A DNA stretch of 64,000 nucleotides, from positions 310,001-374,000 of the forward strand of contig NZ_JACGWT010000003.1 of NCBI RefSeq assembly GCF_014137855.1. Direction: 5' to 3'. Positions 1 through 64,000 of this stretch are shown one piece after another; positions within the stretch are counted from its first letter, which is position 1; each line of letters starts with the position of its first letter. This DNA comes from Microlunatus kandeliicorticis. Its GTDB lineage: Bacteria > Actinomycetota > Actinomycetes > Propionibacteriales > Propionibacteriaceae. The position numbers were made by a program, and so were the translations under genes. The notes beneath the pieces are model-generated. The model saw nothing but the letters and a program-made list of their open reading frames with translations. It did no database searches and had not been told where the DNA came from.

Positions 1-296
1 GCGTCGGCCCCGTAGGCGTCGCGGACGGTGATCCCGGTCCGCGGGTCGACGGTCGTCGGCTCCGACCCACCGGCGGGCGCGGTGCCCCCGAACCCGTGCT
101 CGGGGCCGTAGACGGCGGCGACCTCGAGTCCGGCCCCGGCCATCGCGTCGACGATGCTGCCCAGGGTGTCGGTGAGCAGCCCGGTCGGGTTGGTGACGAT
201 CCCGAGCCGCCGGCCCGCCAGCAGCCGCCAGCCGTCGGCGGCCGCCCGGTCGGCACCGGTGCGGATCCGGGCCGGCTCAGTCCTCGGGTGCGGCAT
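1..296 (-). CDS. namZ: NamZ-type exo-beta-N-acetylmuramidase (DUF1343/GH171), N-terminal part, cut by window edge
   Basis: This is the first ~98 residues of a protein that runs off the left edge. The reading frame is open from an ATG at 296 and shows the DUF1343 start: GRRLGIVTNPTGLLTD at about residues 32-47, then a YGPEHGFGGTAPAGG stretch. Members of this family (NamZ) release N-acetylmuramic acid from the non-reducing end of peptidoglycan fragments. The gene overlaps the 3' end of the GH3 gene by 20 bp, so the two are translationally coupled, and both act on muropeptides, which supports the call. The C-terminal half and any signal peptide cannot be judged; no signal peptide is visible at this N-terminus, so a cytoplasmic location is possible. 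Confidence 0.8.
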   Translation of the reverse strand, partial: MPHPRTEPARIRTGADRAAADGWRLLAGRRLGIVTNPTGLLTDTLGSIVDAMAGAGLEVAAVYGPEHGFGGTAPAGGSEPTTVDPRTGITVRDAYGAD

Positions 297-1974
297 TCAT
301 CCGCTCGCTCTGCCCGCCGGCGTCGTCCGTCCGGTCGGGATCGTCCGCCCCCGGCTTCCGTCCGGTCGTGAGGTCCAGCCGCAGCGGGACCCGGCCGGTC
401 GGGGTCCGGACGCCGGTGAGGACCCGGACCAGTGCGGCCAGCGCGACGTCGGTGGCGCTGTAGCCCAGCAGCATCGCGTCGGCGTCGGCCAGCCGGACCG
501 CCTGCTGCGGGTTGCCGGTGACCACCGCGACGACCGGGGTGCGCCGGGCCGGGTCGAGCACCCGGTCCAGCAGCACCGGCTCGACCGGGTCGGAGCCGGC
601 GACCAGCACCACCGCGTCTCCCGTGGCCGGGCCGGTGCCACCGGGCTCGGCGGCCCGGGCCGGGCGTCCGGCCTCGCGGAGCAGCGCAGCCAGCGCCCCG
701 GCGTCCGGGCCGAGGACCCAGGCGGTGCCGGTGGTCGGCAGCACCGGGTCGCCGTGCAGCACGGTGACCGCGGCGTCGGCCACCTCGTCGGCGAGCGCGC
801 GGTGGTCGGCGGCCCCGATCACCGCGGGGTGCGGCAGCCGGCGGGCCCCGGCCAGGCCGCGGTCGTACTTCATGGCCAGCAGCCGGCGGACGCTGGCGGC
901 GATCCGGTCCTCGGTCAGCCGACCGGTGCGGACGGCCTCGAGCACCGCCGCCGAGGCCGCGGCCTGGTCGGCGGACATCAGCAGCTGGTCCACGCCGGCC
1001 TCGAGCGCGCGGACGGCGATCTCGCCGTCCGGATAGCGGGTCCGGACGCCGGCCATCCCGAGTGAGTCGGTGCTGACCACCCCGTCGAAGCCGAGCTCGT
1101 CGCGGAGCAGCCCGGTGAGGATCGGCCGGCTGAGGGTCGCCGGGTCGCCCGACGGGTCGAGCGCCGGGAAGGCCAGGTGGGCGGTCATCACGACGTCGAC
1201 GCCGGCGGCGACCGCGGCCGCGAACGGCGGGGCGTCGATCCGGCGCCACTCCTCGAGGCGGTGGGTGACCACCGGCAGGGCGGTGTGGCTGTCGGTGTCG
1301 GTGTCGCCGTGACCCGGGAAGTGCTTCGCGGCCGCGCCGACCCCGCCGGCGTGCAGGCCCTCGATCGCGGCCCGGACGTGCTCGGCGACGCGGGCCGGGT
1401 CGGCCCCGAACGAGCGGGTGCCGATCACCGGGTTGCTCGGGTCGACGTTGACGTCGGCCACCGGCGCGTCGTCGGTGGTGATCCCCATCGCGGCGAGCTC
1501 GCGGCCGACCGCGGTGTAGGTGCGGGCGGTCAGCTCCGGCGACCCGGCGGCGCCGAGCGCCATCGCCCCCGGGAAGACGGTCGCCGGGGCTCCGATCCGG
1601 GTCACCCGCCCGGTCTCCTGGTCGATGCTCAGGTCGAGCGGGAGCCGTGACGGAGCGGCCGCGGCCGCCTCCTGCAGCCCGGCGCTGAGCGCGCTCACCT
1701 GCGTCGGGTCGCCGCAGTTGTCGGACCAGGCGAAGTAGATCACCCCGCCGAGCGCGTACCGGGCGACCACCTCGGCCGGGGTGGCCACCCCGTGCCGGGC
1801 CAGGTTGCGGTCGTCGGGGGTGGTGGCCTCGGCCCCGTAGACCACCTGGGTCATCAGCTGGCCGATCTGCAGCTCGAGGTCGAGCCGGCCGAGCACCTGG
1901 TCGACCCAGCGGTCGCGGCCGGTCGCGGCGGAGGTGCCGGGCGACGGCTCCGCGGACGGGTCGGCGGGCGGCAT
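277..1974 (-). CDS. nagZ: Glycoside hydrolase family 3, NagZ-like beta-N-acetylhexosaminidase
   Basis: This 565-residue protein removes terminal GlcNAc from muropeptides or chitobiose-like sugars. The GH3 TIM barrel fills the N-terminal two thirds. It carries the NagZ signature KHFPGHGDTDTDSH, whose Asp-His pair is the acid/base unit of this subfamily, and a nucleophile-region VVSTDSLGMAG motif. A second, C-terminal GH3-type domain of ~180 residues follows, as in Gram-positive NagZ. The ATG at 1974 was chosen because GGAGG lies 4 nt upstream; the frame is open further upstream but without family similarity. No signal peptide or lipobox is visible. The 3' end overlaps namZ, consistent with sequential removal of GlcNAc and MurNAc. 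Confidence 0.9.
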   Translation of the reverse strand: MPPADPSAEPSPGTSAATGRDRWVDQVLGRLDLELQIGQLMTQVVYGAEATTPDDRNLARHGVATPAEVVARYALGGVIYFAWSDNCGDPTQVSALSAGLQEAAAAAPSRLPLDLSIDQETGRVTRIGAPATVFPGAMALGAAGSPELTARTYTAVGRELAAMGITTDDAPVADVNVDPSNPVIGTRSFGADPARVAEHVRAAIEGLHAGGVGAAAKHFPGHGDTDTDSHTALPVVTHRLEEWRRIDAPPFAAAVAAGVDVVMTAHLAFPALDPSGDPATLSRPILTGLLRDELGFDGVVSTDSLGMAGVRTRYPDGEIAVRALEAGVDQLLMSADQAAASAAVLEAVRTGRLTEDRIAASVRRLLAMKYDRGLAGARRLPHPAVIGAADHRALADEVADAAVTVLHGDPVLPTTGTAWVLGPDAGALAALLREAGRPARAAEPGGTGPATGDAVVLVAGSDPVEPVLLDRVLDPARRTPVVAVVTGNPQQAVRLADADAMLLGYSATDVALAALVRVLTGVRTPTGRVPLRLDLTTGRKPGADDPDRTDDAGGQSERMNAAPED

Positions 1975-2110
1975 GCAACCTCCAGGGCGCGTCGTCGGGC
2001 GGTCTCGGCAGGCGTCGGGCGCCCAGGGCGTCCAGCATTCAACCAGGCGGCCGACCAGGCGGTCGGCGCGGGCCGAGGCCGCGCCGACCGACCCACGGGT
2101 CACCCCGGGC

Positions 2111-3229
2111 TCAGCGGGCCGCGGCCCCGCTCTCGTTCAGCCGCGCGAACGCGGCGGCGATCCGCTCGTCGGTCGCGGTCAGCGCGATCCGCACGAACCT
2201 CGAGGCCGCGGCCCCGTAGAAGTCGCCCGGAGCGGCCAGGATCCCCAGCCGGGCCAGGAAGTCCACCGTCGCGCGGCCGTCCTCGTCCCGGGTCGCCCAG
2301 AGGTAGAGCGAGCCCTCGGAGTGCTCGATCCGGAAGCCGCAGCGCTCGAGCGCCGGCCGGAGCAGGGCCCGGCGCCGGGCGTAGCGCTCGCGCTGCTGCT
2401 CGACGTGGGCGCGGTCCCCGAGCAACGCGGCCATGGCGGCCTGCACCGGCCCGGGGACGATCATCCCGAGGTGCTTGCGGACGGCGAGCAGGTCGGCCAC
2501 CAGCGCCGGTTCACCGGCCACGAAGCCCGCGCGGTAGCCGGCCAGGTTCGACCGTTTGGACAGCGAGTGCAGGGCGAGCAGCCCGGTGTGGTCACCGCCG
2601 CAGACGGCGTCGGCGAGCATCGAGGTCGGCTCGACCTCCCAGCCGAACTCGCCGTAGCACTCGTCTGAGGCCACCACCGCGCCGTGCTCACGGGCCCAGG
2701 CCAGCCGCTCGGCGAGCACCGGGGGCGCCAGCACCTCGCCGGTGGGGTTGGAGGGCGAGTTGATCCAGACCAGCCGGACCGAGCCGTCGGTCGGCAGGTC
2801 GGCCAGGTCGTCGGCCTCGACCACCGAGCAGCCCGCGGTGACGGCGCCGACCTTGTAGGTCGGATAAGCCATGGTCGGCAGCACCACGACGTCGCCCGGC
2901 CCGAGGCCGAGCAGCGTCGGGAGCCAGGCCACCAGCTCCTTGGTGCCGATCACCGGCAGGGTGGCCGCCGGTTCGACGGCCGCGCCCCACCGCGACTGCA
3001 GGTAGTCGGCGATCGCCCGACGGAGCACCGCGGTGCCCGCGGTGGTCGGGTACCCGGGGCTGTCCGCCGCCGCGGCGAGCGCGGCGGTGCCGAGCTCCGG
3101 GGTCGGGTCGACCGGGGTGCCGACCGACAGGTCGACCAGTCCCCCGGCGTGCGCCGAGGCGGTCGCCTTGGCCGCCGCCAGCGTGTCCCAGGGGAAGTCC
3201 GGCAGCTCGGCGGCGAGCCGCCGGCTCAC
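2111..3229 (-). CDS. dapC: Succinyldiaminopimelate transaminase (class I/II aminotransferase)
   Basis: This 372-residue PLP enzyme transfers an amino group from glutamate to N-succinyl-2-amino-6-ketopimelate in the diaminopimelate/lysine branch. The fold-type I features are present: [11 protein letters not shown] for substrate/cofactor contacts, [10 protein letters not shown], and the Schiff-base lysine in [15 protein letters not shown]. The GTG start overlaps the fdxA stop by 4 bp (GTGA), so it is translated by coupling. The fdxA-dapC order is conserved in actinobacteria and is the main reason for naming it DapC rather than a generic aspartate aminotransferase. Confidence 0.9.
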
Positions 3230-3552
3230 TCGTCGTGTTCTTGCGGCGGCAGCGCGGCGACGAGCGGGTGGTCCTTATCGATCTCACCGGTCTTGGCGGC
3301 GCCACCCGGCGAGCCCAGGTCGTCGAAGAAGTCGACGTTGGCCTGGTAGTAGCCCTTCCACTCCTCGGGGACGTCGTCCTCGTAGAAGATCGCCTCGACC
3401 GGGCAGACCGGCTCGCAGGCCCCGCAGTCCACGCACTCGTCCGGGTGGATGTAGAGCATCCGCTTGCCCTCGTAGATGCAGTCCACCGGACACTCTTCGA
3501 CGCAGGCCCGGTCCTTCAGGTCCACACACGGCTGCGCGATGACGTAGGTCAC
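3226..3552 (-). CDS. fdxA: 7Fe ferredoxin (3Fe-4S/4Fe-4S)
   Basis: This is a small acidic electron carrier of 108 residues. Two cysteine clusters are visible. The first ([17 protein letters not shown]) matches the seven-iron type, in which one cluster is 3Fe-4S; the second is [16 protein letters not shown]. The ~45-residue C-terminal extension after the second cluster is typical of mycobacterial/streptomycete FdxA. The start is a GTG at 3552 preceded by GAGGAGG with a 5-nt spacer. It is the first gene of the fdxA-dapC pair and is divergent from the acetyltransferase gene at 3660. Confidence 0.95.
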
Positions 3553-3659
3553 GGCGTCCTCCTCATTCCTCGTTCTCGACCGGCACTCGACCGGCCACTA
3601 GTATCGCGCCTCGCTCGGGTCGCTTCGCGCCGCCCCGCCATCTGGGAGGACGTCCGACG

Positions 3660-4706
3660 ATGATCACCGATCCGGTCTCGCGCATCGCGCCGCCGGTGGT
3701 GCCCGGCGACCGGCTGACCCTACGCCACCGGTTCGGCACCGGCGCCACCGACGTGATCGGCTGGGTCGAGCAGCTCGACGCGACGACGATCACCGTGGGC
3801 ACGGCCGACGGCCGCACGGTGGCGATCGACCGGTCCGCGGTGCTGCTGGCCCGCCGGGTCCCGGCGGCGGCCGGTGGTCCCGATCCGGCCCGGGTGCCGG
3901 CCGACCGGCTGCAGCGGATCGCCGCGGAGGGCTGGGCCGACCGGGTGGTGCCGCTGGGCGACTGGCTGCTCCGCGCAGCCGGGGGCTTCACCCGGCGCGC
4001 CAACAGCGCGCTGGCCGTCGGCGACCCGGGCACCGCGCTGCCCGAGGCGGCCGCCCGGGTGATCGACTTCGCTGCCGATCACCGGGTGCCACCGCTGGCC
4101 CAGGTGATCACCGGCGACCCGGTCGACCAGGGGCTGCGCGCGCTGGGCTGGACCGACGGCGGCCCGGCCACGGCGCTGATGATCACCAGGCTGGCCCCGC
4201 TGCTCGAGCACTCCCGCGCCCGCGATCACTCCGCCCCGCGCGAGGGCCCGGACGACGCGATCAGCACCACCGTGGACGACCGGCCGTCGGCGGACTGGCT
4301 GGCCGCGCTCGCGCACCAGCGCGGGCTCGGGCCGACCGAGCTGGGACCGGCGGCGCTGCGGGTGATCACCGGCGACGGCCGGGCGACCTTCGCGACCCGG
4401 ACCGGTCCCGGCGGCCGGCTGGTGGCGATCGGACGCGGGCACCTGACCGGCGACTGGCTGGCGGTGGCCGGGGTGTGGACCGACCCGGAGCACCGGCGCC
4501 GGGGGCACGCCACTGCCGTGCTGCTCGCGCTGGCCCGGGTGGCGGCGCGGCGCGGTGCCCGGTACGCGCTGCTCCAGGTCGAGCGCGACAACGACGCCGC
4601 CCGCGCGGGCTACACCCGGCTGGGCTTCCGTGATCACCACGACTACGGCTACCTGGCTCCGGCCGGCGGGACCGGCGGAGCGGGCGGCCCGGCTCAGGTC
4701 CGGTAG
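3660..4706 (+). CDS. GNAT-family N-acetyltransferase with N-terminal SH3-like domain
   Basis: This 348-residue two-part protein begins with a ~70-residue beta-rich segment (PGDRLTLRHRFGTGATDVIGWV) resembling the small domain that precedes some mycobacterial GNATs (Rv0428c-like). The C-terminal third is a GNAT domain with the acetyl-CoA loop motif HRRRGHATAVLLAL and the late YTRLGF strand. The substrate is unknown. GGGAGGA lies about 9 nt before the ATG. The 3' end overlaps the convergent flavin reductase gene by 13 bp. Confidence 0.75.
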   Translation: MITDPVSRIAPPVVPGDRLTLRHRFGTGATDVIGWVEQLDATTITVGTADGRTVAIDRSAVLLARRVPAAAGGPDPARVPADRLQRIAAEGWADRVVPLGDWLLRAAGGFTRRANSALAVGDPGTALPEAAARVIDFAADHRVPPLAQVITGDPVDQGLRALGWTDGGPATALMITRLAPLLEHSRARDHSAPREGPDDAISTTVDDRPSADWLAALAHQRGLGPTELGPAALRVITGDGRATFATRTGPGGRLVAIGRGHLTGDWLAVAGVWTDPEHRRRGHATAVLLALARVAARRGARYALLQVERDNDAARAGYTRLGFRDHHDYGYLAPAGGTGGAGGPAQVR

Positions 4707-5212
4707 CGGGACCGGTAGTAGGTGAGCGGCCGGCCGCTGCCGTCGAGGTCGTCGCTGCCGGTGGCCAGCACGCGGCCGACCACGACGGTGTGGTCGCCGG
4801 CCTCGTGGACGGCCTCGGTCCGGCAGTCCAGCCACACCAGGGCTCCGGTGATCACGGGAGCCCCCGACACCGGGGCGGGCGCGTGCGGGACGGCGTCGAA
4901 CTGGGTGGCCAGGTCACGCCCGGGCCGGGAGAAGTGCCGGGCCACCTCGACCTGGTCGTCGCGGAGCACCGAGACGGCCCAGCGGCCGGCGGCCAGCACG
5001 GTGGCGTGGAACCGGCTGGTGCGGCTGACCGAGACCAGCACCAGCGGCGGGTCGAGCGAGACCGAACAGAAGGCGGTCGCGGTCATCGCGTGCGGTGCGC
5101 CGTCGCGACGGGCGGTGACCACCACCACCCCGGCGGCCAGCGAGGCCAGGGCGTGCCGGAACGCGCCGGGCTCGATCCCGGACGGCTCCGGGTCCCAGCT
5201 CTGCGCGGCCAC
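4694..5212 (-). CDS. Flavin reductase family protein (FMN-binding split barrel)
   Basis: This 172-residue protein is of the HpaC/flavoredoxin class, which reduces free FMN or FAD with NAD(P)H to feed a monooxygenase partner. Typical features are ASLAAGVVVVTARRDGAPHAMTATAFCSVSLDPPLVLVS split across the first 60 residues, and the HTVVVGRV stretch near residue 140. No oxygenase component is nearby, so the partner is unknown. The start is a GTG with GGAGGAG about 7 nt upstream. It lies upstream of nothing obvious and converges on the acetyltransferase gene. Confidence 0.85.
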   Translation of the reverse strand: MAAQSWDPEPSGIEPGAFRHALASLAAGVVVVTARRDGAPHAMTATAFCSVSLDPPLVLVSVSRTSRFHATVLAAGRWAVSVLRDDQVEVARHFSRPGRDLATQFDAVPHAPAPVSGAPVITGALVWLDCRTEAVHEAGDHTVVVGRVLATGSDDLDGSGRPLTYYRSRYRT

Positions 5213-5247
5213 GCTCGGTCTCCTCCGGTGGGTGGGTCGTCGGTCGC

Positions 5248-6162
5248 TCAGGCGATCCCGGCGAAGACGTCGTCGGCCCAGCCCTCGCCCGGGAACGGCC
5301 GACCACCGGCGAGCCGGTAGTACTCGTGGCTCCAGGCCTCGTCGCCGAGCGTGTCGCTCATCGCGAAGAACGGCCCGTCCATGGTGATCTGGGTCGGGTA
5401 GGCGCGCAGCGCGGCCATCTTCTTCGCGGTGTGCTCACCGCCGTCGATCTCGGCGACGATGTCCTCGTCCGGGCGGGCCATCGGCGGCATCTCGCCGTCC
5501 GGATCGGCACCCTTCCAGGTCTCGAAGTCACCGGTCTCGCGGAGCACCCGGATCCCGGCGCGCATCCGCGACTCGCTCATCGCCGTCCAGAGCAACCGGT
5601 CGACGGTCCAGGCCGGGCCGAGGTCGCGGCGGTAGGAGTCGACGCCGGCCAGCGCGACCGCGTAGGTGGCCACCCGGTGCGCCTGGACGTGGTCGGGGTG
5701 CCCGTAGCCGCCGTTCTCGTCGTAGGTGATCAGCACCTGCGGACGCCGGTCGCGGATCAGCGCGACCAGGTCGTTCGTGGGGACCAACAGGTCGGTGGTC
5801 CAGAAGCAGCCCTCGCGGAGCTGGTCGCGCGCGACCGCGCGGCCCTGGTCGTCGTAGGCCATCCCGGAGTCGCGGTAGCGGAAGTCGCCGCCCAGCCGGA
5901 CGTGGTCGGTGACCCCGAGCGCGGCCATCGCGTCGTGCAGCTCGCCGATCCGGTGCTCGGCCAGCCGGTCCTCGTGCTCGGCGCTCAGGTGCACCAGCTC
6001 GGGCACCAGCACCTCGCCCTCCTCGCCGAGCGTGCAGGTGACCAGCGTCACCTGCGCCCCTTCGGCGACGTAGCGGGCCATGGTCACCCCGGTGCCGATC
6101 GACTCGTCGTCCGGGTGGGCGTGCACCAGCATCAGCCGGCGGGCAGGAAGCTCGTCACTCAC
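5248..6162 (-). CDS. mshB: N-acetyl-GlcNAc-inositol deacetylase (mycothiol biosynthesis)
   Basis: MshB deacetylates 1-O-(2-acetamido-2-deoxy-glucopyranosyl)-D-myo-inositol in mycothiol synthesis. The zinc motif AHPDDE lies near residue 15, with the second metal histidine in YGHPDHVQAH. The GSGVTMARYVAEGA-like helix and the CTLGEEGEV loop match the family. I chose the GTG at 6162 because TAAGGT (6175-6170) stands 7 nt before it, a leaderless promoter; another in-frame GTG at 6171 would add three residues. The protein is 304 residues. Together with mca at 47731 it shows that the organism makes and uses mycothiol. Confidence 0.92.
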   Translation of the reverse strand: MSDELPARRLMLVHAHPDDESIGTGVTMARYVAEGAQVTLVTCTLGEEGEVLVPELVHLSAEHEDRLAEHRIGELHDAMAALGVTDHVRLGGDFRYRDSGMAYDDQGRAVARDQLREGCFWTTDLLVPTNDLVALIRDRRPQVLITYDENGGYGHPDHVQAHRVATYAVALAGVDSYRRDLGPAWTVDRLLWTAMSESRMRAGIRVLRETGDFETWKGADPDGEMPPMARPDEDIVAEIDGGEHTAKKMAALRAYPTQITMDGPFFAMSDTLGDEAWSHEYYRLAGGRPFPGEGWADDVFAGIA

Positions 6163-6229
6163 ACGTTTCACCTTACGGCGTCGGCCGGGGTCGTCCCGAC
6201 GGCGCCGGGTCGCGCGAGCAGGCTAGGAG

Positions 6230-6245
6230 CTCAAGCCTGGTTGAG
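6230..6245. promoter_or_regulatory. Small inverted repeat upstream of mshB
   Basis: CTCAA and TTGAG flank a 6-nt spacer, giving a perfect 5-bp dyad about 60 bp upstream of the mshB -10 element. This resembles the half-sites of MerR-type operators, but the repeat is short and no MerR gene is in the window. It could be a chance dyad in the 3' region of the dpp operon. Confidence 0.25.
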
Positions 6246-6274
6246 GTCAATCCCGGGCGGCGGGTGACCCCGGG

Positions 6275-7294
6275 TCAGACGACCTCGCGCGGCTCGGCGT
6301 AGTGGCAGCGCGACGCGTGCTCCGAGACCCCGTCCGGACGCAGGTCGAGCCCGGGCATCTCGGTCACGCAGTTGTCCTGCGCCTTCCAGCACCGGGTGTG
6401 GAACCGGCAGCCCTTCGGCGGGTTGGCCGGGCTGGGCACGTCACCGGTGAGCACGATGTGGTCGCGGGCGTTGCGCAGCGTCGGGTCCGGGACCGGCACC
6501 GCCGACAGCAGCGCCTGGGTGTACGGGTGGGTCGGCCGGTTGTAGATCTGGTCCTCGTCGCCGATCTCCACCAGCTGACCGAGGTACATCACGCCGACCC
6601 GGTCGGAGATGTGCCGGACCACCGACAGGTCGTGGGCGATGAAGATGTAGGCCAGCCCGAGCTCGCGCTGCAGCTCCTCGAGCAGGTTGACCACCTGGGC
6701 CTGGACCGAGACGTCGAGGGCCGAGACCGGCTCGTCGCAGATGATCACCCGCGGGTTGAGCGCCAGCCCGCGGGCGATCCCGATCCGCTGCCGCTGGCCG
6801 CCGGAGAACTGGTGCGGGTAGCGGCTGATGTGCTCGGGGTTGAGCCCGACCAGCTCGAGCAGCTCCTGCACCCGGCGGCGGCGCCCACTGCGCGGGACCA
6901 CATCGGGGTGGATCTCCAGCGGCTCGCCGACGATGTCGCCGACGGTCTTGCGCGGGTTGAGCGAGGTGTACGGGTCCTGGAAGACGATCTGGATGTCGCG
7001 GCGCAGCCGGCGCATCTGGGCCCCCCGCTGGCTGAACACGTCGACGTCACCGAAGGTGAGCTTGCCGGAGGTCGGCTCCTCGAGCCGCATCAGCGTGCGC
7101 CCGAGGGTCGACTTGCCGCAGCCAGACTCCCCCACGATCCCGAGGGTCTCGCCCTTGTGCAGCTCGAACGAGACGCCGTCGAGCGCCTTGACCCAGCCGA
7201 CGGTCCGACGGAACACCCCGGCCCGGATCGGGTAGTGCTTGACCAGGTCCTCGGCCCGCAGCACCACCTCGCTGCTCACCGTGCTCGCCGTCAT
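6275..7294 (-). CDS. dppF: Oligopeptide/dipeptide ABC transporter ATP-binding protein (DppF/OppF type)
   Basis: This 339-residue ATPase is the second nucleotide-binding subunit of the importer. Walker A is GESGCGKST, the signature is [13 protein letters not shown] and Walker B is [12 protein letters not shown]. The C-terminal oligopeptide/dipeptide domain carries the cysteines of [14 protein letters not shown], a pattern that in this family can bind an iron-sulfur cluster. The ATG overlaps the dppD stop (ATGA), so the ATPase subunits are made in equal amounts. It is the last gene of the dppABCDF operon. Confidence 0.93.
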
Positions 7295-8493
7295 CGCCCG
7301 CTCCCTCCCTCGACGTCCCCGTCCCCGCCCATGTCCCCGTCCATGTCCCCGTCCCCGCCTCGCTCGTCGCCGTGATCACCGTGGTGAGCACCGGCGTCAC
7401 CCCCGCCACCATCGCCAGCGCCGGTCGCCGGCGCCGGGCCGGCCTGCGCCGGCGTACCCTCCTTGGCCAGCAGCCGCTCGCTGACGTGGCACGCCGCGAG
7501 TCGGTGGACTCCCACCTCCCGCAGCGGCGGCGGCGGGTCGGCGCGGCAGACGTCCTCGGCGTAGCGGCAGCGCGGGTGGAACGGGCAGCCGGACGGGATG
7601 TGCATCAGGTTCGGCGGCAGCCCGCCGATGGCGGCCAGCCGCTGGCCCTTCTGGTCGAGCCGCGGGATCGACTCGAGCAGCCCCTCGGTGTACGGGTGCC
7701 CGGGCTGGGCGTAGAGGTCGAAGACGTCGGCCTGCTCGACGATCCGGCCGGCGTACATCACCGCGATCCGGTCGGCGACGTCGGCGACCACCCCGAGGTC
7801 GTGGGTGATCAGGATCAGGCCCATCCGGCGCTCGGTCTGCAGCTCCTTGAGCAGCGACATGATCTGGGCCTGCACAGTCACGTCCAGGGCGGTGGTCGGC
7901 TCGTCGGCGATCAGCACCGCCGGGTCGAGCGCGATCGCCATCGCGATCATGATCCGCTGCCGCATCCCGCCGGAGAACTGGTGCGGATAGGCCCTGACCC
8001 GCTGCTTGGCGCCGGGGATCTGCACCCGCTCCATCAGCCGGACCGCCTGGGCCATCGCGTCGGTGCGGTTGGTGCCGCGGTGCTTGCGGAACATCTCGGC
8101 GATCTGCCAGCCGACCGGGAAGACCGGGTTCAGTGCGCTGAGGGCGTCCTGGAAGACCATCGAGATCTCCGGGCCGCGGATCCGCCGGCGCTGCTCCTCG
8201 GGCAGGGTGAGGATGTCGGTGCCGCAGTAGCGCACCTGGCCGCCGGTGATGAACCCGGGCGGGCTGTCGAGGATGCCCATGATCGCCTGCGCCGAGACCG
8301 ACTTGCCCGACCCGGACTCACCGAGGATCGACAGCGTCTCGCCCTCGCGGAGCTCGAACGACACCCCGTTGATCGCCTTGGCGACGCCGTCGCGGGTGCG
8401 GAACTCGACCTGGAGGTCGTCGACCTCGAGCAGCAGTCCGTCGGTGGGCTGCCAGGACGAGGTCTTGTCGACCAGCTTGGTGGTGGACGCCAT
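7291..8493 (-). CDS. dppD: Oligopeptide/dipeptide ABC transporter ATP-binding protein (DppD/OppD type) with Gly/Asp/His-rich tail
   Basis: This is the 400-residue first ATPase subunit. Walker A is GESGSGKSV, the signature is [15 protein letters not shown] and Walker B is [12 protein letters not shown]. The oligopeptide C-terminal domain has a [14 protein letters not shown] cluster. The ATG at 8493 has GAGGAGG 7 nt upstream. The last ~45 residues are an unusual low-complexity tail rich in G, D and H (for example [18 protein letters not shown]), encoded by short imperfect DNA repeats at about 7310-7400. Family members normally stop before this tail. The stop overlaps the dppF start. Confidence 0.93.
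7310..7370. repeat. Short tandem repeat encoding the DppD tail
   Basis: On the plus strand the sequence repeats units of GTCCCCGTCC and CATGTCCCCGTC with a period near 6-12 bp. Read on the minus strand it encodes alternating Gly-Asp-Met residues. Such microsatellite-like coding DNA is prone to slip, so tail length is likely to vary between strains. Confidence 0.6.
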
Positions 8494-8542
8494 CGCGCGG
8501 CCTCCTCTCAGTGTGCGGTGTGCGGGTCCCGGCGGGTGCCGG

Positions 8543-9499
8543 TCAGCGGAGCTTCGGGTCGAGCGCGTCGCGGACCGCGTCGCCGAGCATGATGAAGGCC
8601 AGCACGGTGATCGACAGGAAGATCGACGGGAACAGCAGCATGTACGGCGCGGCCCGGACCAGCCCGATGCCCGAGGCGTTGGAGATGTCGATGCCCCACG
8701 AGATCGTCGGCGGCTGCAGGCCGATGCCGAGGAACGACAGCGTCGCCTCGACCCCGATGAAGACACCGAGGTTGATGGTGGCGATCACGATCACCGGGCC
8801 GAGGGCGTTGGGCAGGATGTGCCGGAAGATGATCCGTGGCCCGCTGGCGCCGAGGGCGCGCGCGGCCTGGATGTAGTCGCTCGGCTTGACCTGCAGCACG
8901 CTGGCCCGCATCACCCGCGCCGTCTGCGGCCAGGCGATGATGGTCAGCACCAGGATGATCTTGGCCACCATCTCGATGAACGGGTCACCCGGGTTGCTCG
9001 GGAAGGTGTAGAGGAACACCAGCCCGCCGAGCAGCAGCGGGAAGGCGAAGAAGATGTCGCCGATCCGCTGCAGCACCGCGTCGAGCCAGCCCCCGGCGTA
9101 CCCGGCGACCAGGCCGAAGAACCCGCCGATGATCAACGTGAACACCGCGGTGCCCAGACCGACCAGCACCGAGGCGCGGGCGCCGTGGATGGTGCGGGCG
9201 TAGATGTCGTAGCCCTGGTTGTCGATGCCGAAGATGTGCGCGCGGTTCGGCGGCGTCCGGGCGGTCGACAGGTTGGCGTAGGTCGGGTCGGTCGAGGTGA
9301 ACAGCTGCGGCACCACGGCCATCAGCACGATCAGCAGGATCAGCACGGCGGAGATCCAGAACAGCGGGTTGTGCCGCAGCTCGCGCCAGGCGTCGGCCCA
9401 CAGCGAGCGGCCACCGGCCACCGGGGTGTTGACCGCGCTGCCCCCGGCCCGGGCCGCCTCGTCGCGGGTCTCGGCGGTCAGCTGCTCGGTGTCAGTCAT
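8543..9499 (-). CDS. dppC: Peptide ABC transporter permease (DppC/OppC type)
   Basis: This 318-residue inner-membrane permease starts with a ~35-residue cytoplasmic lead, one TM helix (FWISAVLILLIVLMAVV), then the BPD_transp_1 domain with five further helices. The EAA loop that contacts the ATPases is ARALGASGPRIIFRHILPN. An N-terminal OppC-type segment (DPTYANLSTARTPPNRAHIFGIDNQG) is present. The ATG lies 8 bp inside the end of dppB. A 49-bp gap with its own ribosome-binding site separates it from dppD. Confidence 0.93.
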   Translation of the reverse strand: MTDTEQLTAETRDEAARAGGSAVNTPVAGGRSLWADAWRELRHNPLFWISAVLILLIVLMAVVPQLFTSTDPTYANLSTARTPPNRAHIFGIDNQGYDIYARTIHGARASVLVGLGTAVFTLIIGGFFGLVAGYAGGWLDAVLQRIGDIFFAFPLLLGGLVFLYTFPSNPGDPFIEMVAKIILVLTIIAWPQTARVMRASVLQVKPSDYIQAARALGASGPRIIFRHILPNALGPVIVIATINLGVFIGVEATLSFLGIGLQPPTISWGIDISNASGIGLVRAAPYMLLFPSIFLSITVLAFIMLGDAVRDALDPKLR

Positions 9500-10412
9500 T
9501 GCTGATCCTCGGGTCCAGGACCCCGTAGAGGAGGTCGACGATGAGGTTCATGACCAGGTAGACGACGACCAGGATCAGCACCGCGCCGACCACGGACTGG
9601 CCGTCCTTCTGGTTGATGCTGCGGAAGATGAAGTTGCCGATCCCGTTGACGTTGAAGATGCGCTCGGTGACGATCGCGCCGCCCATCAGCGAGCCGATGT
9701 CGGTGCCGATGAAGGTGACCACCGGGATCAGCGAGTTCCGCAGCGTGTGCACCGAGATCACCCGGGCGTTGGAGAGCCCCTTGGCCCGTGCCGTGCGGAC
9801 GTAGTCGGTGCGGAGGTTCTCCACCACGCTGTTGCGGGTCAGCCGGGAGATGTAGGCGACCGAGAGCGCGCCGAGCACGAACCCGGGCAACAAGAGCTCG
9901 TAGAGACTGCCCTGCCCGGCGGTCGGCGGGAACCACTCCAGCTTCACGCCGAACACCAGCTGGGCCAGGTTGCCGATCACGAAGACCGGGATGGAGATCA
10001 CCAGCAGGGTGCTGATCAGCACCAGGTTGTCGAGGAACCGGCCCTTCCGGATGCCGGCCAGCACGCCGGCGGCGACGCCGATGATCACCTCGCAGAGGAT
10101 CGCGATGACCGTCAGCTTGATCGTGGTCGGGTAGCGGATGGCCAGCTCGTGGGCCACCGGGTTCCCGTAGAAGCTGGTGCCCAGGTCACCCCGGAAGAGC
10201 TTGCCCAGGTAGTAGCCGTACTGGACCAGCAGCGGCTGGTCGAGGTGGTACTCGGCCCGGAACTTGGCGATGTAGCCCGGGGGGCACGGACGCTGTCCGC
10301 ACCGGCCGGCGGAGGGGTCGCCGAGCGCGAAGACCGCGGCGAACAGGATGAAGGTGGCGCCGAGCAGCACCGGGATCATCTGCAGAATGCGGCGGATCGT
10401 GTAACTGACCAC
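9492..10412 (-). CDS. dppB: Peptide ABC transporter permease (DppB/OppB type)
   Basis: This 306-residue permease has the usual N-terminal signature MVSYTIRRILQMIPVLLGA and a large external loop. That loop contains a CGQRPCPPGY insert with two cysteines typical of actinobacterial OppB. The EAA loop is ARAKGLSNARVISVHTLRN. The start is a GTG with GGGAGGATC about 6-7 nt upstream. It is preceded by a strong hairpin that separates it from dppA, so it is probably expressed at a lower level than the binding protein. Confidence 0.93.
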   Translation of the reverse strand: MVSYTIRRILQMIPVLLGATFILFAAVFALGDPSAGRCGQRPCPPGYIAKFRAEYHLDQPLLVQYGYYLGKLFRGDLGTSFYGNPVAHELAIRYPTTIKLTVIAILCEVIIGVAAGVLAGIRKGRFLDNLVLISTLLVISIPVFVIGNLAQLVFGVKLEWFPPTAGQGSLYELLLPGFVLGALSVAYISRLTRNSVVENLRTDYVRTARAKGLSNARVISVHTLRNSLIPVVTFIGTDIGSLMGGAIVTERIFNVNGIGNFIFRSINQKDGQSVVGAVLILVVVYLVMNLIVDLLYGVLDPRISND

Positions 10413-10459
10413 GCGGTGATCCTCCCGTCGATCTCGAGTGGTCGGCCGGCCCGCGAGAG

Positions 10460-10501
10460 CGGACCCACCCGCCGCCGAGGGTACGGCGGCGGGTGGGTCC
10501 G
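10460..10501 (-). terminator. Intercistronic hairpin between dppA and dppB
   Basis: A perfect 17-bp stem (10460-10476 paired with 10485-10501) closes an 8-nt loop. It lies between the dppA stop and the dppB ribosome-binding site. No U-tract follows on the minus strand. It most likely protects the dppA 3' end or partly terminates, which would give the excess of binding protein usual for ABC importers. Confidence 0.75.
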
Positions 10502-10534
10502 GTGTTCAGCGGTGTCCGGCCGGGGTGACCGGGG

Positions 10535-12166
10535 TCAGGACGACTTGACCGTGATGCTCGCGTAGTCGATCACGCCGAAGGCGTTGGTCTTGACGTTCTC
10601 GACCCGGTTCGACCAGCCGTAGGCGGCCTCGTCGTACCACTCGGGGACGGCGGGCATGTCCTGGACCAGGTACTGCTCGGCCTCCTGGTACAGCGTGTTG
10701 GCCTCCTCCTCGGTCGGCGCCGCCGCGGCCTGCGCGAGCTTGGCGTCGAACTTCGGGTTGTCGTAGGCGGTGTCGTTCGAGGCCGCGCCCTTAGCGTAGA
10801 TCGGGGCCAGGAAGTTCTCGATCGACGGGTAGTCCATCTGCCAGCCGCTGCGGAAGATGCCCTTGAGCTCACGCTTGTTCAGCTGGTCGCGCAGCGTCTT
10901 GAAGTCCGGCTCGCTCTTCGGCTGGCAGTCGATGCCCAGGGTGTTCTTGATCGAGTTGCAGACCGCGGTGGCCATCGGGCCGTGGCCGCCGTCCTGGTTG
11001 TAGGCGAAGGTCAGGGTGCCCTTGTAGCCCGGGGACTTGGCGTAGAGCGCCTTGGCCTCGGTCGGGTTGTACTCGCAGTACTGGCCGCAGGCGCCGGCCT
11101 TGTAGCCCTGCACCACCGGGGAGACGAAGCTGTCGGCCGGGGTCCGGGTGTTGTTGTAGATCTGCTTGACGATGGTGGCCCGGTCGACGGCCATCGAGAT
11201 GGCGTGCCGCAGGTTGACGTTCTTCAGCTGGCTGTCGATCGGCGAGAAGCCGAAGGCCTGGATGACGCCCTGCGGCTTGGTGCCGTTGCGGCCGTCGAGG
11301 TCGCTCTTCCACTGGTCACCGACCAGCTGGTCGGGCGGGATGATGTCGGTGACGTCGAGGTTGTTGGCCACCACGTCGGTGTAGGCCGCCGACGGGTCGT
11401 TGTAGATCCGGAAGTCGATCTTGTCGGTCTTGCCGGCCCACTTGCCCTGGTAGTTCGGGTTCTTGGTGAACACGTAGTCGGTGTCGTTGATCGAGCTGGC
11501 CTGGTAGGGGCCCGAGCTGATCGGCTTGGTCTTGTACGAGTCCGGGTTGGAGAAGAACGCCTCCGGCTGCGGCGAGAAGGCCGCGTAGCCGAGCCGCACC
11601 GGGAGGTTCGAGACCTTCTCGGAGGTGGTGATGGTGAACTCGGTGTCGCTCTTGACCTTGAGGCCCGAGAGCGTCTCCGCCTTCGGCTTCGCCTTGCACT
11701 CGTCGTCGGTGCACTGGGTGGCGGCGTAGCCCTCGATGGGCTCGAAGAAGTAGGAGCCCTGCTGGCCGTTCGGGCCGTAGGCGGTGTAGTTCCAGGCGTC
11801 GACGAAGCTCTTCGCGGTGATCGGCGTGCCGTCGGAGAACTTCTGCCCCGACTGGATCTTCACGTCGAAGTGCTGGTTGTCCTTGGTGTCGATCGCGGTG
11901 GCGAGGTCGAGCTCGGGCGCCGCGGTGTCGACGTTGTAGTGCACCAGCTTGCGGGTGATCAGGTCGAGCATGTTGCCACCGCAGACCTCGGCGGTGTTGC
12001 CACCGACCAGCGGGTTCTGCGGGGTGCAGCCCCGCACGGTGATCTCGTTGGCGGTGTTGCCGCTGTTGCCCGAACTGCTCGAACCGCCACCGCCACAGGC
12101 CGCCGCCGTCAGGGTGACGGCGATGATCCCGGCTGCGGCGGCCATCGCGCGAGAGCGTCCTCGCAT
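10535..12166 (-). CDS. dppA: Peptide ABC transporter substrate-binding lipoprotein (SBP family 5)
   Basis: This 543-residue extracytoplasmic binding protein is for peptides or similar solutes. The N-terminus is a lipoprotein signal with lipobox TAAAC at Cys24, followed by a Gly/Ser linker. The SBP_bac_5 fold is shown by the DGTPITAKSFVDAWNY region and PISSGPYQ. The ATG at 12166 is preceded by GGAGGAGG with a 6-nt spacer. The leader just upstream contains a GCGCCC/GGGCGC hairpin (12187-12205). It is the first gene of the dppABCDF operon, whose order and strand are complete here. Confidence 0.93.
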   Translation of the reverse strand: MRGRSRAMAAAAGIIAVTLTAAACGGGGSSSSGNSGNTANEITVRGCTPQNPLVGGNTAEVCGGNMLDLITRKLVHYNVDTAAPELDLATAIDTKDNQHFDVKIQSGQKFSDGTPITAKSFVDAWNYTAYGPNGQQGSYFFEPIEGYAATQCTDDECKAKPKAETLSGLKVKSDTEFTITTSEKVSNLPVRLGYAAFSPQPEAFFSNPDSYKTKPISSGPYQASSINDTDYVFTKNPNYQGKWAGKTDKIDFRIYNDPSAAYTDVVANNLDVTDIIPPDQLVGDQWKSDLDGRNGTKPQGVIQAFGFSPIDSQLKNVNLRHAISMAVDRATIVKQIYNNTRTPADSFVSPVVQGYKAGACGQYCEYNPTEAKALYAKSPGYKGTLTFAYNQDGGHGPMATAVCNSIKNTLGIDCQPKSEPDFKTLRDQLNKRELKGIFRSGWQMDYPSIENFLAPIYAKGAASNDTAYDNPKFDAKLAQAAAAPTEEEANTLYQEAEQYLVQDMPAVPEWYDEAAYGWSNRVENVKTNAFGVIDYASITVKSS

Positions 12167-12391
12167 GCGTGTCCTCCTCCAGGGTTGCGCCCCTTCTGCG
12201 GGCGCACGGGTGCACGGCCGAGCTCGTTGGTGTGGCCGACGTCGTGCCTGAACCGCTCATTTCTAACGGCAAGCACCGCCGCGGAGCAAGGCGGCCGGGT
12301 GGGGCCCGGCCCGACGAAACGCGATTGTGACCTGCCGGCAACCCCGACGATTTCGCCCGCCGGGGCACCCTCACCGCAGATCTTCGCGCGT

Positions 12392-14881
<2,490 letters not shown>

Positions 14882-14965
14882 GTCCGCCAACCTAGTGGAA
14901 CCGCTCGCGCCGACGCGGCGGCCGGCCCCGGACACGGGTGAGCGCGCCCGGCGGCGGATGACACG

Positions 14966-16222
14966 ATGACGCCCGTGCCGAACCCGACCGCAGCTGTCGA
15001 CGTCCACCGGTTGTCGAGCGAGGACTCCGCCGTCCGCGACCGGCTGGCCGGGGAGGCGTTCGGGATGCCGACGACGCCGCCCACGCCCCCGCCCGCCGCC
15101 GGCGGCGCGGACGCCCCACCTCCCGAGCCCGAGCGGCCCCGACCCGGACGGCGGGACTGGGGTGCCTTCGTCGACGGGCGCCTGGCCGGGATCGCCACCG
15201 ACCGGGCCTACGACGTCTGGTTCGGCGGGCGCCTGGTGCCGACCAGCGGGATCGCCGGGGTGGCCATCGGCGCCGAGGACCGCGGCCGCGGACTGCTCCG
15301 GCCGCTGCTGGGGACGCTGCTGGCCGACGCCCGCGTGCGCGGCGCGGTGCTCTCGACCCTGCACCCGTCGGCGACCCGGATCTATCGCGGGCTGGGCTAC
15401 GAGGTGGTCGGCGAGTTCCGGGTGGCCCGGGTGCCGGCCTGGGCGGTCGGACAGGTCCGACCGGACCCGGAGGTGTCGGTGCGTCGGGCCACCGCCGAGG
15501 ATGTCCCGGCGATCCGCGAGCAGTACGACCGCTGGGCCCGTGGCTACAGCGGGCCGCTGAGCCGGCGCGGCGAGTCCTACGACCCGACGGTCGAGTCCGA
15601 CCCGGGGTCGGTGCTGGCCGACACCACCGCGGTCAGTGTCGCGGTCGACGCCGACGGACGGGTCTGTGGATACACCAACTGGGACCGCGGGGGCGGCGAC
15701 CAGGGCGCGCTGGCCGTGGTCGACCTGATCGCCGAGCGGCCCGAGGCCTACCGGTCGCTGCTGGCCTCCGTCGGGTCGTTCTCCAGCGTGGTCTCGCACG
15801 TCAGCTTCGAGACCTCCGGGCTCGACCCGCTCCGCGCGCTGCTGCCCACCTCGCACTGGGAGGTGGTGCGCAACGACCCGCACATGCTGCGGATCCTCGA
15901 CGTGGTCGGGGCGGTGCAGGCGCGCGGCTACCTGGCCGGGCTGCGGACCGAGATCGCCTTCGCGGTGGCCGGGGACGCGCTCGGGGTGCTCGACGGCGGC
16001 TACCGGGTCACGGTGGCCGACGGCGAGGCGCACGCCGAAGCGGTGCCGGTCACGGACGGGTTGCCGGTCTTCGCGCCGCGCGGGCTGTCGCTCGCCTACG
16101 CCGGCACGCAGCCGGCCAGCCAGCTGCGCAGCCTCGGTCTGCTGACCGGTCCGGACGACACCGACGCGCTGATCGACGCGACCTTCGCCGGGCCGCCGTT
16201 CCACATCAAGGACTTCTTCTAG
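14966..16222 (+). CDS. Eis-like GNAT N-acetyltransferase
   Basis: This 418-residue protein has the Eis layout: an N-terminal GNAT domain, a second GNAT-like half and a C-terminal SCP2-like domain. The acetyl-CoA loop is GAEDRGRGLLRPLLG, followed by STLHPSATRIYRGLGYE. The chain ends in DFF; in Eis the terminal Phe carboxylate acts in catalysis. Eis proteins acetylate amines, including aminoglycosides and protein lysines, but the substrate here is unknown. An unusual Pro/Gly-rich insert (PTTPPTPPPAAGGADAPPPE) occupies residues ~36-55. Confidence 0.88.
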   Translation: MTPVPNPTAAVDVHRLSSEDSAVRDRLAGEAFGMPTTPPTPPPAAGGADAPPPEPERPRPGRRDWGAFVDGRLAGIATDRAYDVWFGGRLVPTSGIAGVAIGAEDRGRGLLRPLLGTLLADARVRGAVLSTLHPSATRIYRGLGYEVVGEFRVARVPAWAVGQVRPDPEVSVRRATAEDVPAIREQYDRWARGYSGPLSRRGESYDPTVESDPGSVLADTTAVSVAVDADGRVCGYTNWDRGGGDQGALAVVDLIAERPEAYRSLLASVGSFSSVVSHVSFETSGLDPLRALLPTSHWEVVRNDPHMLRILDVVGAVQARGYLAGLRTEIAFAVAGDALGVLDGGYRVTVADGEAHAEAVPVTDGLPVFAPRGLSLAYAGTQPASQLRSLGLLTGPDDTDALIDATFAGPPFHIKDFF

Positions 16223-16266
16223 ACCGGGACTTCCTCCAGCACCGGGACTTAGTCCGGACCGGGACT
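16223..16266. promoter_or_regulatory. Three direct repeats of ACCGGGACT upstream of the DUF427 gene
   Basis: ACCGGGACT(T) occurs at 16223, 16241 and 16258, spaced 17-18 bp, in the 108-bp gap before the DUF427 gene. The middle copy is also part of a near-palindrome, CCGGGACTTAGTCCGG (16242-16257). The regular spacing is compatible with a multi-site operator. Duplication without function is the alternative. Confidence 0.35.
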
Positions 16267-16330
16267 GTGCGGAGCGACGTGGGCGTTACACCGGCGTGGC
16301 GATGACCGCCACCCACGAGAGGAGCACGCG

Positions 16331-16699
16331 ATGAGCAGCACCCACCGGGAACCGGGTCCCGACCACCCGATCACCGTCGAGCCGAGCCCGGCGCACGTCA
16401 CCGTCCGGGTCGGCGACACCGTGATCGCCGACAGCACCCGAACCCTGGCGCTGCAGGAGGCCAGCTATCCGGTGGTGCACTACGTCCCGCTCGACGACGT
16501 CGACCAGGAGCTGCTGACCCCGACCGACACCGTCACGCACTGCCCCTACAAGGGCGACGCGAGCTACTGGACGGTCCGCGCCGACGACACCACGGTCGAC
16601 GACGCGCTCTGGGGTTACCAGCACCCCTACCCCGCCGTCGCCGCCATCGCCGGCCACGTCGCCTTCTACCCCGACCGGGTCCAGATCACCGTCGCCTGA
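16331..16699 (+). CDS. DUF427 domain protein
   Basis: This 122-residue single-domain protein has the DUF427 hallmarks LALQEASYPVVHYVPLDDV, THCPYKGDASYWTV and the late AIAGHVAFYP strand. The biochemical role of this beta-barrel family is not established. AGAGGAG lies 6-7 nt before the ATG. It follows the Eis-like gene on the same strand but has its own spacer with direct repeats. A REP cluster and then a convergent CNNM gene follow. Confidence 0.9.
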   Translation: MSSTHREPGPDHPITVEPSPAHVTVRVGDTVIADSTRTLALQEASYPVVHYVPLDDVDQELLTPTDTVTHCPYKGDASYWTVRADDTTVDDALWGYQHPYPAVAAIAGHVAFYPDRVQITVA

Positions 16700-16705
16700 C
16701 CGCGC

Positions 16706-16865
16706 GCCGAGCCTGTCGAGGGGCGTCGAGCCACGGTGCCCTGAGCCCGTCGCAGGGCACGCCACTCGCGCTTCGACAAGCTCAGCGCACGGACTGGAGA
16801 ACGGTGCCCTGAGCCTGTTCGAAGGGCGATGAACCACGTGCCCTGAGCCTGTCGAAGGGCAGAGC
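16706..16865. repeat. REP-like palindromic element cluster 1 (convergent junction DUF427/CNNM)
   Basis: At least four palindromic units lie here: GCCCT...AGGGC at 16738-16758, GCGCT...AGCGC at 16768-16788, and GCCCT...AGGGC at 16806-16827 and 16840-16860. A degenerate fifth starts at about 16709. Each has a core of about 11 nt, GAGCCTGTCGA or its complement. The stem varies while remaining self-complementary. No gene is seen in the region. Confidence 0.85.
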
Positions 16866-17918
16866 TCAGGCGGTGGTGGTCGCCGGACCCGCCTGGTCGC
16901 GGATCTCGCCGACCAGCCGCTCGAGGACGTCCTCCAGCATCACCACCCCGGTCACCTCCCCGCGGACGTCGGCCACCCGGGCCACGTGCGCGCCGCGGCG
17001 TTGCATGATCTGCAGCGCCTCGGCCAGCGAGGCGCGGCCGGGGACCGTGGCCAGCGGGCGGATCCGCTTCTCGGGGACCGGCGTCGTCCGGGCGGTCTCG
17101 TCGACCTCGAGCACGTCCTTGAGGTGCAGATAGCCGCTGAGCTCGCCGTCCTCGGCGCGGACCGGGAACCGCGACCAGCCGGTCCGGGCCGACAGCTGCT
17201 CGACCTCGGCCGGGGTCACCCCCCGGGCCACGGTGACCAGCGACTCCGGGTCGAGCTGCACCGAGGTGGCGGTGCTGCTCTCGAACTGCAGCGCACCGGT
17301 GAGCAGCCCGTACTCGTGCTCGTCGAGGACGCCCTCGCGCCGGGACTCCTCGACCATCCCGGCGACCTCCTCCTGGGTGAAGGTCGAGCCGACCTCGTCC
17401 TTGGGCTCCACCCGGAACAGCCGCATCGCCGTGTTGGCCACCGCGTTGAGCGCGACCACCACCGGCTTGACCACGATCACCACCACCCGCATGAACGGGC
17501 CGAGCACCAGCGCGGCGCGCTCGGGACCGACCAGCGCGAGGTTCTTCGGCACCATCTCGCCGAGCACGACGTGCGCCCACACCACCAGCGCGGTGGCCAG
17601 CACCAGCGCGATCGGGTGGACGAACGACTCCGGCACCCCGGCCGCGGCGAACAGCGGCTCGATGGCGTGCGCGATCACCGGTTCGGAGACCGCGCCGAGC
17701 GCCAGCGTGCAGACGGTGATGCCGAGCTGGGCGGCCGCCATCACCTGGCTGACCTCCTCCATCGCCTTGAGCGTCGACCGCGCCCGGCGCGATCCCCGCT
17801 CGGCGAGTGGTTCGATCCGCGCCCGGCGGGCCGAGACCAGCGCGAACTCCGAGCCGACGAACAGCGCGTTGAGCGCGAGCAGCACGACGGTCAGCAGCAG
17901 GCCGAGGACCCCGTTCAC
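16866..17918 (-). CDS. CNNM/CBS-domain membrane protein (hemolysin C-like family)
   Basis: This 350-residue protein has an N-terminal DUF21/CNNM domain with 3-4 helices (LLLTVVLLALNALFVGSEFALVSARR, broken by the E of GSEFA), the motif VLGEMVPKNLAL, and then a CBS pair (about residues 205-340). No C-terminal CorC/HlyC domain is present. CNNM proteins are thought to export or sense divalent cations such as Mg2+ or Co2+. The GTG start overlaps the upstream CNNM gene by 4 bp, so the two probably form one membrane complex. Confidence 0.88.
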   Translation of the reverse strand: MNGVLGLLLTVVLLALNALFVGSEFALVSARRARIEPLAERGSRRARSTLKAMEEVSQVMAAAQLGITVCTLALGAVSEPVIAHAIEPLFAAAGVPESFVHPIALVLATALVVWAHVVLGEMVPKNLALVGPERAALVLGPFMRVVVIVVKPVVVALNAVANTAMRLFRVEPKDEVGSTFTQEEVAGMVEESRREGVLDEHEYGLLTGALQFESSTATSVQLDPESLVTVARGVTPAEVEQLSARTGWSRFPVRAEDGELSGYLHLKDVLEVDETARTTPVPEKRIRPLATVPGRASLAEALQIMQRRGAHVARVADVRGEVTGVVMLEDVLERLVGEIRDQAGPATTTA

Positions 17919-19453
17919 GACCGGCTCCCCTCGCCGGCGCGGCCGGTTCGGTCCGACGCGCCGAGCCGTCCCGCGGCCGCGGGCTCCCGCTCCGCGGTCC
18001 GGCCGGCACGGTGGCCGGCGGTGTGGTCGACGGTGTGGTCGACGGTGTGGTCGGCACGGTCGTGGTGGCGGTCACCGCGACGCCCGGAGGCCTCGGGGGC
18101 CTCCTCGACCAGCACGCCCACCCGGTCGAGCCGGCGACGGTCCAGGCGCTCGGCCCGCAACCGCACGGCGACCTCGATCCGGGCCGGTTCGTCGGGGTCC
18201 GGGTCCGGGATGGTGCCGGTGAGCCGGACCTCGTCTCCCACGGCCGGCAACCGCCCGAGCCGCTCGGTGAACAACCCGGCGATGGTGTCGGAGTGCTCGC
18301 CGTCGGGCAGCCGGACCCCGGTGTGGGCGCCGATCTCGTCCGGGCGGAGCAGTCCGGAGACGCTCCAGCCGCCCTCGGGAAGCAGGCGGATCGAGGCGAT
18401 CACCCGGTCGTGCTCGTCGGCGATCTCGCCGACGATCTCCTCGACCAGGTCCTCCAGCGTGACGATGCCGTGGGTGCCGCCGTACTCGTCGACCACCAGT
18501 GCCATCTGCAGCCCCTGCTGGCGGAGGACCGCAAGCAGCGGGTCCAGCTCCATCGTGTCGGGCACCAGCGTCGGCGGGACCGCGAGCTCGGCCACGGTGA
18601 CCTCGGCCCGACGTTCGGCAGGGACGGCGACCGCTGCCTTGACGTGGGCGATGCCGATCACGTCGTCGTGCCCGGTGCCGGCCACCGGGAACCGGGAGTA
18701 GCCGGTGGACCGGGTCAGCGCGATCAGGTCGGCGGCGGTGTCGGTGCCCTCGGCGAACCGGACCTTCACCCGCGGCACGCAGACGTCGGCTGCGGTCCGG
18801 TCGCCGAAGGCGATGCTGCGGTCGAGGAGGGTGGCCGTGGTCTCCTGCAGTGCGCCCTCGACCGCCGAGCGGCGGACCAGCGACTGCAGCTCGTCGGGCG
18901 TCCGGGTCGAGCGCAGCTCCTCCTGCGGCTCGACGCCCAGGCCGCGGAGGATCGCGTTGGCGGCACCGTTGAGGAACCGGATCGGCCAGGCCATCACCGC
19001 GGTGAACGCCCGCATCGCCCGCTGGGTGGCGCGGGCGGTCTGCAACGGCAGGGCGATGGCGAAGTTCTTGGGGATCAGCTCGCCGAGCAGCATCGTGACC
19101 AGGGTGCTCACCACCAGCGCGACCGCGATGGCGATCCCCGAGACCGCCGTCGGGTCGAGCACCCCGATCGACGAGAGGGCGGGTTCGAGCAGCGAGGCGA
19201 GCGCCGGTTCCGACAGGTAGCCGATCACCAGGTTGGTCAGGGTGATCCCGAGCTGGGCCCCGCTGAGCTGGGTGGAGAGCGACCGGAGCCCGGCGAGCAG
19301 TCCCTCGGACGCACGGTCACCGTCGCGGGCGGCCCGCTCGACCACCCCGCGATCGACGGTCACGAACGAGAACTCCGCGGCCACGAACACACCGCAGGCC
19401 AGCATGAGCAGGACGGAGACGCCGAGCAGCACGAACTCGGTGAGCAAGGCCAC
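17915..19453 (-). CDS. CNNM/CBS/CorC_HlyC membrane protein with His-Asp repeat tail
   Basis: This 512-residue protein has the CNNM domain (GAQLGITLTNLVIGYLSEPA, LLGELIPKNFAI), a CBS pair with VDEYGGTHGIVTLEDLVEEI, and a CorC_HlyC domain. The last ~75 residues are low-complexity, including DHTVDHTVDHTAGH, encoded by a 15-bp tandem repeat near 18015-18060. A tail of His/Asp residues on a divalent-cation protein suggests metal binding, which is inference. The listed GTG has AGGA directly against it; an in-frame TTG at 19447 is spaced 5 nt from AGGAG and may be the true start. Confidence 0.9.
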   Translation of the reverse strand: MALLTEFVLLGVSVLLMLACGVFVAAEFSFVTVDRGVVERAARDGDRASEGLLAGLRSLSTQLSGAQLGITLTNLVIGYLSEPALASLLEPALSSIGVLDPTAVSGIAIAVALVVSTLVTMLLGELIPKNFAIALPLQTARATQRAMRAFTAVMAWPIRFLNGAANAILRGLGVEPQEELRSTRTPDELQSLVRRSAVEGALQETTATLLDRSIAFGDRTAADVCVPRVKVRFAEGTDTAADLIALTRSTGYSRFPVAGTGHDDVIGIAHVKAAVAVPAERRAEVTVAELAVPPTLVPDTMELDPLLAVLRQQGLQMALVVDEYGGTHGIVTLEDLVEEIVGEIADEHDRVIASIRLLPEGGWSVSGLLRPDEIGAHTGVRLPDGEHSDTIAGLFTERLGRLPAVGDEVRLTGTIPDPDPDEPARIEVAVRLRAERLDRRRLDRVGVLVEEAPEASGRRGDRHHDRADHTVDHTVDHTAGHRAGRTAEREPAAAGRLGASDRTGRAGEGSRS

Positions 19454-19532
19454 TCCTGGACGTGGTCTCGACGACGGGTGAGCGAAGGAGTCTAGCCGGG
19501 CCGGGCGGCCGCCCCGACTGTCCGAGGCGGGG

Positions 19533-20180
19533 TCAGCGGTCGAGGCTGGTGCACACGCAGACCTTGTTGCCGTCCGGGTCGGCCAGCACGGTGTACGACG
19601 GCGCCCCGGAGTCGTCGACCACCGTCCCGCCGGCAGCCAGCGCCGCAGCGATCCGGCTCTGCGCCGTCTCCGGAGCGACCCAGAGGTCCGGGTGCCAGCG
19701 CTGTCGTGGCGTTTCGTGCGGCTCGGTGCCCTGGAACCACACGTTGGCCACCCGGTTCGTCGGGTCGAGCACGTTGTTGCCGATCGTCGCGGAGGCGTCG
19801 CCGGTCATCAGCGCGGCCCAGAACGGTCCGATCCGCTCCCAGTCGTCGGTGTCGAGGCCGTACTCGACCTGCGCGACCTCGCCGGGCGCCGGCACCAAAC
19901 CGAGCCCCGCCGCGATCTCGCTGATCCGCCGGGCCAGGTCGAGATCGGCGGCGGTGACCCAGATCCCGCCCTCGCGGGTGGCCACCGCGAGGTCCGCGAA
20001 GCCGGCGCCGAGCCGGATCTCCGGCGGGTGGTGATCGCCGACCGCCTCGGCCACCACCACCGCGAAGCGGGCCCCGGTGTCGAGGTCGGGGATCCGGAAC
20101 CGGGCGTGCAGCGCCTGGCCGAGTTTGCGCCAGTCGGCGAGTCCGGCGGCGGCGACCTCGGTGTTGCTCAGCGTGTCCAT
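19533..20180 (-). CDS. Fusion of pterin-4a-carbinolamine dehydratase-like and glyoxalase-like (VOC) domains
   Basis: This 215-residue protein has two parts. Residues ~10-95 resemble a pterin carbinolamine dehydratase: LADWRKLGQALHARFRIPDL, then DHHPPEI, then TAADLDLARRISEIA. Residues ~100-213 form a glyoxalase-like VOC domain ending in SYTVLADPDGNKVCVCT. The usual dehydratase histidine pair of the HHP motif is kept, but the later TH of that fold reads TR. The enzyme activity is unknown. CAGGGT lies 6 nt before the ATG at 20180, suggesting a leaderless transcript. Confidence 0.8.
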   Translation of the reverse strand: MDTLSNTEVAAAGLADWRKLGQALHARFRIPDLDTGARFAVVVAEAVGDHHPPEIRLGAGFADLAVATREGGIWVTAADLDLARRISEIAAGLGLVPAPGEVAQVEYGLDTDDWERIGPFWAALMTGDASATIGNNVLDPTNRVANVWFQGTEPHETPRQRWHPDLWVAPETAQSRIAAALAAGGTVVDDSGAPSYTVLADPDGNKVCVCTSLDR

Positions 20181-20247
20181 GACGACACCCTGCCGCGGCC
20201 GTCCGACAGTTTCCGTCCGGCCGACGGGTTCGGATCCGGACAGCGGA

Positions 20248-21402
20248 TCAGGAACGAAGCCGGCCGGGCAGCCGCGGCAGCGCCGACCCGACGGCGACCG
20301 CGGTCAGCCCGGGCGGCAGCGTCCGCGCCATCCGGGCCATCGCCGCGAGCGTCCCCGCCGGATCGGTCCGCTCGGAGAGATAGGCGCGCTGACGGTCGAG
20401 CGGGAGGGCGAAGAAGGCGGCGAAGAACTGCTCGACCCCGGCGTGCGGCAGGCGGAGCAGCGTCGTCAGCCCGATCTCGCGGAGCCGCTGCACCTGGCGG
20501 GCCCGCGCCGGCCAGAGCACCGACCAGACGTCCCGCCCGGCCGCGACCGCGCCGGCGAGCTCGTCCGCCAGCCGCAGCCCGAGCGCGACGCTGTAGCCGG
20601 TCGCCGGGTGCATCAGCCCCGCGCGGGCCCCGAGCGGGACCGGCCGGTCGGTCGGCGCCTCGCGCGCGGGGCGGGCCGCCTCCGGGTCCGGCTCGACGCT
20701 GAACCGCACCCGCTCGACCCGCTCGGTGCCGTCGAGGCTCACCCCGCGGGCGGCCAGCCGCCGTTCGAGCCGACGCTGCAGCTCGCCCAGTCCGAGGGCC
20801 GGGCGCCCCACCAGGCAGGTCTCCTCGAGCAGCGTCCGACCCTCGCCGAGCGGGACGGCGTAGAGGAACGAGGGCGGGGCACCGTCCCCCGCGCCGTGGT
20901 CGGCCCGCCAGTCCATGAACCAGGGGCCACTGGCCGCCGCGGCGCGCTCGTCGGGCAGCACCAGCCCGTACGCGGTCTGCGCGGCCCGCTCGGTGCTCGG
21001 CCGGGACCCGCGGGCGTCGAGGACGAGATCGGCGGTCAGGGTCTCGCCGGTGTTGAGCTCGACGGTGTGCGCGTCGGCCCGCAGCGCGGTGGCGGTGACG
21101 ACGTCGACGGCACGGACGTCGAGCGTCTTCTGCAGGCCGACGGTGTCGAGCACCACGTAGGCCCGGTCGAGGACGTGCTCCCGGCCGGCCCAGGCGTGCG
21201 GACGCGGGGTGCGGGTGGCCACCACCTGCGGCGGGAGCCAGTCCGGGAGCTCGTCCTCCCAGGCTGCGTAGGTGGGCGTCCAGCGTCGGTCCGGGTTCGG
21301 ATCGACCGCCACCACCGGGACTCCGACCGTTGCCAGCCGGTGCGCGACCGAACGGCCCGCCGGTCCGAGACCGAGGACGACGACCTGCGCGTGCCGGGTC
21401 AC
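20248..21402 (-). CDS. crtL: Lycopene cyclase, CrtL type
   Basis: This 384-residue FAD-dependent cyclase would convert lycopene end groups to beta-rings. It starts with a dinucleotide fold (VVVLGLGPAGRSVAHRL). CrtL hallmarks follow: TYAAWEDELP, FMDWRADHG, SFLYAVPLGEGRTLLEET and MHPATGYSVALGLRLADEL. No phytoene synthase, desaturase or other carotenoid gene is in the window, so it is an orphan here. The GTG at 21402 was chosen because TACCCT stands 6 nt upstream (leaderless). A GTG at 21423 is possible but lacks a signal. Confidence 0.85.
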   Translation of the reverse strand: MTRHAQVVVLGLGPAGRSVAHRLATVGVPVVAVDPNPDRRWTPTYAAWEDELPDWLPPQVVATRTPRPHAWAGREHVLDRAYVVLDTVGLQKTLDVRAVDVVTATALRADAHTVELNTGETLTADLVLDARGSRPSTERAAQTAYGLVLPDERAAAASGPWFMDWRADHGAGDGAPPSFLYAVPLGEGRTLLEETCLVGRPALGLGELQRRLERRLAARGVSLDGTERVERVRFSVEPDPEAARPAREAPTDRPVPLGARAGLMHPATGYSVALGLRLADELAGAVAAGRDVWSVLWPARARQVQRLREIGLTTLLRLPHAGVEQFFAAFFALPLDRQRAYLSERTDPAGTLAAMARMARTLPPGLTAVAVGSALPRLPGRLRS

Positions 21403-21548
21403 GTCGGCAGGGTACGGGTACACCGAAGCCGCCGGCCCGGACTGCCGGACCGGACTGTCGGACCCGGCTGCCAGGCTGGCGCACGGGCCGACGGACCAGC
21501 CGCGGCACCAGGACGAGGCCGAGCCGGCACGACGAGCGGAGGACGACG

Positions 21549-21986
21549 ATGACGACGGACCCGACGAGCGAGGGCGGTGGCCGCTACCCGCAGCTGCTGC
21601 ACACCGTCCTCGACACCACGGACGCGCGAGGGCTGGCCGAGTTCTACCGACGGTTCCTCGGGCTGCGCTACCGGTCCGGCGACGAGCCGCCGACCGACCG
21701 CGAGGACGACGCCGACTGGCTGGTGCTGACCGACGGCGCCGGCGGCAACCTGCTCGCCTTTCAGCAGACCGAGGAGGTGACGCCGAGCACCTGGCCGTCG
21801 GCGCAGGTCCCGATGCAGCTGCACCTCGACCTGACCGTGCCGGACGTCGCCGAGCTGGAGCGTCAGCACGCGCGGGCGCTGGAGCTCGGGGCCACCGAGC
21901 TGCTGGACCGGACCGACGACGCCGACGAGCCGCTGTGGGTGTTCGCCGACCCGGCCGGGCACCCCTTCTGCGTCTTCGTCGGCTGA
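21549..21986 (+). CDS. VOC family protein (glyoxalase/dioxygenase fold)
   Basis: This 145-residue protein has two beta-alpha-beta-beta-beta modules: LHTVLDTTDARGLAEFYRRFLG at the start (split by a loop), and LHLDLTVPDVAELERQ with WVFADPAGHPFCVFV at the end. Metal-ligand positions H18 and the H of QLHLDL are plausible, but the substrate is unknown. GGAGGACG lies about 6 nt before the ATG. It converges with the epimerase gene 16 bp downstream. It is a different subfamily from the VOC half of the fusion gene at 19533. Confidence 0.82.
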   Translation: MTTDPTSEGGGRYPQLLHTVLDTTDARGLAEFYRRFLGLRYRSGDEPPTDREDDADWLVLTDGAGGNLLAFQQTEEVTPSTWPSAQVPMQLHLDLTVPDVAELERQHARALELGATELLDRTDDADEPLWVFADPAGHPFCVFVG

Positions 21987-22002
21987 CCGCCGCGGGCTCG
22001 GG

Positions 22003-22920
22003 TCAGGGGGTGGCGACCGGGGCGGCGTCGAGGGTGAACCGTGGCGCGTAGCCGAGCCGGGTCCGCGCCCGGTCGATCGACAGCAGCGGCGCGCGCCCGG
22101 GCAGTGGTGCGGTGAGGTGCGGGGCGAGGTCGGGCCGGTAGCGCCGGACCAGGTCGAGCGTCGGCTCGGGCGCGCAGGTGTCGGCGGCGGCCAGCACGAT
22201 CGGCTCCGGGGTCACCACCGCCGCCTCGGCGGCGGCCACGATCCCGGCGCTGACGTCGCGGACGTGCACCCACTGCCAGAGGTCGTCGGCCCAGCCGGTG
22301 CTCGCGGGCAGCCCGTCGGTGAGCAGCCGGTCGTAGCGCTGCTCGGGCCACACTCCGGCGAAGCGGAGCGGCAGCGTCTCGAGACCGAACGCGCGGTGGA
22401 AGGTCGCCGCCACCAGCTCGCCGGTCAGCTTGCTCAGCGAGTACGGGTCTTCGGGGACGGCCGGCTCGTCCTCGGTGAGCGGGAGCGCCCGCCGGACCGG
22501 GCTGAGCCCGGAGACCCGCCAGAAGAAGGTGCCGAACGCGTTGATGCTGGAGGCGCTGACCACCCGGCGGACGCCGGCCCGGACCGCGGCGCGGTGGATG
22601 TTGAAGGTGCCGACGACGTTGGTGGCGATGGTCTCCTCGGCGGTTTCCCAGTCCCCGGTGGGCTTGCCGGCCAGGTGGACGACGACGTCGACCCCGGCGA
22701 GCGCGGCGCGGAGTCCGTCCTCGTCGGCCAGCGCGGTCCGGTGGTAGGGCCACGGGGTCCGGAGCGGCGAGACGCTCCGTCCGCCGGGCGCCTCAGGGTC
22801 GAAGACGGTGGCCTGCTCGGGGTCGGCCTGGTCGAGCAGCACCAGCTCGTGCCGGTCGCCGAGCAGCTCGGCGACGTAACGGCCGAGCCAGCCGGCCGCC
22901 CCGGTGATCATGATCTTCAC
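22003..22920 (-). CDS. NAD-dependent epimerase/dehydratase (extended SDR)
   Basis: This 305-residue extended short-chain dehydrogenase has the nucleotide motif TGAAGWLG at the N-terminus, the DVVVHLAGKP strand and an active-site YSLSK (Tyr/Lys). An upstream serine lies in SASSINAFG. It probably acts on a sugar nucleotide or sugar acid; the precise substrate is not evident. The start is a GTG with GGGGAG upstream that overlaps the dehydrogenase stop by 4 bp (GTGA), so the two enzymes probably act in one short pathway. Confidence 0.87.
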   Translation of the reverse strand: MKIMITGAAGWLGRYVAELLGDRHELVLLDQADPEQATVFDPEAPGGRSVSPLRTPWPYHRTALADEDGLRAALAGVDVVVHLAGKPTGDWETAEETIATNVVGTFNIHRAAVRAGVRRVVSASSINAFGTFFWRVSGLSPVRRALPLTEDEPAVPEDPYSLSKLTGELVAATFHRAFGLETLPLRFAGVWPEQRYDRLLTDGLPASTGWADDLWQWVHVRDVSAGIVAAAEAAVVTPEPIVLAAADTCAPEPTLDLVRRYRPDLAPHLTAPLPGRAPLLSIDRARTRLGYAPRFTLDAAPVATP

Positions 22921-23987
22921 GGCTGCTCCCCTGCCTGGTCCGTGCTCGCAGTCGTGTGGTCGGCCATCGCGGCCCAGTCGATCACCGCGGCGAGCGCGCG
23001 GTGCCGGCCGTCGGCGACGTCGGTCATCAACGCGGCCGCGTCTTCGGGCGTGGTCGCCGTGACCCCGACCAGCCGGTCGACGGGCATCCCACCCGCGCGC
23101 ATCCGGCTCAGCACCGCCCGCACCCGGTCGGGTGTCCACCCGGAGACGAAGTGCGCGGTGAGCCCCAGCTGCTGGAGCCGGGCGGCGTCGGCCCAGGTGG
23201 TGGCGCCGTCCGGACTGTGGCCGCTGTAGACGATCTGCCCGATCACCCCGGCGGCGAACGCGGTGGCGTAGGCGTCGAAGGCGGCCGGGTTCTGCACGGT
23301 GTCGATCACCGCGTGCGGGGCTAGGGCGGTCAAGCTCTGCCGCAGATCGGCGGCGGCATCCGGCCCGGTTCCGTCGGCGGGAGCCAAGAGGGTCGCGAAA
23401 CCCAGCGAGGCGACCGCGTCGAGCCGTTCACGGTGCCGCCCGACGACGGTGACGTCGAACCCGCGTTCGGCGGCGGCCAGCGCGCCCGAGGCGCCGATGA
23501 TGCCGTCCCCGAACACCACCATCGGGGCCCTGTCGGGCAGCGTCAGCCGGGACGCGGCGTTCCAGCCCACCTGCGCGGTGATCGTGAGTGCGGCTCGGGC
23601 GGGCGGGACGCCGTCGGCGTCGTAGACCTCGTCGGCCGGGCTGACGGCCAGCGTGGCGTGGCCGCCCCAGGAGGCGGCCACCTCCGCCCACGGCTCGCTG
23701 CGGGTGACGAAGACCGGCTGGCCGGGTTCGAGGCCGGTGACGCCCGGGCCGACCGCCTCGACCAGACCGGCCGCCTGGTAGCCGGGAACGAACGGCGGCG
23801 GCAGCTCGGCCCAGCCGAACCGGCCGCTCATCACCCAGCGGTCGGTGCCGGTGCTCACGCCGGACACCGACCGGCGGACCAGCACCTCGCCGGGACCGGG
23901 CTCGCGTGCGGTGATCGGCTCGACGCCGATGCTCCGCCCGCCCGCACCGTCACGGACCACCACTGCCGGACCCCGCCGTCCCGTCAC
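22917..23987 (-). CDS. Medium-chain dehydrogenase/reductase lacking catalytic zinc ligand
   Basis: This 356-residue MDR-fold oxidoreductase has an N-terminal GroES-like domain (REPGPGEVLVRR, then PGYQAAGLVEAVGPGV) and a nucleotide domain with VVFGDGIIGASGALAAAERGF broken over two turns. The segment that normally carries the catalytic Cys reads SGVSTGTDRW, as in the SGxSxGTE subgroup, so zinc catalysis is doubtful. The GTG at 23987 is preceded by CATGAT with a 6-nt gap (leaderless). It forms an operon with the overlapping epimerase. The substrate is unknown, with a sugar or polyol likely. Confidence 0.82.
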   Translation of the reverse strand: MTGRRGPAVVVRDGAGGRSIGVEPITAREPGPGEVLVRRSVSGVSTGTDRWVMSGRFGWAELPPPFVPGYQAAGLVEAVGPGVTGLEPGQPVFVTRSEPWAEVAASWGGHATLAVSPADEVYDADGVPPARAALTITAQVGWNAASRLTLPDRAPMVVFGDGIIGASGALAAAERGFDVTVVGRHRERLDAVASLGFATLLAPADGTGPDAAADLRQSLTALAPHAVIDTVQNPAAFDAYATAFAAGVIGQIVYSGHSPDGATTWADAARLQQLGLTAHFVSGWTPDRVRAVLSRMRAGGMPVDRLVGVTATTPEDAAALMTDVADGRHRALAAVIDWAAMADHTTASTDQAGEQP

Positions 23988-24108
23988 CGGATGATCATGG
24001 AAGCCGCATCCTGCGCGCGCAAGGGTTCGGGCGCGCTTCTGAGAGCGATCGTGGGGTCGTGGCCGGGTTCCCGATGAGTCCCGGCCGCCGGTGAGGTCGG
24101 ATGGTTTC

Positions 24109-24954
24109 GTGACCGACACCGCCACCGACCCCGCCACCGCGCGCCGGATGTTCGACCTGCTCGAGCCGATCTGCCTGGTGACCTACATGGCCCACGAGTC
24201 CGACGACGCGCTGCGTGCGCTCGGGCACCGGACCTACTGGGACGGCTACTTCGCCGGGCGCGCCTTCCCGTTGGGCCGGGTGCCGGCCGAGGTCGTGCAC
24301 GCCACCTTCTACAGCTTCGCGCCGGGCGAGGCCGCCCGGCACATCCCCAGCGCCTGGGAGACGGTGCCGCCCGAGACCTCGTTCGCGGCCTGGGAGAACG
24401 GCAGCGCGGCGTCGGTGCGGCGGATCCTGGGTTCCGAGCTCGTCGCCTCGGCCGGGCTGGCGCGGGCCAACGCGTTGATCATGAAGGCGGCCCTCGCCGC
24501 CCCGACCAACGGACGGCCGCTGTTCGCCGGCTGGCGGTCGCTGCCGGTGCCGGAGGACCCGGCGACCCGGCTGTGGCACGGGGCGACGATGCTCCGCGAG
24601 CACCGCGGCGACGGCCACGTGGCCGCGCTGCTCACCCACGGCGTCGGTGGCGCGGAGGCCCACGCGCTGGCGGCCCTGGCCTCCGGGATCCACCCGGCCA
24701 CCTCGTTCGGACGACTTCACCACCTGCCGAAGATGTATCTCGACTCGGTGATGGACGGTCTGCGCGACCGCGGCCTGGTGGACGCCGACGGCTACCTGAC
24801 CGACGCGGGCACCGAGATCAAACGCCGGGTCGAGCAGGTCACCGACGAACTGGCCTGGCCGCCCTACGCCGCACTCACACCCGCCGAACGGGGCGAGCTG
24901 ATCAGCTGCCTCGAGCCGCTGACCGCGCGGATGGTCGCCTCCGGCTCGCGCTGA
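24109..24954 (+). CDS. SCO6745-family protein
   Basis: This 281-residue actinobacterial protein has no assigned function. It shows the family start RRMFDLLEPICLVTYMAHES and a long helical middle (GSELVASAGLARANALIMKAA, broken by a turn). The C-terminal third looks like a winged helix (GLVDADGYLTDAGTEIKRRV), resembling a MarR-type domain. The GTG at 24109 was preferred; an in-frame GTG at 24091 would add six residues. It stands alone, divergent from the dehydrogenase-epimerase pair and convergent with ychF. Confidence 0.8.
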   Translation: MTDTATDPATARRMFDLLEPICLVTYMAHESDDALRALGHRTYWDGYFAGRAFPLGRVPAEVVHATFYSFAPGEAARHIPSAWETVPPETSFAAWENGSAASVRRILGSELVASAGLARANALIMKAALAAPTNGRPLFAGWRSLPVPEDPATRLWHGATMLREHRGDGHVAALLTHGVGGAEAHALAALASGIHPATSFGRLHHLPKMYLDSVMDGLRDRGLVDADGYLTDAGTEIKRRVEQVTDELAWPPYAALTPAERGELISCLEPLTARMVASGSR

Positions 24955-24988
24955 CCGGTCGGATGGACGAGCCGGTCGCCGTGCTGTC

Positions 24989-26062
24989 TCAGACGTTGAA
25001 GCGGAACTCCACCACGTCGCCGTCGGCCATCACGTAGTCCTTGCCCTCGAGCCGGAGCTTGCCCTGAGCGCGGGCGTTCTGCAGCGACCCCGCGGTGACG
25101 AGATCGTCGAAGCCGACGACCTCGGCCTTGATGAAGCCCTTCTCGAAGTCGGTGTGGATCACCCCGGCGGCCTGCGGGGCGGTGGCGCCCTTGGGGATGG
25201 TCCAGGCGCGCGACTCCTTCGGGCCGGCGGTCAGATACGTCTGCAGCCCGAGGGTGTCGAAACCCACCCGGGCCAGCACGTCGAGGCCGGGTTCGTCGAT
25301 CCCCATCTCGGCCAGGAACTCCTTGGCCTCGTCGGGCTCCATCTCGACCAGCTCGGACTCGATCTTGGCGTCGAGGAAGATCGCCTCGGCCGGCGCCACC
25401 AGCTCGCGCATGCGGGCCTTCATCGCCTCGTCGGCCAGCTCGTCGGAGTCGCAGTTGACCACGTAGATGAACGGCTTGGCGGTGAGCAGGAACAGCTCGC
25501 GCAGCGGCTCGCGGTCGAGCCCGGCGGCGTAGATGCCCTTGCCGGTGTCGAGCACCTCGCCGGCCTGCTTGACCGCCGCGACCACGGCCTGCTTGTCCTT
25601 GTTCATCCGGGCTTCCTTCTCCAGCCGCGGGAGCGCGCGCTCGACGGTCTGGAGGTCGGCCAGGATCAGCTCAGTAGTGATCGTCTCGACGTCGGAGGCC
25701 GGGTTGACCGTCCCGTCGACGTGGGTGACGTCGGGGTCGTTGAACGCCCGCGTCACCTGGCAGATCGCGTCGGCCTCGCGGATGTGGGACAGGAAGGCGT
25801 TGCCCATCCCCTCGCCCTGGCTGGCGCCGCGGACGATGCCGGCGATGTCGACGAAGCTCACCGTGGCCGGCACCGTGCGGGCCGAGTCGAACATCCGCGA
25901 CAGCACGTCGAGCCGCGGATCGGGCACGCCGACCACGCCGACGTTGGGGTCGATGGTGGCGAACGGGTAGTTCGCCGCGAGCACGTCGTTACGGGTCAGG
26001 GCGTTGAACAGGGTCGACTTGCCCGCGTTGGGCAGCCCGACGATGCCGATGGTGAGAGCCAC
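24989..26062 (-). CDS. ychF: Redox-regulated P-loop ATPase YchF
   Basis: This 357-residue Obg-related protein hydrolyses ATP rather than GTP and binds ribosomes. The G1 motif is GLPNAGKSTLFNALT, the DIAGIVRGASQGEGMGN region is switch II, and the C-terminal TGS-like domain ends in ADGDVVEFRFNV. The G4 region reads NCDSDE instead of NKxD, consistent with relaxed nucleotide choice in YchF. The start is a GTG with AGGACGAC upstream. It opens the conserved block shared with the mycobacterial ychF-ispH-xseAB region. Confidence 0.95.
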   Translation of the reverse strand: MALTIGIVGLPNAGKSTLFNALTRNDVLAANYPFATIDPNVGVVGVPDPRLDVLSRMFDSARTVPATVSFVDIAGIVRGASQGEGMGNAFLSHIREADAICQVTRAFNDPDVTHVDGTVNPASDVETITTELILADLQTVERALPRLEKEARMNKDKQAVVAAVKQAGEVLDTGKGIYAAGLDREPLRELFLLTAKPFIYVVNCDSDELADEAMKARMRELVAPAEAIFLDAKIESELVEMEPDEAKEFLAEMGIDEPGLDVLARVGFDTLGLQTYLTAGPKESRAWTIPKGATAPQAAGVIHTDFEKGFIKAEVVGFDDLVTAGSLQNARAQGKLRLEGKDYVMADGDVVEFRFNV

Positions 26063-26105
26063 GTCGTCCTACGTTACGGGCGCGCCCGAACCGACGGCGA
26101 ATCGC

Positions 26106-27398
26106 TCAGCCGCCGACGAGGAAGGCCGCCATCCCCCGCGCCAGCGCGTCCGGGTCGGCCACCCCGGCCAGCTCGCGGGCCGAGTGCATCGACAGCAGCG
26201 GGCAGCCGACGTCGACGGTCCGGATCCCCAGCCGGGTCGCGGTGATCGGGCCGATCGTCGACCCGCACGGGATGGCGTTGTTGGAGACGAACTCCTGCAC
26301 CCCCACCCCGACGCTCGCGCACGCGCGGTGCCAGGACGCCGCACCGACCGCGTCGGTGGCGTAGCGCTGGTTGGCGTTGATCTTGAGCAGCGGACCGCCG
26401 TTGAGCAGCGGCCGGTTCTGCGGGTCGTGTCGCTGCGGATAGTTCGGGTGCACGGCGTGCCCCGCGTCGGCGGAGACGCACACCGAACGGGCCAACGCCT
26501 GCTGGTGCCGGTCGACGTCGGCACCGAGCGCGACACCGATCCGGGTCAGCACGCTCTCGAGCAACGGCCCGGCAGCCCCGGAGGTGGTGGAGCTCCCGAC
26601 CTCCTCGTGGTCGAAGGCGGCCAGCACCGGCACGACGTCGCCCTGCCCGTCGCCCACCTCGAGCAGTGCCCGCAGGCCGGCGTGGACGCTGCTGAGGTTG
26701 TCCAGCCGGCCGCAGGCCAGGAACTCCTGCTGCGACCCGAACACGGCACCGCGCGCGGTGTCGAAGGCGGTGACGTCGTGCCCGACCACGTCCCCGGCGG
26801 CGACGCCGGCCAGCTCGGCGAGGTGGGCCAGCACCCCCCGGCCGGGCAGCCCGACCCCCCAGACCGGGGCGGTGTGCTGCTGCCGGTCGAGCTTGAGCCC
26901 CTCCTCGTTGACCGCGCGGTCGAGGTGCACCGCGAGCTGCGGGATCCGCATCACCGGTCCGGTGCGGACCAGGTGCACGGTGCCGTCCCGGGTGACCAGC
27001 CGACCGGCCAGCCCGAGCTCGCGGTCGAGCCACGAGTTGAGAAGCGGTCCGCCGTAGACCTCGACGCCGACCTGCTGCCAGCCGCCGCTGAGCAGGTCGG
27101 GACGCGGCTTCAGCTTGAACGTCGGAGAGTCGGTGTGCGCGCCGACGATTCGGTAGGCGGTGTCGGCGCCTGCACCGTCGGGCACCCGCCAGGCGACCAG
27201 CGAGCCGTCGCGCACCACGAAGCGGCCGCCCGGGCCCGGTGCCCAGGGCGCGGACTCCTGCTGCTCGGTGAAGCCGGCGGCGGTCAGCCGCCGCGCCGCT
27301 TCGGCGACCGCGTGATACGGCGTCGGCGAGGCGGCCACGTAGTCGATCAGGTCCTCGGCGTGCGCCCGCGCGGCGGTGAGTTCCGGTCCGGAAGCCAT
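26106..27398 (-). CDS. apeB: M18 family aminopeptidase
   Basis: This 430-residue dinuclear zinc aminopeptidase removes N-terminal residues, often acidic ones. Family motifs are SPTPYHAVAEAARRL, GAHTDSPTFKLKP (metal histidine), CGRLDNLSSVHAGL, AAFDHEEVGSSTTSGA and the C-terminal MHSARELAGV. The length is standard. The ATG at 27398 begins MASGPELTAARAH and aligns with the family; the open frame continues far upstream in a different protein-like composition, which I reject. There is no clear ribosome-binding site. The gene is divergent from rmuC, 96 bp apart. Confidence 0.92.
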   Translation of the reverse strand: MASGPELTAARAHAEDLIDYVAASPTPYHAVAEAARRLTAAGFTEQQESAPWAPGPGGRFVVRDGSLVAWRVPDGAGADTAYRIVGAHTDSPTFKLKPRPDLLSGGWQQVGVEVYGGPLLNSWLDRELGLAGRLVTRDGTVHLVRTGPVMRIPQLAVHLDRAVNEEGLKLDRQQHTAPVWGVGLPGRGVLAHLAELAGVAAGDVVGHDVTAFDTARGAVFGSQQEFLACGRLDNLSSVHAGLRALLEVGDGQGDVVPVLAAFDHEEVGSSTTSGAAGPLLESVLTRIGVALGADVDRHQQALARSVCVSADAGHAVHPNYPQRHDPQNRPLLNGGPLLKINANQRYATDAVGAASWHRACASVGVGVQEFVSNNAIPCGSTIGPITATRLGIRTVDVGCPLLSMHSARELAGVADPDALARGMAAFLVGG

Positions 27399-27494
27399 GC
27401 CGACAGTGAAGCGCAGCGCACCGACAGCCGCTGTCGCGGGGTTCGCGGGGTGTCCTCGGCGGAATTGTCGGTGCCACCGGTCACGATGACGGGC

Positions 27495-29048
27495 ATGGAC
27501 GCATCCGTGGTCGTCGCCCTGCTCGCCGGGCTCGTCATCGGCCTGGCCGCCGGTGGCGTGGTCGGCGTGCTGCTCCACCGCGCCCGGCTCCAGGTGGGGG
27601 CGGCCCAGGAGCAGGGCGAGCTGGCCCGGGTGCGTTCCGAGCTGGCCCAGGCCCAGACGCTGACCGCGCAGGTGCGGGCCGAGGCCGAACGGGCCCGGGC
27701 CGACGTCGCCGAGGCGCGTGCGGAGACTGCGGACGCTCGGGCCCAGGCCGCCGACGGCGATGCGGCGGTGGCCGCCGTCCGCGCTCAGCTGGCCAAGGCT
27801 GGCGCCGAGCGCGACGCCGCGATCCGCCGGGCCGAGGAGATCGCCGCCGACCGGGAGGCGATGCTCAACCAGTTCAAGGTGCTCTCGGCCGAGACCATCG
27901 AGCGGCAGAACCGCCAGTTCGACGCCGCGGCCGAGGTCCGGTTCAAGGCGACCGAGCAGCTGATGGCGCCGGTCCGCCAGAGCCTGGACGCCTTCAACGA
28001 GCGACTGACCGGGGTGGAGAAGGAGCGGGTGGCGATGACCACCGATCTCCGGGCCCACGTCCGCGCGGTCCGCGACACCGGCGAGACGCTGCGTCGGGAG
28101 ACCGCCGCGCTGGTCACCGCGCTGCGCAAGCCGCAGATCCGCGGGTCGTGGGGCGAGACCCAGCTCAAGCGAGTGGCCGAGATGGCCGGGATGCTCGAAC
28201 GCTGCGACTTCGACCTGCAGGCCACCACCCGGACCGACGAGCGGACGCTGCGGCCCGACATGCGGGTCAATCTGGCCGAGGGCAAGCACATCTTCGTCGA
28301 CTCGAAGGTGCCGCTGAGCGCCTTCCTCGACGCCGCCGAGACCGAGGACGAGCAGGCCCGCGCCGCCCACCTCGAGCGGTTCGGCCGGAACGTCCGCACC
28401 CACGTCGACCAGCTCTCGGCCAAGCAGTACTGGAAGGCGGCCGAGACGCCCGAGTTCGTGGTGCTCTTCCTGCCCAACGAGACCTTCTTCGCCGCCGCGC
28501 TCGACCAGGTGCCCGACCTCTACGACTACGCCGCGGCCCGCGACGTGGTGCTGGCCACCCCGACCACGCTGATCGGGATGCTGCGGGCCATCGCCTACGG
28601 CTGGAAGCAGGCCGCGCTGGCCGAGAGCGCCGCGGAGGTGTTCAAGCTCGGACGCGAGCTGCACGAGCGGCTCGGCCGGATGGGCAACCGGTTCGACAAG
28701 CTCGGCCGGATGCTCCGCGGGACGGTCAACGCCTACAACGAGACCGTCGCGACCGTCGAGGGGACGGTGCTGGTCCAGGCGCGACGGTTCCGCGACCTCA
28801 AGGTGAGCGAGAAGGAGCTGGCCGAGCTGTCCACCGTCGACGACCCGGTCCGGCAGATCCAGGCCGCCGAGCTGGTCGAGGACGCCACCCGGGTCGAGCC
28901 GTTGGTCGGGCGCCGGCCGCGCCGGCGGCGTGAGACCAGCGACATCCCGGAGGCCGACGAACTGGTCCGCGGCGAACCCGATCTGCTCGAGCTGATCGAC
29001 GAGACCGCGCCCGCCGTCGACACCGACGGACGCCGCAGCGCGCGCTGA
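27495..29048 (+). CDS. rmuC: DNA recombination protein RmuC
   Basis: This 517-residue protein has a single N-terminal TM helix (VVALLAGLVIGLAAGGVVGVL broken at residue 20). A ~100-residue Ala/Glu/Arg coiled coil (27600-27880) follows, then the RmuC nuclease-like core: RGSWGETQLKRVAEMAGM, HIFVDSKVPLSAFLDA, EFVVLFLPNETFFAAAL and TPTTLIGMLRAIAYGW. RmuC limits DNA inversion at short repeats. CACGAT stands 7 nt before the ATG (leaderless). The C-terminal ~45 residues are charged and variable. It converges on ispH across a REP cluster. Confidence 0.93.
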   Translation: MDASVVVALLAGLVIGLAAGGVVGVLLHRARLQVGAAQEQGELARVRSELAQAQTLTAQVRAEAERARADVAEARAETADARAQAADGDAAVAAVRAQLAKAGAERDAAIRRAEEIAADREAMLNQFKVLSAETIERQNRQFDAAAEVRFKATEQLMAPVRQSLDAFNERLTGVEKERVAMTTDLRAHVRAVRDTGETLRRETAALVTALRKPQIRGSWGETQLKRVAEMAGMLERCDFDLQATTRTDERTLRPDMRVNLAEGKHIFVDSKVPLSAFLDAAETEDEQARAAHLERFGRNVRTHVDQLSAKQYWKAAETPEFVVLFLPNETFFAAALDQVPDLYDYAAARDVVLATPTTLIGMLRAIAYGWKQAALAESAAEVFKLGRELHERLGRMGNRFDKLGRMLRGTVNAYNETVATVEGTVLVQARRFRDLKVSEKELAELSTVDDPVRQIQAAELVEDATRVEPLVGRRPRRRRETSDIPEADELVRGEPDLLELIDETAPAVDTDGRRSAR

Positions 29049-29100
29049 ACGGCTTCACTGCGCGCCGAGTCAGGACAGCGCCGAACTGTGACGCGCGCTG

Positions 29101-29320
29101 TGCCCGAGACGTGCGCTGAGCCTGTTGTCGAAGCGCCCCAAGACGCTCTTCGACAGGCTCAGAGCGCCTCAAGGGGGCAAGCTCAGGGCACCGTGATCGG
29201 CGAGCGGCCCGAGAGGTGCGCTGAGCTTGTCGAAGCGCTTGCTTACCACCCTTCGACAGACTCAGGGCACCGCGATCAGCGAGCGGCCCGAGACGTGCGC
29301 TGAGCCTGTCGAAGCGCCGC
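29101..29320. repeat. REP-like palindromic element cluster 2 (convergent junction rmuC/ispH)
   Basis: The 319-bp gap between rmuC and ispH holds five palindromic units. They are GCGCT...AGCGC at 29113-29136 (with a 3-nt insertion in the core), GCTCT...AGAGC at 29145-29165, GCGCT...AGCGC at 29218-29237 and 29297-29317, and CCCT...AGGG at 29249-29267. The GCTCT/AGAGC pair is a third stem variant that keeps pairing. A ~38-bp block at 29189-29226 is repeated at 29268-29305, so part of the cluster arose by a 79-bp duplication. I see no gene. Confidence 0.85.
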
Positions 29321-29367
29321 TCAACGCCCCGTGCCCGAGGTTCAGAGCGCCGTGGCTCGAGACGTCC

Positions 29368-30384
29368 TCAGTCGTTGATGGCGCCCTTGCGGAGGTCGCG
29401 GCGCAGCTCGGGCGGCAGCGCGAAGGTCAGCGACTCCTCCGTCAGCCGCTCCTCGGTGGCCTGCGGGAACCCGTGGCTCCGCAGGTGGTCGAGGACGCCC
29501 TGCACCAGGTCGTCGGGGACCGACGCGCCGCTGGTCACGCCGACGGTGCTGACGCCGTCGAGCCAGGCGTCGTCGATCTCGCCGGCATTGTCCACGCGGT
29601 AGGCGGCCTTGGCCCCGGCCTCGAGCGCGACCTCGACCAGCCGGACCGAGTTCGACGAGTTCGCCGAGCCGACCACGATCACCAGGTCGGAGTGGCCGGC
29701 GATCTGCTTGATCGCCAACTGCCGGTTCTGGGTCGCGTAACAGATGTCGTCGCTCGGCGGGTCGATCAGCTGAGGGAACTTCTGTCGGAGCTTGCCGACC
29801 GTCTCCATGGTCTCGTCGACGCTCAGCGTGGTCTGGCTCAGCCAGGCCACCCGGCTCGGGTCCTTCACCTCGAGGCCGTCGACCTCGCCCGGGTTCTGCA
29901 CCAGGGTGATGTGCTCGGGCGCCTCCCCGGTGGTCCCCTCGACCTCCTCGTGACCACCGTGGCCGATCAGCACGATCTCGAGGCCCTCTCGGGCGAACCG
30001 GCGCGCCTCGTGGTGCACCTTGGTGACCAGCGGGCAGGTCGCGTCGATGGTCTTGAGCGTCCGCTCCTTGGCCTCGGCGTGCACGCTCGGTGCGACGCCG
30101 TGGGCCGAGAACACCACCGTGGCACCCGCGGGCACCTGATCGAGCTCGTCGACGAAGATCGCGCCGCGCTGCTCGAGGGTCTCCACCACGTGCCGGTTGT
30201 GGACGATCTGCTTGCGGACGTAGATCGGCGCCCCGTAGGTCTCCAGCGCCCGCTCGACCGTGACCACGGCGCGGTCCACGCCGGCGCAGTAGCCGCGCGG
30301 CGCAGCCACCAGCACCCGCTTCGCGGCGGTGGGGTCGGGAGCGGGCGCGGCACCCGGGTCCGGCGTCGTGGCGTCGGTCGTCAT
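29368..30384 (-). CDS. ispH: 4-hydroxy-3-methylbut-2-enyl diphosphate reductase
   Basis: This is the last enzyme of the MEP isoprenoid pathway, reducing HMBPP to IPP and DMAPP with a 4Fe-4S cluster. The cluster cysteines are visible in [22 protein letters not shown] and [11 protein letters not shown]. The family motifs [14 protein letters not shown] and [10 protein letters not shown] are present. The protein has 338 residues. The ATG at 30384 has TAGACT 7 nt upstream, so it is leaderless. It is divergent from xseA and feeds isoprenoids to the short-chain prenyl transferase and possibly to carotenoids. Confidence 0.96.
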
Positions 30385-30499
30385 GGTCCCGAGTCTAGGA
30401 GGCCCGGCGAGCCAGACCCGCCGCGCGGACGACCCGCGCGAACGACCGGCGGTGGACGCACGCCCAGGGCTGTCGGCGCCCACCCCTACCCTCGTCGTC

Positions 30500-31714
30500 A
30501 TGCCGTTGGAGTCGTCGCCGGAGAGCCCGCAGCCGCTGCGGGTGGTGGCGCACAACGTCAAGCTCTGGATCGAGCGGCTCGGCTGGGTCTGGGTCGAGGG
30601 CCAGCTGATCGAGATCAACCGCCGCTCCGGCGCCCGGACGGTCTTCCTCACCCTGCGCGACAAGCTCGCCGAGGTCTCGGCCAGCGTCGCGGTCTCCCCC
30701 GCCACCCTCGACCTGGCCGGTCCGCTGACCGAGGGTGCCACCGTGGCGGTCCGGCTCAAGCCGTCCTACTACGCCCCGAGCGGACGGTTCTCCTTCTTCT
30801 GCGACGAGATCCGCCCGGTCGGCGAGGGCCGGCTGCTGGCCCGGCTCGAGCAGACCAAGCGGCTGCTCCAGGCCGAGGGCCTGTTCGACCGGGTGCGGAA
30901 GAAGCCGCTGCCGTTCCTGCCCCGGGCCGTCGGTCTGATCACCGGGGCGGCCAGCGCGGCTGAGCGGGACGTGATCGAGAACGCCCGACGCCGCTGGCCC
31001 GCGGTGACCATCGTCGCCCAGAACACCCTGGTGCAGGGCCCGCAGGCGGCCGAGGAGATCATCACCGCGCTCGGCCGACTGGACGCCGCCGCCGAGATCG
31101 ACGTCATCGTCATCGCCCGGGGCGGCGGGTCGCTCGAGGATCTGCTGCCGTTCTCCGACGAGGGACTGATCCGCGCCGTCGCCGCCTGCCGGACGCCGGT
31201 GGTCAGCGCGATCGGGCACGAGTCCGACACCCCGATCCTCGACCTGGTGGCCGACGTCCGCGCCTCGACGCCCACCGACGCGGCGCGACGGATCGTCCCC
31301 GACCTGACCGAGGAGCGGCGCCGGGTGGACGAGGCGTCCGGACGGCTCCGCCAGGCGATCGAACGCCGGCTGTCGCGCGCCGAGGACGACCTGCGCACCC
31401 TGCGCTCGCGGCCGGTGCTGTCGGCGCCGCTGGCCGGCATCGACCTGTGGCACGAGCAGGTCGACGCGCTCCGGCACCGCGCCAGCCGGGCGATCGACCA
31501 CCGGATCCGGCAGGAGTCCTCGACCGTCGAGCACACCATCGCCCGGGTCCGCGCGCTGTCGCCCAAGGCCACCCTCGAGCGCGGCTACGTGATCCTGACC
31601 GACGCGGCCGGCACCGGGATCTCCAGTGCCGAGCAGGTCGAGCTCGATGACCGGCTGACCGCCCACCTGGCCCGAGGACGGCTCGAGCTGACCGTCCGTT
31701 CCCGAGAGACGTGA
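30500..31714 (+). CDS. xseA: Exodeoxyribonuclease VII large subunit
   Basis: This is the 404-residue catalytic subunit of ExoVII, which degrades single-stranded DNA. An N-terminal OB-fold ([20 protein letters not shown]) precedes the nuclease domain with [54 protein letters not shown]-like residues ([15 protein letters not shown]) and [18 protein letters not shown] coiled-coil tail follows. The ATG at 30500 is preceded by TACCCT with a 7-nt gap (leaderless). xseB follows after 6 bp. Confidence 0.95.
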
Positions 31715-31720
31715 GGACCG

Positions 31721-31981
31721 ATGGCGACCAAGAAGACCGCGGACACCACCGCCGAGAACGACGACGCCGCTGGGGCCGACGACGAGCTCGCCGGACTGAG
31801 CTACGAGCAGGCGCGCGAGGAGCTGCTCCGGGTGGTCCAGCAGCTCGAGTCGGGCGGTGCGCCGCTGGCCGAGTCGCTCGCCCTCTGGGAGCGCGGCGAA
31901 AGACTGGCCACCCTGTGCCAGCAGTGGCTCGACGGTGCGCGGGCCAAGGTCGAGGCCGCGGGCGAGAAGCGCGGGAGCTGA
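31721..31981 (+). CDS. xseB: Exodeoxyribonuclease VII small subunit
   Basis: This 86-residue helical subunit binds XseA. The family core is SYEQAREELLRVVQQLESGG, then PLAESLALWERGERLATLCQ. A ~25-residue acidic lead precedes it. TGAGGACC lies just before the ATG, overlapping the xseA stop, so the subunits are coupled. A cluster of six REP-like units follows. Confidence 0.94.
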   Translation: MATKKTADTTAENDDAAGADDELAGLSYEQAREELLRVVQQLESGGAPLAESLALWERGERLATLCQQWLDGARAKVEAAGEKRGS

Positions 31982-31995
31982 GCCTGGTCCACCCG

Positions 31996-32182
31996 GCGCT
32001 TCGGCAGGCTCAGCGCACGCCCCCCAGCGCTTCGACAGGCTCAGCGCACGTTCTGCAGTGCCACTCAGCGCTTCGACAGGCTCAGCGGACGGTTCCACTT
32101 CGACACGCTCAGCGCACGTCCTGCGGCGCTTCGACGGGCTCAGCGCACGTCCCGCCCCACACTTCGACGGGCTCGGCGCACG
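31996..32182. repeat. REP-like element cluster 3, six direct copies (convergent junction xseB/glxA)
   Basis: Six near-identical 24-bp units related to GCGCTTCGACAGGCTCAG lie in the same orientation at 31996, 32027, 32068, 32095, 32126 and 32159. Spacers of 3-17 bp differ in sequence. A degenerate seventh follows at about 32190. Each unit can pair GCGCT with AGCGC. The 233-bp gap contains no gene. Confidence 0.9.
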
Positions 32183-32214
32183 TCACCGAACACTGCGACA
32201 GGGCCGAGCACCCG

Positions 32215-33186
32215 TCAGGCGGACCGGACGGCGAAACGGCGGCGGTAGTCGACCGGGGCGACCCCGACCTGACGACGGAAGTGGTCGCGGAGGACGACCG
32301 CGGAGTTGAACCCGACGGTGTCGGCCACCTGCTCGATCCCGAGGTCGGTCTCCTCGAGCAGCCGGCGGGCCTGGAGCACCCGCTGCTGGGTCAGCCACTT
32401 GTGCGGAGTCGTCCCGGTCTCGGCGGCGAACCGGCGGGCGAAGGTCCGCTCGCTCATCATCGCCCGGCGGGCGAGGCTGGCCGCGGTGTGCTCCTCGGCC
32501 AGGTGGTCGACCAGCCAGGTCAACAGGTCGGCCAGACTGTCCGCCCGGCACTCGGGCAGCGGCGTCGGGACGAACTGCGCCTGACCGCCGTCCCGCTGCG
32601 GCGGCACCACCATCCGCCGGGCGATCCGCACCGCGATCTCCGAGCCGAGCTCGCGCCGGACCAGGTGCAGCGCGGCGTCGATCCCGGCCGCGGTCCCCGC
32701 GCTGGTGACGATGTCGCCGTCGTCGACGAAGAGCACGTCGCCGTCCACCTCGACCTCGGGGAAACGCCGGCGCATCGCGTCGACGTACATCCAGTGCGTG
32801 GTGCACCGCCGGCCGTCGAGCAGGCCGGCCGCGCCGAGCACGAACGAGCCCGAGCACAGCGAGAGGATGGTCGCGCCCGCGGCATGGGCCGACCGCAGCG
32901 CGTCGAGCACCTCGCCCGGGTAGTCGTCGTCCGAGCGGATCGGCGTGGCGGCCACGATCACCAGGTCCGACCCCGCCACGCCGTCGAGACCGTGGCTGGC
33001 CTGGATGGCGAACGGCGCCAGCGACTTGGCCTGGAGCGGACGGCTCGGGTCGAGTGCGCAGACCCGGAAGTCGAGATCGGGGATGCCGTCCTCGGGGCGG
33101 GTGATCCCGAAGACCTCGACGGCGACGCTGAACTCGAAGACGGCGACCGGCTCGACCAGCACCACGCTCACGACTCGGAGACTCAC
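32215..33186 (-). CDS. GlxA-family transcriptional regulator (DJ-1/PfpI domain plus AraC HTH)
   Basis: This 323-residue regulator has an N-terminal DJ-1/PfpI-like sensor with the nucleophile-elbow-like LSLCSGSFVLGAAGLLDGR (Cys kept) and TSAGTAAGIDAALHL. Its C-terminal AraC DNA-binding domain carries SLARRAMMSERTFARRFAAE and GIEQVADTVGFNSAVVLRDH. Members often control amine or amide catabolism, but no such genes are adjacent. The GTG at 33186 has TAGGCT 6 nt upstream (leaderless). GTGGCAGGA repeats between it and the divergent small gene are candidate binding sites. Confidence 0.9.
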   Translation of the reverse strand: MSLRVVSVVLVEPVAVFEFSVAVEVFGITRPEDGIPDLDFRVCALDPSRPLQAKSLAPFAIQASHGLDGVAGSDLVIVAATPIRSDDDYPGEVLDALRSAHAAGATILSLCSGSFVLGAAGLLDGRRCTTHWMYVDAMRRRFPEVEVDGDVLFVDDGDIVTSAGTAAGIDAALHLVRRELGSEIAVRIARRMVVPPQRDGGQAQFVPTPLPECRADSLADLLTWLVDHLAEEHTAASLARRAMMSERTFARRFAAETGTTPHKWLTQQRVLQARRLLEETDLGIEQVADTVGFNSAVVLRDHFRRQVGVAPVDYRRRFAVRSA

Positions 33187-33198
33187 CCGTCCAGCCTA

Positions 33199-33246
33199 GT
33201 GGCAGGAAAGCTTCGCAACCAGTCATCCTTGCCACTGGTGGCAGGA
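33199..33246. promoter_or_regulatory. Candidate GlxA operator: two GTGGCAGGA copies, one in a palindrome
   Basis: GTGGCAGGA lies at 33199-33207 directly against the glxA -10 element. It recurs at 33238-33246, where it forms a near-palindrome with TCCTTGCCAC (33226-33235). The two direct copies are 39 bp apart. The second overlaps the expected -35 of the divergent small gene. AraC proteins bind direct repeats as well as inverted ones, so autoregulation is likely. Confidence 0.6.
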
Positions 33247-33271
33247 TCTCATTGGCCGAAGACTATCTGCC

Positions 33272-33448
33272 ATGACCGTTCTGATCGTGCTCGCGCTGGC
33301 CGGGATGCTCTGGCTGGCGCTGGAGCTGAGCGACCGCCGCTACCGCCACCACCCGCACGCCGACCTGGGAGCCGACGTCGACCGCCGCCGGATCGCCGAC
33401 GAGCTGCGCGCCGCCGAGCAGCGCGGGGAGCGGCTCAGGACGCTGTGA
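33272..33448 (+). CDS. 58-residue single-TM peptide, divergent from the GlxA regulator
   Basis: This small ORF starts at the ATG at 33272 and stops at 33448. It encodes one hydrophobic helix (VLIVLALAGMLWLALEL) followed by a strongly charged tail (SDRRYRHHPHADLGADVDRR and a helical RIADELRAAEQRGERLRTL). GACTAT lies 5 nt before the ATG, and the GTGGCAGGA palindrome sits at its -35, so it appears to be a real GlxA-controlled transcript. The last 14 bp overlap the convergent DUF4245 gene. No family is recognised. Confidence 0.6.
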   Translation: MTVLIVLALAGMLWLALELSDRRYRHHPHADLGADVDRRRIADELRAAEQRGERLRTL

Positions 33449-33989
33449 GCGTCCGGACGAACGCCTCGAGCTGGTCGTAGGGCACGTCACCGCTGACCAC
33501 CGTGGTGGCCTGCTTGGTGGTCAGCACCAACGAGCGGGTCTGCTGCCGGTCGTTGGTCACCAGCCGCTGCCAGGTGTTCGCGCCGATGACGCTCTGCCCG
33601 TCGGCCACCCCGTTGCGGCTGGCCGTGGCCACGAAGTCCGCGCCTCCCCCGGCCTGCTCGTCGATCCCGAGGTAGACGTCCTGCGCGTTGAGCGTGCCGA
33701 ACTGCCAGCGGTCGGCGGGCACCGGGTTGCCGGTCAGGTCCGGATTGCCCCGCTGCACCCAGGAGACCTGCGTGGGCCGCCAACCGTTCGGCAGCTCGGT
33801 CGGGGCCCAGATCGGGAAGTTCGCCTGCTCGCGGGCCTGGGCCAGCACCGGCTTCCAGTCGACCACCTGCACCGGCGGTCCCGGCACCCGTTGGGTGAAG
33901 AAGAGGGTGATGGCGACGATCGGGATCAGCAGCACGGCGAGCGAGATCACCATGTCCCGAGGGGTCGCCTGCCGGCCTGCGCGCGCCAC
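33435..33989 (-). CDS. DUF4245 domain protein, membrane-anchored
   Basis: This 184-residue protein has a short cytoplasmic lead, one TM helix (MVISLAVLLIPIVAITLFF) and an external domain typical of DUF4245 (FPIWAPTELPNGWRPTQVSW, then a TRSLVLTTKQATTVVSG end). Function is unknown. In mycobacteria a member lies between xseAB and the fumarase gene, as here, which supports the assignment. The GTG at 33989 is preceded by CAGGAT with a 6-nt gap. Confidence 0.88.
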   Translation of the reverse strand: MARAGRQATPRDMVISLAVLLIPIVAITLFFTQRVPGPPVQVVDWKPVLAQAREQANFPIWAPTELPNGWRPTQVSWVQRGNPDLTGNPVPADRWQFGTLNAQDVYLGIDEQAGGGADFVATASRNGVADGQSVIGANTWQRLVTNDRQQTRSLVLTTKQATTVVSGDVPYDQLEAFVRTLTAS

Positions 33990-34083
33990 CCGGCCATCCT
34001 GACACGGCGCTCCGAACCGGCCCGCCGCTCGACCCGTCCGCGAACGTGACGCCGGTGCGACCGCGCTGACCTACCGTGTGCGG

Positions 34084-35445
34084 GTGCAGACGCTGAGGAC
34101 GGCGCGGGGCCTGCTCGCCGACGTCGTCCGCCTGCTCCGGGCCCGGTGGGGGTTGCTGATCGGCTGGTACTGCCTGGGCTGGGCCGTCCACCAGGGCTGC
34201 CTGTTCCTGTCCGCGCTGCTCGGCGTCGACCACGCCGTACTGGCCAACCTCGTCTTCGTGGTGGGCGTGGTGGCCCGACTGCTCTCGCTGGTGCTGATGA
34301 TCCAGGCCCTCGAGCCGGCCCTCGGCTTCGCCGCGCTCCGCCCGGCACGCGAGCCGGTCGACGGCGCCGACCCCCCGACCGGGCTCCGGATCCCCGCCTC
34401 GGTGTTCGAACGTCACGGACCGTGGCAGACCGCGGCCCTGGCGATCGGCCCGTTCCTGGCCGTCTACGCGGTCTGGGGTTTCGTCGAGGACGAGGTGCGT
34501 GACCTGTTCGTGGCCAACTACACCGTGCTCGGGCTCGGTGACGTCACCCGCTGGTCGATAAGCCTGGATCCGGCCCGGTGGCGGTTCTACCTCGCGACGG
34601 CGGTCGCCGGCTGGCTGGTCCGGACCCTGGCCGAGCAGCTGCGGCGGCGGCGGCCGGGCCGACCGCTCGACGCCGTCGCGGTGCTCGCCGAGGGTGTCTG
34701 GACCTTCGGCGTGTTCGTGCTGGTGGTCATCGCGGCCAAGGCCGTCCGCGGCTGGCTGCAGACGAGGGTGGTGACCCTCGAACTGCTCACCGCCTGGCAG
34801 ACGCTGCTCGACCTCGTGCCCGACTGGCGGCTGCCGTTCGGCCCCACGCTCAGCCAGCTCCTCGACACCCTGGTCCGGGTCGCCCCGGGCGCGGTGGGCA
34901 CGGTGCTGCTGCTCCCGCTGATGTGGCTCGCGCTCACCGCGACCGTCTTCGGCTGGCGCGACATCCGCGCCGACGAGGTCGTGGCCGGCACCCGGCTCGA
35001 GGCCCGGGTCCGCCGGTTGACGGCGGCCGGGTCGGCGCCGCGGGACCCGTTGGCCTGGGTCGCCCGCACCGCGACCTCCGACCTGCGGACCAAGTACCTG
35101 CCGGTCGCCCAGGCGTTCCGGCTGGTGCTGGCCGCCGGACCCCGGCTGGTCGGCGTCTACCTGGTGCTCGCCACCCTGCTCGCCTCGGTCGCGAACCTGT
35201 TGGCCATCGGGCTCACGGTCCTGGTGGGCCCGACCGACCAGGCGGTCGGGCTGCTGCTCGACCCGCTCGAGCAGCTGCTGGTCAGCCTGCCGGTCACCGT
35301 GGTCTCGGTGACGCTGTACGGCGCCGGCTTCGACCGGGCGGTGGTGGTGGCCACCCGCGGACCCGGCGAGGACGGCGACCCCACGACCACACCGGCGCCG
35401 GCGCCGGCGGCGCCCGGACCGGCACCGGCCGTCAGCCACCCCTGA
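34084..35445 (+). CDS. Polytopic membrane protein of unknown function
   Basis: This 453-residue protein has about 8-9 predicted hydrophobic segments (for example LLIGWYCLGWAVHQGCLFL, GVWTFGVFVLVVIAA, TVLLLPLMWLALTATVF, LVGVYLVLATLLASVANLL). It has short charged loops and a Pro/Ala-rich C-terminus. I do not recognise the family. The start was set at the GTG at 34084 because TACCGT lies exactly 6 nt upstream; a GTG at 34078 overlaps that hexamer. It converges with three telescoped single-TM proteins, with which it may be functionally linked. Confidence 0.72.
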   Translation: MQTLRTARGLLADVVRLLRARWGLLIGWYCLGWAVHQGCLFLSALLGVDHAVLANLVFVVGVVARLLSLVLMIQALEPALGFAALRPAREPVDGADPPTGLRIPASVFERHGPWQTAALAIGPFLAVYAVWGFVEDEVRDLFVANYTVLGLGDVTRWSISLDPARWRFYLATAVAGWLVRTLAEQLRRRRPGRPLDAVAVLAEGVWTFGVFVLVVIAAKAVRGWLQTRVVTLELLTAWQTLLDLVPDWRLPFGPTLSQLLDTLVRVAPGAVGTVLLLPLMWLALTATVFGWRDIRADEVVAGTRLEARVRRLTAAGSAPRDPLAWVARTATSDLRTKYLPVAQAFRLVLAAGPRLVGVYLVLATLLASVANLLAIGLTVLVGPTDQAVGLLLDPLEQLLVSLPVTVVSVTLYGAGFDRAVVVATRGPGEDGDPTTTPAPAPAAPGPAPAVSHP

Positions 35446-35472
35446 GCGCCCCACGACCCGATCGGTGCCGGC

Positions 35473-36027
35473 TCAGCGGTGGAGCTCGACCCCGTGGTCA
35501 CCGCCGTCGACCTCGATCCGCAGCACGGCCCGGTCGGCCTTACCGGCGGGGACCAGGAAGGCCACGCCGATCCGGGCCGGCTGGTCGTAGGCGAGGGGCG
35601 CGTCGTCGGTGGCGCTGCAGGTGAGCCGTCGGGGCCGGGCGATGCGGTAGGTGACGGTGTCGTCGGTCTGCCAGACGTCATCGCCGGCTCGGAGGCTGAC
35701 GTCGCAGAACTGCTCGTCGAGCGGTGACCGGCGGTCGTGGACCGTCCGGGTGAAGGTGACGAACACGATCTCGGTCCCGGCGGGGGCGCGGACCGGATCG
35801 TCTCCGGCCTCGTCCGGCGCGAACCGCGTGCCGACCGCGAACCGGTCGAGCCGGTAGTCGACGCCCGCCACCGTGACCGTGCGTCCCGGGCCCGCGGTGG
35901 CGTCGGGCCCGAGCGGCTCGAGGGCCAGGTAGGCGTGAGCCCCGGTGGCCAGCGCGACGAGCAGGGCGATCGCACCGGCGACGGCGGCGAACCGCGGCGC
36001 CCGGCCCGGCCCGGGACGCGTACTCAT
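35473..36027 (-). CDS. Membrane-anchored extracytoplasmic protein (third of three telescoped genes)
   Basis: This 184-residue protein has an N-terminal TM/signal anchor (AAVAGAIALLVALATGAHAYL, broken by polar ends) and a beta-rich outer domain with DYRLDRFAVGTRF and PAGTEIVFVTFTRTV. Two cysteines (in QFCDVS and RLTCSA) could pair. The pattern recalls DUF4352-like immunoglobulin-fold domains. The ATG overlaps the preceding gene by 4 bp (ATGA). Function is unknown. Confidence 0.7.
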   Translation of the reverse strand: MSTRPGPGRAPRFAAVAGAIALLVALATGAHAYLALEPLGPDATAGPGRTVTVAGVDYRLDRFAVGTRFAPDEAGDDPVRAPAGTEIVFVTFTRTVHDRRSPLDEQFCDVSLRAGDDVWQTDDTVTYRIARPRRLTCSATDDAPLAYDQPARIGVAFLVPAGKADRAVLRIEVDGGDHGVELHR

Positions 36028-36602
36028 CCGGTCACCCGGACGGTGGAATCGGGCACCCGGACCGCTCCCGGGTCGATCGCGGTGGCCGCCGTCAGACCCA
36101 GGTCGACCCGCGTCGCCCGGGTGTAGAAGTCGAAGGCACCACCGTCGGCGTCGATCACCAGCCGGGACCCGGGGACGTGCTCGGGCGGCACCTCGAAGAC
36201 CATGGTCGCGGTGCGGGTGAAGCCGGCCTGGGTGGTCGACAAGCCCTGCGAGACGAACTCGTCGCGGGGCTCGTAGGACAGCCCGGTCGTGGTGAGCAGG
36301 GTGACCCGGCTGAAGAGCCGCTGCCGGTGCCGGACGTCGACGGCGAGCCGGACCAGCACCAGCCGTTGCCGGCTGACGAACGGGTCGCCGTACGAGCGCG
36401 ACGCCGAGCGGGCCAGCCGCACCTGCTGGACCGTGGTGGTCAGGTCCGGCTCGACCACGGACTGCCCGACCCGGCCGTCGACCCAGTCGCGCCGGACGTT
36501 CGTGGCCGGGTCCGGGGTGACCGCGGTCAGCACCAGCGCGAGCAGCACGCAGACCACCAGGGCCACCCAGCCCGAGCGGGCCCGGGTGCGCGCGCCGGTC
36601 AC
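36024..36602 (-). CDS. Membrane-anchored extracytoplasmic protein (second of three telescoped genes)
   Basis: This 192-residue protein has one N-terminal TM helix (WVALVVCVLLALVLTAV) and a beta-rich domain (TTTVQQVRLARSA, RLVLVRLAVDVRHRQ, ATMVFEVPPEHVPGSRLV). This spacing resembles DUF4352-like domains, in which a hydrophobic AxVxVxF strand follows a QxVRLA strand. The GTG start overlaps the upstream gene by 4 bp and the stop overlaps the downstream gene, so all three are co-translated. Confidence 0.7.
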   Translation of the reverse strand: MTGARTRARSGWVALVVCVLLALVLTAVTPDPATNVRRDWVDGRVGQSVVEPDLTTTVQQVRLARSASRSYGDPFVSRQRLVLVRLAVDVRHRQRLFSRVTLLTTTGLSYEPRDEFVSQGLSTTQAGFTRTATMVFEVPPEHVPGSRLVIDADGGAFDFYTRATRVDLGLTAATAIDPGAVRVPDSTVRVTG

Positions 36603-37234
36603 CGGCGGACGTCCCGGACCGGGGCGCTGACGTGGCCGACCGGCCCGGTCAGGCTCCAGTTGTCGTCGTCGAGGTAGGTCGGGCGGGAGTACTCGTCGCG
36701 GAGCACCACCTGCACCACGGCCGGCACCCGAGGTGCCGGCGGTTGGACGCTCTTCCCACCGCGAGCCGTCGGCGCGGGCCAGGCGTAGTCGAGGACCAGC
36801 GGCCGCGGGACGTCCGGGTCGAAGCCACCCTGGTAGCCGGCGGTGGGCACGGTGGTCGGTTGCGGGTCCGGCGCCGGACCCCCGGGGACCAGCAGGGTCA
36901 CCAGTCCGGTGGTGGGGCCGTAGGTGGAACGGTCACCGGTCCAGGTGAGCCGGAGATGCAGCCGCAGGGTGGTCGGCCCCGGGGACCCGTAGGCGTCGGT
37001 GTCGGACAGCTCGACCCGGTCGACCACCACCTGCCAGCGGGCGAGCTCGACGGTGGCCCCCGGCGCCCAGCGGGCGGCACCGACCGGCGGGGCGGTGCGG
37101 AAGCCGCCGAACGCAGCGACCAGCCCGAGGACGATCACCACGGCCGCGGCGACGAGCGCCGCCCGGCCCGTCGGACCACGCAGCGCGGCGGCCACGGACC
37201 GGTTCGCCGAACCGCCCGTCGCCCGGCCCGTCAT
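36599..37234 (-). CDS. Membrane-anchored extracytoplasmic protein (first of three telescoped genes)
   Basis: This 211-residue protein has one N-terminal TM helix (ALVAAAVVIVLGLVAAFGGF) and an outer beta domain (ATVELARWQVVVDRVELSD, TLRLHLRLTWTGD, RPLVLDYAWPAP) with the same strand order as its two neighbours. The ATG at 37234 lacks a good ribosome-binding site. A perfect palindrome lies just upstream (37240-37260), facing fumC. The three proteins probably assemble on the outer membrane face, but no partner enzyme is visible. Confidence 0.7.
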   Translation of the reverse strand: MTGRATGGSANRSVAAALRGPTGRAALVAAAVVIVLGLVAAFGGFRTAPPVGAARWAPGATVELARWQVVVDRVELSDTDAYGSPGPTTLRLHLRLTWTGDRSTYGPTTGLVTLLVPGGPAPDPQPTTVPTAGYQGGFDPDVPRPLVLDYAWPAPTARGGKSVQPPAPRVPAVVQVVLRDEYSRPTYLDDDNWSLTGPVGHVSAPVRDVRR

Positions 37235-37239
37235 CCGGC

Positions 37240-37260
37240 GTGACCCCTGCACGGGGTCAC
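37240..37260. promoter_or_regulatory. Perfect palindrome between fumC and the three-gene operon
   Basis: GTGACCCC and GGGGTCAC flank a 5-nt centre (TGCAC), 6 bp upstream of the 37234 start and about 52 bp upstream of the fumC -10 element. The dyad is perfect over 8 bp and fits a dimeric repressor site controlling one or both divergent transcripts. A hairpin in the leader of the three-gene mRNA is the alternative. Confidence 0.5.
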
Positions 37261-37325
37261 AGTAGAGGCGGCCGGGTCCGGGACCCGGGCACCTGCGAGG
37301 GCCGGGAACGGCGAGAATGGCGCCC

Positions 37326-38732
37326 ATGAGCGACCACACCGCCGAGGGCGACTTCCGGATCGAGCACGACACGATGGGCGAGGTGCGGGTGCCGGCCGCG
37401 GCGCTGTACAAGGCACAGACCCAGCGGGCGGTGGAGAACTTCCCGATCTCCGGAGTGCCGATCGACCCGGCGCTGATCGCCGCGCTCGGCCGGATCAAGG
37501 GAGCGGCCGCGCGGGTGAACGCCGACCTCGGGGTGGTCAGCCCGGAGATGGCCGAGGCGATCGCCACCGCTGCCGCCCGGGTGGCGTCCGGCGAGCACGA
37601 CGGCGAGTTCCCGATCGACGTCTTCCAGACCGGGTCGGGCACGTCGAGCAACATGAACACCAACGAGGTGATCTCCACCCTGGCCACCGAGCTGCTCGGC
37701 GCCCCGGTGCACCCGAACGACCACGTCAACGCCTCGCAGTCGAGCAACGACGTGTTCCCGAGCGCGATCCACATCGCGGCCACCGACAGCCTGGTCAACA
37801 CCCTCGTCCCGGCACTGGCCCACCTCGAGCAGACCCTGGCCGCCAAGGCCGACGAGTTCGCCGACGTGGTCAAGAGCGGACGGACCCACCTGATGGACGC
37901 CACCCCGGTCACCCTCGGCCAGGAGTTCGGCGGCTACGCCACCCAGATCGGCTACGGCATCCAGCGCGTCCAGGCCACCCTGCCGCGGGTCAGCGAGCTG
38001 CCGCTCGGCGGCACCGCGGTGGGCACCGGGATCAACATGCCCGCAGGCTTCGCCGCCGCGGTGATCGCGATCATCGCCGAGGACACCGGGCTGCCGCTGA
38101 CCGAGGCGAAGGACCACTTCGAGGCCCAGGGCGCGCGGGACGGTCTGGTCGAGGCCTCCGGCGCGCTGCGGACCATCGCGGTCAGCCTGAACAAGATCGC
38201 CAACGACCTGCGCTGGATGGGCTCCGGGCCGCGCGCCGGGCTCGGCGAGATCGCCCTGCCGGACCTGCAGCCGGGCAGCTCGATCATGCCGGGCAAGGTC
38301 AACCCGGTGCTCTGCGAGGCGACCACGATGGTCTGCGCGCAGGTGATCGGCAACGACGCCGCCCTCGCCTTCGCCGGTGCCGGTGGCGCCTTCGAGCTCA
38401 ACGTCATGCTCCCGGTGATGGCCCGCAACCTGCTCGAGTCGATCCGCCTGATCGCCAACGTCAGCCGGCTGCTCGCCGATCGTTGCGTCGCCGGGATCAC
38501 CGCCAACGTCGAGCACTGCCGCACCCTGGCCGAGTCCTCGCCGTCGATCGTCACCCCGCTCAACCGCTACATCGGCTACGAGGACGCCGCCGCGGTGGCC
38601 AAGCAGGCACTCAAGGAGGGCAAGACGATCCGCGAGGTCGTGGTCGAGCGGGGTTTCGTCGGCGACAAGCTGACCGAGGAGCAGCTGGACGCCGCGCTCG
38701 ACGTCCTCGCGATGACGCGCCGGGCGCAGTGA
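37326..38732 (+). CDS. fumC: Class II fumarate hydratase
   Basis: This 468-residue TCA-cycle enzyme interconverts fumarate and malate. The fumarase/aspartase signature [11 protein letters not shown] is present, with the substrate-site motifs [28 protein letters not shown] and [17 protein letters not shown]. No iron-sulfur cysteines are seen, as expected for class II. The ATG at 37326 was chosen because GAGAAT stands 7 nt upstream; the in-frame ATG at 37317 overlaps that hexamer. The position after DUF4245 is conserved in actinobacteria. Confidence 0.96.
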
Positions 38733-38822
38733 GGGTCGAAGGACTCCCGCCCCGGAGCGGCAGCCCGCACGGAGTGCGGTGCTCGGCCGACTCCACCCAG
38801 ACGCCGGCGGCCGCCCGTCCGA

Positions 38823-38951
38823 GCGCGGGGGTGGGGACAGGGTGGCCGGGTGTGGTCGGGCGTCTGAGCGGGGCGCGATGCAGACCCGACGGAACTGCGG
38901 ACGCAAGGCGCCCCGCGAGGCGGGCGGGACACCCTATCCCCACCCCCGCGC
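38823..38951. repeat. Nested inverted repeat downstream of fumC
   Basis: Arms of 22 nt at 38823-38844 and 38930-38951 are complementary at 21 positions. Inside them GCGGGGCGC (38868-38876) pairs with GCGCCCCGC (38908-38916). The 129-nt region could fold into a two-tier stem. Together with the adjacent REP units it fills the 309-bp gap between fumC and the convergent transglycosylase gene. No coding sequence with family similarity is seen. Confidence 0.65.
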
Positions 38952-38974
38952 GGAGCGCACCCACCGAGCCCAGC

Positions 38975-39035
38975 GCGCTTCGACAGGCCAAGCGCGCTTC
39001 GACAGGCTCAGCGCACGGGCTCAGCGCACGGGCTC
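38975..39035. repeat. REP-like element cluster 4 (convergent junction fumC/transglycosylase)
   Basis: Two units, GCGCTTCGACAGGCCAAGCGC (38975-38995 region; its first 20 nt match the family) and a full copy at 38994-39014, share the AGCGC boundary. A 13-bp tandem duplication of GCGCACGGGCTCA follows. The cores match the clusters at 16.7, 29.1 and 32.0 kb. Confidence 0.85.
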
Positions 39036-39041
39036 AGCCGG

Positions 39042-39749
39042 TTAGTACCAGCCGTTGGCGCTCTTGAACGCCCACCCACCGCAGGGGGTGCCGTAGCGGT
39101 CCTTGAGGTAGGACAGGCCCCAGGTGATCTGGGTCGCGGGGTTGGTCTGCCAGTCGGGGCCGGCCGAGGCCATCTTCGACCCGGGCAGTGCCTGCGGGAT
39201 GCCGTAGGCGCCGGACGCCGCGTTGGTGGCGTTCACGTCCCACATGCTCTCGCGCATGATGATGTTGTTGAAGCAGGCGAACTGGTCCGACCCCCAGCCG
39301 TACTTGTTCTGCATGATCTGACGGGCGATCGAGCGCGGGTCGGTGGTGCCGGGCAGGTAGCCCTGCTGCTTGATCAGCGCGGCCCGGCGTGCAGCCGCCG
39401 CCTTGGCCTTGGCCTCGGCGGCCTTCTTCTTGGCCGCCGCCTCGGCCGCCTTCTTCTTGGCCGCGGCGAGCTGGTCGACCACCTGCTGCTGGCGCGCGCT
39501 GGCGTAGACCTGCTTGTCGTCCGCGGCCGCCGCCTGCGGGTCGACCGAGAGCGCGAGACGGGTGGCGTCACGCGAGGTGTCACCGATCCGCGACGCCGCG
39601 TCGCCGATCGGCGCGGTAGCGCCGGGCGGCGGCGCGACCGGCGGCGTGGCGTTCGCCGAGGACCCGCTCAGGACGGTCCCGATCACCGCGGTGGCGGTCA
39701 CCGCGGACAGGCTCGTACCGATCAGGGCGTGTTTGAGGATTCGACGCAC
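39042..39749 (-). CDS. Secreted transglycosylase-like (SLT/aggregation-promoting-factor C-terminal type) protein
   Basis: This 235-residue exported protein has a signal peptide (HALIGTSLSAVTATAVIGTV, ending SANA) and a ~60-residue Ala/Lys coiled coil with repeated AAKKKAAEA. The C-terminal lytic-transglycosylase-like domain shows QIMQNKYGWGSDQFACFNNI, IIMRESMWDVNATN and SGAYGIPQALPGSKM. It probably cleaves or binds peptidoglycan outside the cell. The GTG at 39749 has CAGGGT 6 nt upstream, which could be a -10 or a weak ribosome-binding site. AT-rich DNA lies further upstream (39780-39830). Confidence 0.85.
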   Translation of the reverse strand: MRRILKHALIGTSLSAVTATAVIGTVLSGSSANATPPVAPPPGATAPIGDAASRIGDTSRDATRLALSVDPQAAAADDKQVYASARQQQVVDQLAAAKKKAAEAAAKKKAAEAKAKAAAARRAALIKQQGYLPGTTDPRSIARQIMQNKYGWGSDQFACFNNIIMRESMWDVNATNAASGAYGIPQALPGSKMASAGPDWQTNPATQITWGLSYLKDRYGTPCGGWAFKSANGWY

Positions 39750-39837
39750 CGGGGCACCCTGCCACAGCCCCGTTACCGAAACGAAATCTTCTTAACGATC
39801 CAATAGGCCGTTTTGTGACGAATGCGACAGAAATCGA

Positions 39838-41175
39838 TCAGAGTGGCACGTCTTCGAGCATCTCTGTGACGAGCGCCGCAATCGGCGACCGCTCCGAGCG
39901 GGTCAGGGTGACGTGCGCGAAGAGCGGGTGACCCTTCAGCTTCTCCACCACAGCGACCACGCCGTCGTGCCGTCCGACCCGCAGGTTGTCCCGCTGGGCG
40001 ACGTCGTGGGTGAGCACCACCCGGCTGTCCTGACCGATCCGGCTGAGCACGGTGAGCAGCACGTTGCGCTCCAGGCTCTGGGCCTCGTCGACGATCACGA
40101 ACGCGTCGTGCAGCGAGCGTCCCCGGATGTGGGTCAGCGGCAGCACCTCGAGCAGCCCGCGCTCGAGGATCTCCTCGATCACCACCTTCGAGGTGACCGC
40201 GCCGAGGGTGTCGAACACCGCCTGGGCCCAGGGGGCCATCTTCTCGCCCTCGTTGCCGGGCAGGTAGCCGAGTTCCTGACCGCCGACCGCGTAGAGCGGA
40301 CGGAAGACGACCACCTTGGAGTGCTGCCGGCGTTCGAGCACGGCCTCGAGCCCGGCGCAGAGCGCGAGCGCCGACTTGCCGGTGCCGGCGCGGCCGCCGA
40401 GCGAGACGATCCCGACCGACGGGTCGAGCAGCAGGTCGAGGGCGACGCGCTGCTCGGCCGAGCGACCGTGGATGCCGAAGGCGTCCCGGTCGGCGTGGAG
40501 CAGCCGCACCTCCTTGCCCGGCATCACCCGGGCCAGCGCGGTCCCGGTGGGCGCGACCAGCCGGACACCGGTGTGGCAGGGCAGCCCGCGGGTCACCTCG
40601 AGGTCGGCGCTGCCGTGGGCGTAGAGCCCGTCGAGCTCGCCCGTGGTGACCTCGACCTCGGCCATCCCGGTCCAGCCCGACTCGACGGCCAGCTCGGCGC
40701 GGTACTCCTCGGCGGTCAGGCCGACCGCGGAGGCCTTGACCCGCATCGGCAGGTCCTTGCTGACCAGGGTGACCGACCGTCCCTCGGCGGCGTAGTTGAG
40801 CGCCACGGCGAGGATCCGGCTGTCGTTGTCACCGAGCCGGAAGCCGTCGGGCAGCCGGGTCGGGTCGGTGTGGTTGAGCTCGACGTGGACGGTGCCGCCG
40901 ACGTCGTTGACCGGGACCGGCGCGTCGAGCCGGCCGTGGGCGATCCGCAGGTCGTCGAGCTGACGGAGCGCGCTGCGGGCGAAGTAGCCGAGCTCGGCGT
41001 GGTGCCGTTTGGCCTCGAGCTCGGAGATCACCACCACCGGGAGGACGATGTCGTGCTCGGCGAACCGGCGCATCGCGTGCGGGTCGCTGAGCAGGACCGA
41101 GGTGTCGATGACGTAGGTGCGGCGGCCGTCGGGGGTGGGATCGGTGGCCTGCGCGAGGTGCTGAGCAGTGGTCAC
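39838..41175 (-). CDS. phoH2: PhoH family protein with N-terminal PIN domain (PhoH2)
   Basis: This 445-residue protein joins a PIN ribonuclease domain (residues ~15-150; acidic residues in [30 protein letters not shown] and DNDSRILAV) to a PhoH ATPase. The Walker A is [17 protein letters not shown], Walker B is [13 protein letters not shown], and a [15 protein letters not shown] region follows. PhoH2 proteins are sequence-specific RNA helicase-nucleases. The GTG at 41175 follows AGAAGGGC. A ~270-bp leader separates it from the prenyl transferase gene; mycobacterial phoH2 has a small upstream partner ORF, which I could not confirm here. Confidence 0.92.
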
Positions 41176-41443
41176 GGTGCTGCCCTTCTGGAGGCCGCAC
41201 GCATCCACAGCGCCCGGCCCCACGGTCAGGTGGTCGGCCGGGCGGTCGGGTCGAAGCCGACCCGTGATCGATGAACCGTCGAAGGACGGTGCATGCATCG
41301 CCTCCCAGACGGGCCGCTTCCCCACGGCCCGTGCCTCGCACGCTACGGTCCGCGCACGGCGGCTCCGGCACGACGCGCCGATCCTTCACGCAGCCGTCAT
41401 ATCCGTGGCGATCGGCGCGTCACGCCGGTCACCGGACCGGCGG
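41176..41443 (-). promoter_or_regulatory. phoH2 leader region with hairpin
   Basis: This 268-bp stretch between the prenyl transferase stop and the phoH2 start contains a 7-bp hairpin (ACGGGCC/GGCCCGT, 41309-41332). An AT-rich spot around 41398-41404 (GGATAT on the minus strand) might be a -10. The phoH2 frame is open upstream to about 41325 and another frame is open from 41389. Either could encode a small leader peptide, but neither shows similarity I recognise. Confidence 0.4.
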
Positions 41444-42250
41444 TCAGCCCCCGAAGCGGCGCTCGCGCTGGGCGTAGGACCGCAGCGCGCGGATGAAGTC
41501 GATCTTGCGGAAGTCGGGCCAGAGCGCCTCGTGGAAATAGAACTCGCTGTGCGCCGACTGCCACATCAGGAAGCCGCTCAGCCGCTGCTCCCCCGAGGTG
41601 CGGATGATCAGGTCGGGGTCGGGCTGACCGCGGGTGTAGAGGTGCTCGGAGATGTGCTCGACCTCGAGCGTCTCGGCCAGCTGCTCGATCGAGGTGCCGT
41701 TGCGGGCCTGCTCGGCGAGCAGCGAGCGGAAGGCGTCGCGCAGCTCGTGCCGCCCGCCGTAGGACACCGCGACGTTGACCAGCATCCCGTCGATGTCCTT
41801 GGTCTCCTCGGCCACCGCGCGGAGCTCGGCGGCGGCGTCGGCGGGCAGCAGATCGAGCGCGCCGACCGGGTGGATCCGCCACCGGCGGGCCGCGGCCAGA
41901 TCACCGACGAGACCCGAGATGACCTCCATCAGCGGGCCGATCTCGCTCTCGTCGCGTTCGAAGTTCTCGGTCGAGAGCACCCAGAGGGTGACGATCGGGA
42001 TGCCGACCTCCTCGCACCAGCCGACGAACTCCCGCAGCCGGGCGGCACCGGCCTGGTAGCCGACCGCGAGCGGCTGCCCGGGAGCGTTCGCCCGGGCCCA
42101 GCGCCGGTTGCCGTCGGCCAGCACGGCGACGTGGTGCGGCAGCCGGGTCCGGTCGAGCTCGGCGATCAGCCGGTGCTCGTAGGTGGAGTAGAGCAGGCCG
42201 GACGGGTGCAAGCGGTCCACGAGTTCGCGCACCCGATCGAGCCTGGCCAT
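41444..42250 (-). CDS. Short-chain Z-isoprenyl diphosphate synthase (UppS family, Z-FPP synthase type)
   Basis: This 268-residue cis-prenyltransferase condenses isoprenoid diphosphates. Motifs: HVAVLADGNRRWARA (diphosphate-binding Asp), STENFERDESEI, SYGGRHELRDAF and RTSGEQRLSGFLMWQSAHSE (first 20 residues typical). The LADGNRRWA form, rather than MDGNGRWA, matches the mycobacterial omega,E,Z-farnesyl diphosphate synthase, so I favour the short-chain enzyme over long-chain UppS. TACCCT lies 6 nt before the ATG. Its neighbour, hemolysin III, is conserved. Confidence 0.9.
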   Translation of the reverse strand: MARLDRVRELVDRLHPSGLLYSTYEHRLIAELDRTRLPHHVAVLADGNRRWARANAPGQPLAVGYQAGAARLREFVGWCEEVGIPIVTLWVLSTENFERDESEIGPLMEVISGLVGDLAAARRWRIHPVGALDLLPADAAAELRAVAEETKDIDGMLVNVAVSYGGRHELRDAFRSLLAEQARNGTSIEQLAETLEVEHISEHLYTRGQPDPDLIIRTSGEQRLSGFLMWQSAHSEFYFHEALWPDFRKIDFIRALRSYAQRERRFGG

Positions 42251-42331
42251 GGCGTGAGGGTAGCCCCCGGCGGTGTGCCCGCCGACCGCCGTCGGCGCGC
42301 ACGCGCGGGCCGGGCCCCGAGCGGTCCGCGG

Positions 42332-43312
42332 TCAGGCCGGACGACCGGACCTGACGGTTCCCGCGGCCGGCGTCTGAGCCGGCGACTGGGCCGGTGACTT
42401 GGCGGGTGCCTTGGCCGGTGTCTTGGCCGGTGTCTTGACCGGTGTCTGGACCGGTGTCTTCGCGGGGGTCTTGGCCGGTGTCTTCGCGGCGGTCCGGGCG
42501 GGCAGCCCGCGCTCGCGCCGGTCCTGCTCGAGCGCCCGGGTCAGCGCGGCGACGGTGGCGGTGAGCTCGTCGAGCTTCTGCTCGACCTCCTGCGCCTGGT
42601 CGCGCTCCTCCTCGCCGATCTGCTGCACCAGCCAGGCGGCCAGCGAGGCGGTGATCAGACCGAGCAGGGTGATCCCGCCGATCATCACCGCGACCGCGAC
42701 CACCCGGCCGGTATCGGTGGTCGGGAAGTGGTCGCCGTAGCCGACGGTGGTCATCGTCTCGACGGCCCACCACAGCGCGTCCCCGAAGGTCTTGATGTTG
42801 GTCTGCGGGTTCGCGCGCTCGGCGTCGAGGATGGCCAACGAGCCGCAGAACAGCAGCAGCGCGCAGCCCGCGCCCGCATAGATCGCCACCCGACCGCGCA
42901 GCCCGCGCGAGGCACGCCGGTTGAGGAACCGGATCATGCTGGCCAGCCGGAGCAGCTTGAGCGGCCGGAACAGGCTGAGCACGATGATCGCCAGGTCAAA
43001 CAGGTGGAACCAGATGTAGCGGCGCCGGTTCCGGTTGAGCGCGAAGCGGCCGATCGCGTCCACCGCGAACAGCGCCCAGGTCACCCAGACCACCACGTGG
43101 CACAGCCGCACCAGCCACGGGGCCATCCCCGGCTGCAGGATCGGCCAGGCGTACCCGACGAAGAAGAGGACGGTGGCGGCGACCAACGGCCAGGTGGTCA
43201 GCCGCTCCCAGCGGCGCAGCGGCGCCGAGCTCCCCCGGGAGGCCTTCTTCGGAGCGGACGTGCTCGGACCGCCCGACGACTTCGCCGGGCCCCCGGACGT
43301 CGCGGCGCTCAC
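42332..43312 (-). CDS. Voltage-gated-type potassium channel with repeat-encoded TPAK tail
   Basis: This 326-residue protein has about six TM helices. The pore helix and selectivity filter TMTTVGYGDHFP lie near residue 200, and an Arg-rich segment (RPLKLLRLASMIRFLNRRAS) resembles an S4 sensor. A cytoplasmic coiled coil (EERDQAQEVEQKLDELTATV) follows. The last ~45 residues are a Lys/Pro/Ala tail of TPAK-like repeats (AKTPAKTPAKTPVQTPVKTP). The GTG at 43312 is preceded by TACCGT with a 6-nt gap. Confidence 0.88.
   Translation of the reverse strand: MSAATSGGPAKSSGGPSTSAPKKASRGSSAPLRRWERLTTWPLVAATVLFFVGYAWPILQPGMAPWLVRLCHVVVWVTWALFAVDAIGRFALNRNRRRYIWFHLFDLAIIVLSLFRPLKLLRLASMIRFLNRRASRGLRGRVAIYAGAGCALLLFCGSLAILDAERANPQTNIKTFGDALWWAVETMTTVGYGDHFPTTDTGRVVAVAVMIGGITLLGLITASLAAWLVQQIGEEERDQAQEVEQKLDELTATVAALTRALEQDRRERGLPARTAAKTPAKTPAKTPVQTPVKTPAKTPAKAPAKSPAQSPAQTPAAGTVRSGRPA
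42374..42495. repeat. 12-bp tandem repeat encoding the TPAK tail
   Basis: On the plus strand the unit GGCCGGTGTCTT recurs about ten times with substitutions. Each unit encodes one Thr-Pro-Ala-Lys tetrapeptide on the minus strand (variants APAK, SPAQ, TPVQ, TPVK). Histone H1-like tails in actinobacteria look similar. Confidence 0.75.
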
Positions 43313-43510
43313 AGCCGCACGGTAGGTCGCCGGGGGCCGACTGCGCGAGCACCGTTCAGTCGCTTCGCAGTCTGCGTCCCCGTCCGGGCAGGCTGACCGC
43401 TCCGAACCCCTCGACGACCGGTCGCCGGACGTCGAGCGGCAGCGGTTCGTCCGTCGACTGAGAAGCGGCCTCTCGACAGCGTCCACCGATGGTCACCAGA
43501 ACCTACGCTC

Positions 43511-43533
43511 CCGTAACCTACGGTCTGTAAAGT
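43511..43533 (+). promoter_or_regulatory. Candidate promoter and dyad upstream of hemolysin III gene
   Basis: CCGTA-ACC-TACGG (43511-43523) is a short perfect dyad, followed by a TAAAGT hexamer (43528-43533) that fits a -10. The start would lie near 43540, leaving a short leader with an AGAGGAG ribosome-binding site. A TetR-type operator is possible but unproven. Confidence 0.4.
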
Positions 43534-43558
43534 TGATTCCGACCCGGAGAGGAGCTCC

Positions 43559-44278
43559 ATGGCCCACAGTGCCCCGACCGTTCCCACCCGACCTGCGGGC
43601 GACGCCGCACCGAGCCCGGCGGAGTCGCTGGGCCAGGTCGTCCGCCAGGTCAAGCCCCGCCTGCGCGGCTGGTTGCACGCCGGCATCACGCCGGTCGCGG
43701 TCGCCGCCGGCATCGTGCTGGTCTGCCTCGCTCCGACCGGGCTCGGCAAGCTCGGCGGCGCGGTGTTCCTGGCCGCCTCGCTGCTGCTCTTCGGCACCAG
43801 CGGGATCTACCACCGCTTCACCTGGGGTCCGCGCGGCGAGGCGGTGCTCCGCCGGATGGACCACGCCAACATCTTCGTGTTCATCGCCGCCACCTACACC
43901 CCGATGGCCCTGCTGATGCTCACCGGCTCGGACCGGGTGCTGCTGCTCAGCCTGATCTGGGGCGCGGCCGGTGCCGGGCTGGCCTTCCGGTTGCTCTGGC
44001 TCGGCGCCCCGCGCCGGCTCTACACCGTGCTCTACCTGGTGACCGGGTGGACGGCGCTGTGGTGGATGCCGACCTTCTGGCGGACCGGCGGCCCCGCGGT
44101 GGTCGCGCTGATCCTGGCCGGCGGGCTGCTCTATACCGTCGGCGCGGTCGTCTACGCCCGCAAGAAGCCGGATCCCTCGCCGCGCTGGTTCGGCTTCCAC
44201 GAGGTCTTCCACGCCTGCACCATCGCAGCGTTCGTCACCCACTACGTGGCGATCTCGATCCTCACCTACTCGGCCTGA
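43559..44278 (+). CDS. yqfA: Hemolysin III family membrane protein (YqfA type)
   Basis: This 239-residue protein of the PAQR/hemolysin III family has seven TM helices. Conserved residues are H40 in GWLHAGITP, the SGIYHRFTWGPRG motif, MDHANIFVFIAATYTP and the C-terminal GFHEVFHACTIAAFVTHY. These His/Asp/Ser residues form the metal site of the family's hydrolase-like fold. The role in the cell is uncertain despite the name. GAGAGGAG lies about 5 nt before the ATG. It stands between the prenyl transferase and DUF255 genes as in mycobacteria. Confidence 0.93.
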   Translation: MAHSAPTVPTRPAGDAAPSPAESLGQVVRQVKPRLRGWLHAGITPVAVAAGIVLVCLAPTGLGKLGGAVFLAASLLLFGTSGIYHRFTWGPRGEAVLRRMDHANIFVFIAATYTPMALLMLTGSDRVLLLSLIWGAAGAGLAFRLLWLGAPRRLYTVLYLVTGWTALWWMPTFWRTGGPAVVALILAGGLLYTVGAVVYARKKPDPSPRWFGFHEVFHACTIAAFVTHYVAISILTYSA

Positions 44279-44305
44279 GCCGCGGTCCGGCGCCGGGCGC
44301 AGCGC

Positions 44306-46390
<2,085 letters not shown>

Positions 46391-46433
46391 ACCTCACCGT
46401 ACGTGTCGGCGCACGGCGCGCCGGGCGGCGGGT

Positions 46434-47219
46434 TCAGCCGGCGGGGACAGCTGAACGGACCCGGCGCGGCCGGTGGTGGACCAGCAGCACCAGCAGCATC
46501 AGCGCGGCGCAGACCCAGGCAGCGCGGTCGCCGAGACCCGCACTGGAGAAGGCACCGACGAACACCCCGGCCACGAACCCGGCGAACGGCACCAGCAGGC
46601 TCCGCGGCACCCGCCAGCGGCCGGCTTCCCGGCCGGTCAGCGCGGCGAGCGTGGCGTTGATCATCCGCACCGAGTTGCTGGTCATCACTGTGGTGGTGAA
46701 CGCCGAGTCACCGACCTGCCGGAAGCCGGCGATCTGCATCCCGGAGACGAAGGCGACCGTGCAGGTGACCGCCGGCTGCGGGAAGGTCGGCGGCAGGAAG
46801 CCGACGGCGGTGAGCACCGCGACCTGGAGCAGCAGGGTGAGCAGCTGGAGCGTGCGCTCGCGGCGAGTGCGGGTGACCTCGGTCGCCGACCGGCTCAGGA
46901 CCCAGGCGGCCGCCACCCCGGCGGCGAAGGCCAGGTAGGTGACCAGCGGCAGCCAGAACGCGATCACCTCCGGGGCGACCGCGCCGATCGCGATCAGCAC
47001 CAGGTTGCCGGTCATCGCCTCGGCGAACACGTGCCCGTGCTGCAGGAACACGTAGGCGTCGACCGCACCGGTGGCCAGCATCAGCAGGGCGCCGGCGGTC
47101 AGCGTGAGTGCGGGGTCCGGGGCGGCCGGTCGGGCGGCGCGCGTCCCCGGCCTCGGATCGGCAGAGGTCTCGGCAGAGATCGCGGCGGAGGTCTCGGCCT
47201 CCGCGTCATGCCCCGTCAC
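46434..47219 (-). CDS. DUF1275 (YoaK family) membrane protein
   Basis: This 261-residue protein has six TM helices. Family features are ATGAVDAYVFLQHGHVFAEA with MTGNLVLIAIG, and GMQIAGFRQVGDSAFTTTVM with TSNSVRM. A ~40-residue cytoplasmic lead contains an ETSAAISAETSA repeat. Function is unknown. The start is uncertain: the GTG at 47219 is used, and the frame continues upstream through the hairpin-rich leader without similarity. Confidence 0.85.
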   Translation of the reverse strand: MTGHDAEAETSAAISAETSADPRPGTRAARPAAPDPALTLTAGALLMLATGAVDAYVFLQHGHVFAEAMTGNLVLIAIGAVAPEVIAFWLPLVTYLAFAAGVAAAWVLSRSATEVTRTRRERTLQLLTLLLQVAVLTAVGFLPPTFPQPAVTCTVAFVSGMQIAGFRQVGDSAFTTTVMTSNSVRMINATLAALTGREAGRWRVPRSLLVPFAGFVAGVFVGAFSSAGLGDRAAWVCAALMLLVLLVHHRPRRVRSAVPAG

Positions 47220-47222
47220 CGT

Positions 47223-47313
47223 GAACCGGGAGACCGGTTCGGGAGGGGCAGGCGGCACCCGAACCCGAAGGCTGGGTGCCGCGGCGGCCCGTCCTCCCCC
47301 CGAAAGCGGGCCG
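47223..47313 (-). promoter_or_regulatory. Hairpin-rich leader of the DUF1275 gene
   Basis: Three stem-loops lie in a row within 91 bp just upstream of the start. They are GAACCGG/CCGGTTC with a GAGA loop (47223-47240), GCGGCACCC/GGGTGCCGC (47252-47282) and CGGCCCG/CGGGCCG (47285-47313). The arrangement suggests a structured 5' leader, for example attenuation or a regulatory RNA. No known riboswitch was recognised. Confidence 0.45.
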
Positions 47314-47409
47314 TTGCGAACAGTCTGGACGATGAGGGGACGACTCGGGGTCGGGACAACACGTCTCTCAGACTTTTCTTGCCGATCCGGCGCCGCGAGG
47401 AGGCGGCGT

Positions 47410-47721
47410 TCAGCCTGGCCGGCGGGTGTCGGAGGCGGTCTCGCTACTCCCCGACTCGACCGCCGCGCCGCTCGCAGCGTTGGTCCGGACCCGCTCGCGC
47501 GCCTGCTCCTGCGCCTCGGTCTCGGCGCTGGGGATCTGACCGACGTTCGGACCGGGCGCCCGGCCGTAGGTCTCCTCGTCGCTGGGCAGGTCACCGATCC
47601 GCCGGAACTGGCGCCGCATGCTCCGGTAGAGCACGACCATCACCGCGGCGAGCACGAGCGTGATGATGAACGGCGTCCAGCCGGGCTTCACCACGTTCGG
47701 GTCGATGTCGAAGACGGTCAC
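47410..47721 (-). CDS. Small single-TM protein next to mca (Rv1083-like position)
   Basis: This 103-residue protein has a short outer N-terminus, one TM helix (FIITLVLAAVMVVLYRSM) and a polar cytoplasmic tail (DLPSDEETYGRAPG and a Glu/Ala-rich end). TAGGCT lies exactly 6 nt before the GTG, indicating a leaderless transcript despite only 9 bp separating it from mca. A small membrane protein at this place next to mca is conserved in mycobacteria. Function is unknown. Confidence 0.75.
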   Translation of the reverse strand: MTVFDIDPNVVKPGWTPFIITLVLAAVMVVLYRSMRRQFRRIGDLPSDEETYGRAPGPNVGQIPSAETEAQEQARERVRTNAASGAAVESGSSETASDTRRPG

Positions 47722-47730
47722 GGCTGCAGC

Positions 47731-48684
47731 CTACGCCCGCCCGCCGGGCCCGGGCCGGGTCGCGATCCCCGCGAAGAGGTCGTCCTCGGGCGCCTCCGGC
47801 GAGCCCTGCGCCGGCACCAGGCTGCGGGCCAGCTCGAAGTCCTCGGTGGGCCAGGCCTCCCGGTGGATCTCCAGCGGCACCGCGAACCAGGCGCCCTTCG
47901 GGTCGACCTGGGTGGCGTGGGCGAGCAGGGCCTGGTCGCGGACCGCGAAGTAGTCGGCCGCCGGTATCCGGGTGGTCAGCCGCGCCTCGTGCGCCGGGTC
48001 CGGCTCCCACTCGGCCAGCCGCTCGGCGTAGGGCGAGGTGAGCCCGTGCGCCCTCATCGCGGCGTCGAGCGCGACGAACCGCTGCCGGTGGAAGCTGAAC
48101 TGGTAGTAGAGCTTGAGCGGCTGCCACGGCTCGCCGGTGCCCGGGTAGGCGTCGGGATCGCCGGCCCGCTCGAAGGCCAGCACCGAGATCTGGTGGCAGC
48201 GGACGTGATCGGGGTGCGGGTAGCCGCCGTTCTCGTCGTAGGTGGTCATCACGTGCGGCCGGAAGGCGCGGACCACCTCGACCAGCCGGCCGACGGCCTC
48301 GTCGAGGTCGACCAGGCCGAAGCAGCCCTCGGGCAGCGGCGGCTTCGGGTCGCCCTCCGGCAGCCCCGAGTCCACGTAGCCGAGCCAGACCTGGTGGATG
48401 CCGAGGATGTCGCGGGCCCGCTCCATCTCCTGACGGCGGATCTCGGCGATGTTCGCCGCGACGTCCGGCCGGTCCATCGCCGGGTTGAGGATCGAGCCTC
48501 GCTCGCCGCCGGTGCAGGTGGCGACCCAGACCTCGACACCCTCGGCGACGTACTTCGCGGTGGTCGCCGCCCCCTTGCTCGACTCGTCGTCGGGGTGGGC
48601 GTGGACGTTGAGCAGGCGCAGCGGTTCGCCGGCCTCGTCCAGCCGGAGCGGCGGGTGCAGCGAGTGTGGGGCACGGGACGTCAC
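47731..48684 (-). CDS. mca: Mycothiol S-conjugate amidase
   Basis: This 317-residue zinc amidase cleaves mycothiol conjugates of electrophiles and drugs to release mercapturic acids for export. The zinc motif [18 protein letters not shown], the [15 protein letters not shown] loop, [11 protein letters not shown] and the second metal site [12 protein letters not shown] distinguish it from MshB. The GTG at 48684 is preceded by CAGCAT with a 6-nt gap. It is divergent from the DUF4307 gene, as in mycobacteria. Confidence 0.95.
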
Positions 48685-48730
48685 CGGGCCATGCTGGCAG
48701 ACCGGCCGCCGCGCGCTCGCCGGTGCTCGC

Positions 48731-48791
48731 ACCGGCCCGGCGGCGGGGACCGGGCCCGGCAGCGGAGACCGGGCCCGGCAGCGGGGACAAT
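48731..48791. repeat. Three tandem 18-19 bp repeats running into the DUF4307 promoter
   Basis: Three imperfect copies of ACCGGGCCCGGCAGCGG start at 48731, 48749 and 48768. The last ends in the GACAAT hexamer (48786-48791), the likely -10 of the downstream gene. The repeats occupy its -35 region, so copy number could alter promoter strength. The inner GGGCCC also makes each unit self-complementary. Confidence 0.65.
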
Positions 48792-48797
48792 GGCTGC

Positions 48798-49223
48798 GTG
48801 CCCGATTCCACCGCGCAGGCCGAACGGGCGCGGATCGCCGCCAAACTGGCCGCCCGCTACCCGCCGCCGCGGTTCCCGAAGGCCGCGTTGGTCGGCCTGG
48901 TGGCGGTGCTGGCCGCCGGCTTCCTCACCTGGCTGGTCTGGGCGGCCTGGCTGCACGCCGAGCCGGCGGTGACCGCTCAGGTCTCCGCGTTCGCGTTCCC
49001 CTCCGACACCCGGGCCGACGTGACGGTGACGGTGCAGCGCCGCGATCCGGCCGAGCCGGCCAGCTGCCGGGTGATCGTCCAGGCCACGAACTTCGAGAAC
49101 GTCGGCGAGATCGACGTGGTGGTGCCGGCCGGCACCGACAAGCTGGTCGACGCCAAGGAGACGATCCGGACGCTCCGTCGCGGCACCTCCGCCTCGGTCA
49201 GCTCGTGCCGGTTGATCGGCTGA
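48798..49223 (+). CDS. DUF4307 domain protein, single TM
   Basis: This 141-residue protein has a short N-terminal lead ([20 protein letters not shown]), one TM helix ([20 protein letters not shown]) and an outer beta domain with one Cys pair (ASCRVIV and SSCRLI). The order greA-DUF4307-mca matches mycobacteria. The GTG at 48798 has GACAAT 6 nt upstream. Function is unknown. Confidence 0.85.
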
Positions 49224-49285
49224 TCCCCGCGACGATCCCGCCGGAACGGGCTGCCCGGACGCACACCGCTTGATAGCCTGGCGGA

Positions 49286-49798
49286 ATGTCTGAAACCACC
49301 TCGTCCCAGACGATCTGGCTGACCCAGGACGCCTACGACAAGCTCCAGCAGGAGCTCGAGTACCTCACCGGGCCCGGGCGCGCCGAGGTGTCGGCGCGGA
49401 TCGCCGCGGCCCGCGAGGAGGGCGACCTGCGCGAGAACGGCGGCTACCACGCCGCCCGCGAGGAACAGGGCCAGCAGGAGGCGCGGATCCGCCAGCTCAC
49501 CGACATGCTGCGCCGGGCCGAGGTCGGCGAGGCGCCGGACAACCCCGACGAGGTCGTCCCGGGCACCAAGGTGACCATCGCCTTCGGCGGCGACGAGGAC
49601 GACACCGACACCTTCCTGCTCGGCTCGCGCGAGCTGCTCGGGGTGGACGACTCGGTCGACCTCAACGTCTACAGCCCGCAGTCGCCGCTCGGGTCGGCGA
49701 TCCTGGGCAAGCACAAGGGCGACGCGGTCAGCTACCAGGCGCCCAACGGCAAGGACATCGCGGTCACCATCGTGGCCGTCGAGCCCTACCAGGGCTGA
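49286..49798 (+). CDS. greA: Transcription elongation factor GreA
   Basis: This 170-residue factor stimulates transcript cleavage by backtracked RNA polymerase. The N-terminal coiled coil carries the tip acidic pair in AREEGDLRENGGYHAAREEQ. The C-terminal FKBP-like domain ends in DAVSYQAPNGKDIAVTIV. The ATG at 49286 follows TAGCCT by exactly 6 nt, so it is leaderless. A perfect 14-bp hairpin ends the gene. Confidence 0.95.
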   Translation: MSETTSSQTIWLTQDAYDKLQQELEYLTGPGRAEVSARIAAAREEGDLRENGGYHAAREEQGQQEARIRQLTDMLRRAEVGEAPDNPDEVVPGTKVTIAFGGDEDDTDTFLLGSRELLGVDDSVDLNVYSPQSPLGSAILGKHKGDAVSYQAPNGKDIAVTIVAVEPYQG

Positions 49799-49817
49799 AC
49801 ACCCACGGACGCACGAA

Positions 49818-49848
49818 CGGGCCCGGACGGATCATCCGTCCGGGCCCG
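49818..49848. terminator. Perfect hairpin between greA and DUF2089 (convergent)
   Basis: Arms 49818-49831 and 49835-49848 are perfectly complementary (14 bp) around a TCA loop. The hairpin lies 20 bp after the greA stop and about 50 bp after the convergent DUF2089 stop, so it can serve both. No clear U-tract is seen, as is usual in high-GC actinobacteria. Confidence 0.85.
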
Positions 49849-49900
49849 CTCACGTCCGCGCTCGTCCCCCGGCGCCGCTCGCCGGGATCGGCTCGCCGGA

Positions 49901-50314
49901 TCAGCTCGTCGGCAGCGACCCCGCCAGCAGCGTGGCCGCCTCGGCCGGGGTGAGGGCACCGCTGGCCACCTCGGCCAGGATCTGCTCCCGGCTCGGCGCG
50001 GCGGCCGGCTCCCCCGGCTCGGGCTCGGCGAGCCCCAGCTTGGCCAGCAGCTGGGTGAACCGCAGCCGCGCCGTGGGGTAGCTGACGCCGAGGTGGCGCT
50101 CGACCTCCCGCAGGTTGCCGCGCGAGGCGAGGAACACCCGGAGCGTCTCGAGGTCGGACTCGTCGAGCGCGCAGAACTCGCAGCTGCGGAAGACCCCGCC
50201 GATCTCGGTGCCGCACGAGGTGCAGCCCAGCCGGGTCAGCGCCAGCCCGTGCCCGCAGACCGGGCACTGGCTCGGCGGCCGGTGCAGCTCCGCGGCGGGC
50301 GTACCGGAGGTCAT
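49901..50314 (-). CDS. DUF2089 domain protein (zinc ribbon plus HTH)
   Basis: This 137-residue protein has a zinc ribbon ([18 protein letters not shown]), then [20 protein letters not shown], and a helix-turn-helix-like segment ([20 protein letters not shown]). The C-terminal ~35 residues carry a short SHOCT/YvlB-like helix ([20 protein letters not shown]). It probably regulates the adjacent DUF4097 gene. Its ATG overlaps that gene's stop by 1 nt (TGATG), so they are coupled. Confidence 0.88.
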
Positions 50315-51354
50315 CAGGCGGTCGGTCCGGTCTGCCCGGCCGTTTGTCCGGTGGTCTGTTCGGAGCCGACCCGCACCGTGGCGTGGCCCATCAGCACCTC
50401 GACCTCGAGTTTGCCGCGCCCGTCGCCCATCACCACCTCGTCGCCCGAGCCGGTGTGGCCGCCGCCCCAGCTGACCTTGCCGAGCTGGGCGTCGGTGCTG
50501 ACCGTGACGTCGGAGTCGTCGCTCAGCTGGATGCTCAGCGAACCCGACTCGGTGCGGATCCGCGACCGGCCGCCGGTGATCGTCCCCTTCACCGTGGCCT
50601 GACCGGCCTGGATCAGCGCGTCGCTGACCTGCGCGACGTCCAGCAGCTTGGCGCCGCCGGCGGTCACCCGCACCTTGCCGAGCCGCGGGACGCGCTCGGT
50701 GTGCAGGCTGCCCGCGGTCACCTCGACGTCGACGGTGATCGACGGGTTGACCCGCAGCAGCAGCTCCTTGCCGAGGCCGAGCGAGCGGAAGTCGTCGAGG
50801 TTGCGCGGGGCGCCGCGAAGGATCTGGAACCCGTCGACCGACGCGCCGAGCTCACCGTCGCTGGAGATCTCGAGCACCGAGCCGTTGCGCCGGAGCACGT
50901 GCGGCCCGTCCGCCGAGACGGTGGCCACCGAGGACTCGCCGATGATCCGGACCCGCCGGCCGATCGCCCGGACGCTGATCCGGTCCACGCCGCCGGGCGC
51001 GGTGACCCGGTTGACCCGGATCCGCCCCGGGGTCTCCTCGTCCTGCGGGGCGCTCGGCGTGACGGGCGCAGCGGCCGGGGCCGTCGCCGCCGGGCCCACC
51101 GGCTCACGGGTGTGGGTCGCCCGCTGCGGCCGGTCGGTGCTCTCGGCCCAGGCGTCCCCGCTCTCCTGCTCCACTGTCCCCGCGCTCTCCTGGGCGGCGG
51201 AGCCGGCTGCCGCGGACGCGTCGGTCGGGCCGCCGGACCCGGTCGTGGGACCGGTCGCCGACAGTGCGTCGATCCGTCGGGCCGCCTCGGCCGGGTCGAT
51301 CCGGCCGGCGGCGAGGTCTTCGAGGATGGCCGGGAGTCCGGTGTCGTTGCTCAT
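50314..51354 (-). CDS. DUF4097-type beta-helix protein with N-terminal SHOCT-like helix
   Basis: This 346-residue cytoplasmic protein starts with a helix pair ([20 protein letters not shown]) like the YvlB N-terminus. A Pro/Ala/Ser linker follows, then a right-handed beta repeat region ([18 protein letters not shown]-type strands, [40 protein letters not shown]). It is probably an adhesin-like scaffold or envelope-stress protein; the role is unproven. The ATG at 51354 has TACGGT 7 nt upstream (leaderless). It is divergent from marR. Confidence 0.8.
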
Positions 51355-51490
51355 GCCGACCACCGTAGGTCCGCGGTTTCCATTCTGGAAAGGACTGCTT
51401 TCTACTTTCAGGGTCGGGTCAGGGTGGCTGACGGCTGCACCCCCGATCCTGTGCTGGAGCTGAGCCCGAGGGTCCTCAGCGAGATTTCAT

Positions 51491-51532
51491 TTGCATGCAT
51501 CACACAAACAAAAATATGCTTGCGGCATGCAA
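51491..51532 (+). promoter_or_regulatory. marR promoter and operator
   Basis: The -35 TTGCAT (51491-51496), an 18-bp spacer and the -10 TATGCT (51515-51520) place the transcript start at the ATG at 51527. A perfect 8-bp inverted repeat, TTGCATGC (51491-51498) and GCATGCAA (51525-51532), covers the -35 and the start point. The local AT content is far above the surrounding DNA. Confidence 0.8.
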
Positions 51533-52045
51533 TTGTCTGGATGGCAGCCCCGGACCCCCGAGGAGGGTCTGATCGCCGCGTTGATCCGCGTCGGGCGGAT
51601 GTTCAAGTCCGCCGGCCGCGAGGCCGACCCGCACACCTACTGGCTGCTGCACATGCTGCGCTGCCGCGGGACCGTGCGGATGACCGATCTGGCCGCCGAC
51701 CTCCAGCTCGACACCTCGACCGTCTCCCGGCAGCTCAGCCAGCTCGACAAGGCCGGTCTGATCGTCCGCTCCCAGCACCCGGACGACGGGCGGGCGCAGG
51801 CGGTCTCGATCAGCCCGGCCGGGACCGAGCTGCTCGACCGGGCCCAGGAGGAGCGGGTGCGGTTCGTCACCGAACGCACCGCCGACTGGGCTCCGGGCGA
51901 CCTGGCCACCCTGACCCGGCTGCTGCTCGCGTTCGCCGGCGAGGACGCCGGCCGCGAGGAGACCCCGCACACCACGGAACCGCGCGACCGGTCCGCCGGC
52001 CGCACGCCCACCGACGCACGTACGCACGAACTGGAGCACGCATGA
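51527..52045 (+). CDS. MarR-family transcriptional regulator
   Basis: This 172-residue repressor has a winged-helix core: [20 protein letters not shown] for the recognition helix, then [20 protein letters not shown] (wing with D and R conserved) and [20 protein letters not shown] disordered charged C-terminus (~30 residues) follows. It is translated from a leaderless mRNA at 51527. It overlaps the efflux gene by 4 bp (ATGA), so it almost certainly controls it and responds to a transported compound. Confidence 0.93.
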
Positions 52046-53805
52046 TGTCCCGCAGATCCCGCCCGCAGGTGCAACCGCGGCACGCCCTCATCGAGGACGA
52101 CCGGCCGGTGATCAGCACCGGGCGCAGCATGGCGCCCGCCGCCCCGCAGGTCGGCGCCGCGACGCCGGCCGCCGCCCCGGCCGGCGGGGGTGACGTCACC
52201 ACCGCCGGCGGTGACTTCCTCAGCCACAAGCAGATCCTGGTGGTGCTGGTCGGCCTGATGGCGGGCATGTTCCTGGCCGCCCTCGACCAGAGCATCGTCG
52301 GCGTCGCGTTGCCGAAGATCACCTCCGAGCTCGGCGGCCTCGACAAGCTCTCCTGGGTGGTCACCGCCTACCTGCTGACCTCGACCGCGGCCACCCCGCT
52401 GTGGGGCAAGATCTCCGACCTGCTGGGTCGGCGGCCGATCTTCCAGACCGCGATCATCGTCTTCCTGATCGGCTCGGTCATCTGCGGCTTCGCCAAGCCG
52501 GTGTCCGACTGGTTCGGCGTGTCGGGCATCGACATCATGATCGCGGGCCGGGCCATCCAGGGTCTCGGCGGCGGCGGTCTGATGTCGCTCGCCCTCGCGG
52601 TGATCGGCGACGTGATCCCGCCCCGCGAACGCGGCCGCTACCAGGGGCTCTTCGGCGCGGTCTTCGGCGTCTCCTCGGTGGCCGGTCCGCTGCTCGGCGG
52701 CCTGTTCACCGACCACCTCGGCTGGGAGTGGATTTTCTTCATCAACCTGCCGATCGGCATCGCCGCGCTGATCATCACCTCCTTCGCGCTCAAGCTGCAC
52801 CACGTCAAGCGCGAGGCCTCGGTCGACTACCTCGGCGCGGCCACGGTGGTCGGGTCGGTGACCTCGCTGATCCTCTACCTCAGCTGGGCCGGTCCGGACC
52901 GCGGCTGGACCTCCGCGATCGGCATCGGACTGCTGGTGGCCACCGTCGTCCTCGCCGGGCTGTTCGTGCTGGTCGAGAACAAGGTCAGCGAGCCGATCAT
53001 CCCGATGCAGCTGTTCCGGCACTGGACCTTCGCCGGCAACATCATCTTCGCGATGATCATGGGCATCGGCATGTTCGGCGGCCTGATCTACCTGCCGATC
53101 TACCTGCAAGCGGTCAAGGGCTACAGCCCGACCGAGTCGGGTCTGGCCATGCTGCCGCTGGTCGTGGGCATGTTCACCAGCTCGATCAGCAGCGGCCAGA
53201 TCATGAGCCGGACCGGCCGCTACAAGTGGATGCCGATCGTCGGGTCGGCCGTGGTCGGCGGCGCGCTGCTGCTCTTCGCCCAGCTGCACACCGACACCCC
53301 CTACTGGCACATCGCGCTGCTGATGCTGATGTTCGGCCTGGGCCTCGGTCTGACCATGCAGGTGGTGGTGACCGCGGTGCAGAACTCGGTCGAGCGCAAG
53401 CACCTCGGCACCGCGACCGCCTCGGTGACCTTCTTCCGGTCGATGGGTGGCGCGGTCGGCACCGCGCTGTTCGGCGCCATCCTCAACACCCGGCTGGCCC
53501 ACCACCTCAAGGAGGTCGTCCCGGCGGCGCTCCAGGGCCGGGTCAGTGGCAGCTCGGGCGCGGTCAACGACGTCAGCGCGATCCAGCGGCTGCCCGAGCC
53601 GGTCAAGGGCTGGGTGCTCGAGGCGTTCACCCGCTCGATGGACGACATCTTCATGGTGGCCGCGCCGTTCATGCTGGTCGCCCTGCTGATCGCCGTCACC
53701 CTGCGGGAGAAGCCGCTCCAGGGCCGTCAGGCCGCCGGCGGGCAGCCGTCGCAGCAGCAGGACAGCGTCGCCGAGGAGCGGGAGCTGGTGGCCGTCGGCC
53801 ACTGA
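52042..53805 (+). CDS. MFS drug efflux transporter, DHA2/EmrB-QacA type (14 TM)
   Basis: This 587-residue transporter exports drugs or lipids by proton antiport. It has a ~60-residue Ala/Pro-rich cytoplasmic lead and then 14 TM helices. Motif D1 is in [18 protein letters not shown], motif A in [17 protein letters not shown] and motif C in [20 protein letters not shown]. The C-terminus is polar. GGAG lies 6 nt before the ATG inside marR. A bulged stem followed by GTTTT ends the operon. Confidence 0.93.
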
Positions 53806-53829
53806 GACCGACGCCCTCGTCAGGGCTGG

Positions 53830-53881
53830 CCGGCGGGCGCCGTGACCGAATCGTGAGCGAATTCGGTCCGGCGCCCGCCGG
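53830..53881 (+). terminator. Terminator of the marR-MFS operon
   Basis: CCGGCGGGCGCCG...GACCGAAT (53830-53851) pairs with ATTCGGTC...CGGCGCCCGCCGG (53861-53881), a 21-bp stem with one bulged base and a 9-nt loop. GTTTT follows at once. It lies 25 bp after the MFS stop. Confidence 0.85.
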
Positions 53882-54100
53882 TTTTCGGCAACCAAAAGCC
53901 CCGACGCGGCATCAGGAAGAACGAGAATGGGGTTCGAGCAATTCGCGATCGGGACGAAAGTCACCGATACTGGCATGACCCGCACGGCCGGCGGCAGCCG
54001 GGTCCGCGGTGGGTCGTGCCGGACTCGCTCAGCCTCAGGCGGTCCCGGACACCGGATCCGCTCCTCTCCGCAGATCCGCCACCCGATCGAAAGAGACACG
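53882..54100 (+). promoter_or_regulatory. Upstream region of the L,D-transpeptidase gene
   Basis: This ~219-bp spacer holds no gene with similarity. GATACT at 53966-53971 is the best -10 candidate, which would give a leader of roughly 120 nt before the ATG at 54101. AAAGAGA precedes that ATG as a weak ribosome-binding site. Confidence 0.35.
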
Positions 54101-55366
54101 ATGAAGCACCTGGTCAGGACCCCGATCACCCGAGGGCTCTCGGTCGCCGCCGTGCTCGGCCTGCTGGCCGTCGCCGGCTGCGGCAGCGTCCCCTCGCCGG
54201 GCCCCGACACCTCCGGTCAGGGCGGCACGACCAAGACCGGCACCACCACCGGCGGCGGCGGGTCGAACACCCCGAGCAGCACGCCGGAGGCGCCCGAGCC
54301 GGTCAGCTTCAGCACCAGCGTGGCCGACGGCGCGAAGAACGTGAAGGTCTCCTCGATCGTCTCGGTGAAGGCGGCCAACGGCACGCTCGACTCCGTCCGG
54401 GTGAGCACGACCCAGAAGAGCGAGTCCGGCAGCACCAGCAAGGTCACCGTGGACGGCGCGCTCAACGCCGACAAGACCACCTGGACCGCCTCGGAGGCGC
54501 TCGACCCGGGCTCGACCTACACGATCCGGATGAGCGGCGCGAACAGCGAGGGCACGCAGCAGAGCAGCACGGCGACCTTCAAGACCCAGTCGCTGACCCT
54601 CGACGAGCAGACCTTCCCGACGGTGTTCCCCGGCAAGGGCACCACCGTCGGCGTCGGCATGCCGGTCATCCTGACCTTCGACGTCCCGGTCAAGGACCGC
54701 GCGAACGTCGAGAAGCACCTCGCGGTGACCACCAGCCCGAAGCAGACCGGCACCTGGCACTGGGTCAGCTCGACCGAGGTCCACTACCGGCCCAAGACCT
54801 ACTGGCAGCCGGGCACCAAGGTCAGCGTCGACGGCAACCTCAACGGGGTCAGCGCCGGCAACGGCGTCTACGGGCAGAAGTCGGTGGCCACCTCGTTCAC
54901 CATCGGCCGTTCGCAGATCACCAAGATCGACCTCAAGCGCGACGTGGCCAAGGTCTACCGCAACGGCAAGGCCGTCCGGACCATCTACGTCAGCGCCGGC
55001 AAGCCCGGTTGGGAGACCCGCAGCGGGATCAAGCTCATCATGAGCAAGGAGACCAACAAGCGGATGACCAACCAGATGATCGGCGCCGCCGAGGAGTACG
55101 ACCTCAACGTCGCCTACGCGCTGCGGATCACCAACTCGGGTGAGTTCCTGCACTCGGCGCCGTGGAACGCCGGCTACTTCGGCCGGGTCAACTCGAGCCA
55201 CGGCTGCACCGGCATGAGCACCGCGGACGCCCGCTGGCTGTACGAGACCTCGCTGATCGGCGACCCGACCGTCACCACCGGCACCAACCGCGGGATGGAG
55301 AAGGTCAACGGCTGGTCGGACTGGAACATCAGCTGGAACGACTACAAGGCCGGCTCCGCGCTCTGA
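54101..55366 (+). CDS. L,D-transpeptidase lipoprotein (LdtMt2-like)
   Basis: This 421-residue exported enzyme makes 3-3 crosslinks in peptidoglycan. The signal ends in the lipobox VAGC (Cys27), followed by a Gly/Thr/Ser-rich linker. Two Ig-like domains (about residues 65-155 and 160-280) precede the YkuD catalytic domain. His351 lies in HSAPWNAGYFG and the catalytic Cys369 in SSHGCTGMS. The layout matches mycobacterial LdtMt2. A 19-bp perfect hairpin follows the stop. Confidence 0.94.
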   Translation: MKHLVRTPITRGLSVAAVLGLLAVAGCGSVPSPGPDTSGQGGTTKTGTTTGGGGSNTPSSTPEAPEPVSFSTSVADGAKNVKVSSIVSVKAANGTLDSVRVSTTQKSESGSTSKVTVDGALNADKTTWTASEALDPGSTYTIRMSGANSEGTQQSSTATFKTQSLTLDEQTFPTVFPGKGTTVGVGMPVILTFDVPVKDRANVEKHLAVTTSPKQTGTWHWVSSTEVHYRPKTYWQPGTKVSVDGNLNGVSAGNGVYGQKSVATSFTIGRSQITKIDLKRDVAKVYRNGKAVRTIYVSAGKPGWETRSGIKLIMSKETNKRMTNQMIGAAEEYDLNVAYALRITNSGEFLHSAPWNAGYFGRVNSSHGCTGMSTADARWLYETSLIGDPTVTTGTNRGMEKVNGWSDWNISWNDYKAGSAL

Positions 55367-55395
55367 CCGGCGCCGCCGCACGCGCGGTCTGCTGA

Positions 55396-55436
55396 GCCGA
55401 ACGCCCCGGACTCCGACGGAGTCCGGGGCGTTCGGC
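55396..55436. terminator. Perfect 19-bp hairpin between ldt and the AI-2E permease gene (convergent)
   Basis: Arms 55396-55414 and 55418-55436 are perfectly complementary around a GAC loop. The hairpin sits 30 bp after the ldt stop and 18 bp before the end of the convergent gene, so it can end transcription from both sides. Confidence 0.9.
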
Positions 55437-55453
55437 GTCTGCGCGCGGCGCGG

Positions 55454-56593
55454 TCAGGTGTGCCGCGGGGCGGTGAGCTGACCGGCGGGTCCGGGCTCCC
55501 GGAGGATCCGCTCGACGAAGCTCTTGGTGAAGGCGAGCACCGGGACCGCGATCAGGGCCCCGACGATGCCGGCGATCACCACGCCGATGGCGATCGAGAG
55601 CAGCACGGCCAGCGGGTGCAGGTGCACAGCCCGGCCGAGCAGGAAGGGCTGCAGCAGGTGTCCCTCGACCTGCATCACCAGGATGATCACGCCGAGCATG
55701 ATCAGCGCCTGCACCCAGCCGAGCGCGACCAGCGCGACCAGCACGGTGAGGAAGCCCGAGACGAAGGCGCCGACCAGCGGGATGAAGGCACCGATGAACA
55801 CCAGGGCGGCCAGCGCCGGGGCCAGCGGGACACCGAGGATGAGCGCGCCGATCAGCACGCCGAGGGCGTCGACCAGCGCGACCAGGATGGTCGCGCGGAC
55901 GTAGTGGCCGAGCGCCTCCCAGCCGTGCCGGGCGGCCGCGTCGACCCGGCCGCGGGACCGCTCGGGGAAGAACTTCGTGACGAAGCGGAAGATGCCGCGG
56001 CCGTCGTAGAGGAAGTAGAACAGCGAGAAGATCATGATCGCGAAGCCGGCGAAGAAGTGCCCGACCTGCGACCCGACGTCGGCGGCGTAGGTGGTGATCG
56101 TCGACTGCGACTCCTTGAGGAACTGCGTCACCCGCGACGTGAGCTGCGAGGTCTGCCAGAGCTCGGGGTTGAGCTTGAGCGGACCGTTCTCGAGCCACCC
56201 GGTGAGCTTGGAGAAGCCCTGGGTCGCGCTGTTCACCAGGCTGTCCGACCCCGACACGATCTGGGTGATGATCAAGGTCAGCGCCCCCGCCACCACGGCG
56301 AACCCACCGATCACGGTGATCGCCACCGCCAGGCCGCGCGGCAGACCCCACTTCTTCAGCCGGTTGGTCACCGGGGAGAGCAGCGCGCAGAGCAGGACGG
56401 CGATGGCCAGCGGGATCGAGACCTCGGAGAGGTAGCCGAGCAGCCAGCCGACGCCGCCGACCAGCGCGGCGATCAGGAACAGCCGCCAGGTCCACCCGGC
56501 CCCGACCCGGAGGGCGAGCGGGATGTGGCGCTCGGCCTCGGCGGGTTCGCTGGCGGGAACGCTGCGCCGGGCGGCGCCGAGACGTGCGGGCAA
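55454..56593 (-). CDS. AI-2E family transporter (PerM/TqsA-like permease)
   Basis: This 379-residue membrane protein has about eight TM helices arranged in the family pattern. The N-terminal pair ends with [20 protein letters not shown], a long central loop follows, and the C-terminal group has [40 protein letters not shown] and the late [19 protein letters not shown]. The exported molecule is unknown; some members are ion antiporters. The TTG at 56593 was chosen because AGGAGG lies 7 nt upstream; an in-frame GTG at 56653 would add 20 residues. Confidence 0.88.
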
Positions 56594-56722
56594 GACGGGA
56601 CCTCCTGGAACCGGCAGACGACCAGACCGGCCCGAGACGGGGACGTCCCGCACCCGCTCCGGTCCGCCTACCGTACTGGAACCTGTGCGTCGTCTTGGTG
56701 AGGTGCGGGCCAGACTGGGCGC

Positions 56723-58000
56723 GTGATCCGCGCCCTGTCCACCCGTCTGCGTCGGGCGGACGGAGCCGAGCGACTGCCGCGCGAGGTGGGGGTGCTCGCC
56801 GTGGTCGCCTTCTGCGTCGCCGTCGGGTTCGGCGTGGTGGTGCCGGTGCTCCCGGTCTTCGCCCGCAGCTTCGGGGTGGACAACTTCGCGGTGGGAGCGG
56901 TCATCTCCGCCTTCGCCCTGATGCGGCTCTGCGCCAGCCCCTTCGTGGGCCGGCTGATCCGGGCCTGGGGCGAGCGGGTGGCGCTGGCGGTCGGCATCGG
57001 CATCGTCGCCCTGTCGAGCGGGCTGGCCGGTCTCGCTGCCACCTACCCGCAGCTGCTGGTGCTGCGCGGGATCGGCGGCATCGGGTCGGCGCTGTTCACC
57101 GTCTCGGCCACCAGCCTGCTGCTGGCGGCCGCTGGACCGGCCCGGCGCGGCCGGGCCGCCGGGCTGTTCCAGGGTGGGTTCTTAATCGGCGGGATGGCCG
57201 GGCCGGCGATCGGCGGGGTGCTGGCCGCGATCAGCCTGCGCGCGCCGTTCTTCTTCTACGCGGCCACCCTGGCCGTGGCCGGCGCCGTCGGGCTGGTCCT
57301 GCTGCGCTCCCCCGCCCGGCCGGCCGTCGACCCCGACGCGGTGGCCGGGATCCCGCAGCCCGAGGTCGACCGGACGGCCGTGCCGCTGCGCCGGATCGTC
57401 GCGGACCGCCGATTCCAGGCCGCCTGCCTGACCAACCTCGCCCAGGGCTGGACCTCGTTCGGCGTCCGCAGCGCGCTGGTGCCGGTGATAATCACCGAGG
57501 TGCTCGACCGCCCGGCCAGCTGGACCGGGATCGCCTTCGCCTGCGCCGCGGTGGTGCAGACGCTCGCGCTCTACCCGGCGGGGACGTTCGTCGACCGGGT
57601 CGGACGCCGGCCCGCGATGGTCGGTGCCGGGCTGCTGGCCGCCGTCTCGATCATGGCGGTCGCGCTGGCCCCGAACCTCACGGTCGCCGTGATCGCGCTG
57701 TGCGGCTACGGGGTGGCTGCCGCGTTCCTCGGCACCGCCCCGGCCGCCGCGGTCGGCGACGCCGGTGGCGCCCGGGGCGGCACCGCGGTCGCGGTGTTCT
57801 CGATGTGCTCGGACGCCGGGGCGATCGTCGGACCGCTGGTCGCCGGTGCGCTGGCCGACGCCGTGTCCTTCCCGGTGGCCTTCGGGGTCGGGGCGGCGCT
57901 GCTCGCGCTGGCCGCGCTCAACGCGCTGCGGATGCCCGGCGGGGTGCCCGGCGGCGGTCCGGCCCCGGCCACCGGGAGCACTACGGTGGCCCGGTCATGA
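56723..58000 (+). CDS. MFS transporter (12 TM)
   Basis: This 425-residue major facilitator protein has motif A in [20 protein letters not shown] and again in [20 protein letters not shown], and 12 hydrophobic segments. The substrate is unknown; the layout fits drug or sugar efflux. The GTG at 56723 is preceded by CAGACT with a 6-nt gap (leaderless). The stop overlaps the ung start (ATGA). Confidence 0.88.
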
Positions 58001-58719
58001 CCGAGCACCCCGATCGATCCCAGGCCATCTCCCCCGAACCGGCCGGACGCGAGCTGCCCGCCGACCTCAGCCCGGACTGGGCGGCCGCGCTCGCCCCGGT
58101 CCGCGACCGGATCGCCGCCCTGGGCGACTTCCTCCGGGCCGAGAACGCCGCCGGCCGCGGCTACCTGCCCGCCGGCGCCCAGGTGCTGCGGGCGTTCGCC
58201 CGGCCGCTGGCCGACGTCCGGGTGCTGGTGGTCGGCCAGGACCCCTACCCCACCCCCGGTCACCCGGTCGGGTTGTCGTTCTCGGTGGCCCCGGACGTCC
58301 GGCCGCTGCCACGGAGCCTGGTGAACATCTACACCGAGCTCGAGGCCGACCTCGGCATCCCGCCGGCGGTCACCGGCGACCTCACGCCGTGGTTCGAGCA
58401 GGGGGTGCTGCTGCTCAACCGGGTGCTCACCGTCCGGCCCGGCCAGCCCGCCTCGCACCGTGGCCGCGGCTGGGAGGAGGTCACCGCCTGCGCGATCGAG
58501 GCGCTGGTGGCCCGCGGTGGCCCGCTGGTCGCGGTGCTCTGGGGCCGGGACGCCCGCTCGCTGGCCCCCGTGCTCGGTGGCGTCCCGCGGATCGAGAGCG
58601 CCCACCCCTCACCGCTCTCGGCCCGCTCCGGCTTCTTCGGCTCGCGGCCGTTCAGCCGGGTCAACGACCTGCTGGTCGCCGCCGGCGCCGACCCGATCGA
58701 CTGGCGCCTCGAGCGCTGA
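57997..58719 (+). CDS. ung: Uracil-DNA glycosylase (family 1)
   Basis: This 240-residue enzyme removes uracil from DNA. The water-activating loop is [18 protein letters not shown]: the catalytic Asp is kept, while the usual His after DPY is Pro, as in other actinobacterial Ung. The leucine-loop motif HPSPLSA follows near the C-terminus with [15 protein letters not shown]. It overlaps the MFS gene by 4 bp; the pairing with a transporter looks accidental. A REP unit and a long palindrome lie downstream. Confidence 0.94.
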
Positions 58720-58739
58720 GCCGTCGCTGGGGCCCGGCC

Positions 58740-58760
58740 GCCCTGCGACACGCTCAGGGC
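58740..58760. repeat. REP-like element 5 (convergent junction ung/metB)
   Basis: GCCCT (58740-58744), an 11-nt core GCGACACGCTC and AGGGC (58756-58760) form the same palindrome as in the other clusters, with two core changes. It is a single copy 20 bp after the ung stop. Confidence 0.75.
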
Positions 58761-58830
58761 ACCGTGGGCCGGGTCGGGCAGTCGCCGCCGACCCGACCGC
58801 TCTTCGCCCCGCCGACCCCCCTCTGACCGC

Positions 58831-58902
58831 GACTTTGCGGCCGTTCCACGCACTCTGCGTCTGCTGCAGCAGCCGCACAGTGGGAGGAACGGAGGCAAAG
58901 TC
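58831..58902. repeat. 72-bp imperfect palindrome between ung and metB
   Basis: Two 36-nt arms meet at CTGCTG|CAGCAG (58866/58867). They are complementary at 30 of 36 positions by my count, including the outer GACTTTGC/GCAAAGTC. The element is unrelated to the REP family. It could be a terminator, a recombination or cruciform site, or the remnant of a small mobile repeat. Confidence 0.75.
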
Positions 58903-58978
58903 GGGATCGGGGGCGCGGGCGGACAGGCCGAACGGATGCGCACGTCGGTGCGGCGCGAGTCGGTCCAGGCCGTGCGGG

Positions 58979-60130
<1,152 letters not shown>

Positions 60131-60213
60131 GGCCGCGAGGCTAGTCCGGGAATGGCCCCGGCCCGGTTCCCGTTGTGCTGAGCGGACATCTCGTAGAGAG
60201 GCAGACTGAACTC

Positions 60214-60897
60214 ATGTCGTTCTTCGCGCAGCAGAAGGTCACCATGGTCGAGCAGGACCGCGCGCTCCGCGGCCGGTCGACCCCGGTGCTGACCCAGCCC
60301 ACCTTCCACACCGTCTTCGGGACCCCCGTCGACGCCACCCCCGAGGGTTCGGAGGTCGCCTACTTCGGGCTCGGCTGCTTCTGGGGCGCGGAGAAGATGT
60401 TCTGGCAGATCCCCGGCGTGACCTCGACCGCGGTCGGCTACCAGGGTGGCTACACCCCGAACCCGACCTACGAGGAGGTCTGCAGCGCCAAGACCGGGCA
60501 CGCCGAGGTGGTCCGGGTGACCTACGACCCCACGAAGGTCAGCTACGCCCAGCTGCTCAAGCGGTTCTTCGAGGACCACGACCCGACCCAGGGCATGCGG
60601 CAGGGCAACGACGTCGGCACCCAGTACCGTTCGGCGATCTACGCGACCAGCCCCGAGCAGCTGGCCACCGCGCTCCGGGTGCGCGACGAGTTCCAGGTCG
60701 AGCTGAGCCGGGCCGGCTACGGCCGGATCCGCACCGAGATCCGGGAGGCGCCGGAGTTCTACTACGCCGAGGACTACCACCAGCAGTACCTCGACAAGAA
60801 CCCGTTCGGCTACTGCCCGATCCACGCCACCGGCGTGGCCTGCAACCCGTCGGCCCAGGCCGAGCAGGGCGTTCCGGTCGACGAGACGGCTCGCTGA
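60214..60897 (+). CDS. msrA: Peptide-methionine (S)-S-oxide reductase
   Basis: This 227-residue repair enzyme reduces methionine S-sulfoxide. The catalytic motif is [19 protein letters not shown] (the Cys of GCFWG attacks the sulfoxide); [20 protein letters not shown] and [15 protein letters not shown] are conserved. The resolving cysteine lies near the C-terminus ([12 protein letters not shown]). A ~40-residue N-terminal extension is typical of actinobacterial MsrA. The ATG at 60214 is preceded by CAGACT with a 6-nt gap. It is divergent from metB. Confidence 0.94.
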
Positions 60898-60899
60898 GC

Positions 60900-61610
60900 G
60901 TGCGCGGCAGCGCCGAGGCCGCCAAGGAGTGGTCCGAGGCCCGGATGCGGGTGGTGGCGCTGCTCCGCGGCGTCCAGGCCACCGCGCCCGAGCGGCTCGG
61001 CGAACGGGTGCCGGCGTGCCCGGACTGGACGGTGCTCGAGCTGCTGAGCCACGTGGTCGGGCTCGGCGCCGACGTCCTCGCCGACCGCGAGGACGCCGTG
61101 CATGCGCCGGAGTGGACGCAGGCCCAGGTGGACGCCCGTCGCGACCGCACCCTCGACGAGGTGCTCGCCGAGTGGGCCGGGTTCGCCGACGCGATGCACC
61201 GTTACCTGAGCGAGGTCGACACCCGCCCGCTGGGTGACCTGGTCATCCACGAGCAGGATCTGCGCGGCGCGCTCGGCGAGCCGGGCGCCCGCGACACCGC
61301 CGGGCTGCGGGCCATCCGCTACCGGATGGCCCAGCGGCTCGCCGACCGGTTGGAGGGCCGGGCCCCGCTCCGGTTCGCCGGCGAGGACTGGACCTGGACG
61401 TCCGGTCCGGGGGAACCGGGGGTGGTGCTGGCCGCCGACGGCTTCGACGCGTTCCGGGCGCTGACCAGCCGGCGCAGCGCCGACCAGCTCCGCGGCTGGG
61501 TGGTCGAGGGCGACCTCGAGCCCTACCTCGAGGCGTTCGGCGGGCTGGGCGCGCTCCCGGCCGCACCGCTGCCCGAGGGAGCAGCGACCCGCCCGGACCG
61601 ACCCGCGTGA
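60900..61610 (+). CDS. Maleylpyruvate isomerase-fold protein (DinB-like, mycothiol-dependent superfamily)
   Basis: This 236-residue protein has the N-terminal four-helix domain of the maleylpyruvate isomerase family (LGERVPACPDWTVLELLSHV; the H of SHVVGLG is a metal ligand) and a second ligand region in VIHEQDLRGALG. A C-terminal SCP2-like part follows. Family members often use mycothiol, which agrees with mshB and mca in the same window. It starts 2 bp after the msrA stop, so both may repair oxidative or electrophile damage. Confidence 0.82.
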   Translation: MRGSAEAAKEWSEARMRVVALLRGVQATAPERLGERVPACPDWTVLELLSHVVGLGADVLADREDAVHAPEWTQAQVDARRDRTLDEVLAEWAGFADAMHRYLSEVDTRPLGDLVIHEQDLRGALGEPGARDTAGLRAIRYRMAQRLADRLEGRAPLRFAGEDWTWTSGPGEPGVVLAADGFDAFRALTSRRSADQLRGWVVEGDLEPYLEAFGGLGALPAAPLPEGAATRPDRPA

Positions 61611-61614
61611 GCGG

Positions 61615-62037
61615 TCAGCGGTTCGGGCGGGTCCGCCACAGCCAGGCCAGCCCGAGGAAGGGCAGCACCAGCGGGACGAACCCGTACCCGATCCCGTAGG
61701 TCGACCAGACGGTCGCGTCGGGGAACAGCGCCGGGTCGGCCACCGTCAGCGTCCCCACCACCAGCACGCCGACCAGCTCGAAGGCGATCGCGCCGATCGC
61801 GACCCGCCGTGAGGCGCGGGTGCCGAGCCCGAGGGTGATCGTCGCGACCACGTAGACCAGTCCGGAGACCAGCGAGAGCCAGTAGGCCAGCGGGGCGCGG
61901 TCGTACTGGATGAGGAGCTGGACCACGGCCCGGGTGGTGGCGGCCAGTGCGAACACCCCGTAGACGGCGACGAGGATCCGGCCCGGCCCCCGGTTGGTGC
62001 GACGCTCGGGGTTGCCGACCCGCCGCGGCTCAGCCAC
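61615..62037 (-). CDS. Four-TM membrane protein of unknown function
   Basis: This 140-residue protein has four hydrophobic segments (ILVAVYGVFALAATTRAVVQ, WLSLVSGLVYVVATITLGLG, IGAIAFELVGVLVVGTLTV, GYGFVPLVLPFLGLAWLW). The pattern resembles small actinobacterial integral membrane proteins with no assigned role. The GTG at 62037 overlaps the upstream gene by 8 bp, so the two small proteins form one operon. Confidence 0.72.
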   Translation of the reverse strand: MAEPRRVGNPERRTNRGPGRILVAVYGVFALAATTRAVVQLLIQYDRAPLAYWLSLVSGLVYVVATITLGLGTRASRRVAIGAIAFELVGVLVVGTLTVADPALFPDATVWSTYGIGYGFVPLVLPFLGLAWLWRTRPNR

Positions 62038-62392
62038 CGGGGGTCCAGAGCACGAGCAGGCGCAGGGTCATGGCCAGCACGCCGGCCTCGGCCACCGCGA
62101 GCACGGCGGGCGCCCACCGCGAGCGGTCGGTGAGGGCCCAGACCGTGGCCAGCGGGAGCAGCACCAGGATGCCGATCAGGTAGCCGACCGTGGTCGCGTA
62201 CTCGGCCGGGCGGAAGCCGCCGGCCAGCCGGACGAACCCGATCACCGACTGGACCAGGGTGACCAGCTCGGACAGCGCGACCCAGCCGAGCAGCGCCCAG
62301 CTGGTGGTCCGGTTCCGTGCGGTGCTGATCACCGCCCAGACCACCCCGACCGCGGCGACGGCGATCACCGCGTAGGCCAACCCGTCGATCAA
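62030..62392 (-). CDS. Four-TM small membrane protein of unknown function
   Basis: This 120-residue protein has four hydrophobic segments (GLAYAVIAVAAVGVVWAVIS, LLGWVALSELVTLVQSVIGF, VGYLIGILVLLPLATVWAL, VLAVAEAGVLAMTLRLLVLW). The TTG at 62392 was chosen because GGGGAG lies 4 nt upstream; an overlapping GTG two bases earlier hits a stop after one codon. It is probably a partner of the downstream membrane protein. Confidence 0.65.
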   Translation of the reverse strand: MIDGLAYAVIAVAAVGVVWAVISTARNRTTSWALLGWVALSELVTLVQSVIGFVRLAGGFRPAEYATTVGYLIGILVLLPLATVWALTDRSRWAPAVLAVAEAGVLAMTLRLLVLWTPGG

Positions 62393-62567
62393 CGCACTCC
62401 CCTTCTGCCCACCGTCCCGAGCCGGACGCCGCGGTGTCCCGCGTGCGGTCGAGCCGAGCGTAGTCACCGGGGCCAGATCCACCCGCCCGCCGGTACGACC
62501 GCGGGATGAGGCGGACGTACGCCGCGGGCCGATGCGGCGGCCCGCGGACCGCGCCAGGGTGGAGCCC

Positions 62568-62918
62568 GTGACCAGCGCGCTCCTCGACCGCCACCCCGCC
62601 GACCGCACGCCCTCCGCGATGACTGCCGCAATGACCCCCGCGATGAACACCGACAGCGGACGGCGTCGGGTCCCGCACCGCGGCCGGCGCTGGGCCGCGC
62701 CGCTCGGTGCGCTGCTGGCCGTCGCGCTGCTGATCGGCTTCGTGGCGGCCGGGGCCTCGCGGATGGTCGAGGTGACCGCCCCGGACCGCGCGCCCGCCGC
62801 CGCCCTCGCGACTGCGACCCACCACCACCGGCCGGCCGGGTACGGCGCTTCGCTGTGGCCGCTCGGCTTCACCGTGCACTGGAACGACGGCACCGACGAG
62901 ACCCACCTCTGGTGGTGA
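62568..62918 (+). CDS. Small single-TM hypothetical protein
   Basis: This ORF of 116 residues has an N-terminal lead, one TM helix (LGALLAVALLIGFVAAGA) and a short outer part with HHHRPAG and an HLWW end. GGTGGAG lies about 5 nt before the GTG at 62568. No family is recognised. Met/Ala-rich sequence near residues 18-27 looks repetitive. It is a weak gene call, supported by the ribosome-binding site, the TM helix and codon bias. Confidence 0.5.
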   Translation: MTSALLDRHPADRTPSAMTAAMTPAMNTDSGRRRVPHRGRRWAAPLGALLAVALLIGFVAAGASRMVEVTAPDRAPAAALATATHHHRPAGYGASLWPLGFTVHWNDGTDETHLWW

Positions 62919-62951
62919 ACGACCCCGCGGCCGCTCCGGCATGATGACGGG

Positions 62952-63638
62952 GTGCGGGTGCTCGGACAGGACGGCGACGGGACGACGGTGGCCGACTTCC
63001 GGCTCGAGCACGGGGACGACCCGGTCCGCGCGCTGGCCCGGCTCGGCTGGGCGACCGACCACCCCGAGCGCGCCACCCGCGACGCCGACGACCTCGTCCT
63101 CGCGCTGCGGGTCCGTCCCGCCGCCCCGACGCCGCCCGAACGGGCCCGGGCGCACGTCCGGCGCGACCGCGACGTCCCCGCCGACGCCGTCCCGGTGGTC
63201 CACCAGCGCGCCGCCGCCTACGCGGTGGTGATCTCGGACCGCGGTCTGCTGGCCACCACCTTCTCCGCACTCACCGCCGCCGGCGGCCGCTGGGGCCTGC
63301 CCGGCGGCGGGATCGACCCCGGCGAGCAGCCGGCCGACGCGGCCGTCCGCGAGGTCCACGAGGAGACCAGCCAGGACGTCGAGGCCGAGGGCCTCGCCTA
63401 CGTCGACACCGACCACTGGATCGGTCGCAGCCCGCGCGGCGTGATCGAGGACTACCACGCGGTCCGGCTGGTCTACCGGGCGCGCTGCCCCGCGCCGACC
63501 GACCCGGTGGTGCTGGACGTCGGCGGGACCACCGAGACCGCCCGCTGGATCCCCCTCGACGGCTGGGCGGACCTCGACTGGGCCTGGGGTTCGCGACGGG
63601 TCCTGCAGGTGCTGCTCGACCCGTCCGCCCGGCGCTGA
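62952..63638 (+). CDS. Nudix hydrolase
   Basis: This 228-residue protein cleaves a nucleoside diphosphate-linked compound. The Nudix box GGGIDPGEQPADAAVREVHE continues with ETS, keeping the REVHEE core; the usual final Gly after EE is replaced by TS. An N-terminal ~70-residue segment precedes the Nudix fold. The substrate is unknown. CATGAT lies 6 nt before the GTG at 62952, so it is leaderless. It converges with the cystathionine beta-synthase gene 6 bp downstream. Confidence 0.85.
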   Translation: MRVLGQDGDGTTVADFRLEHGDDPVRALARLGWATDHPERATRDADDLVLALRVRPAAPTPPERARAHVRRDRDVPADAVPVVHQRAAAYAVVISDRGLLATTFSALTAAGGRWGLPGGGIDPGEQPADAAVREVHEETSQDVEAEGLAYVDTDHWIGRSPRGVIEDYHAVRLVYRARCPAPTDPVVLDVGGTTETARWIPLDGWADLDWAWGSRRVLQVLLDPSARR

Positions 63639-63644
63639 GCCGGC

Positions 63645-64000
63645 CTAGCGGACGTCGCCGAGCAGGTCCTGCCGGGTGAGCACCCCGGCGGGCTTGCCGT
63701 CGTCGAGCACCAGCAGTGCGTCCTGCTCGGCCAGCGCGCCGACCGCGGCGTCCACCGGCTCGCTGGCCCCCAGGGTGGGCAGGGGCGGCTCCATCACCGA
63801 CTCGACCGCGTCGGCCGGCCGCGCGGTCCGCCCGAACAGCGCTCCCAGCAGCCCGCGCTCGCTCACCGAGCCGACCACCTCGGCCGCCATCACCGGCGGC
63901 TCGGCCCGCACCACCGGCATCTGCGAGACGCCGTACTCGCGCAGGATCTCCACCGCCTCGGCGATGGTCTCGTTGGGGTGGGTGTGCACCAGCGCGGGCA
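63645..64000 (-). CDS. cbs: Cystathionine beta-synthase, C-terminal CBS (Bateman) module, cut by window edge
   Basis: This is the last ~118 residues of a protein whose PLP domain lies beyond the right edge. The visible part is a CBS pair: HPNETIAEAVEILREYGVSQ with MPVVRAEPPVMAAEVVGSVS, and VDAAVGALAEQDALLVLDDG with KPAGVLTRQDLLGDVR. The PPVMAAEVVGSVSERGLL wording and the nearby metB identify it as the CBS tail of cystathionine beta-synthase rather than IMP dehydrogenase. The open frame continues to base 64000, so the real start is outside. Confidence 0.82.
   Translation of the reverse strand, partial: PALVHTHPNETIAEAVEILREYGVSQMPVVRAEPPVMAAEVVGSVSERGLLGALFGRTARPADAVESVMEPPLPTLGASEPVDAAVGALAEQDALLVLDDGKPAGVLTRQDLLGDVR

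Follow-up and report, generated by a model that had tools for sequence, protein, structure and literature searches.

The palindromes that lie between convergent genes in the window (the whole 64-kb stretch of DNA analysed here) are probably non-autonomous, REP-like mobile elements that owe their spread to a cognate GIY-YIG nuclease. Genes for small GIY-YIG proteins are bracketed by copies of the hairpin, both in the genome from which the window comes (hereafter the source genome) and in its relatives.

A hairpin family at convergent junctions

Searching the window for the core with at most one mismatch gave 19 matches, against a mean of 3.1 and a maximum of 7 in 100 dinucleotide shuffles. Our own gene calls contain 15 convergent junctions, in line with the figure of about 15 given by a sequence-only reading of this DNA, and the five clusters which that reading had placed between convergent genes were recovered where it had put them. 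The gene calls are consistent with the Pfam matches obtained for the genes flanking the clusters. The copies are arranged as follows (>, + strand; <, - strand):

16700..16860: cluster 1, five copies in the order >><>>, between a DUF427 gene (16331-16699, +) and a CNNM/CBS gene (16866-17918, -)
16700-16724, 16734-16758, 16802-16827, 16836-16860 (+): cluster 1 copies, mainly with a CCCT stem
16768-16792 (-): cluster 1 copy with a CGCT stem
29109..29317: cluster 2, five copies in the order ><><>, between an RmuC-domain gene (+) and a LYTB (ispH) gene (-)
29109-29136, 29214-29238, 29293-29317 (+): cluster 2 copies, all with a CGCT stem, the first carrying a 3-nt insertion in the loop
29145-29169, 29248-29272 (-): cluster 2 copies with a CTCT and a CCCT stem, respectively
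31996..32150 (-): cluster 3, four copies in a single orientation, all with a CGCT stem (31996-32020, 32027-32051, 32068-32092, 32126-32150), following an 86-aa ORF (31721-31981, +) and a gene for the large subunit of exonuclease VII, with 32215-33186 (-) beyond
38975..39018 (-): cluster 4, two CGCT-stem copies, 38994-39018 and 38975-38999, the latter with a degenerate loop; the flanking genes encode a Lyase_1/FumaraseC_C protein (ending at 38732, +) and an SLT-domain protein (39042-39749, -)
58740..58764 (-): cluster 5, a single copy whose loop is GAGCGTGTCGC, whose CCCT/AGGG stem is perfect and whose tag is CGGTG; the neighbouring genes encode a UDG-superfamily protein (57997-58719, +) and a Cys/Met PLP enzyme (58979-60130, -)

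Under a copy rule that allows up to two loop mismatches and one broken pair among the five of the stem, the window holds 17 copies; degenerate cores at 32100 and 32164 break the stem rule and are left out of this count. All 17 sit in the five convergent junctions wider than 160 bp (5, 5, 4, 2 and 1 copies in gaps of 166, 319, 233, 309 and 259 bp), and the claim that the window has no copy elsewhere holds: the three additional two-mismatch matches, all inside called genes and outside these junctions, look like chance occurrences. The other ten convergent junctions (gaps of up to 102 bp) contain no family copy under this rule, and no family member was found in the convergent gaps of 87 and 102 bp. 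An Rfam scan of the window returned no family at gathering scores.

Structure of the repeat unit

The unit comprises 25 nt, with an unpaired 5' tag, a covarying stem of 4-5 bp and a conserved GAGCYTGTCGA loop. Over 190 copies the tag consensus at positions -9 to -6 is MCGY (its two central positions being C in 80% and G in 94%), and no GTAG or GTGG head is present in it. As the sequences flanking tag and loop are unconserved, the shared parts indicate a copied unit. The third, variable stem pair is Watson-Crick in 176/190 copies (83 expected from shuffles) and all four inner stem pairs covary across other genomes. The stem pairing is thus real, and this covariation argues for a folded unit rather than a DNA uptake sequence. 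The matched stem types noted earlier are real as pairing, but these sub-types are tied to orientation within a cluster instead of being scattered compensated mutations. We propose that the loop GAG-C..GT-CGA is closed rather than open: tandem sheared G-A pairs would be followed by a G-C pair, then by a bulged T and by a C-G pair that leaves two or three bases at the tip.

The commonest stems in the source genome are CGCT (97/185) and CCCT (62/185). Inverted neighbours share their stem in only 1 of 52 cases and direct neighbours in 60 of 61, so that arrays alternate two stem types in opposite orientation, in a BIME-like manner. A general rule that inverted neighbours differ in stem fails in Planctomonas and Plantibacter, where 11/26 and 6/16 inverted pairs, respectively, have the same stem. 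That a difference in stem makes each copy fold locally is at most partially valid: in folding calculations inverted copies with unlike stems still prefer to pair with each other, if more weakly (mean of -37.9 kcal/mol for >< pairs of the source genome, compared to -49 to -64 kcal/mol where both stems of a >< pair are alike, five sets; RNA parameters).

Distribution in the genome, the genus and beyond

The 4.30 Mb source genome contains 617 exact 13-mer cores, and a reversed-pattern control gave 0. A 1.25 Mb sample of it has 169 copies, of which 134 are at convergent junctions, 1 is between divergent genes and 4 are inside called genes; hence the predicted rarity inside genes and at divergent junctions extends to this larger sample. 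Together with the BIME-like alternation, these numbers support the suggestion of a REP-like family amplified at gene ends. That every wide convergent junction carries the family, however, is true of the window (5/5 above 160 bp) but not of the genome, in which an exact-loop copy occurs in 30 of 50 convergent gaps of at least 150 bp.

Copy numbers among 20 genomes of the genus range from 0 to 651. The orthologous lytB region could be located in 19 of them, and the rmuC-lytB junction has copies in three (G000, G002, G014) and none in six (G005, G006, G007, G013, G015, G017). The same loop with other tags and stems is found in many bacterial phyla. Strains of Sphingobium sp. Tom show length differences that contain elements, of ~114 bp at the etfB-etfA junction and ~148 bp at an oxidoreductase junction; we rejected these as clean empty and filled sites because the flanks diverge too, and read them as allelic replacements rather than proven insertions. 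A literature search with the words of the loop sequence gave no paper related by title.

The suggestion of bidirectional terminators finds an echo in Sphingobium, whose doublets have T-rich tails on both strands, but little in the source genome: hairpin orientation at convergent junctions is unbiased there, and T just after the stem (17, 22, 21, 16 and 19%) shows a weak excess over the base composition (~14%), short of the U-tract of an intrinsic terminator.

Small GIY-YIG genes are bracketed by inverted copies

A REP-associated Y1 transposase (TnpA_REP) had been suggested as the partner. A Y1_Tnp (PF01797) search gave no match in the source genome or its 19 genus mates, with an E. coli positive control matched, and a GIY-YIG gene was found in that place instead. 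Y1 genes are present in 24 of 43 named motif-bearing genomes, with no match in the seven actinobacterial ones (one of which is apparently genus mate G012). Of 57 Y1 matches in motif-bearing genomes 30 loci were fetched, and 0/30 have copies on both sides; ten further Y1 loci from the order have no copies. We therefore rejected a RAYT partner.

Small GIY-YIG genes of the genus gave the opposite picture. Eight of nine small-frame matches were fetched, and all eight are flanked by copies on both sides at a distance of no more than 450 bp, with 23/24 upstream copies pointing + and 23/25 downstream copies pointing - (> gene <); two partial GIY-A-like matches, G017:C10 and G002:C1:3459541, are not among the fetched loci. 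Among 2061 called genes from four genomes, only 12 are flanked on both sides at this distance, and the > gene < arrangement is seen in 5, one of these being itself a small GIY-YIG gene; in the sample of called genes from the source genome the arrangement occurs in 0/1108. We added and relied on this background because the control with 22 long-frame and 18 UvrC-type GIY-YIG loci is weak, flanks being measured from the domain and lying partly inside the gene: of the long-frame loci two have one copy and none is bracketed, their 1.5 kb flanks being partly within the long gene. The source genome (G000) holds two small GIY-YIG genes, whose positions are C3:511116 and C6:346275. Of the two loci, L460 is flanked by CCCT-stem copies and L478 by CGCT-stem copies and two GGCT copies.

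In 30 named genomes, sampled with one GIY-YIG locus each and assigned to subfamilies by eye from the sequences, a copy lies no more than 450 bp away from 16 of 19 subfamily-A loci, 10 of which have copies on each side, compared to 0/11 other GIY-YIG loci; three of the 19 have no copy near, and the GIY-A of S. paeninsulae has none near either. Across the order, a flanking inverted repeat of at least 14 nt accompanies 26/30 GIY-A loci (6 of these places also enter the preceding counts) but only 27/2061 called genes and 4/26 Y1 loci. Where exact copies are few, GIY-A is flanked by a hairpin with a different loop, which agrees with the prediction of cognate pairs. The flanking hairpins vary with the nuclease group (pentaloop, hexaloop, GGTTGAGC-type and CGTC-type). 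GIY-B loci have CGTC REPs on at least one side in 28/40 cases and on both sides in 18/40, whereas distant phage GIY-YIG loci have them in 0/24.

Gene and repeats also tend to co-occur: GIY-A is present in 15/28 copy-rich genomes of the family versus 26/146 others (p = 1.5e-4, phylogeny ignored), and the corresponding test of GIY-YIG against copy richness in the genus reached only p = 0.05. For the order as a whole there is little contrast (16/31 copy-rich genomes versus 136/360, hand count), because in another family many genomes have the gene but few exact copies. The small GIY-YIG gene is missing from 7 of 14 genus genomes with at least 33 copies, including the single-contig G009 (434 copies), and broken in an eighth, G010; GIY-A is absent in 13/28 copy-rich genomes of the family. 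A screen for recurrent neighbours at 239 motif loci (L101-L339) missed the GIY-YIG partner; the shared families resemble phage structural genes by eye.

The bracketed gene has ~95 codons and encodes a single-domain GIY-YIG protein. Both proteins of the source genome match PF01541 (E = 1.9e-18 and 1.7e-17), and Y5, Y15, G17, R25, H29 and E62 are invariant in 11 aligned GIY-YIG proteins; we take the Tyr, Arg and Glu of the domain to be the catalytic residues. There is a sequence match to UPF0213-type proteins (PDB 1zg2, 1ywl; E = 3.9e-11). In sequence records the small proteins are annotated as 'GIY-YIG nuclease family protein', 'excinuclease ABC subunit C' or 'hypothetical protein'.

Possible mechanism and alternative explanations

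Most likely, the mobile source unit is the small GIY-YIG gene with its bracketing inverted copies, which would act as an autonomous element. The two units of the source genome, one CCCT-flanked and one mainly CGCT-flanked, may have seeded the two sub-families, and the window would carry dispersed copies only. We infer that the nuclease may bind its cognate hairpin in single-stranded or extruded DNA and cut near the tag or the foot of the hairpin; replication or repair could then copy the 25-nt unit or an inverted doublet to a new place. Copies may persist chiefly at convergent junctions, where an insertion harms neither promoters nor coding sequence. Any role in termination would likewise be a further possibility.

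An unlikely, though not negligible, alternative is that the GIY-YIG gene, as a passenger or homing endonuclease, landed in hairpin clusters amplified by something else. GIY-YIG homing endonucleases are a known kind, and half of the copy-rich genus genomes are without the gene. Such an insertion should, however, split one element, while whole inverted copies flank the gene on both sides; moreover, the flanking hairpin type changes with the nuclease group, and the two paralogues of the source genome each match one main stem type. Improbable in our view is that the hairpins are kept purely by selection as bidirectional terminators or 3'-end protectors: the convergent bias and near-absence from divergent junctions fit this, as do the Sphingobium tails, but random orientation, the weak T excess, the signs of a copied unit, the wide range of copy numbers and the patchy occupation of the rmuC-lytB junction speak against it, and the bracketing of the nuclease is left unexplained. 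Least probable of all, and very much so, are classical REPs mobilised by a RAYT that has since been lost; their anatomy of tag, hairpin and BIME-like alternation is matched here and Y1 genes do occur in over half of the named motif genomes, yet no Y1 match exists in the genus or the seven actinobacterial genomes, no fetched Y1 locus is bracketed and the tag differs from GTAG.

Beyond dispersal of this one family by its nuclease, we lean, with less assurance, towards the view that a second class of enzymes, the GIY-YIG nucleases, spreads palindromic repeats in bacteria: subfamily A would act on GAGC-loop hairpins across phyla and subfamily B on CGTC REPs including dRS3, each lineage co-evolving with its own hairpin, and two nucleases in one genome giving rise to alternating two-stem arrays. 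To our knowledge, only palindromic repeats of the GTAG kind have an assigned partner enzyme. The open-access papers searched include none pairing GIY-YIG with 'REP sequences' or with dRS3, and among them GIY-YIG, 'palindrom' and 'repetitive extragenic' met only in a Moraxella study, where each is mentioned once; a wider search gave no title on such a link among the matches listed. Palindromic repeats occupy the intergenic DNA of many bacteria. If small GIY-YIG proteins move or maintain them, a large orphan protein family and an equally orphan, large repeat class would explain each other, and the question would become testable, the enzyme having 95 residues and the hairpin 25 nt.

Comparison with known systems

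GIY-YIG homing endonucleases and the endonuclease of Penelope-like retroelements are cases in which a GIY-YIG nuclease is the agent of a mobile element, as it putatively is in the units described here. These units differ from them in having 25-nt hairpins as repeats, and in the bracketed units seen we noticed neither an intron nor a reverse transcriptase. The UPF0213-type proteins 1zg2 and 1ywl are alike in being single-domain GIY-YIG proteins by sequence, but the repeat-linked family has a W-centred motif, [KQH][GR]W.R.K, that does not appear in these two as aligned, and its genes lie between hairpin repeats.

BIMEs alternate two REP types; two types in opposite orientation are likewise found in the source genome, although not generally (Planctomonas, Plantibacter). 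Passages of PMC2817692 describe REPs and BIMEs with RAYTs (GTAG REPtrons) as an unpaired tag plus hairpin, high in copy number, extragenic and alternating in orientation, with the partner gene between inverted copies, and to that extent the GAGC-loop family is alike. It differs in its MCGY tag (other tags in other clades), its conserved loop and its GIY-YIG nuclease partner, no Y1 enzyme having been found. The CGTC REPs, including neisserial dRS3, were reported by Di Nocera in 2013 to lack a dedicated transposase (PMC3733652). They have another tag, a longer stem, a loop of 4-5 nt and another GIY-YIG subfamily, and the GAGC-loop family does not show their combination of a CGTC tag, a stem of 8-9 bp that begins with A/T pairs, a 4-5 nt loop and a CCA tail. 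Nevertheless, they resemble our family in being tagged hairpins of many species at mostly tandem and convergent sites (PMC3733652), and they share with it the bracketing of GIY-YIG genes, here of subfamily B.

Repeat family in the window and anatomy of the unit

In the window (G000:C3:310001-374000, part of a 4.30 Mb assembly; G000 is the own genome, C numbers are contigs), the core GAGCCTGTCGA with at most one mismatch occurs 19 times, versus 3.1 expected. The sequence-only reading had proposed five clusters confined to the wide ones among about 15 convergent junctions. We confirmed the cluster positions and found 15 convergent junctions with a home-made dicodon gene finder, whose calls are in line with the Pfam matches obtained for the flanking genes. 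All 17 copies lie inside the five gaps >160 bp; none was found in the ten convergent gaps of ≤102 bp.

A sample of 1.254 Mb of the own genome (the window, C3:190001-310000 and C1:1-1070000) contains 190 exact cores. They share the tag MCGY, the stem GC-N-CT, the loop GAGCYTGTCGA and the stem AG-N'-GC; conservation spans only about -9 to +15, and the flanking sequence is unconserved. The paired stem changes noticed before are borne out, with pair -3/+13 being Watson-Crick in 176 of 190 cores versus 83 in shuffles. Other genomes and viral contigs supplied 101 distinct stems lying outside the scan pattern, in which pairs -1, -2, -3 and -4 are Watson-Crick in 86, 87, 83 and 77 cases (versus 70.5, 46.8, 34.9 and 32.0). 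The common loop variants (CCTGT, CTTGT, CCCGT, CTCGT, CTGGT and the six-base CGAAGT, CTTAGT, CGTAGT) all retain GAG-C..GT-CGA; the remaining ones occur 1-3 times each, matching the expectation from permuted controls. We infer that the loop closes through G-A pairs in tandem, one G-C pair, a bulged T and one C-G pair, which leaves two or three bases at the tip. Standard folding recovered the outer stem in 7 of 8 single-hairpin runs; the eighth folded differently.

Viral and genome contigs were scanned with CNCTGAGCYTGTCGAAGNG, and the matches listed include Actinobacteria, Alpha-, Beta-, Gamma- and Deltaproteobacteria, Bacteroidetes, Chloroflexi, Cyanobacteria, Eremiobacterota, Armatimonadetes, Deferribacteres and Patescibacteria. 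The 13-mer core occurs 1-536 times in 43 of the listed genomes (reversed-pattern controls: 0-2), tags vary by lineage (CCGTTCG, GTCA, CCTG, CGGT, CCTCA, CGTA and others), and the 20 genomes of the genus carry 0-651 copies. The GIY-YIG match positions and motif counts of genus mate G012 agree with those of the named genome G067 (Microlunatus endophyticus); the two are probably one genome, which would make the genus of M. endophyticus that of the window. Several motif-bearing viral contigs (loci L106, L123, L137, L161 and others) have gene families in common. By eye these look like phage or GTA structural genes, and such genes would offer copies a route from strain to strain.

Genomic placement and orientation

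Requiring 4 or more of 5 stem pairs leaves 169 own-genome copies: 134 sit at convergent junctions (5.46 per kb) and 30 at tandem ones (0.52 per kb). As anticipated, copies are rare at divergent junctions (one; 0.028 per kb) and within called genes (four). The convergent preference by density recurs, more weakly, in three other genomes.

Copies per kb at convergent, tandem and divergent junctions
G009 (genus mate): 3.58, 1.74, 0.22; 18 convergent and 37 tandem of 59 copies
Planctomonas (G086): 6.05, 2.63, 0.64; 57 of 119 copies convergent
Plantibacter (G070): 4.98, 1.61, 1.28; 25 of 70 copies convergent

At convergent sites, neighbouring copies (> plus, < minus) show no bias in orientation (>> 31, >< 24, <> 21, << 17). 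Convergent survival would require only selection against damage to promoters and coding sequence; where hairpins have T-tails, as in Sphingobium, a role in termination may also contribute. In the genus mate G003 (L378, 1382-1434), where lytB and xseA start divergently, an inverted pair occupies the interval between them and breaks the convergent rule. In L462, L499 and L506, translated proteins start or finish with residues encoded by copies (SLSKG-like; VIPAKAGIS where the copies are CGTC REPs). Small ORFs annotated near repeats may therefore in some cases be spuriously extended.

Stem types of neighbouring copies

Among 185 own-genome copies under a stricter definition, neighbours spaced 18-75 bp have the same stem in 60 of 61 same-orientation pairs and in 1 of 52 opposite-orientation pairs, where about 18 are expected. 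This stem rule is strong in the own genome and the CCGTTCG set, but not general.

Like stems in opposite-orientation neighbours
CCGTTCG-tagged named genomes: 2 of 24 (expected 6.7)
Named genomes, other tags: 2 of 10 (2.8)
Viral contigs: 1 of 26 (7.0)
G009: 3 of 17 (5.3)
Planctomonas: 11 of 26 (14.9)
Plantibacter: 6 of 16 (8.5)

At the dimethylbenzimidazole synthase/hydrolase junction of Sphingobium Tom strains (L392, L398-L403), a >< doublet is kept in 7 of 7 strains, with the two stem types swapped left/right between strains (4 versus 3) and a T-rich tail after each hairpin on its own strand. In strain TomTYG74 (L394, about 24090-24240) the doublet is enclosed by a longer inverted repeat, TTAGAGCATNGTGCC...GGCACGATGCTCTAA, and the whole may be a nested MITE; 148 bp of this region are missing from five sister strains.

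Candidate partner genes

A Y1 transposase (PF01797), the partner suggested by the sequence-only reading, was not found: 0 of 20 genus genomes have matches, while the E. coli control is recovered. Named motif-bearing genomes have Y1 matches in 24 of 43 cases and none in 19. Copies on both sides were seen at none of 30 Y1 loci cut (of 57 matches), although L347 has one copy at a distance of about 1.4 kb; no exact copies lie near 10 Y1 loci of the order.

In a gene screen near copies (four genomes), 12 of 2079 genes had copies ≤600 bp from both ends, one encoding a 96-aa GIY-YIG protein. PF01541 gave nine small-frame matches across the genus, and eight of these loci were cut (two in G000, one each in G002, G003, G010, G014, G017 and G018; the G010 gene has one internal stop). 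All eight are arranged as > gene <, with 23 of 24 upstream copies in plus and 23 of 25 downstream copies in minus orientation. Under the same 450 bp rule, copies flank both sides of 12 of 2061 called background genes, and 5 of these show > gene <, one being the Planctomonas GIY-YIG gene; the figure for the own-genome sample is 0 of 1108.

We replicated this with one GIY-YIG locus from each of 30 named genomes, assigned to subfamilies by eye. A copy lies ≤450 bp from 16 of 19 loci of subfamily A (both sides in 10) and from 0 of 11 others. Subfamily A matches occur in 152 of 391 genomes of the order and, weaker cross-matches included, in 37 of another 50 named genomes with the motif. The best 30 order loci comprise six places already counted among genus or named loci; 26 of the 30 are flanked by an inverted repeat ≥14 nt long (median 18), compared with 27 of 2061 called genes and 4 of 26 Y1 loci. 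Where exact copies are scarce, the flanking hairpin bears a different loop. By hand count, in family f1 the gene is present in 15 of 28 genomes with at least 30 copies versus 26 of 146 others (P = 1.5e-4, phylogeny ignored). Counting against the association, it is missing from 13 of these 28 copy-rich genomes and, within the genus, from 7 of 14; the order-wide contrast is only 16 of 31 versus 136 of 360 (391 genomes).

The two stems seen most often are CGCT and CCCT. The own GIY-YIG gene at L460 is flanked by CCCT-stem copies, that at L478 mainly by CGCT-stem copies plus two GGCT copies. Each stem sub-family thus appears to have its own nuclease, which would explain the stem rule.

A second subfamily of GIY-YIG proteins, with WK..LI...NP.W.DL at the C-terminus (alignment A2), has matches in 32 of 48 named genomes when weaker cross-matches are counted. 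CGTC-type hairpins lie, by eye, near both gene ends in L504, L506 and L508 (named genomes), and at 40 viral-contig loci, several of them near-duplicates, on both sides in 18, one side in 10 and neither in 12. None were seen at 24 distant phage GIY-YIG loci, and other viral contigs carry 17 in 1.13 Mb. Of 34 plasmid-collection records with a match, seven were read; in six the gene lies between CGTC-type hairpins or between the arms of an inverted repeat ≥26 nt long, and the Photobacterium record has these downstream only.

Bracketed plasmid-collection records
Novosphingobium aromaticivorans
Sinorhizobium meliloti
Neisseria gonorrhoeae (repeats look like dRS3)
Azospirillum lipoferum, plasmid AZO_p3 (L615; gene between sufB and sufC)
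Sphingobium sp. TomMM7A
Rhizobium sp. CIAT894

This subfamily is possibly the missing partner of the CGTC REP superfamily, L548-L587 and L612-L618 being often bracketed. Di Nocera et al. (2013, PMC3733652) reported that CGTC REPs have no transposase dedicated to them. On an S. paeninsulae plasmid (L619), a small GIY-YIG gene of subfamily A lies between rnc and era, with no flanking hairpin seen. The sufB/sufC and rnc/era neighbours usually form tight operons, and insertion there is as expected of mobile units.

Comparison with TnpA_REP

In PMC8266576, TnpA_REP is described as recognising single-stranded REPs via the tag, the irregular stem and sometimes the loop, and as cleaving beside the hairpin. 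Copying of our units might, as a guess, proceed via cut-and-repair by a nuclease with no known strand-transfer activity. Because our hairpin elements have features comparable to the TnpA_REP substrates described there, we propose that the GIY-YIG enzyme would do an analogous job.
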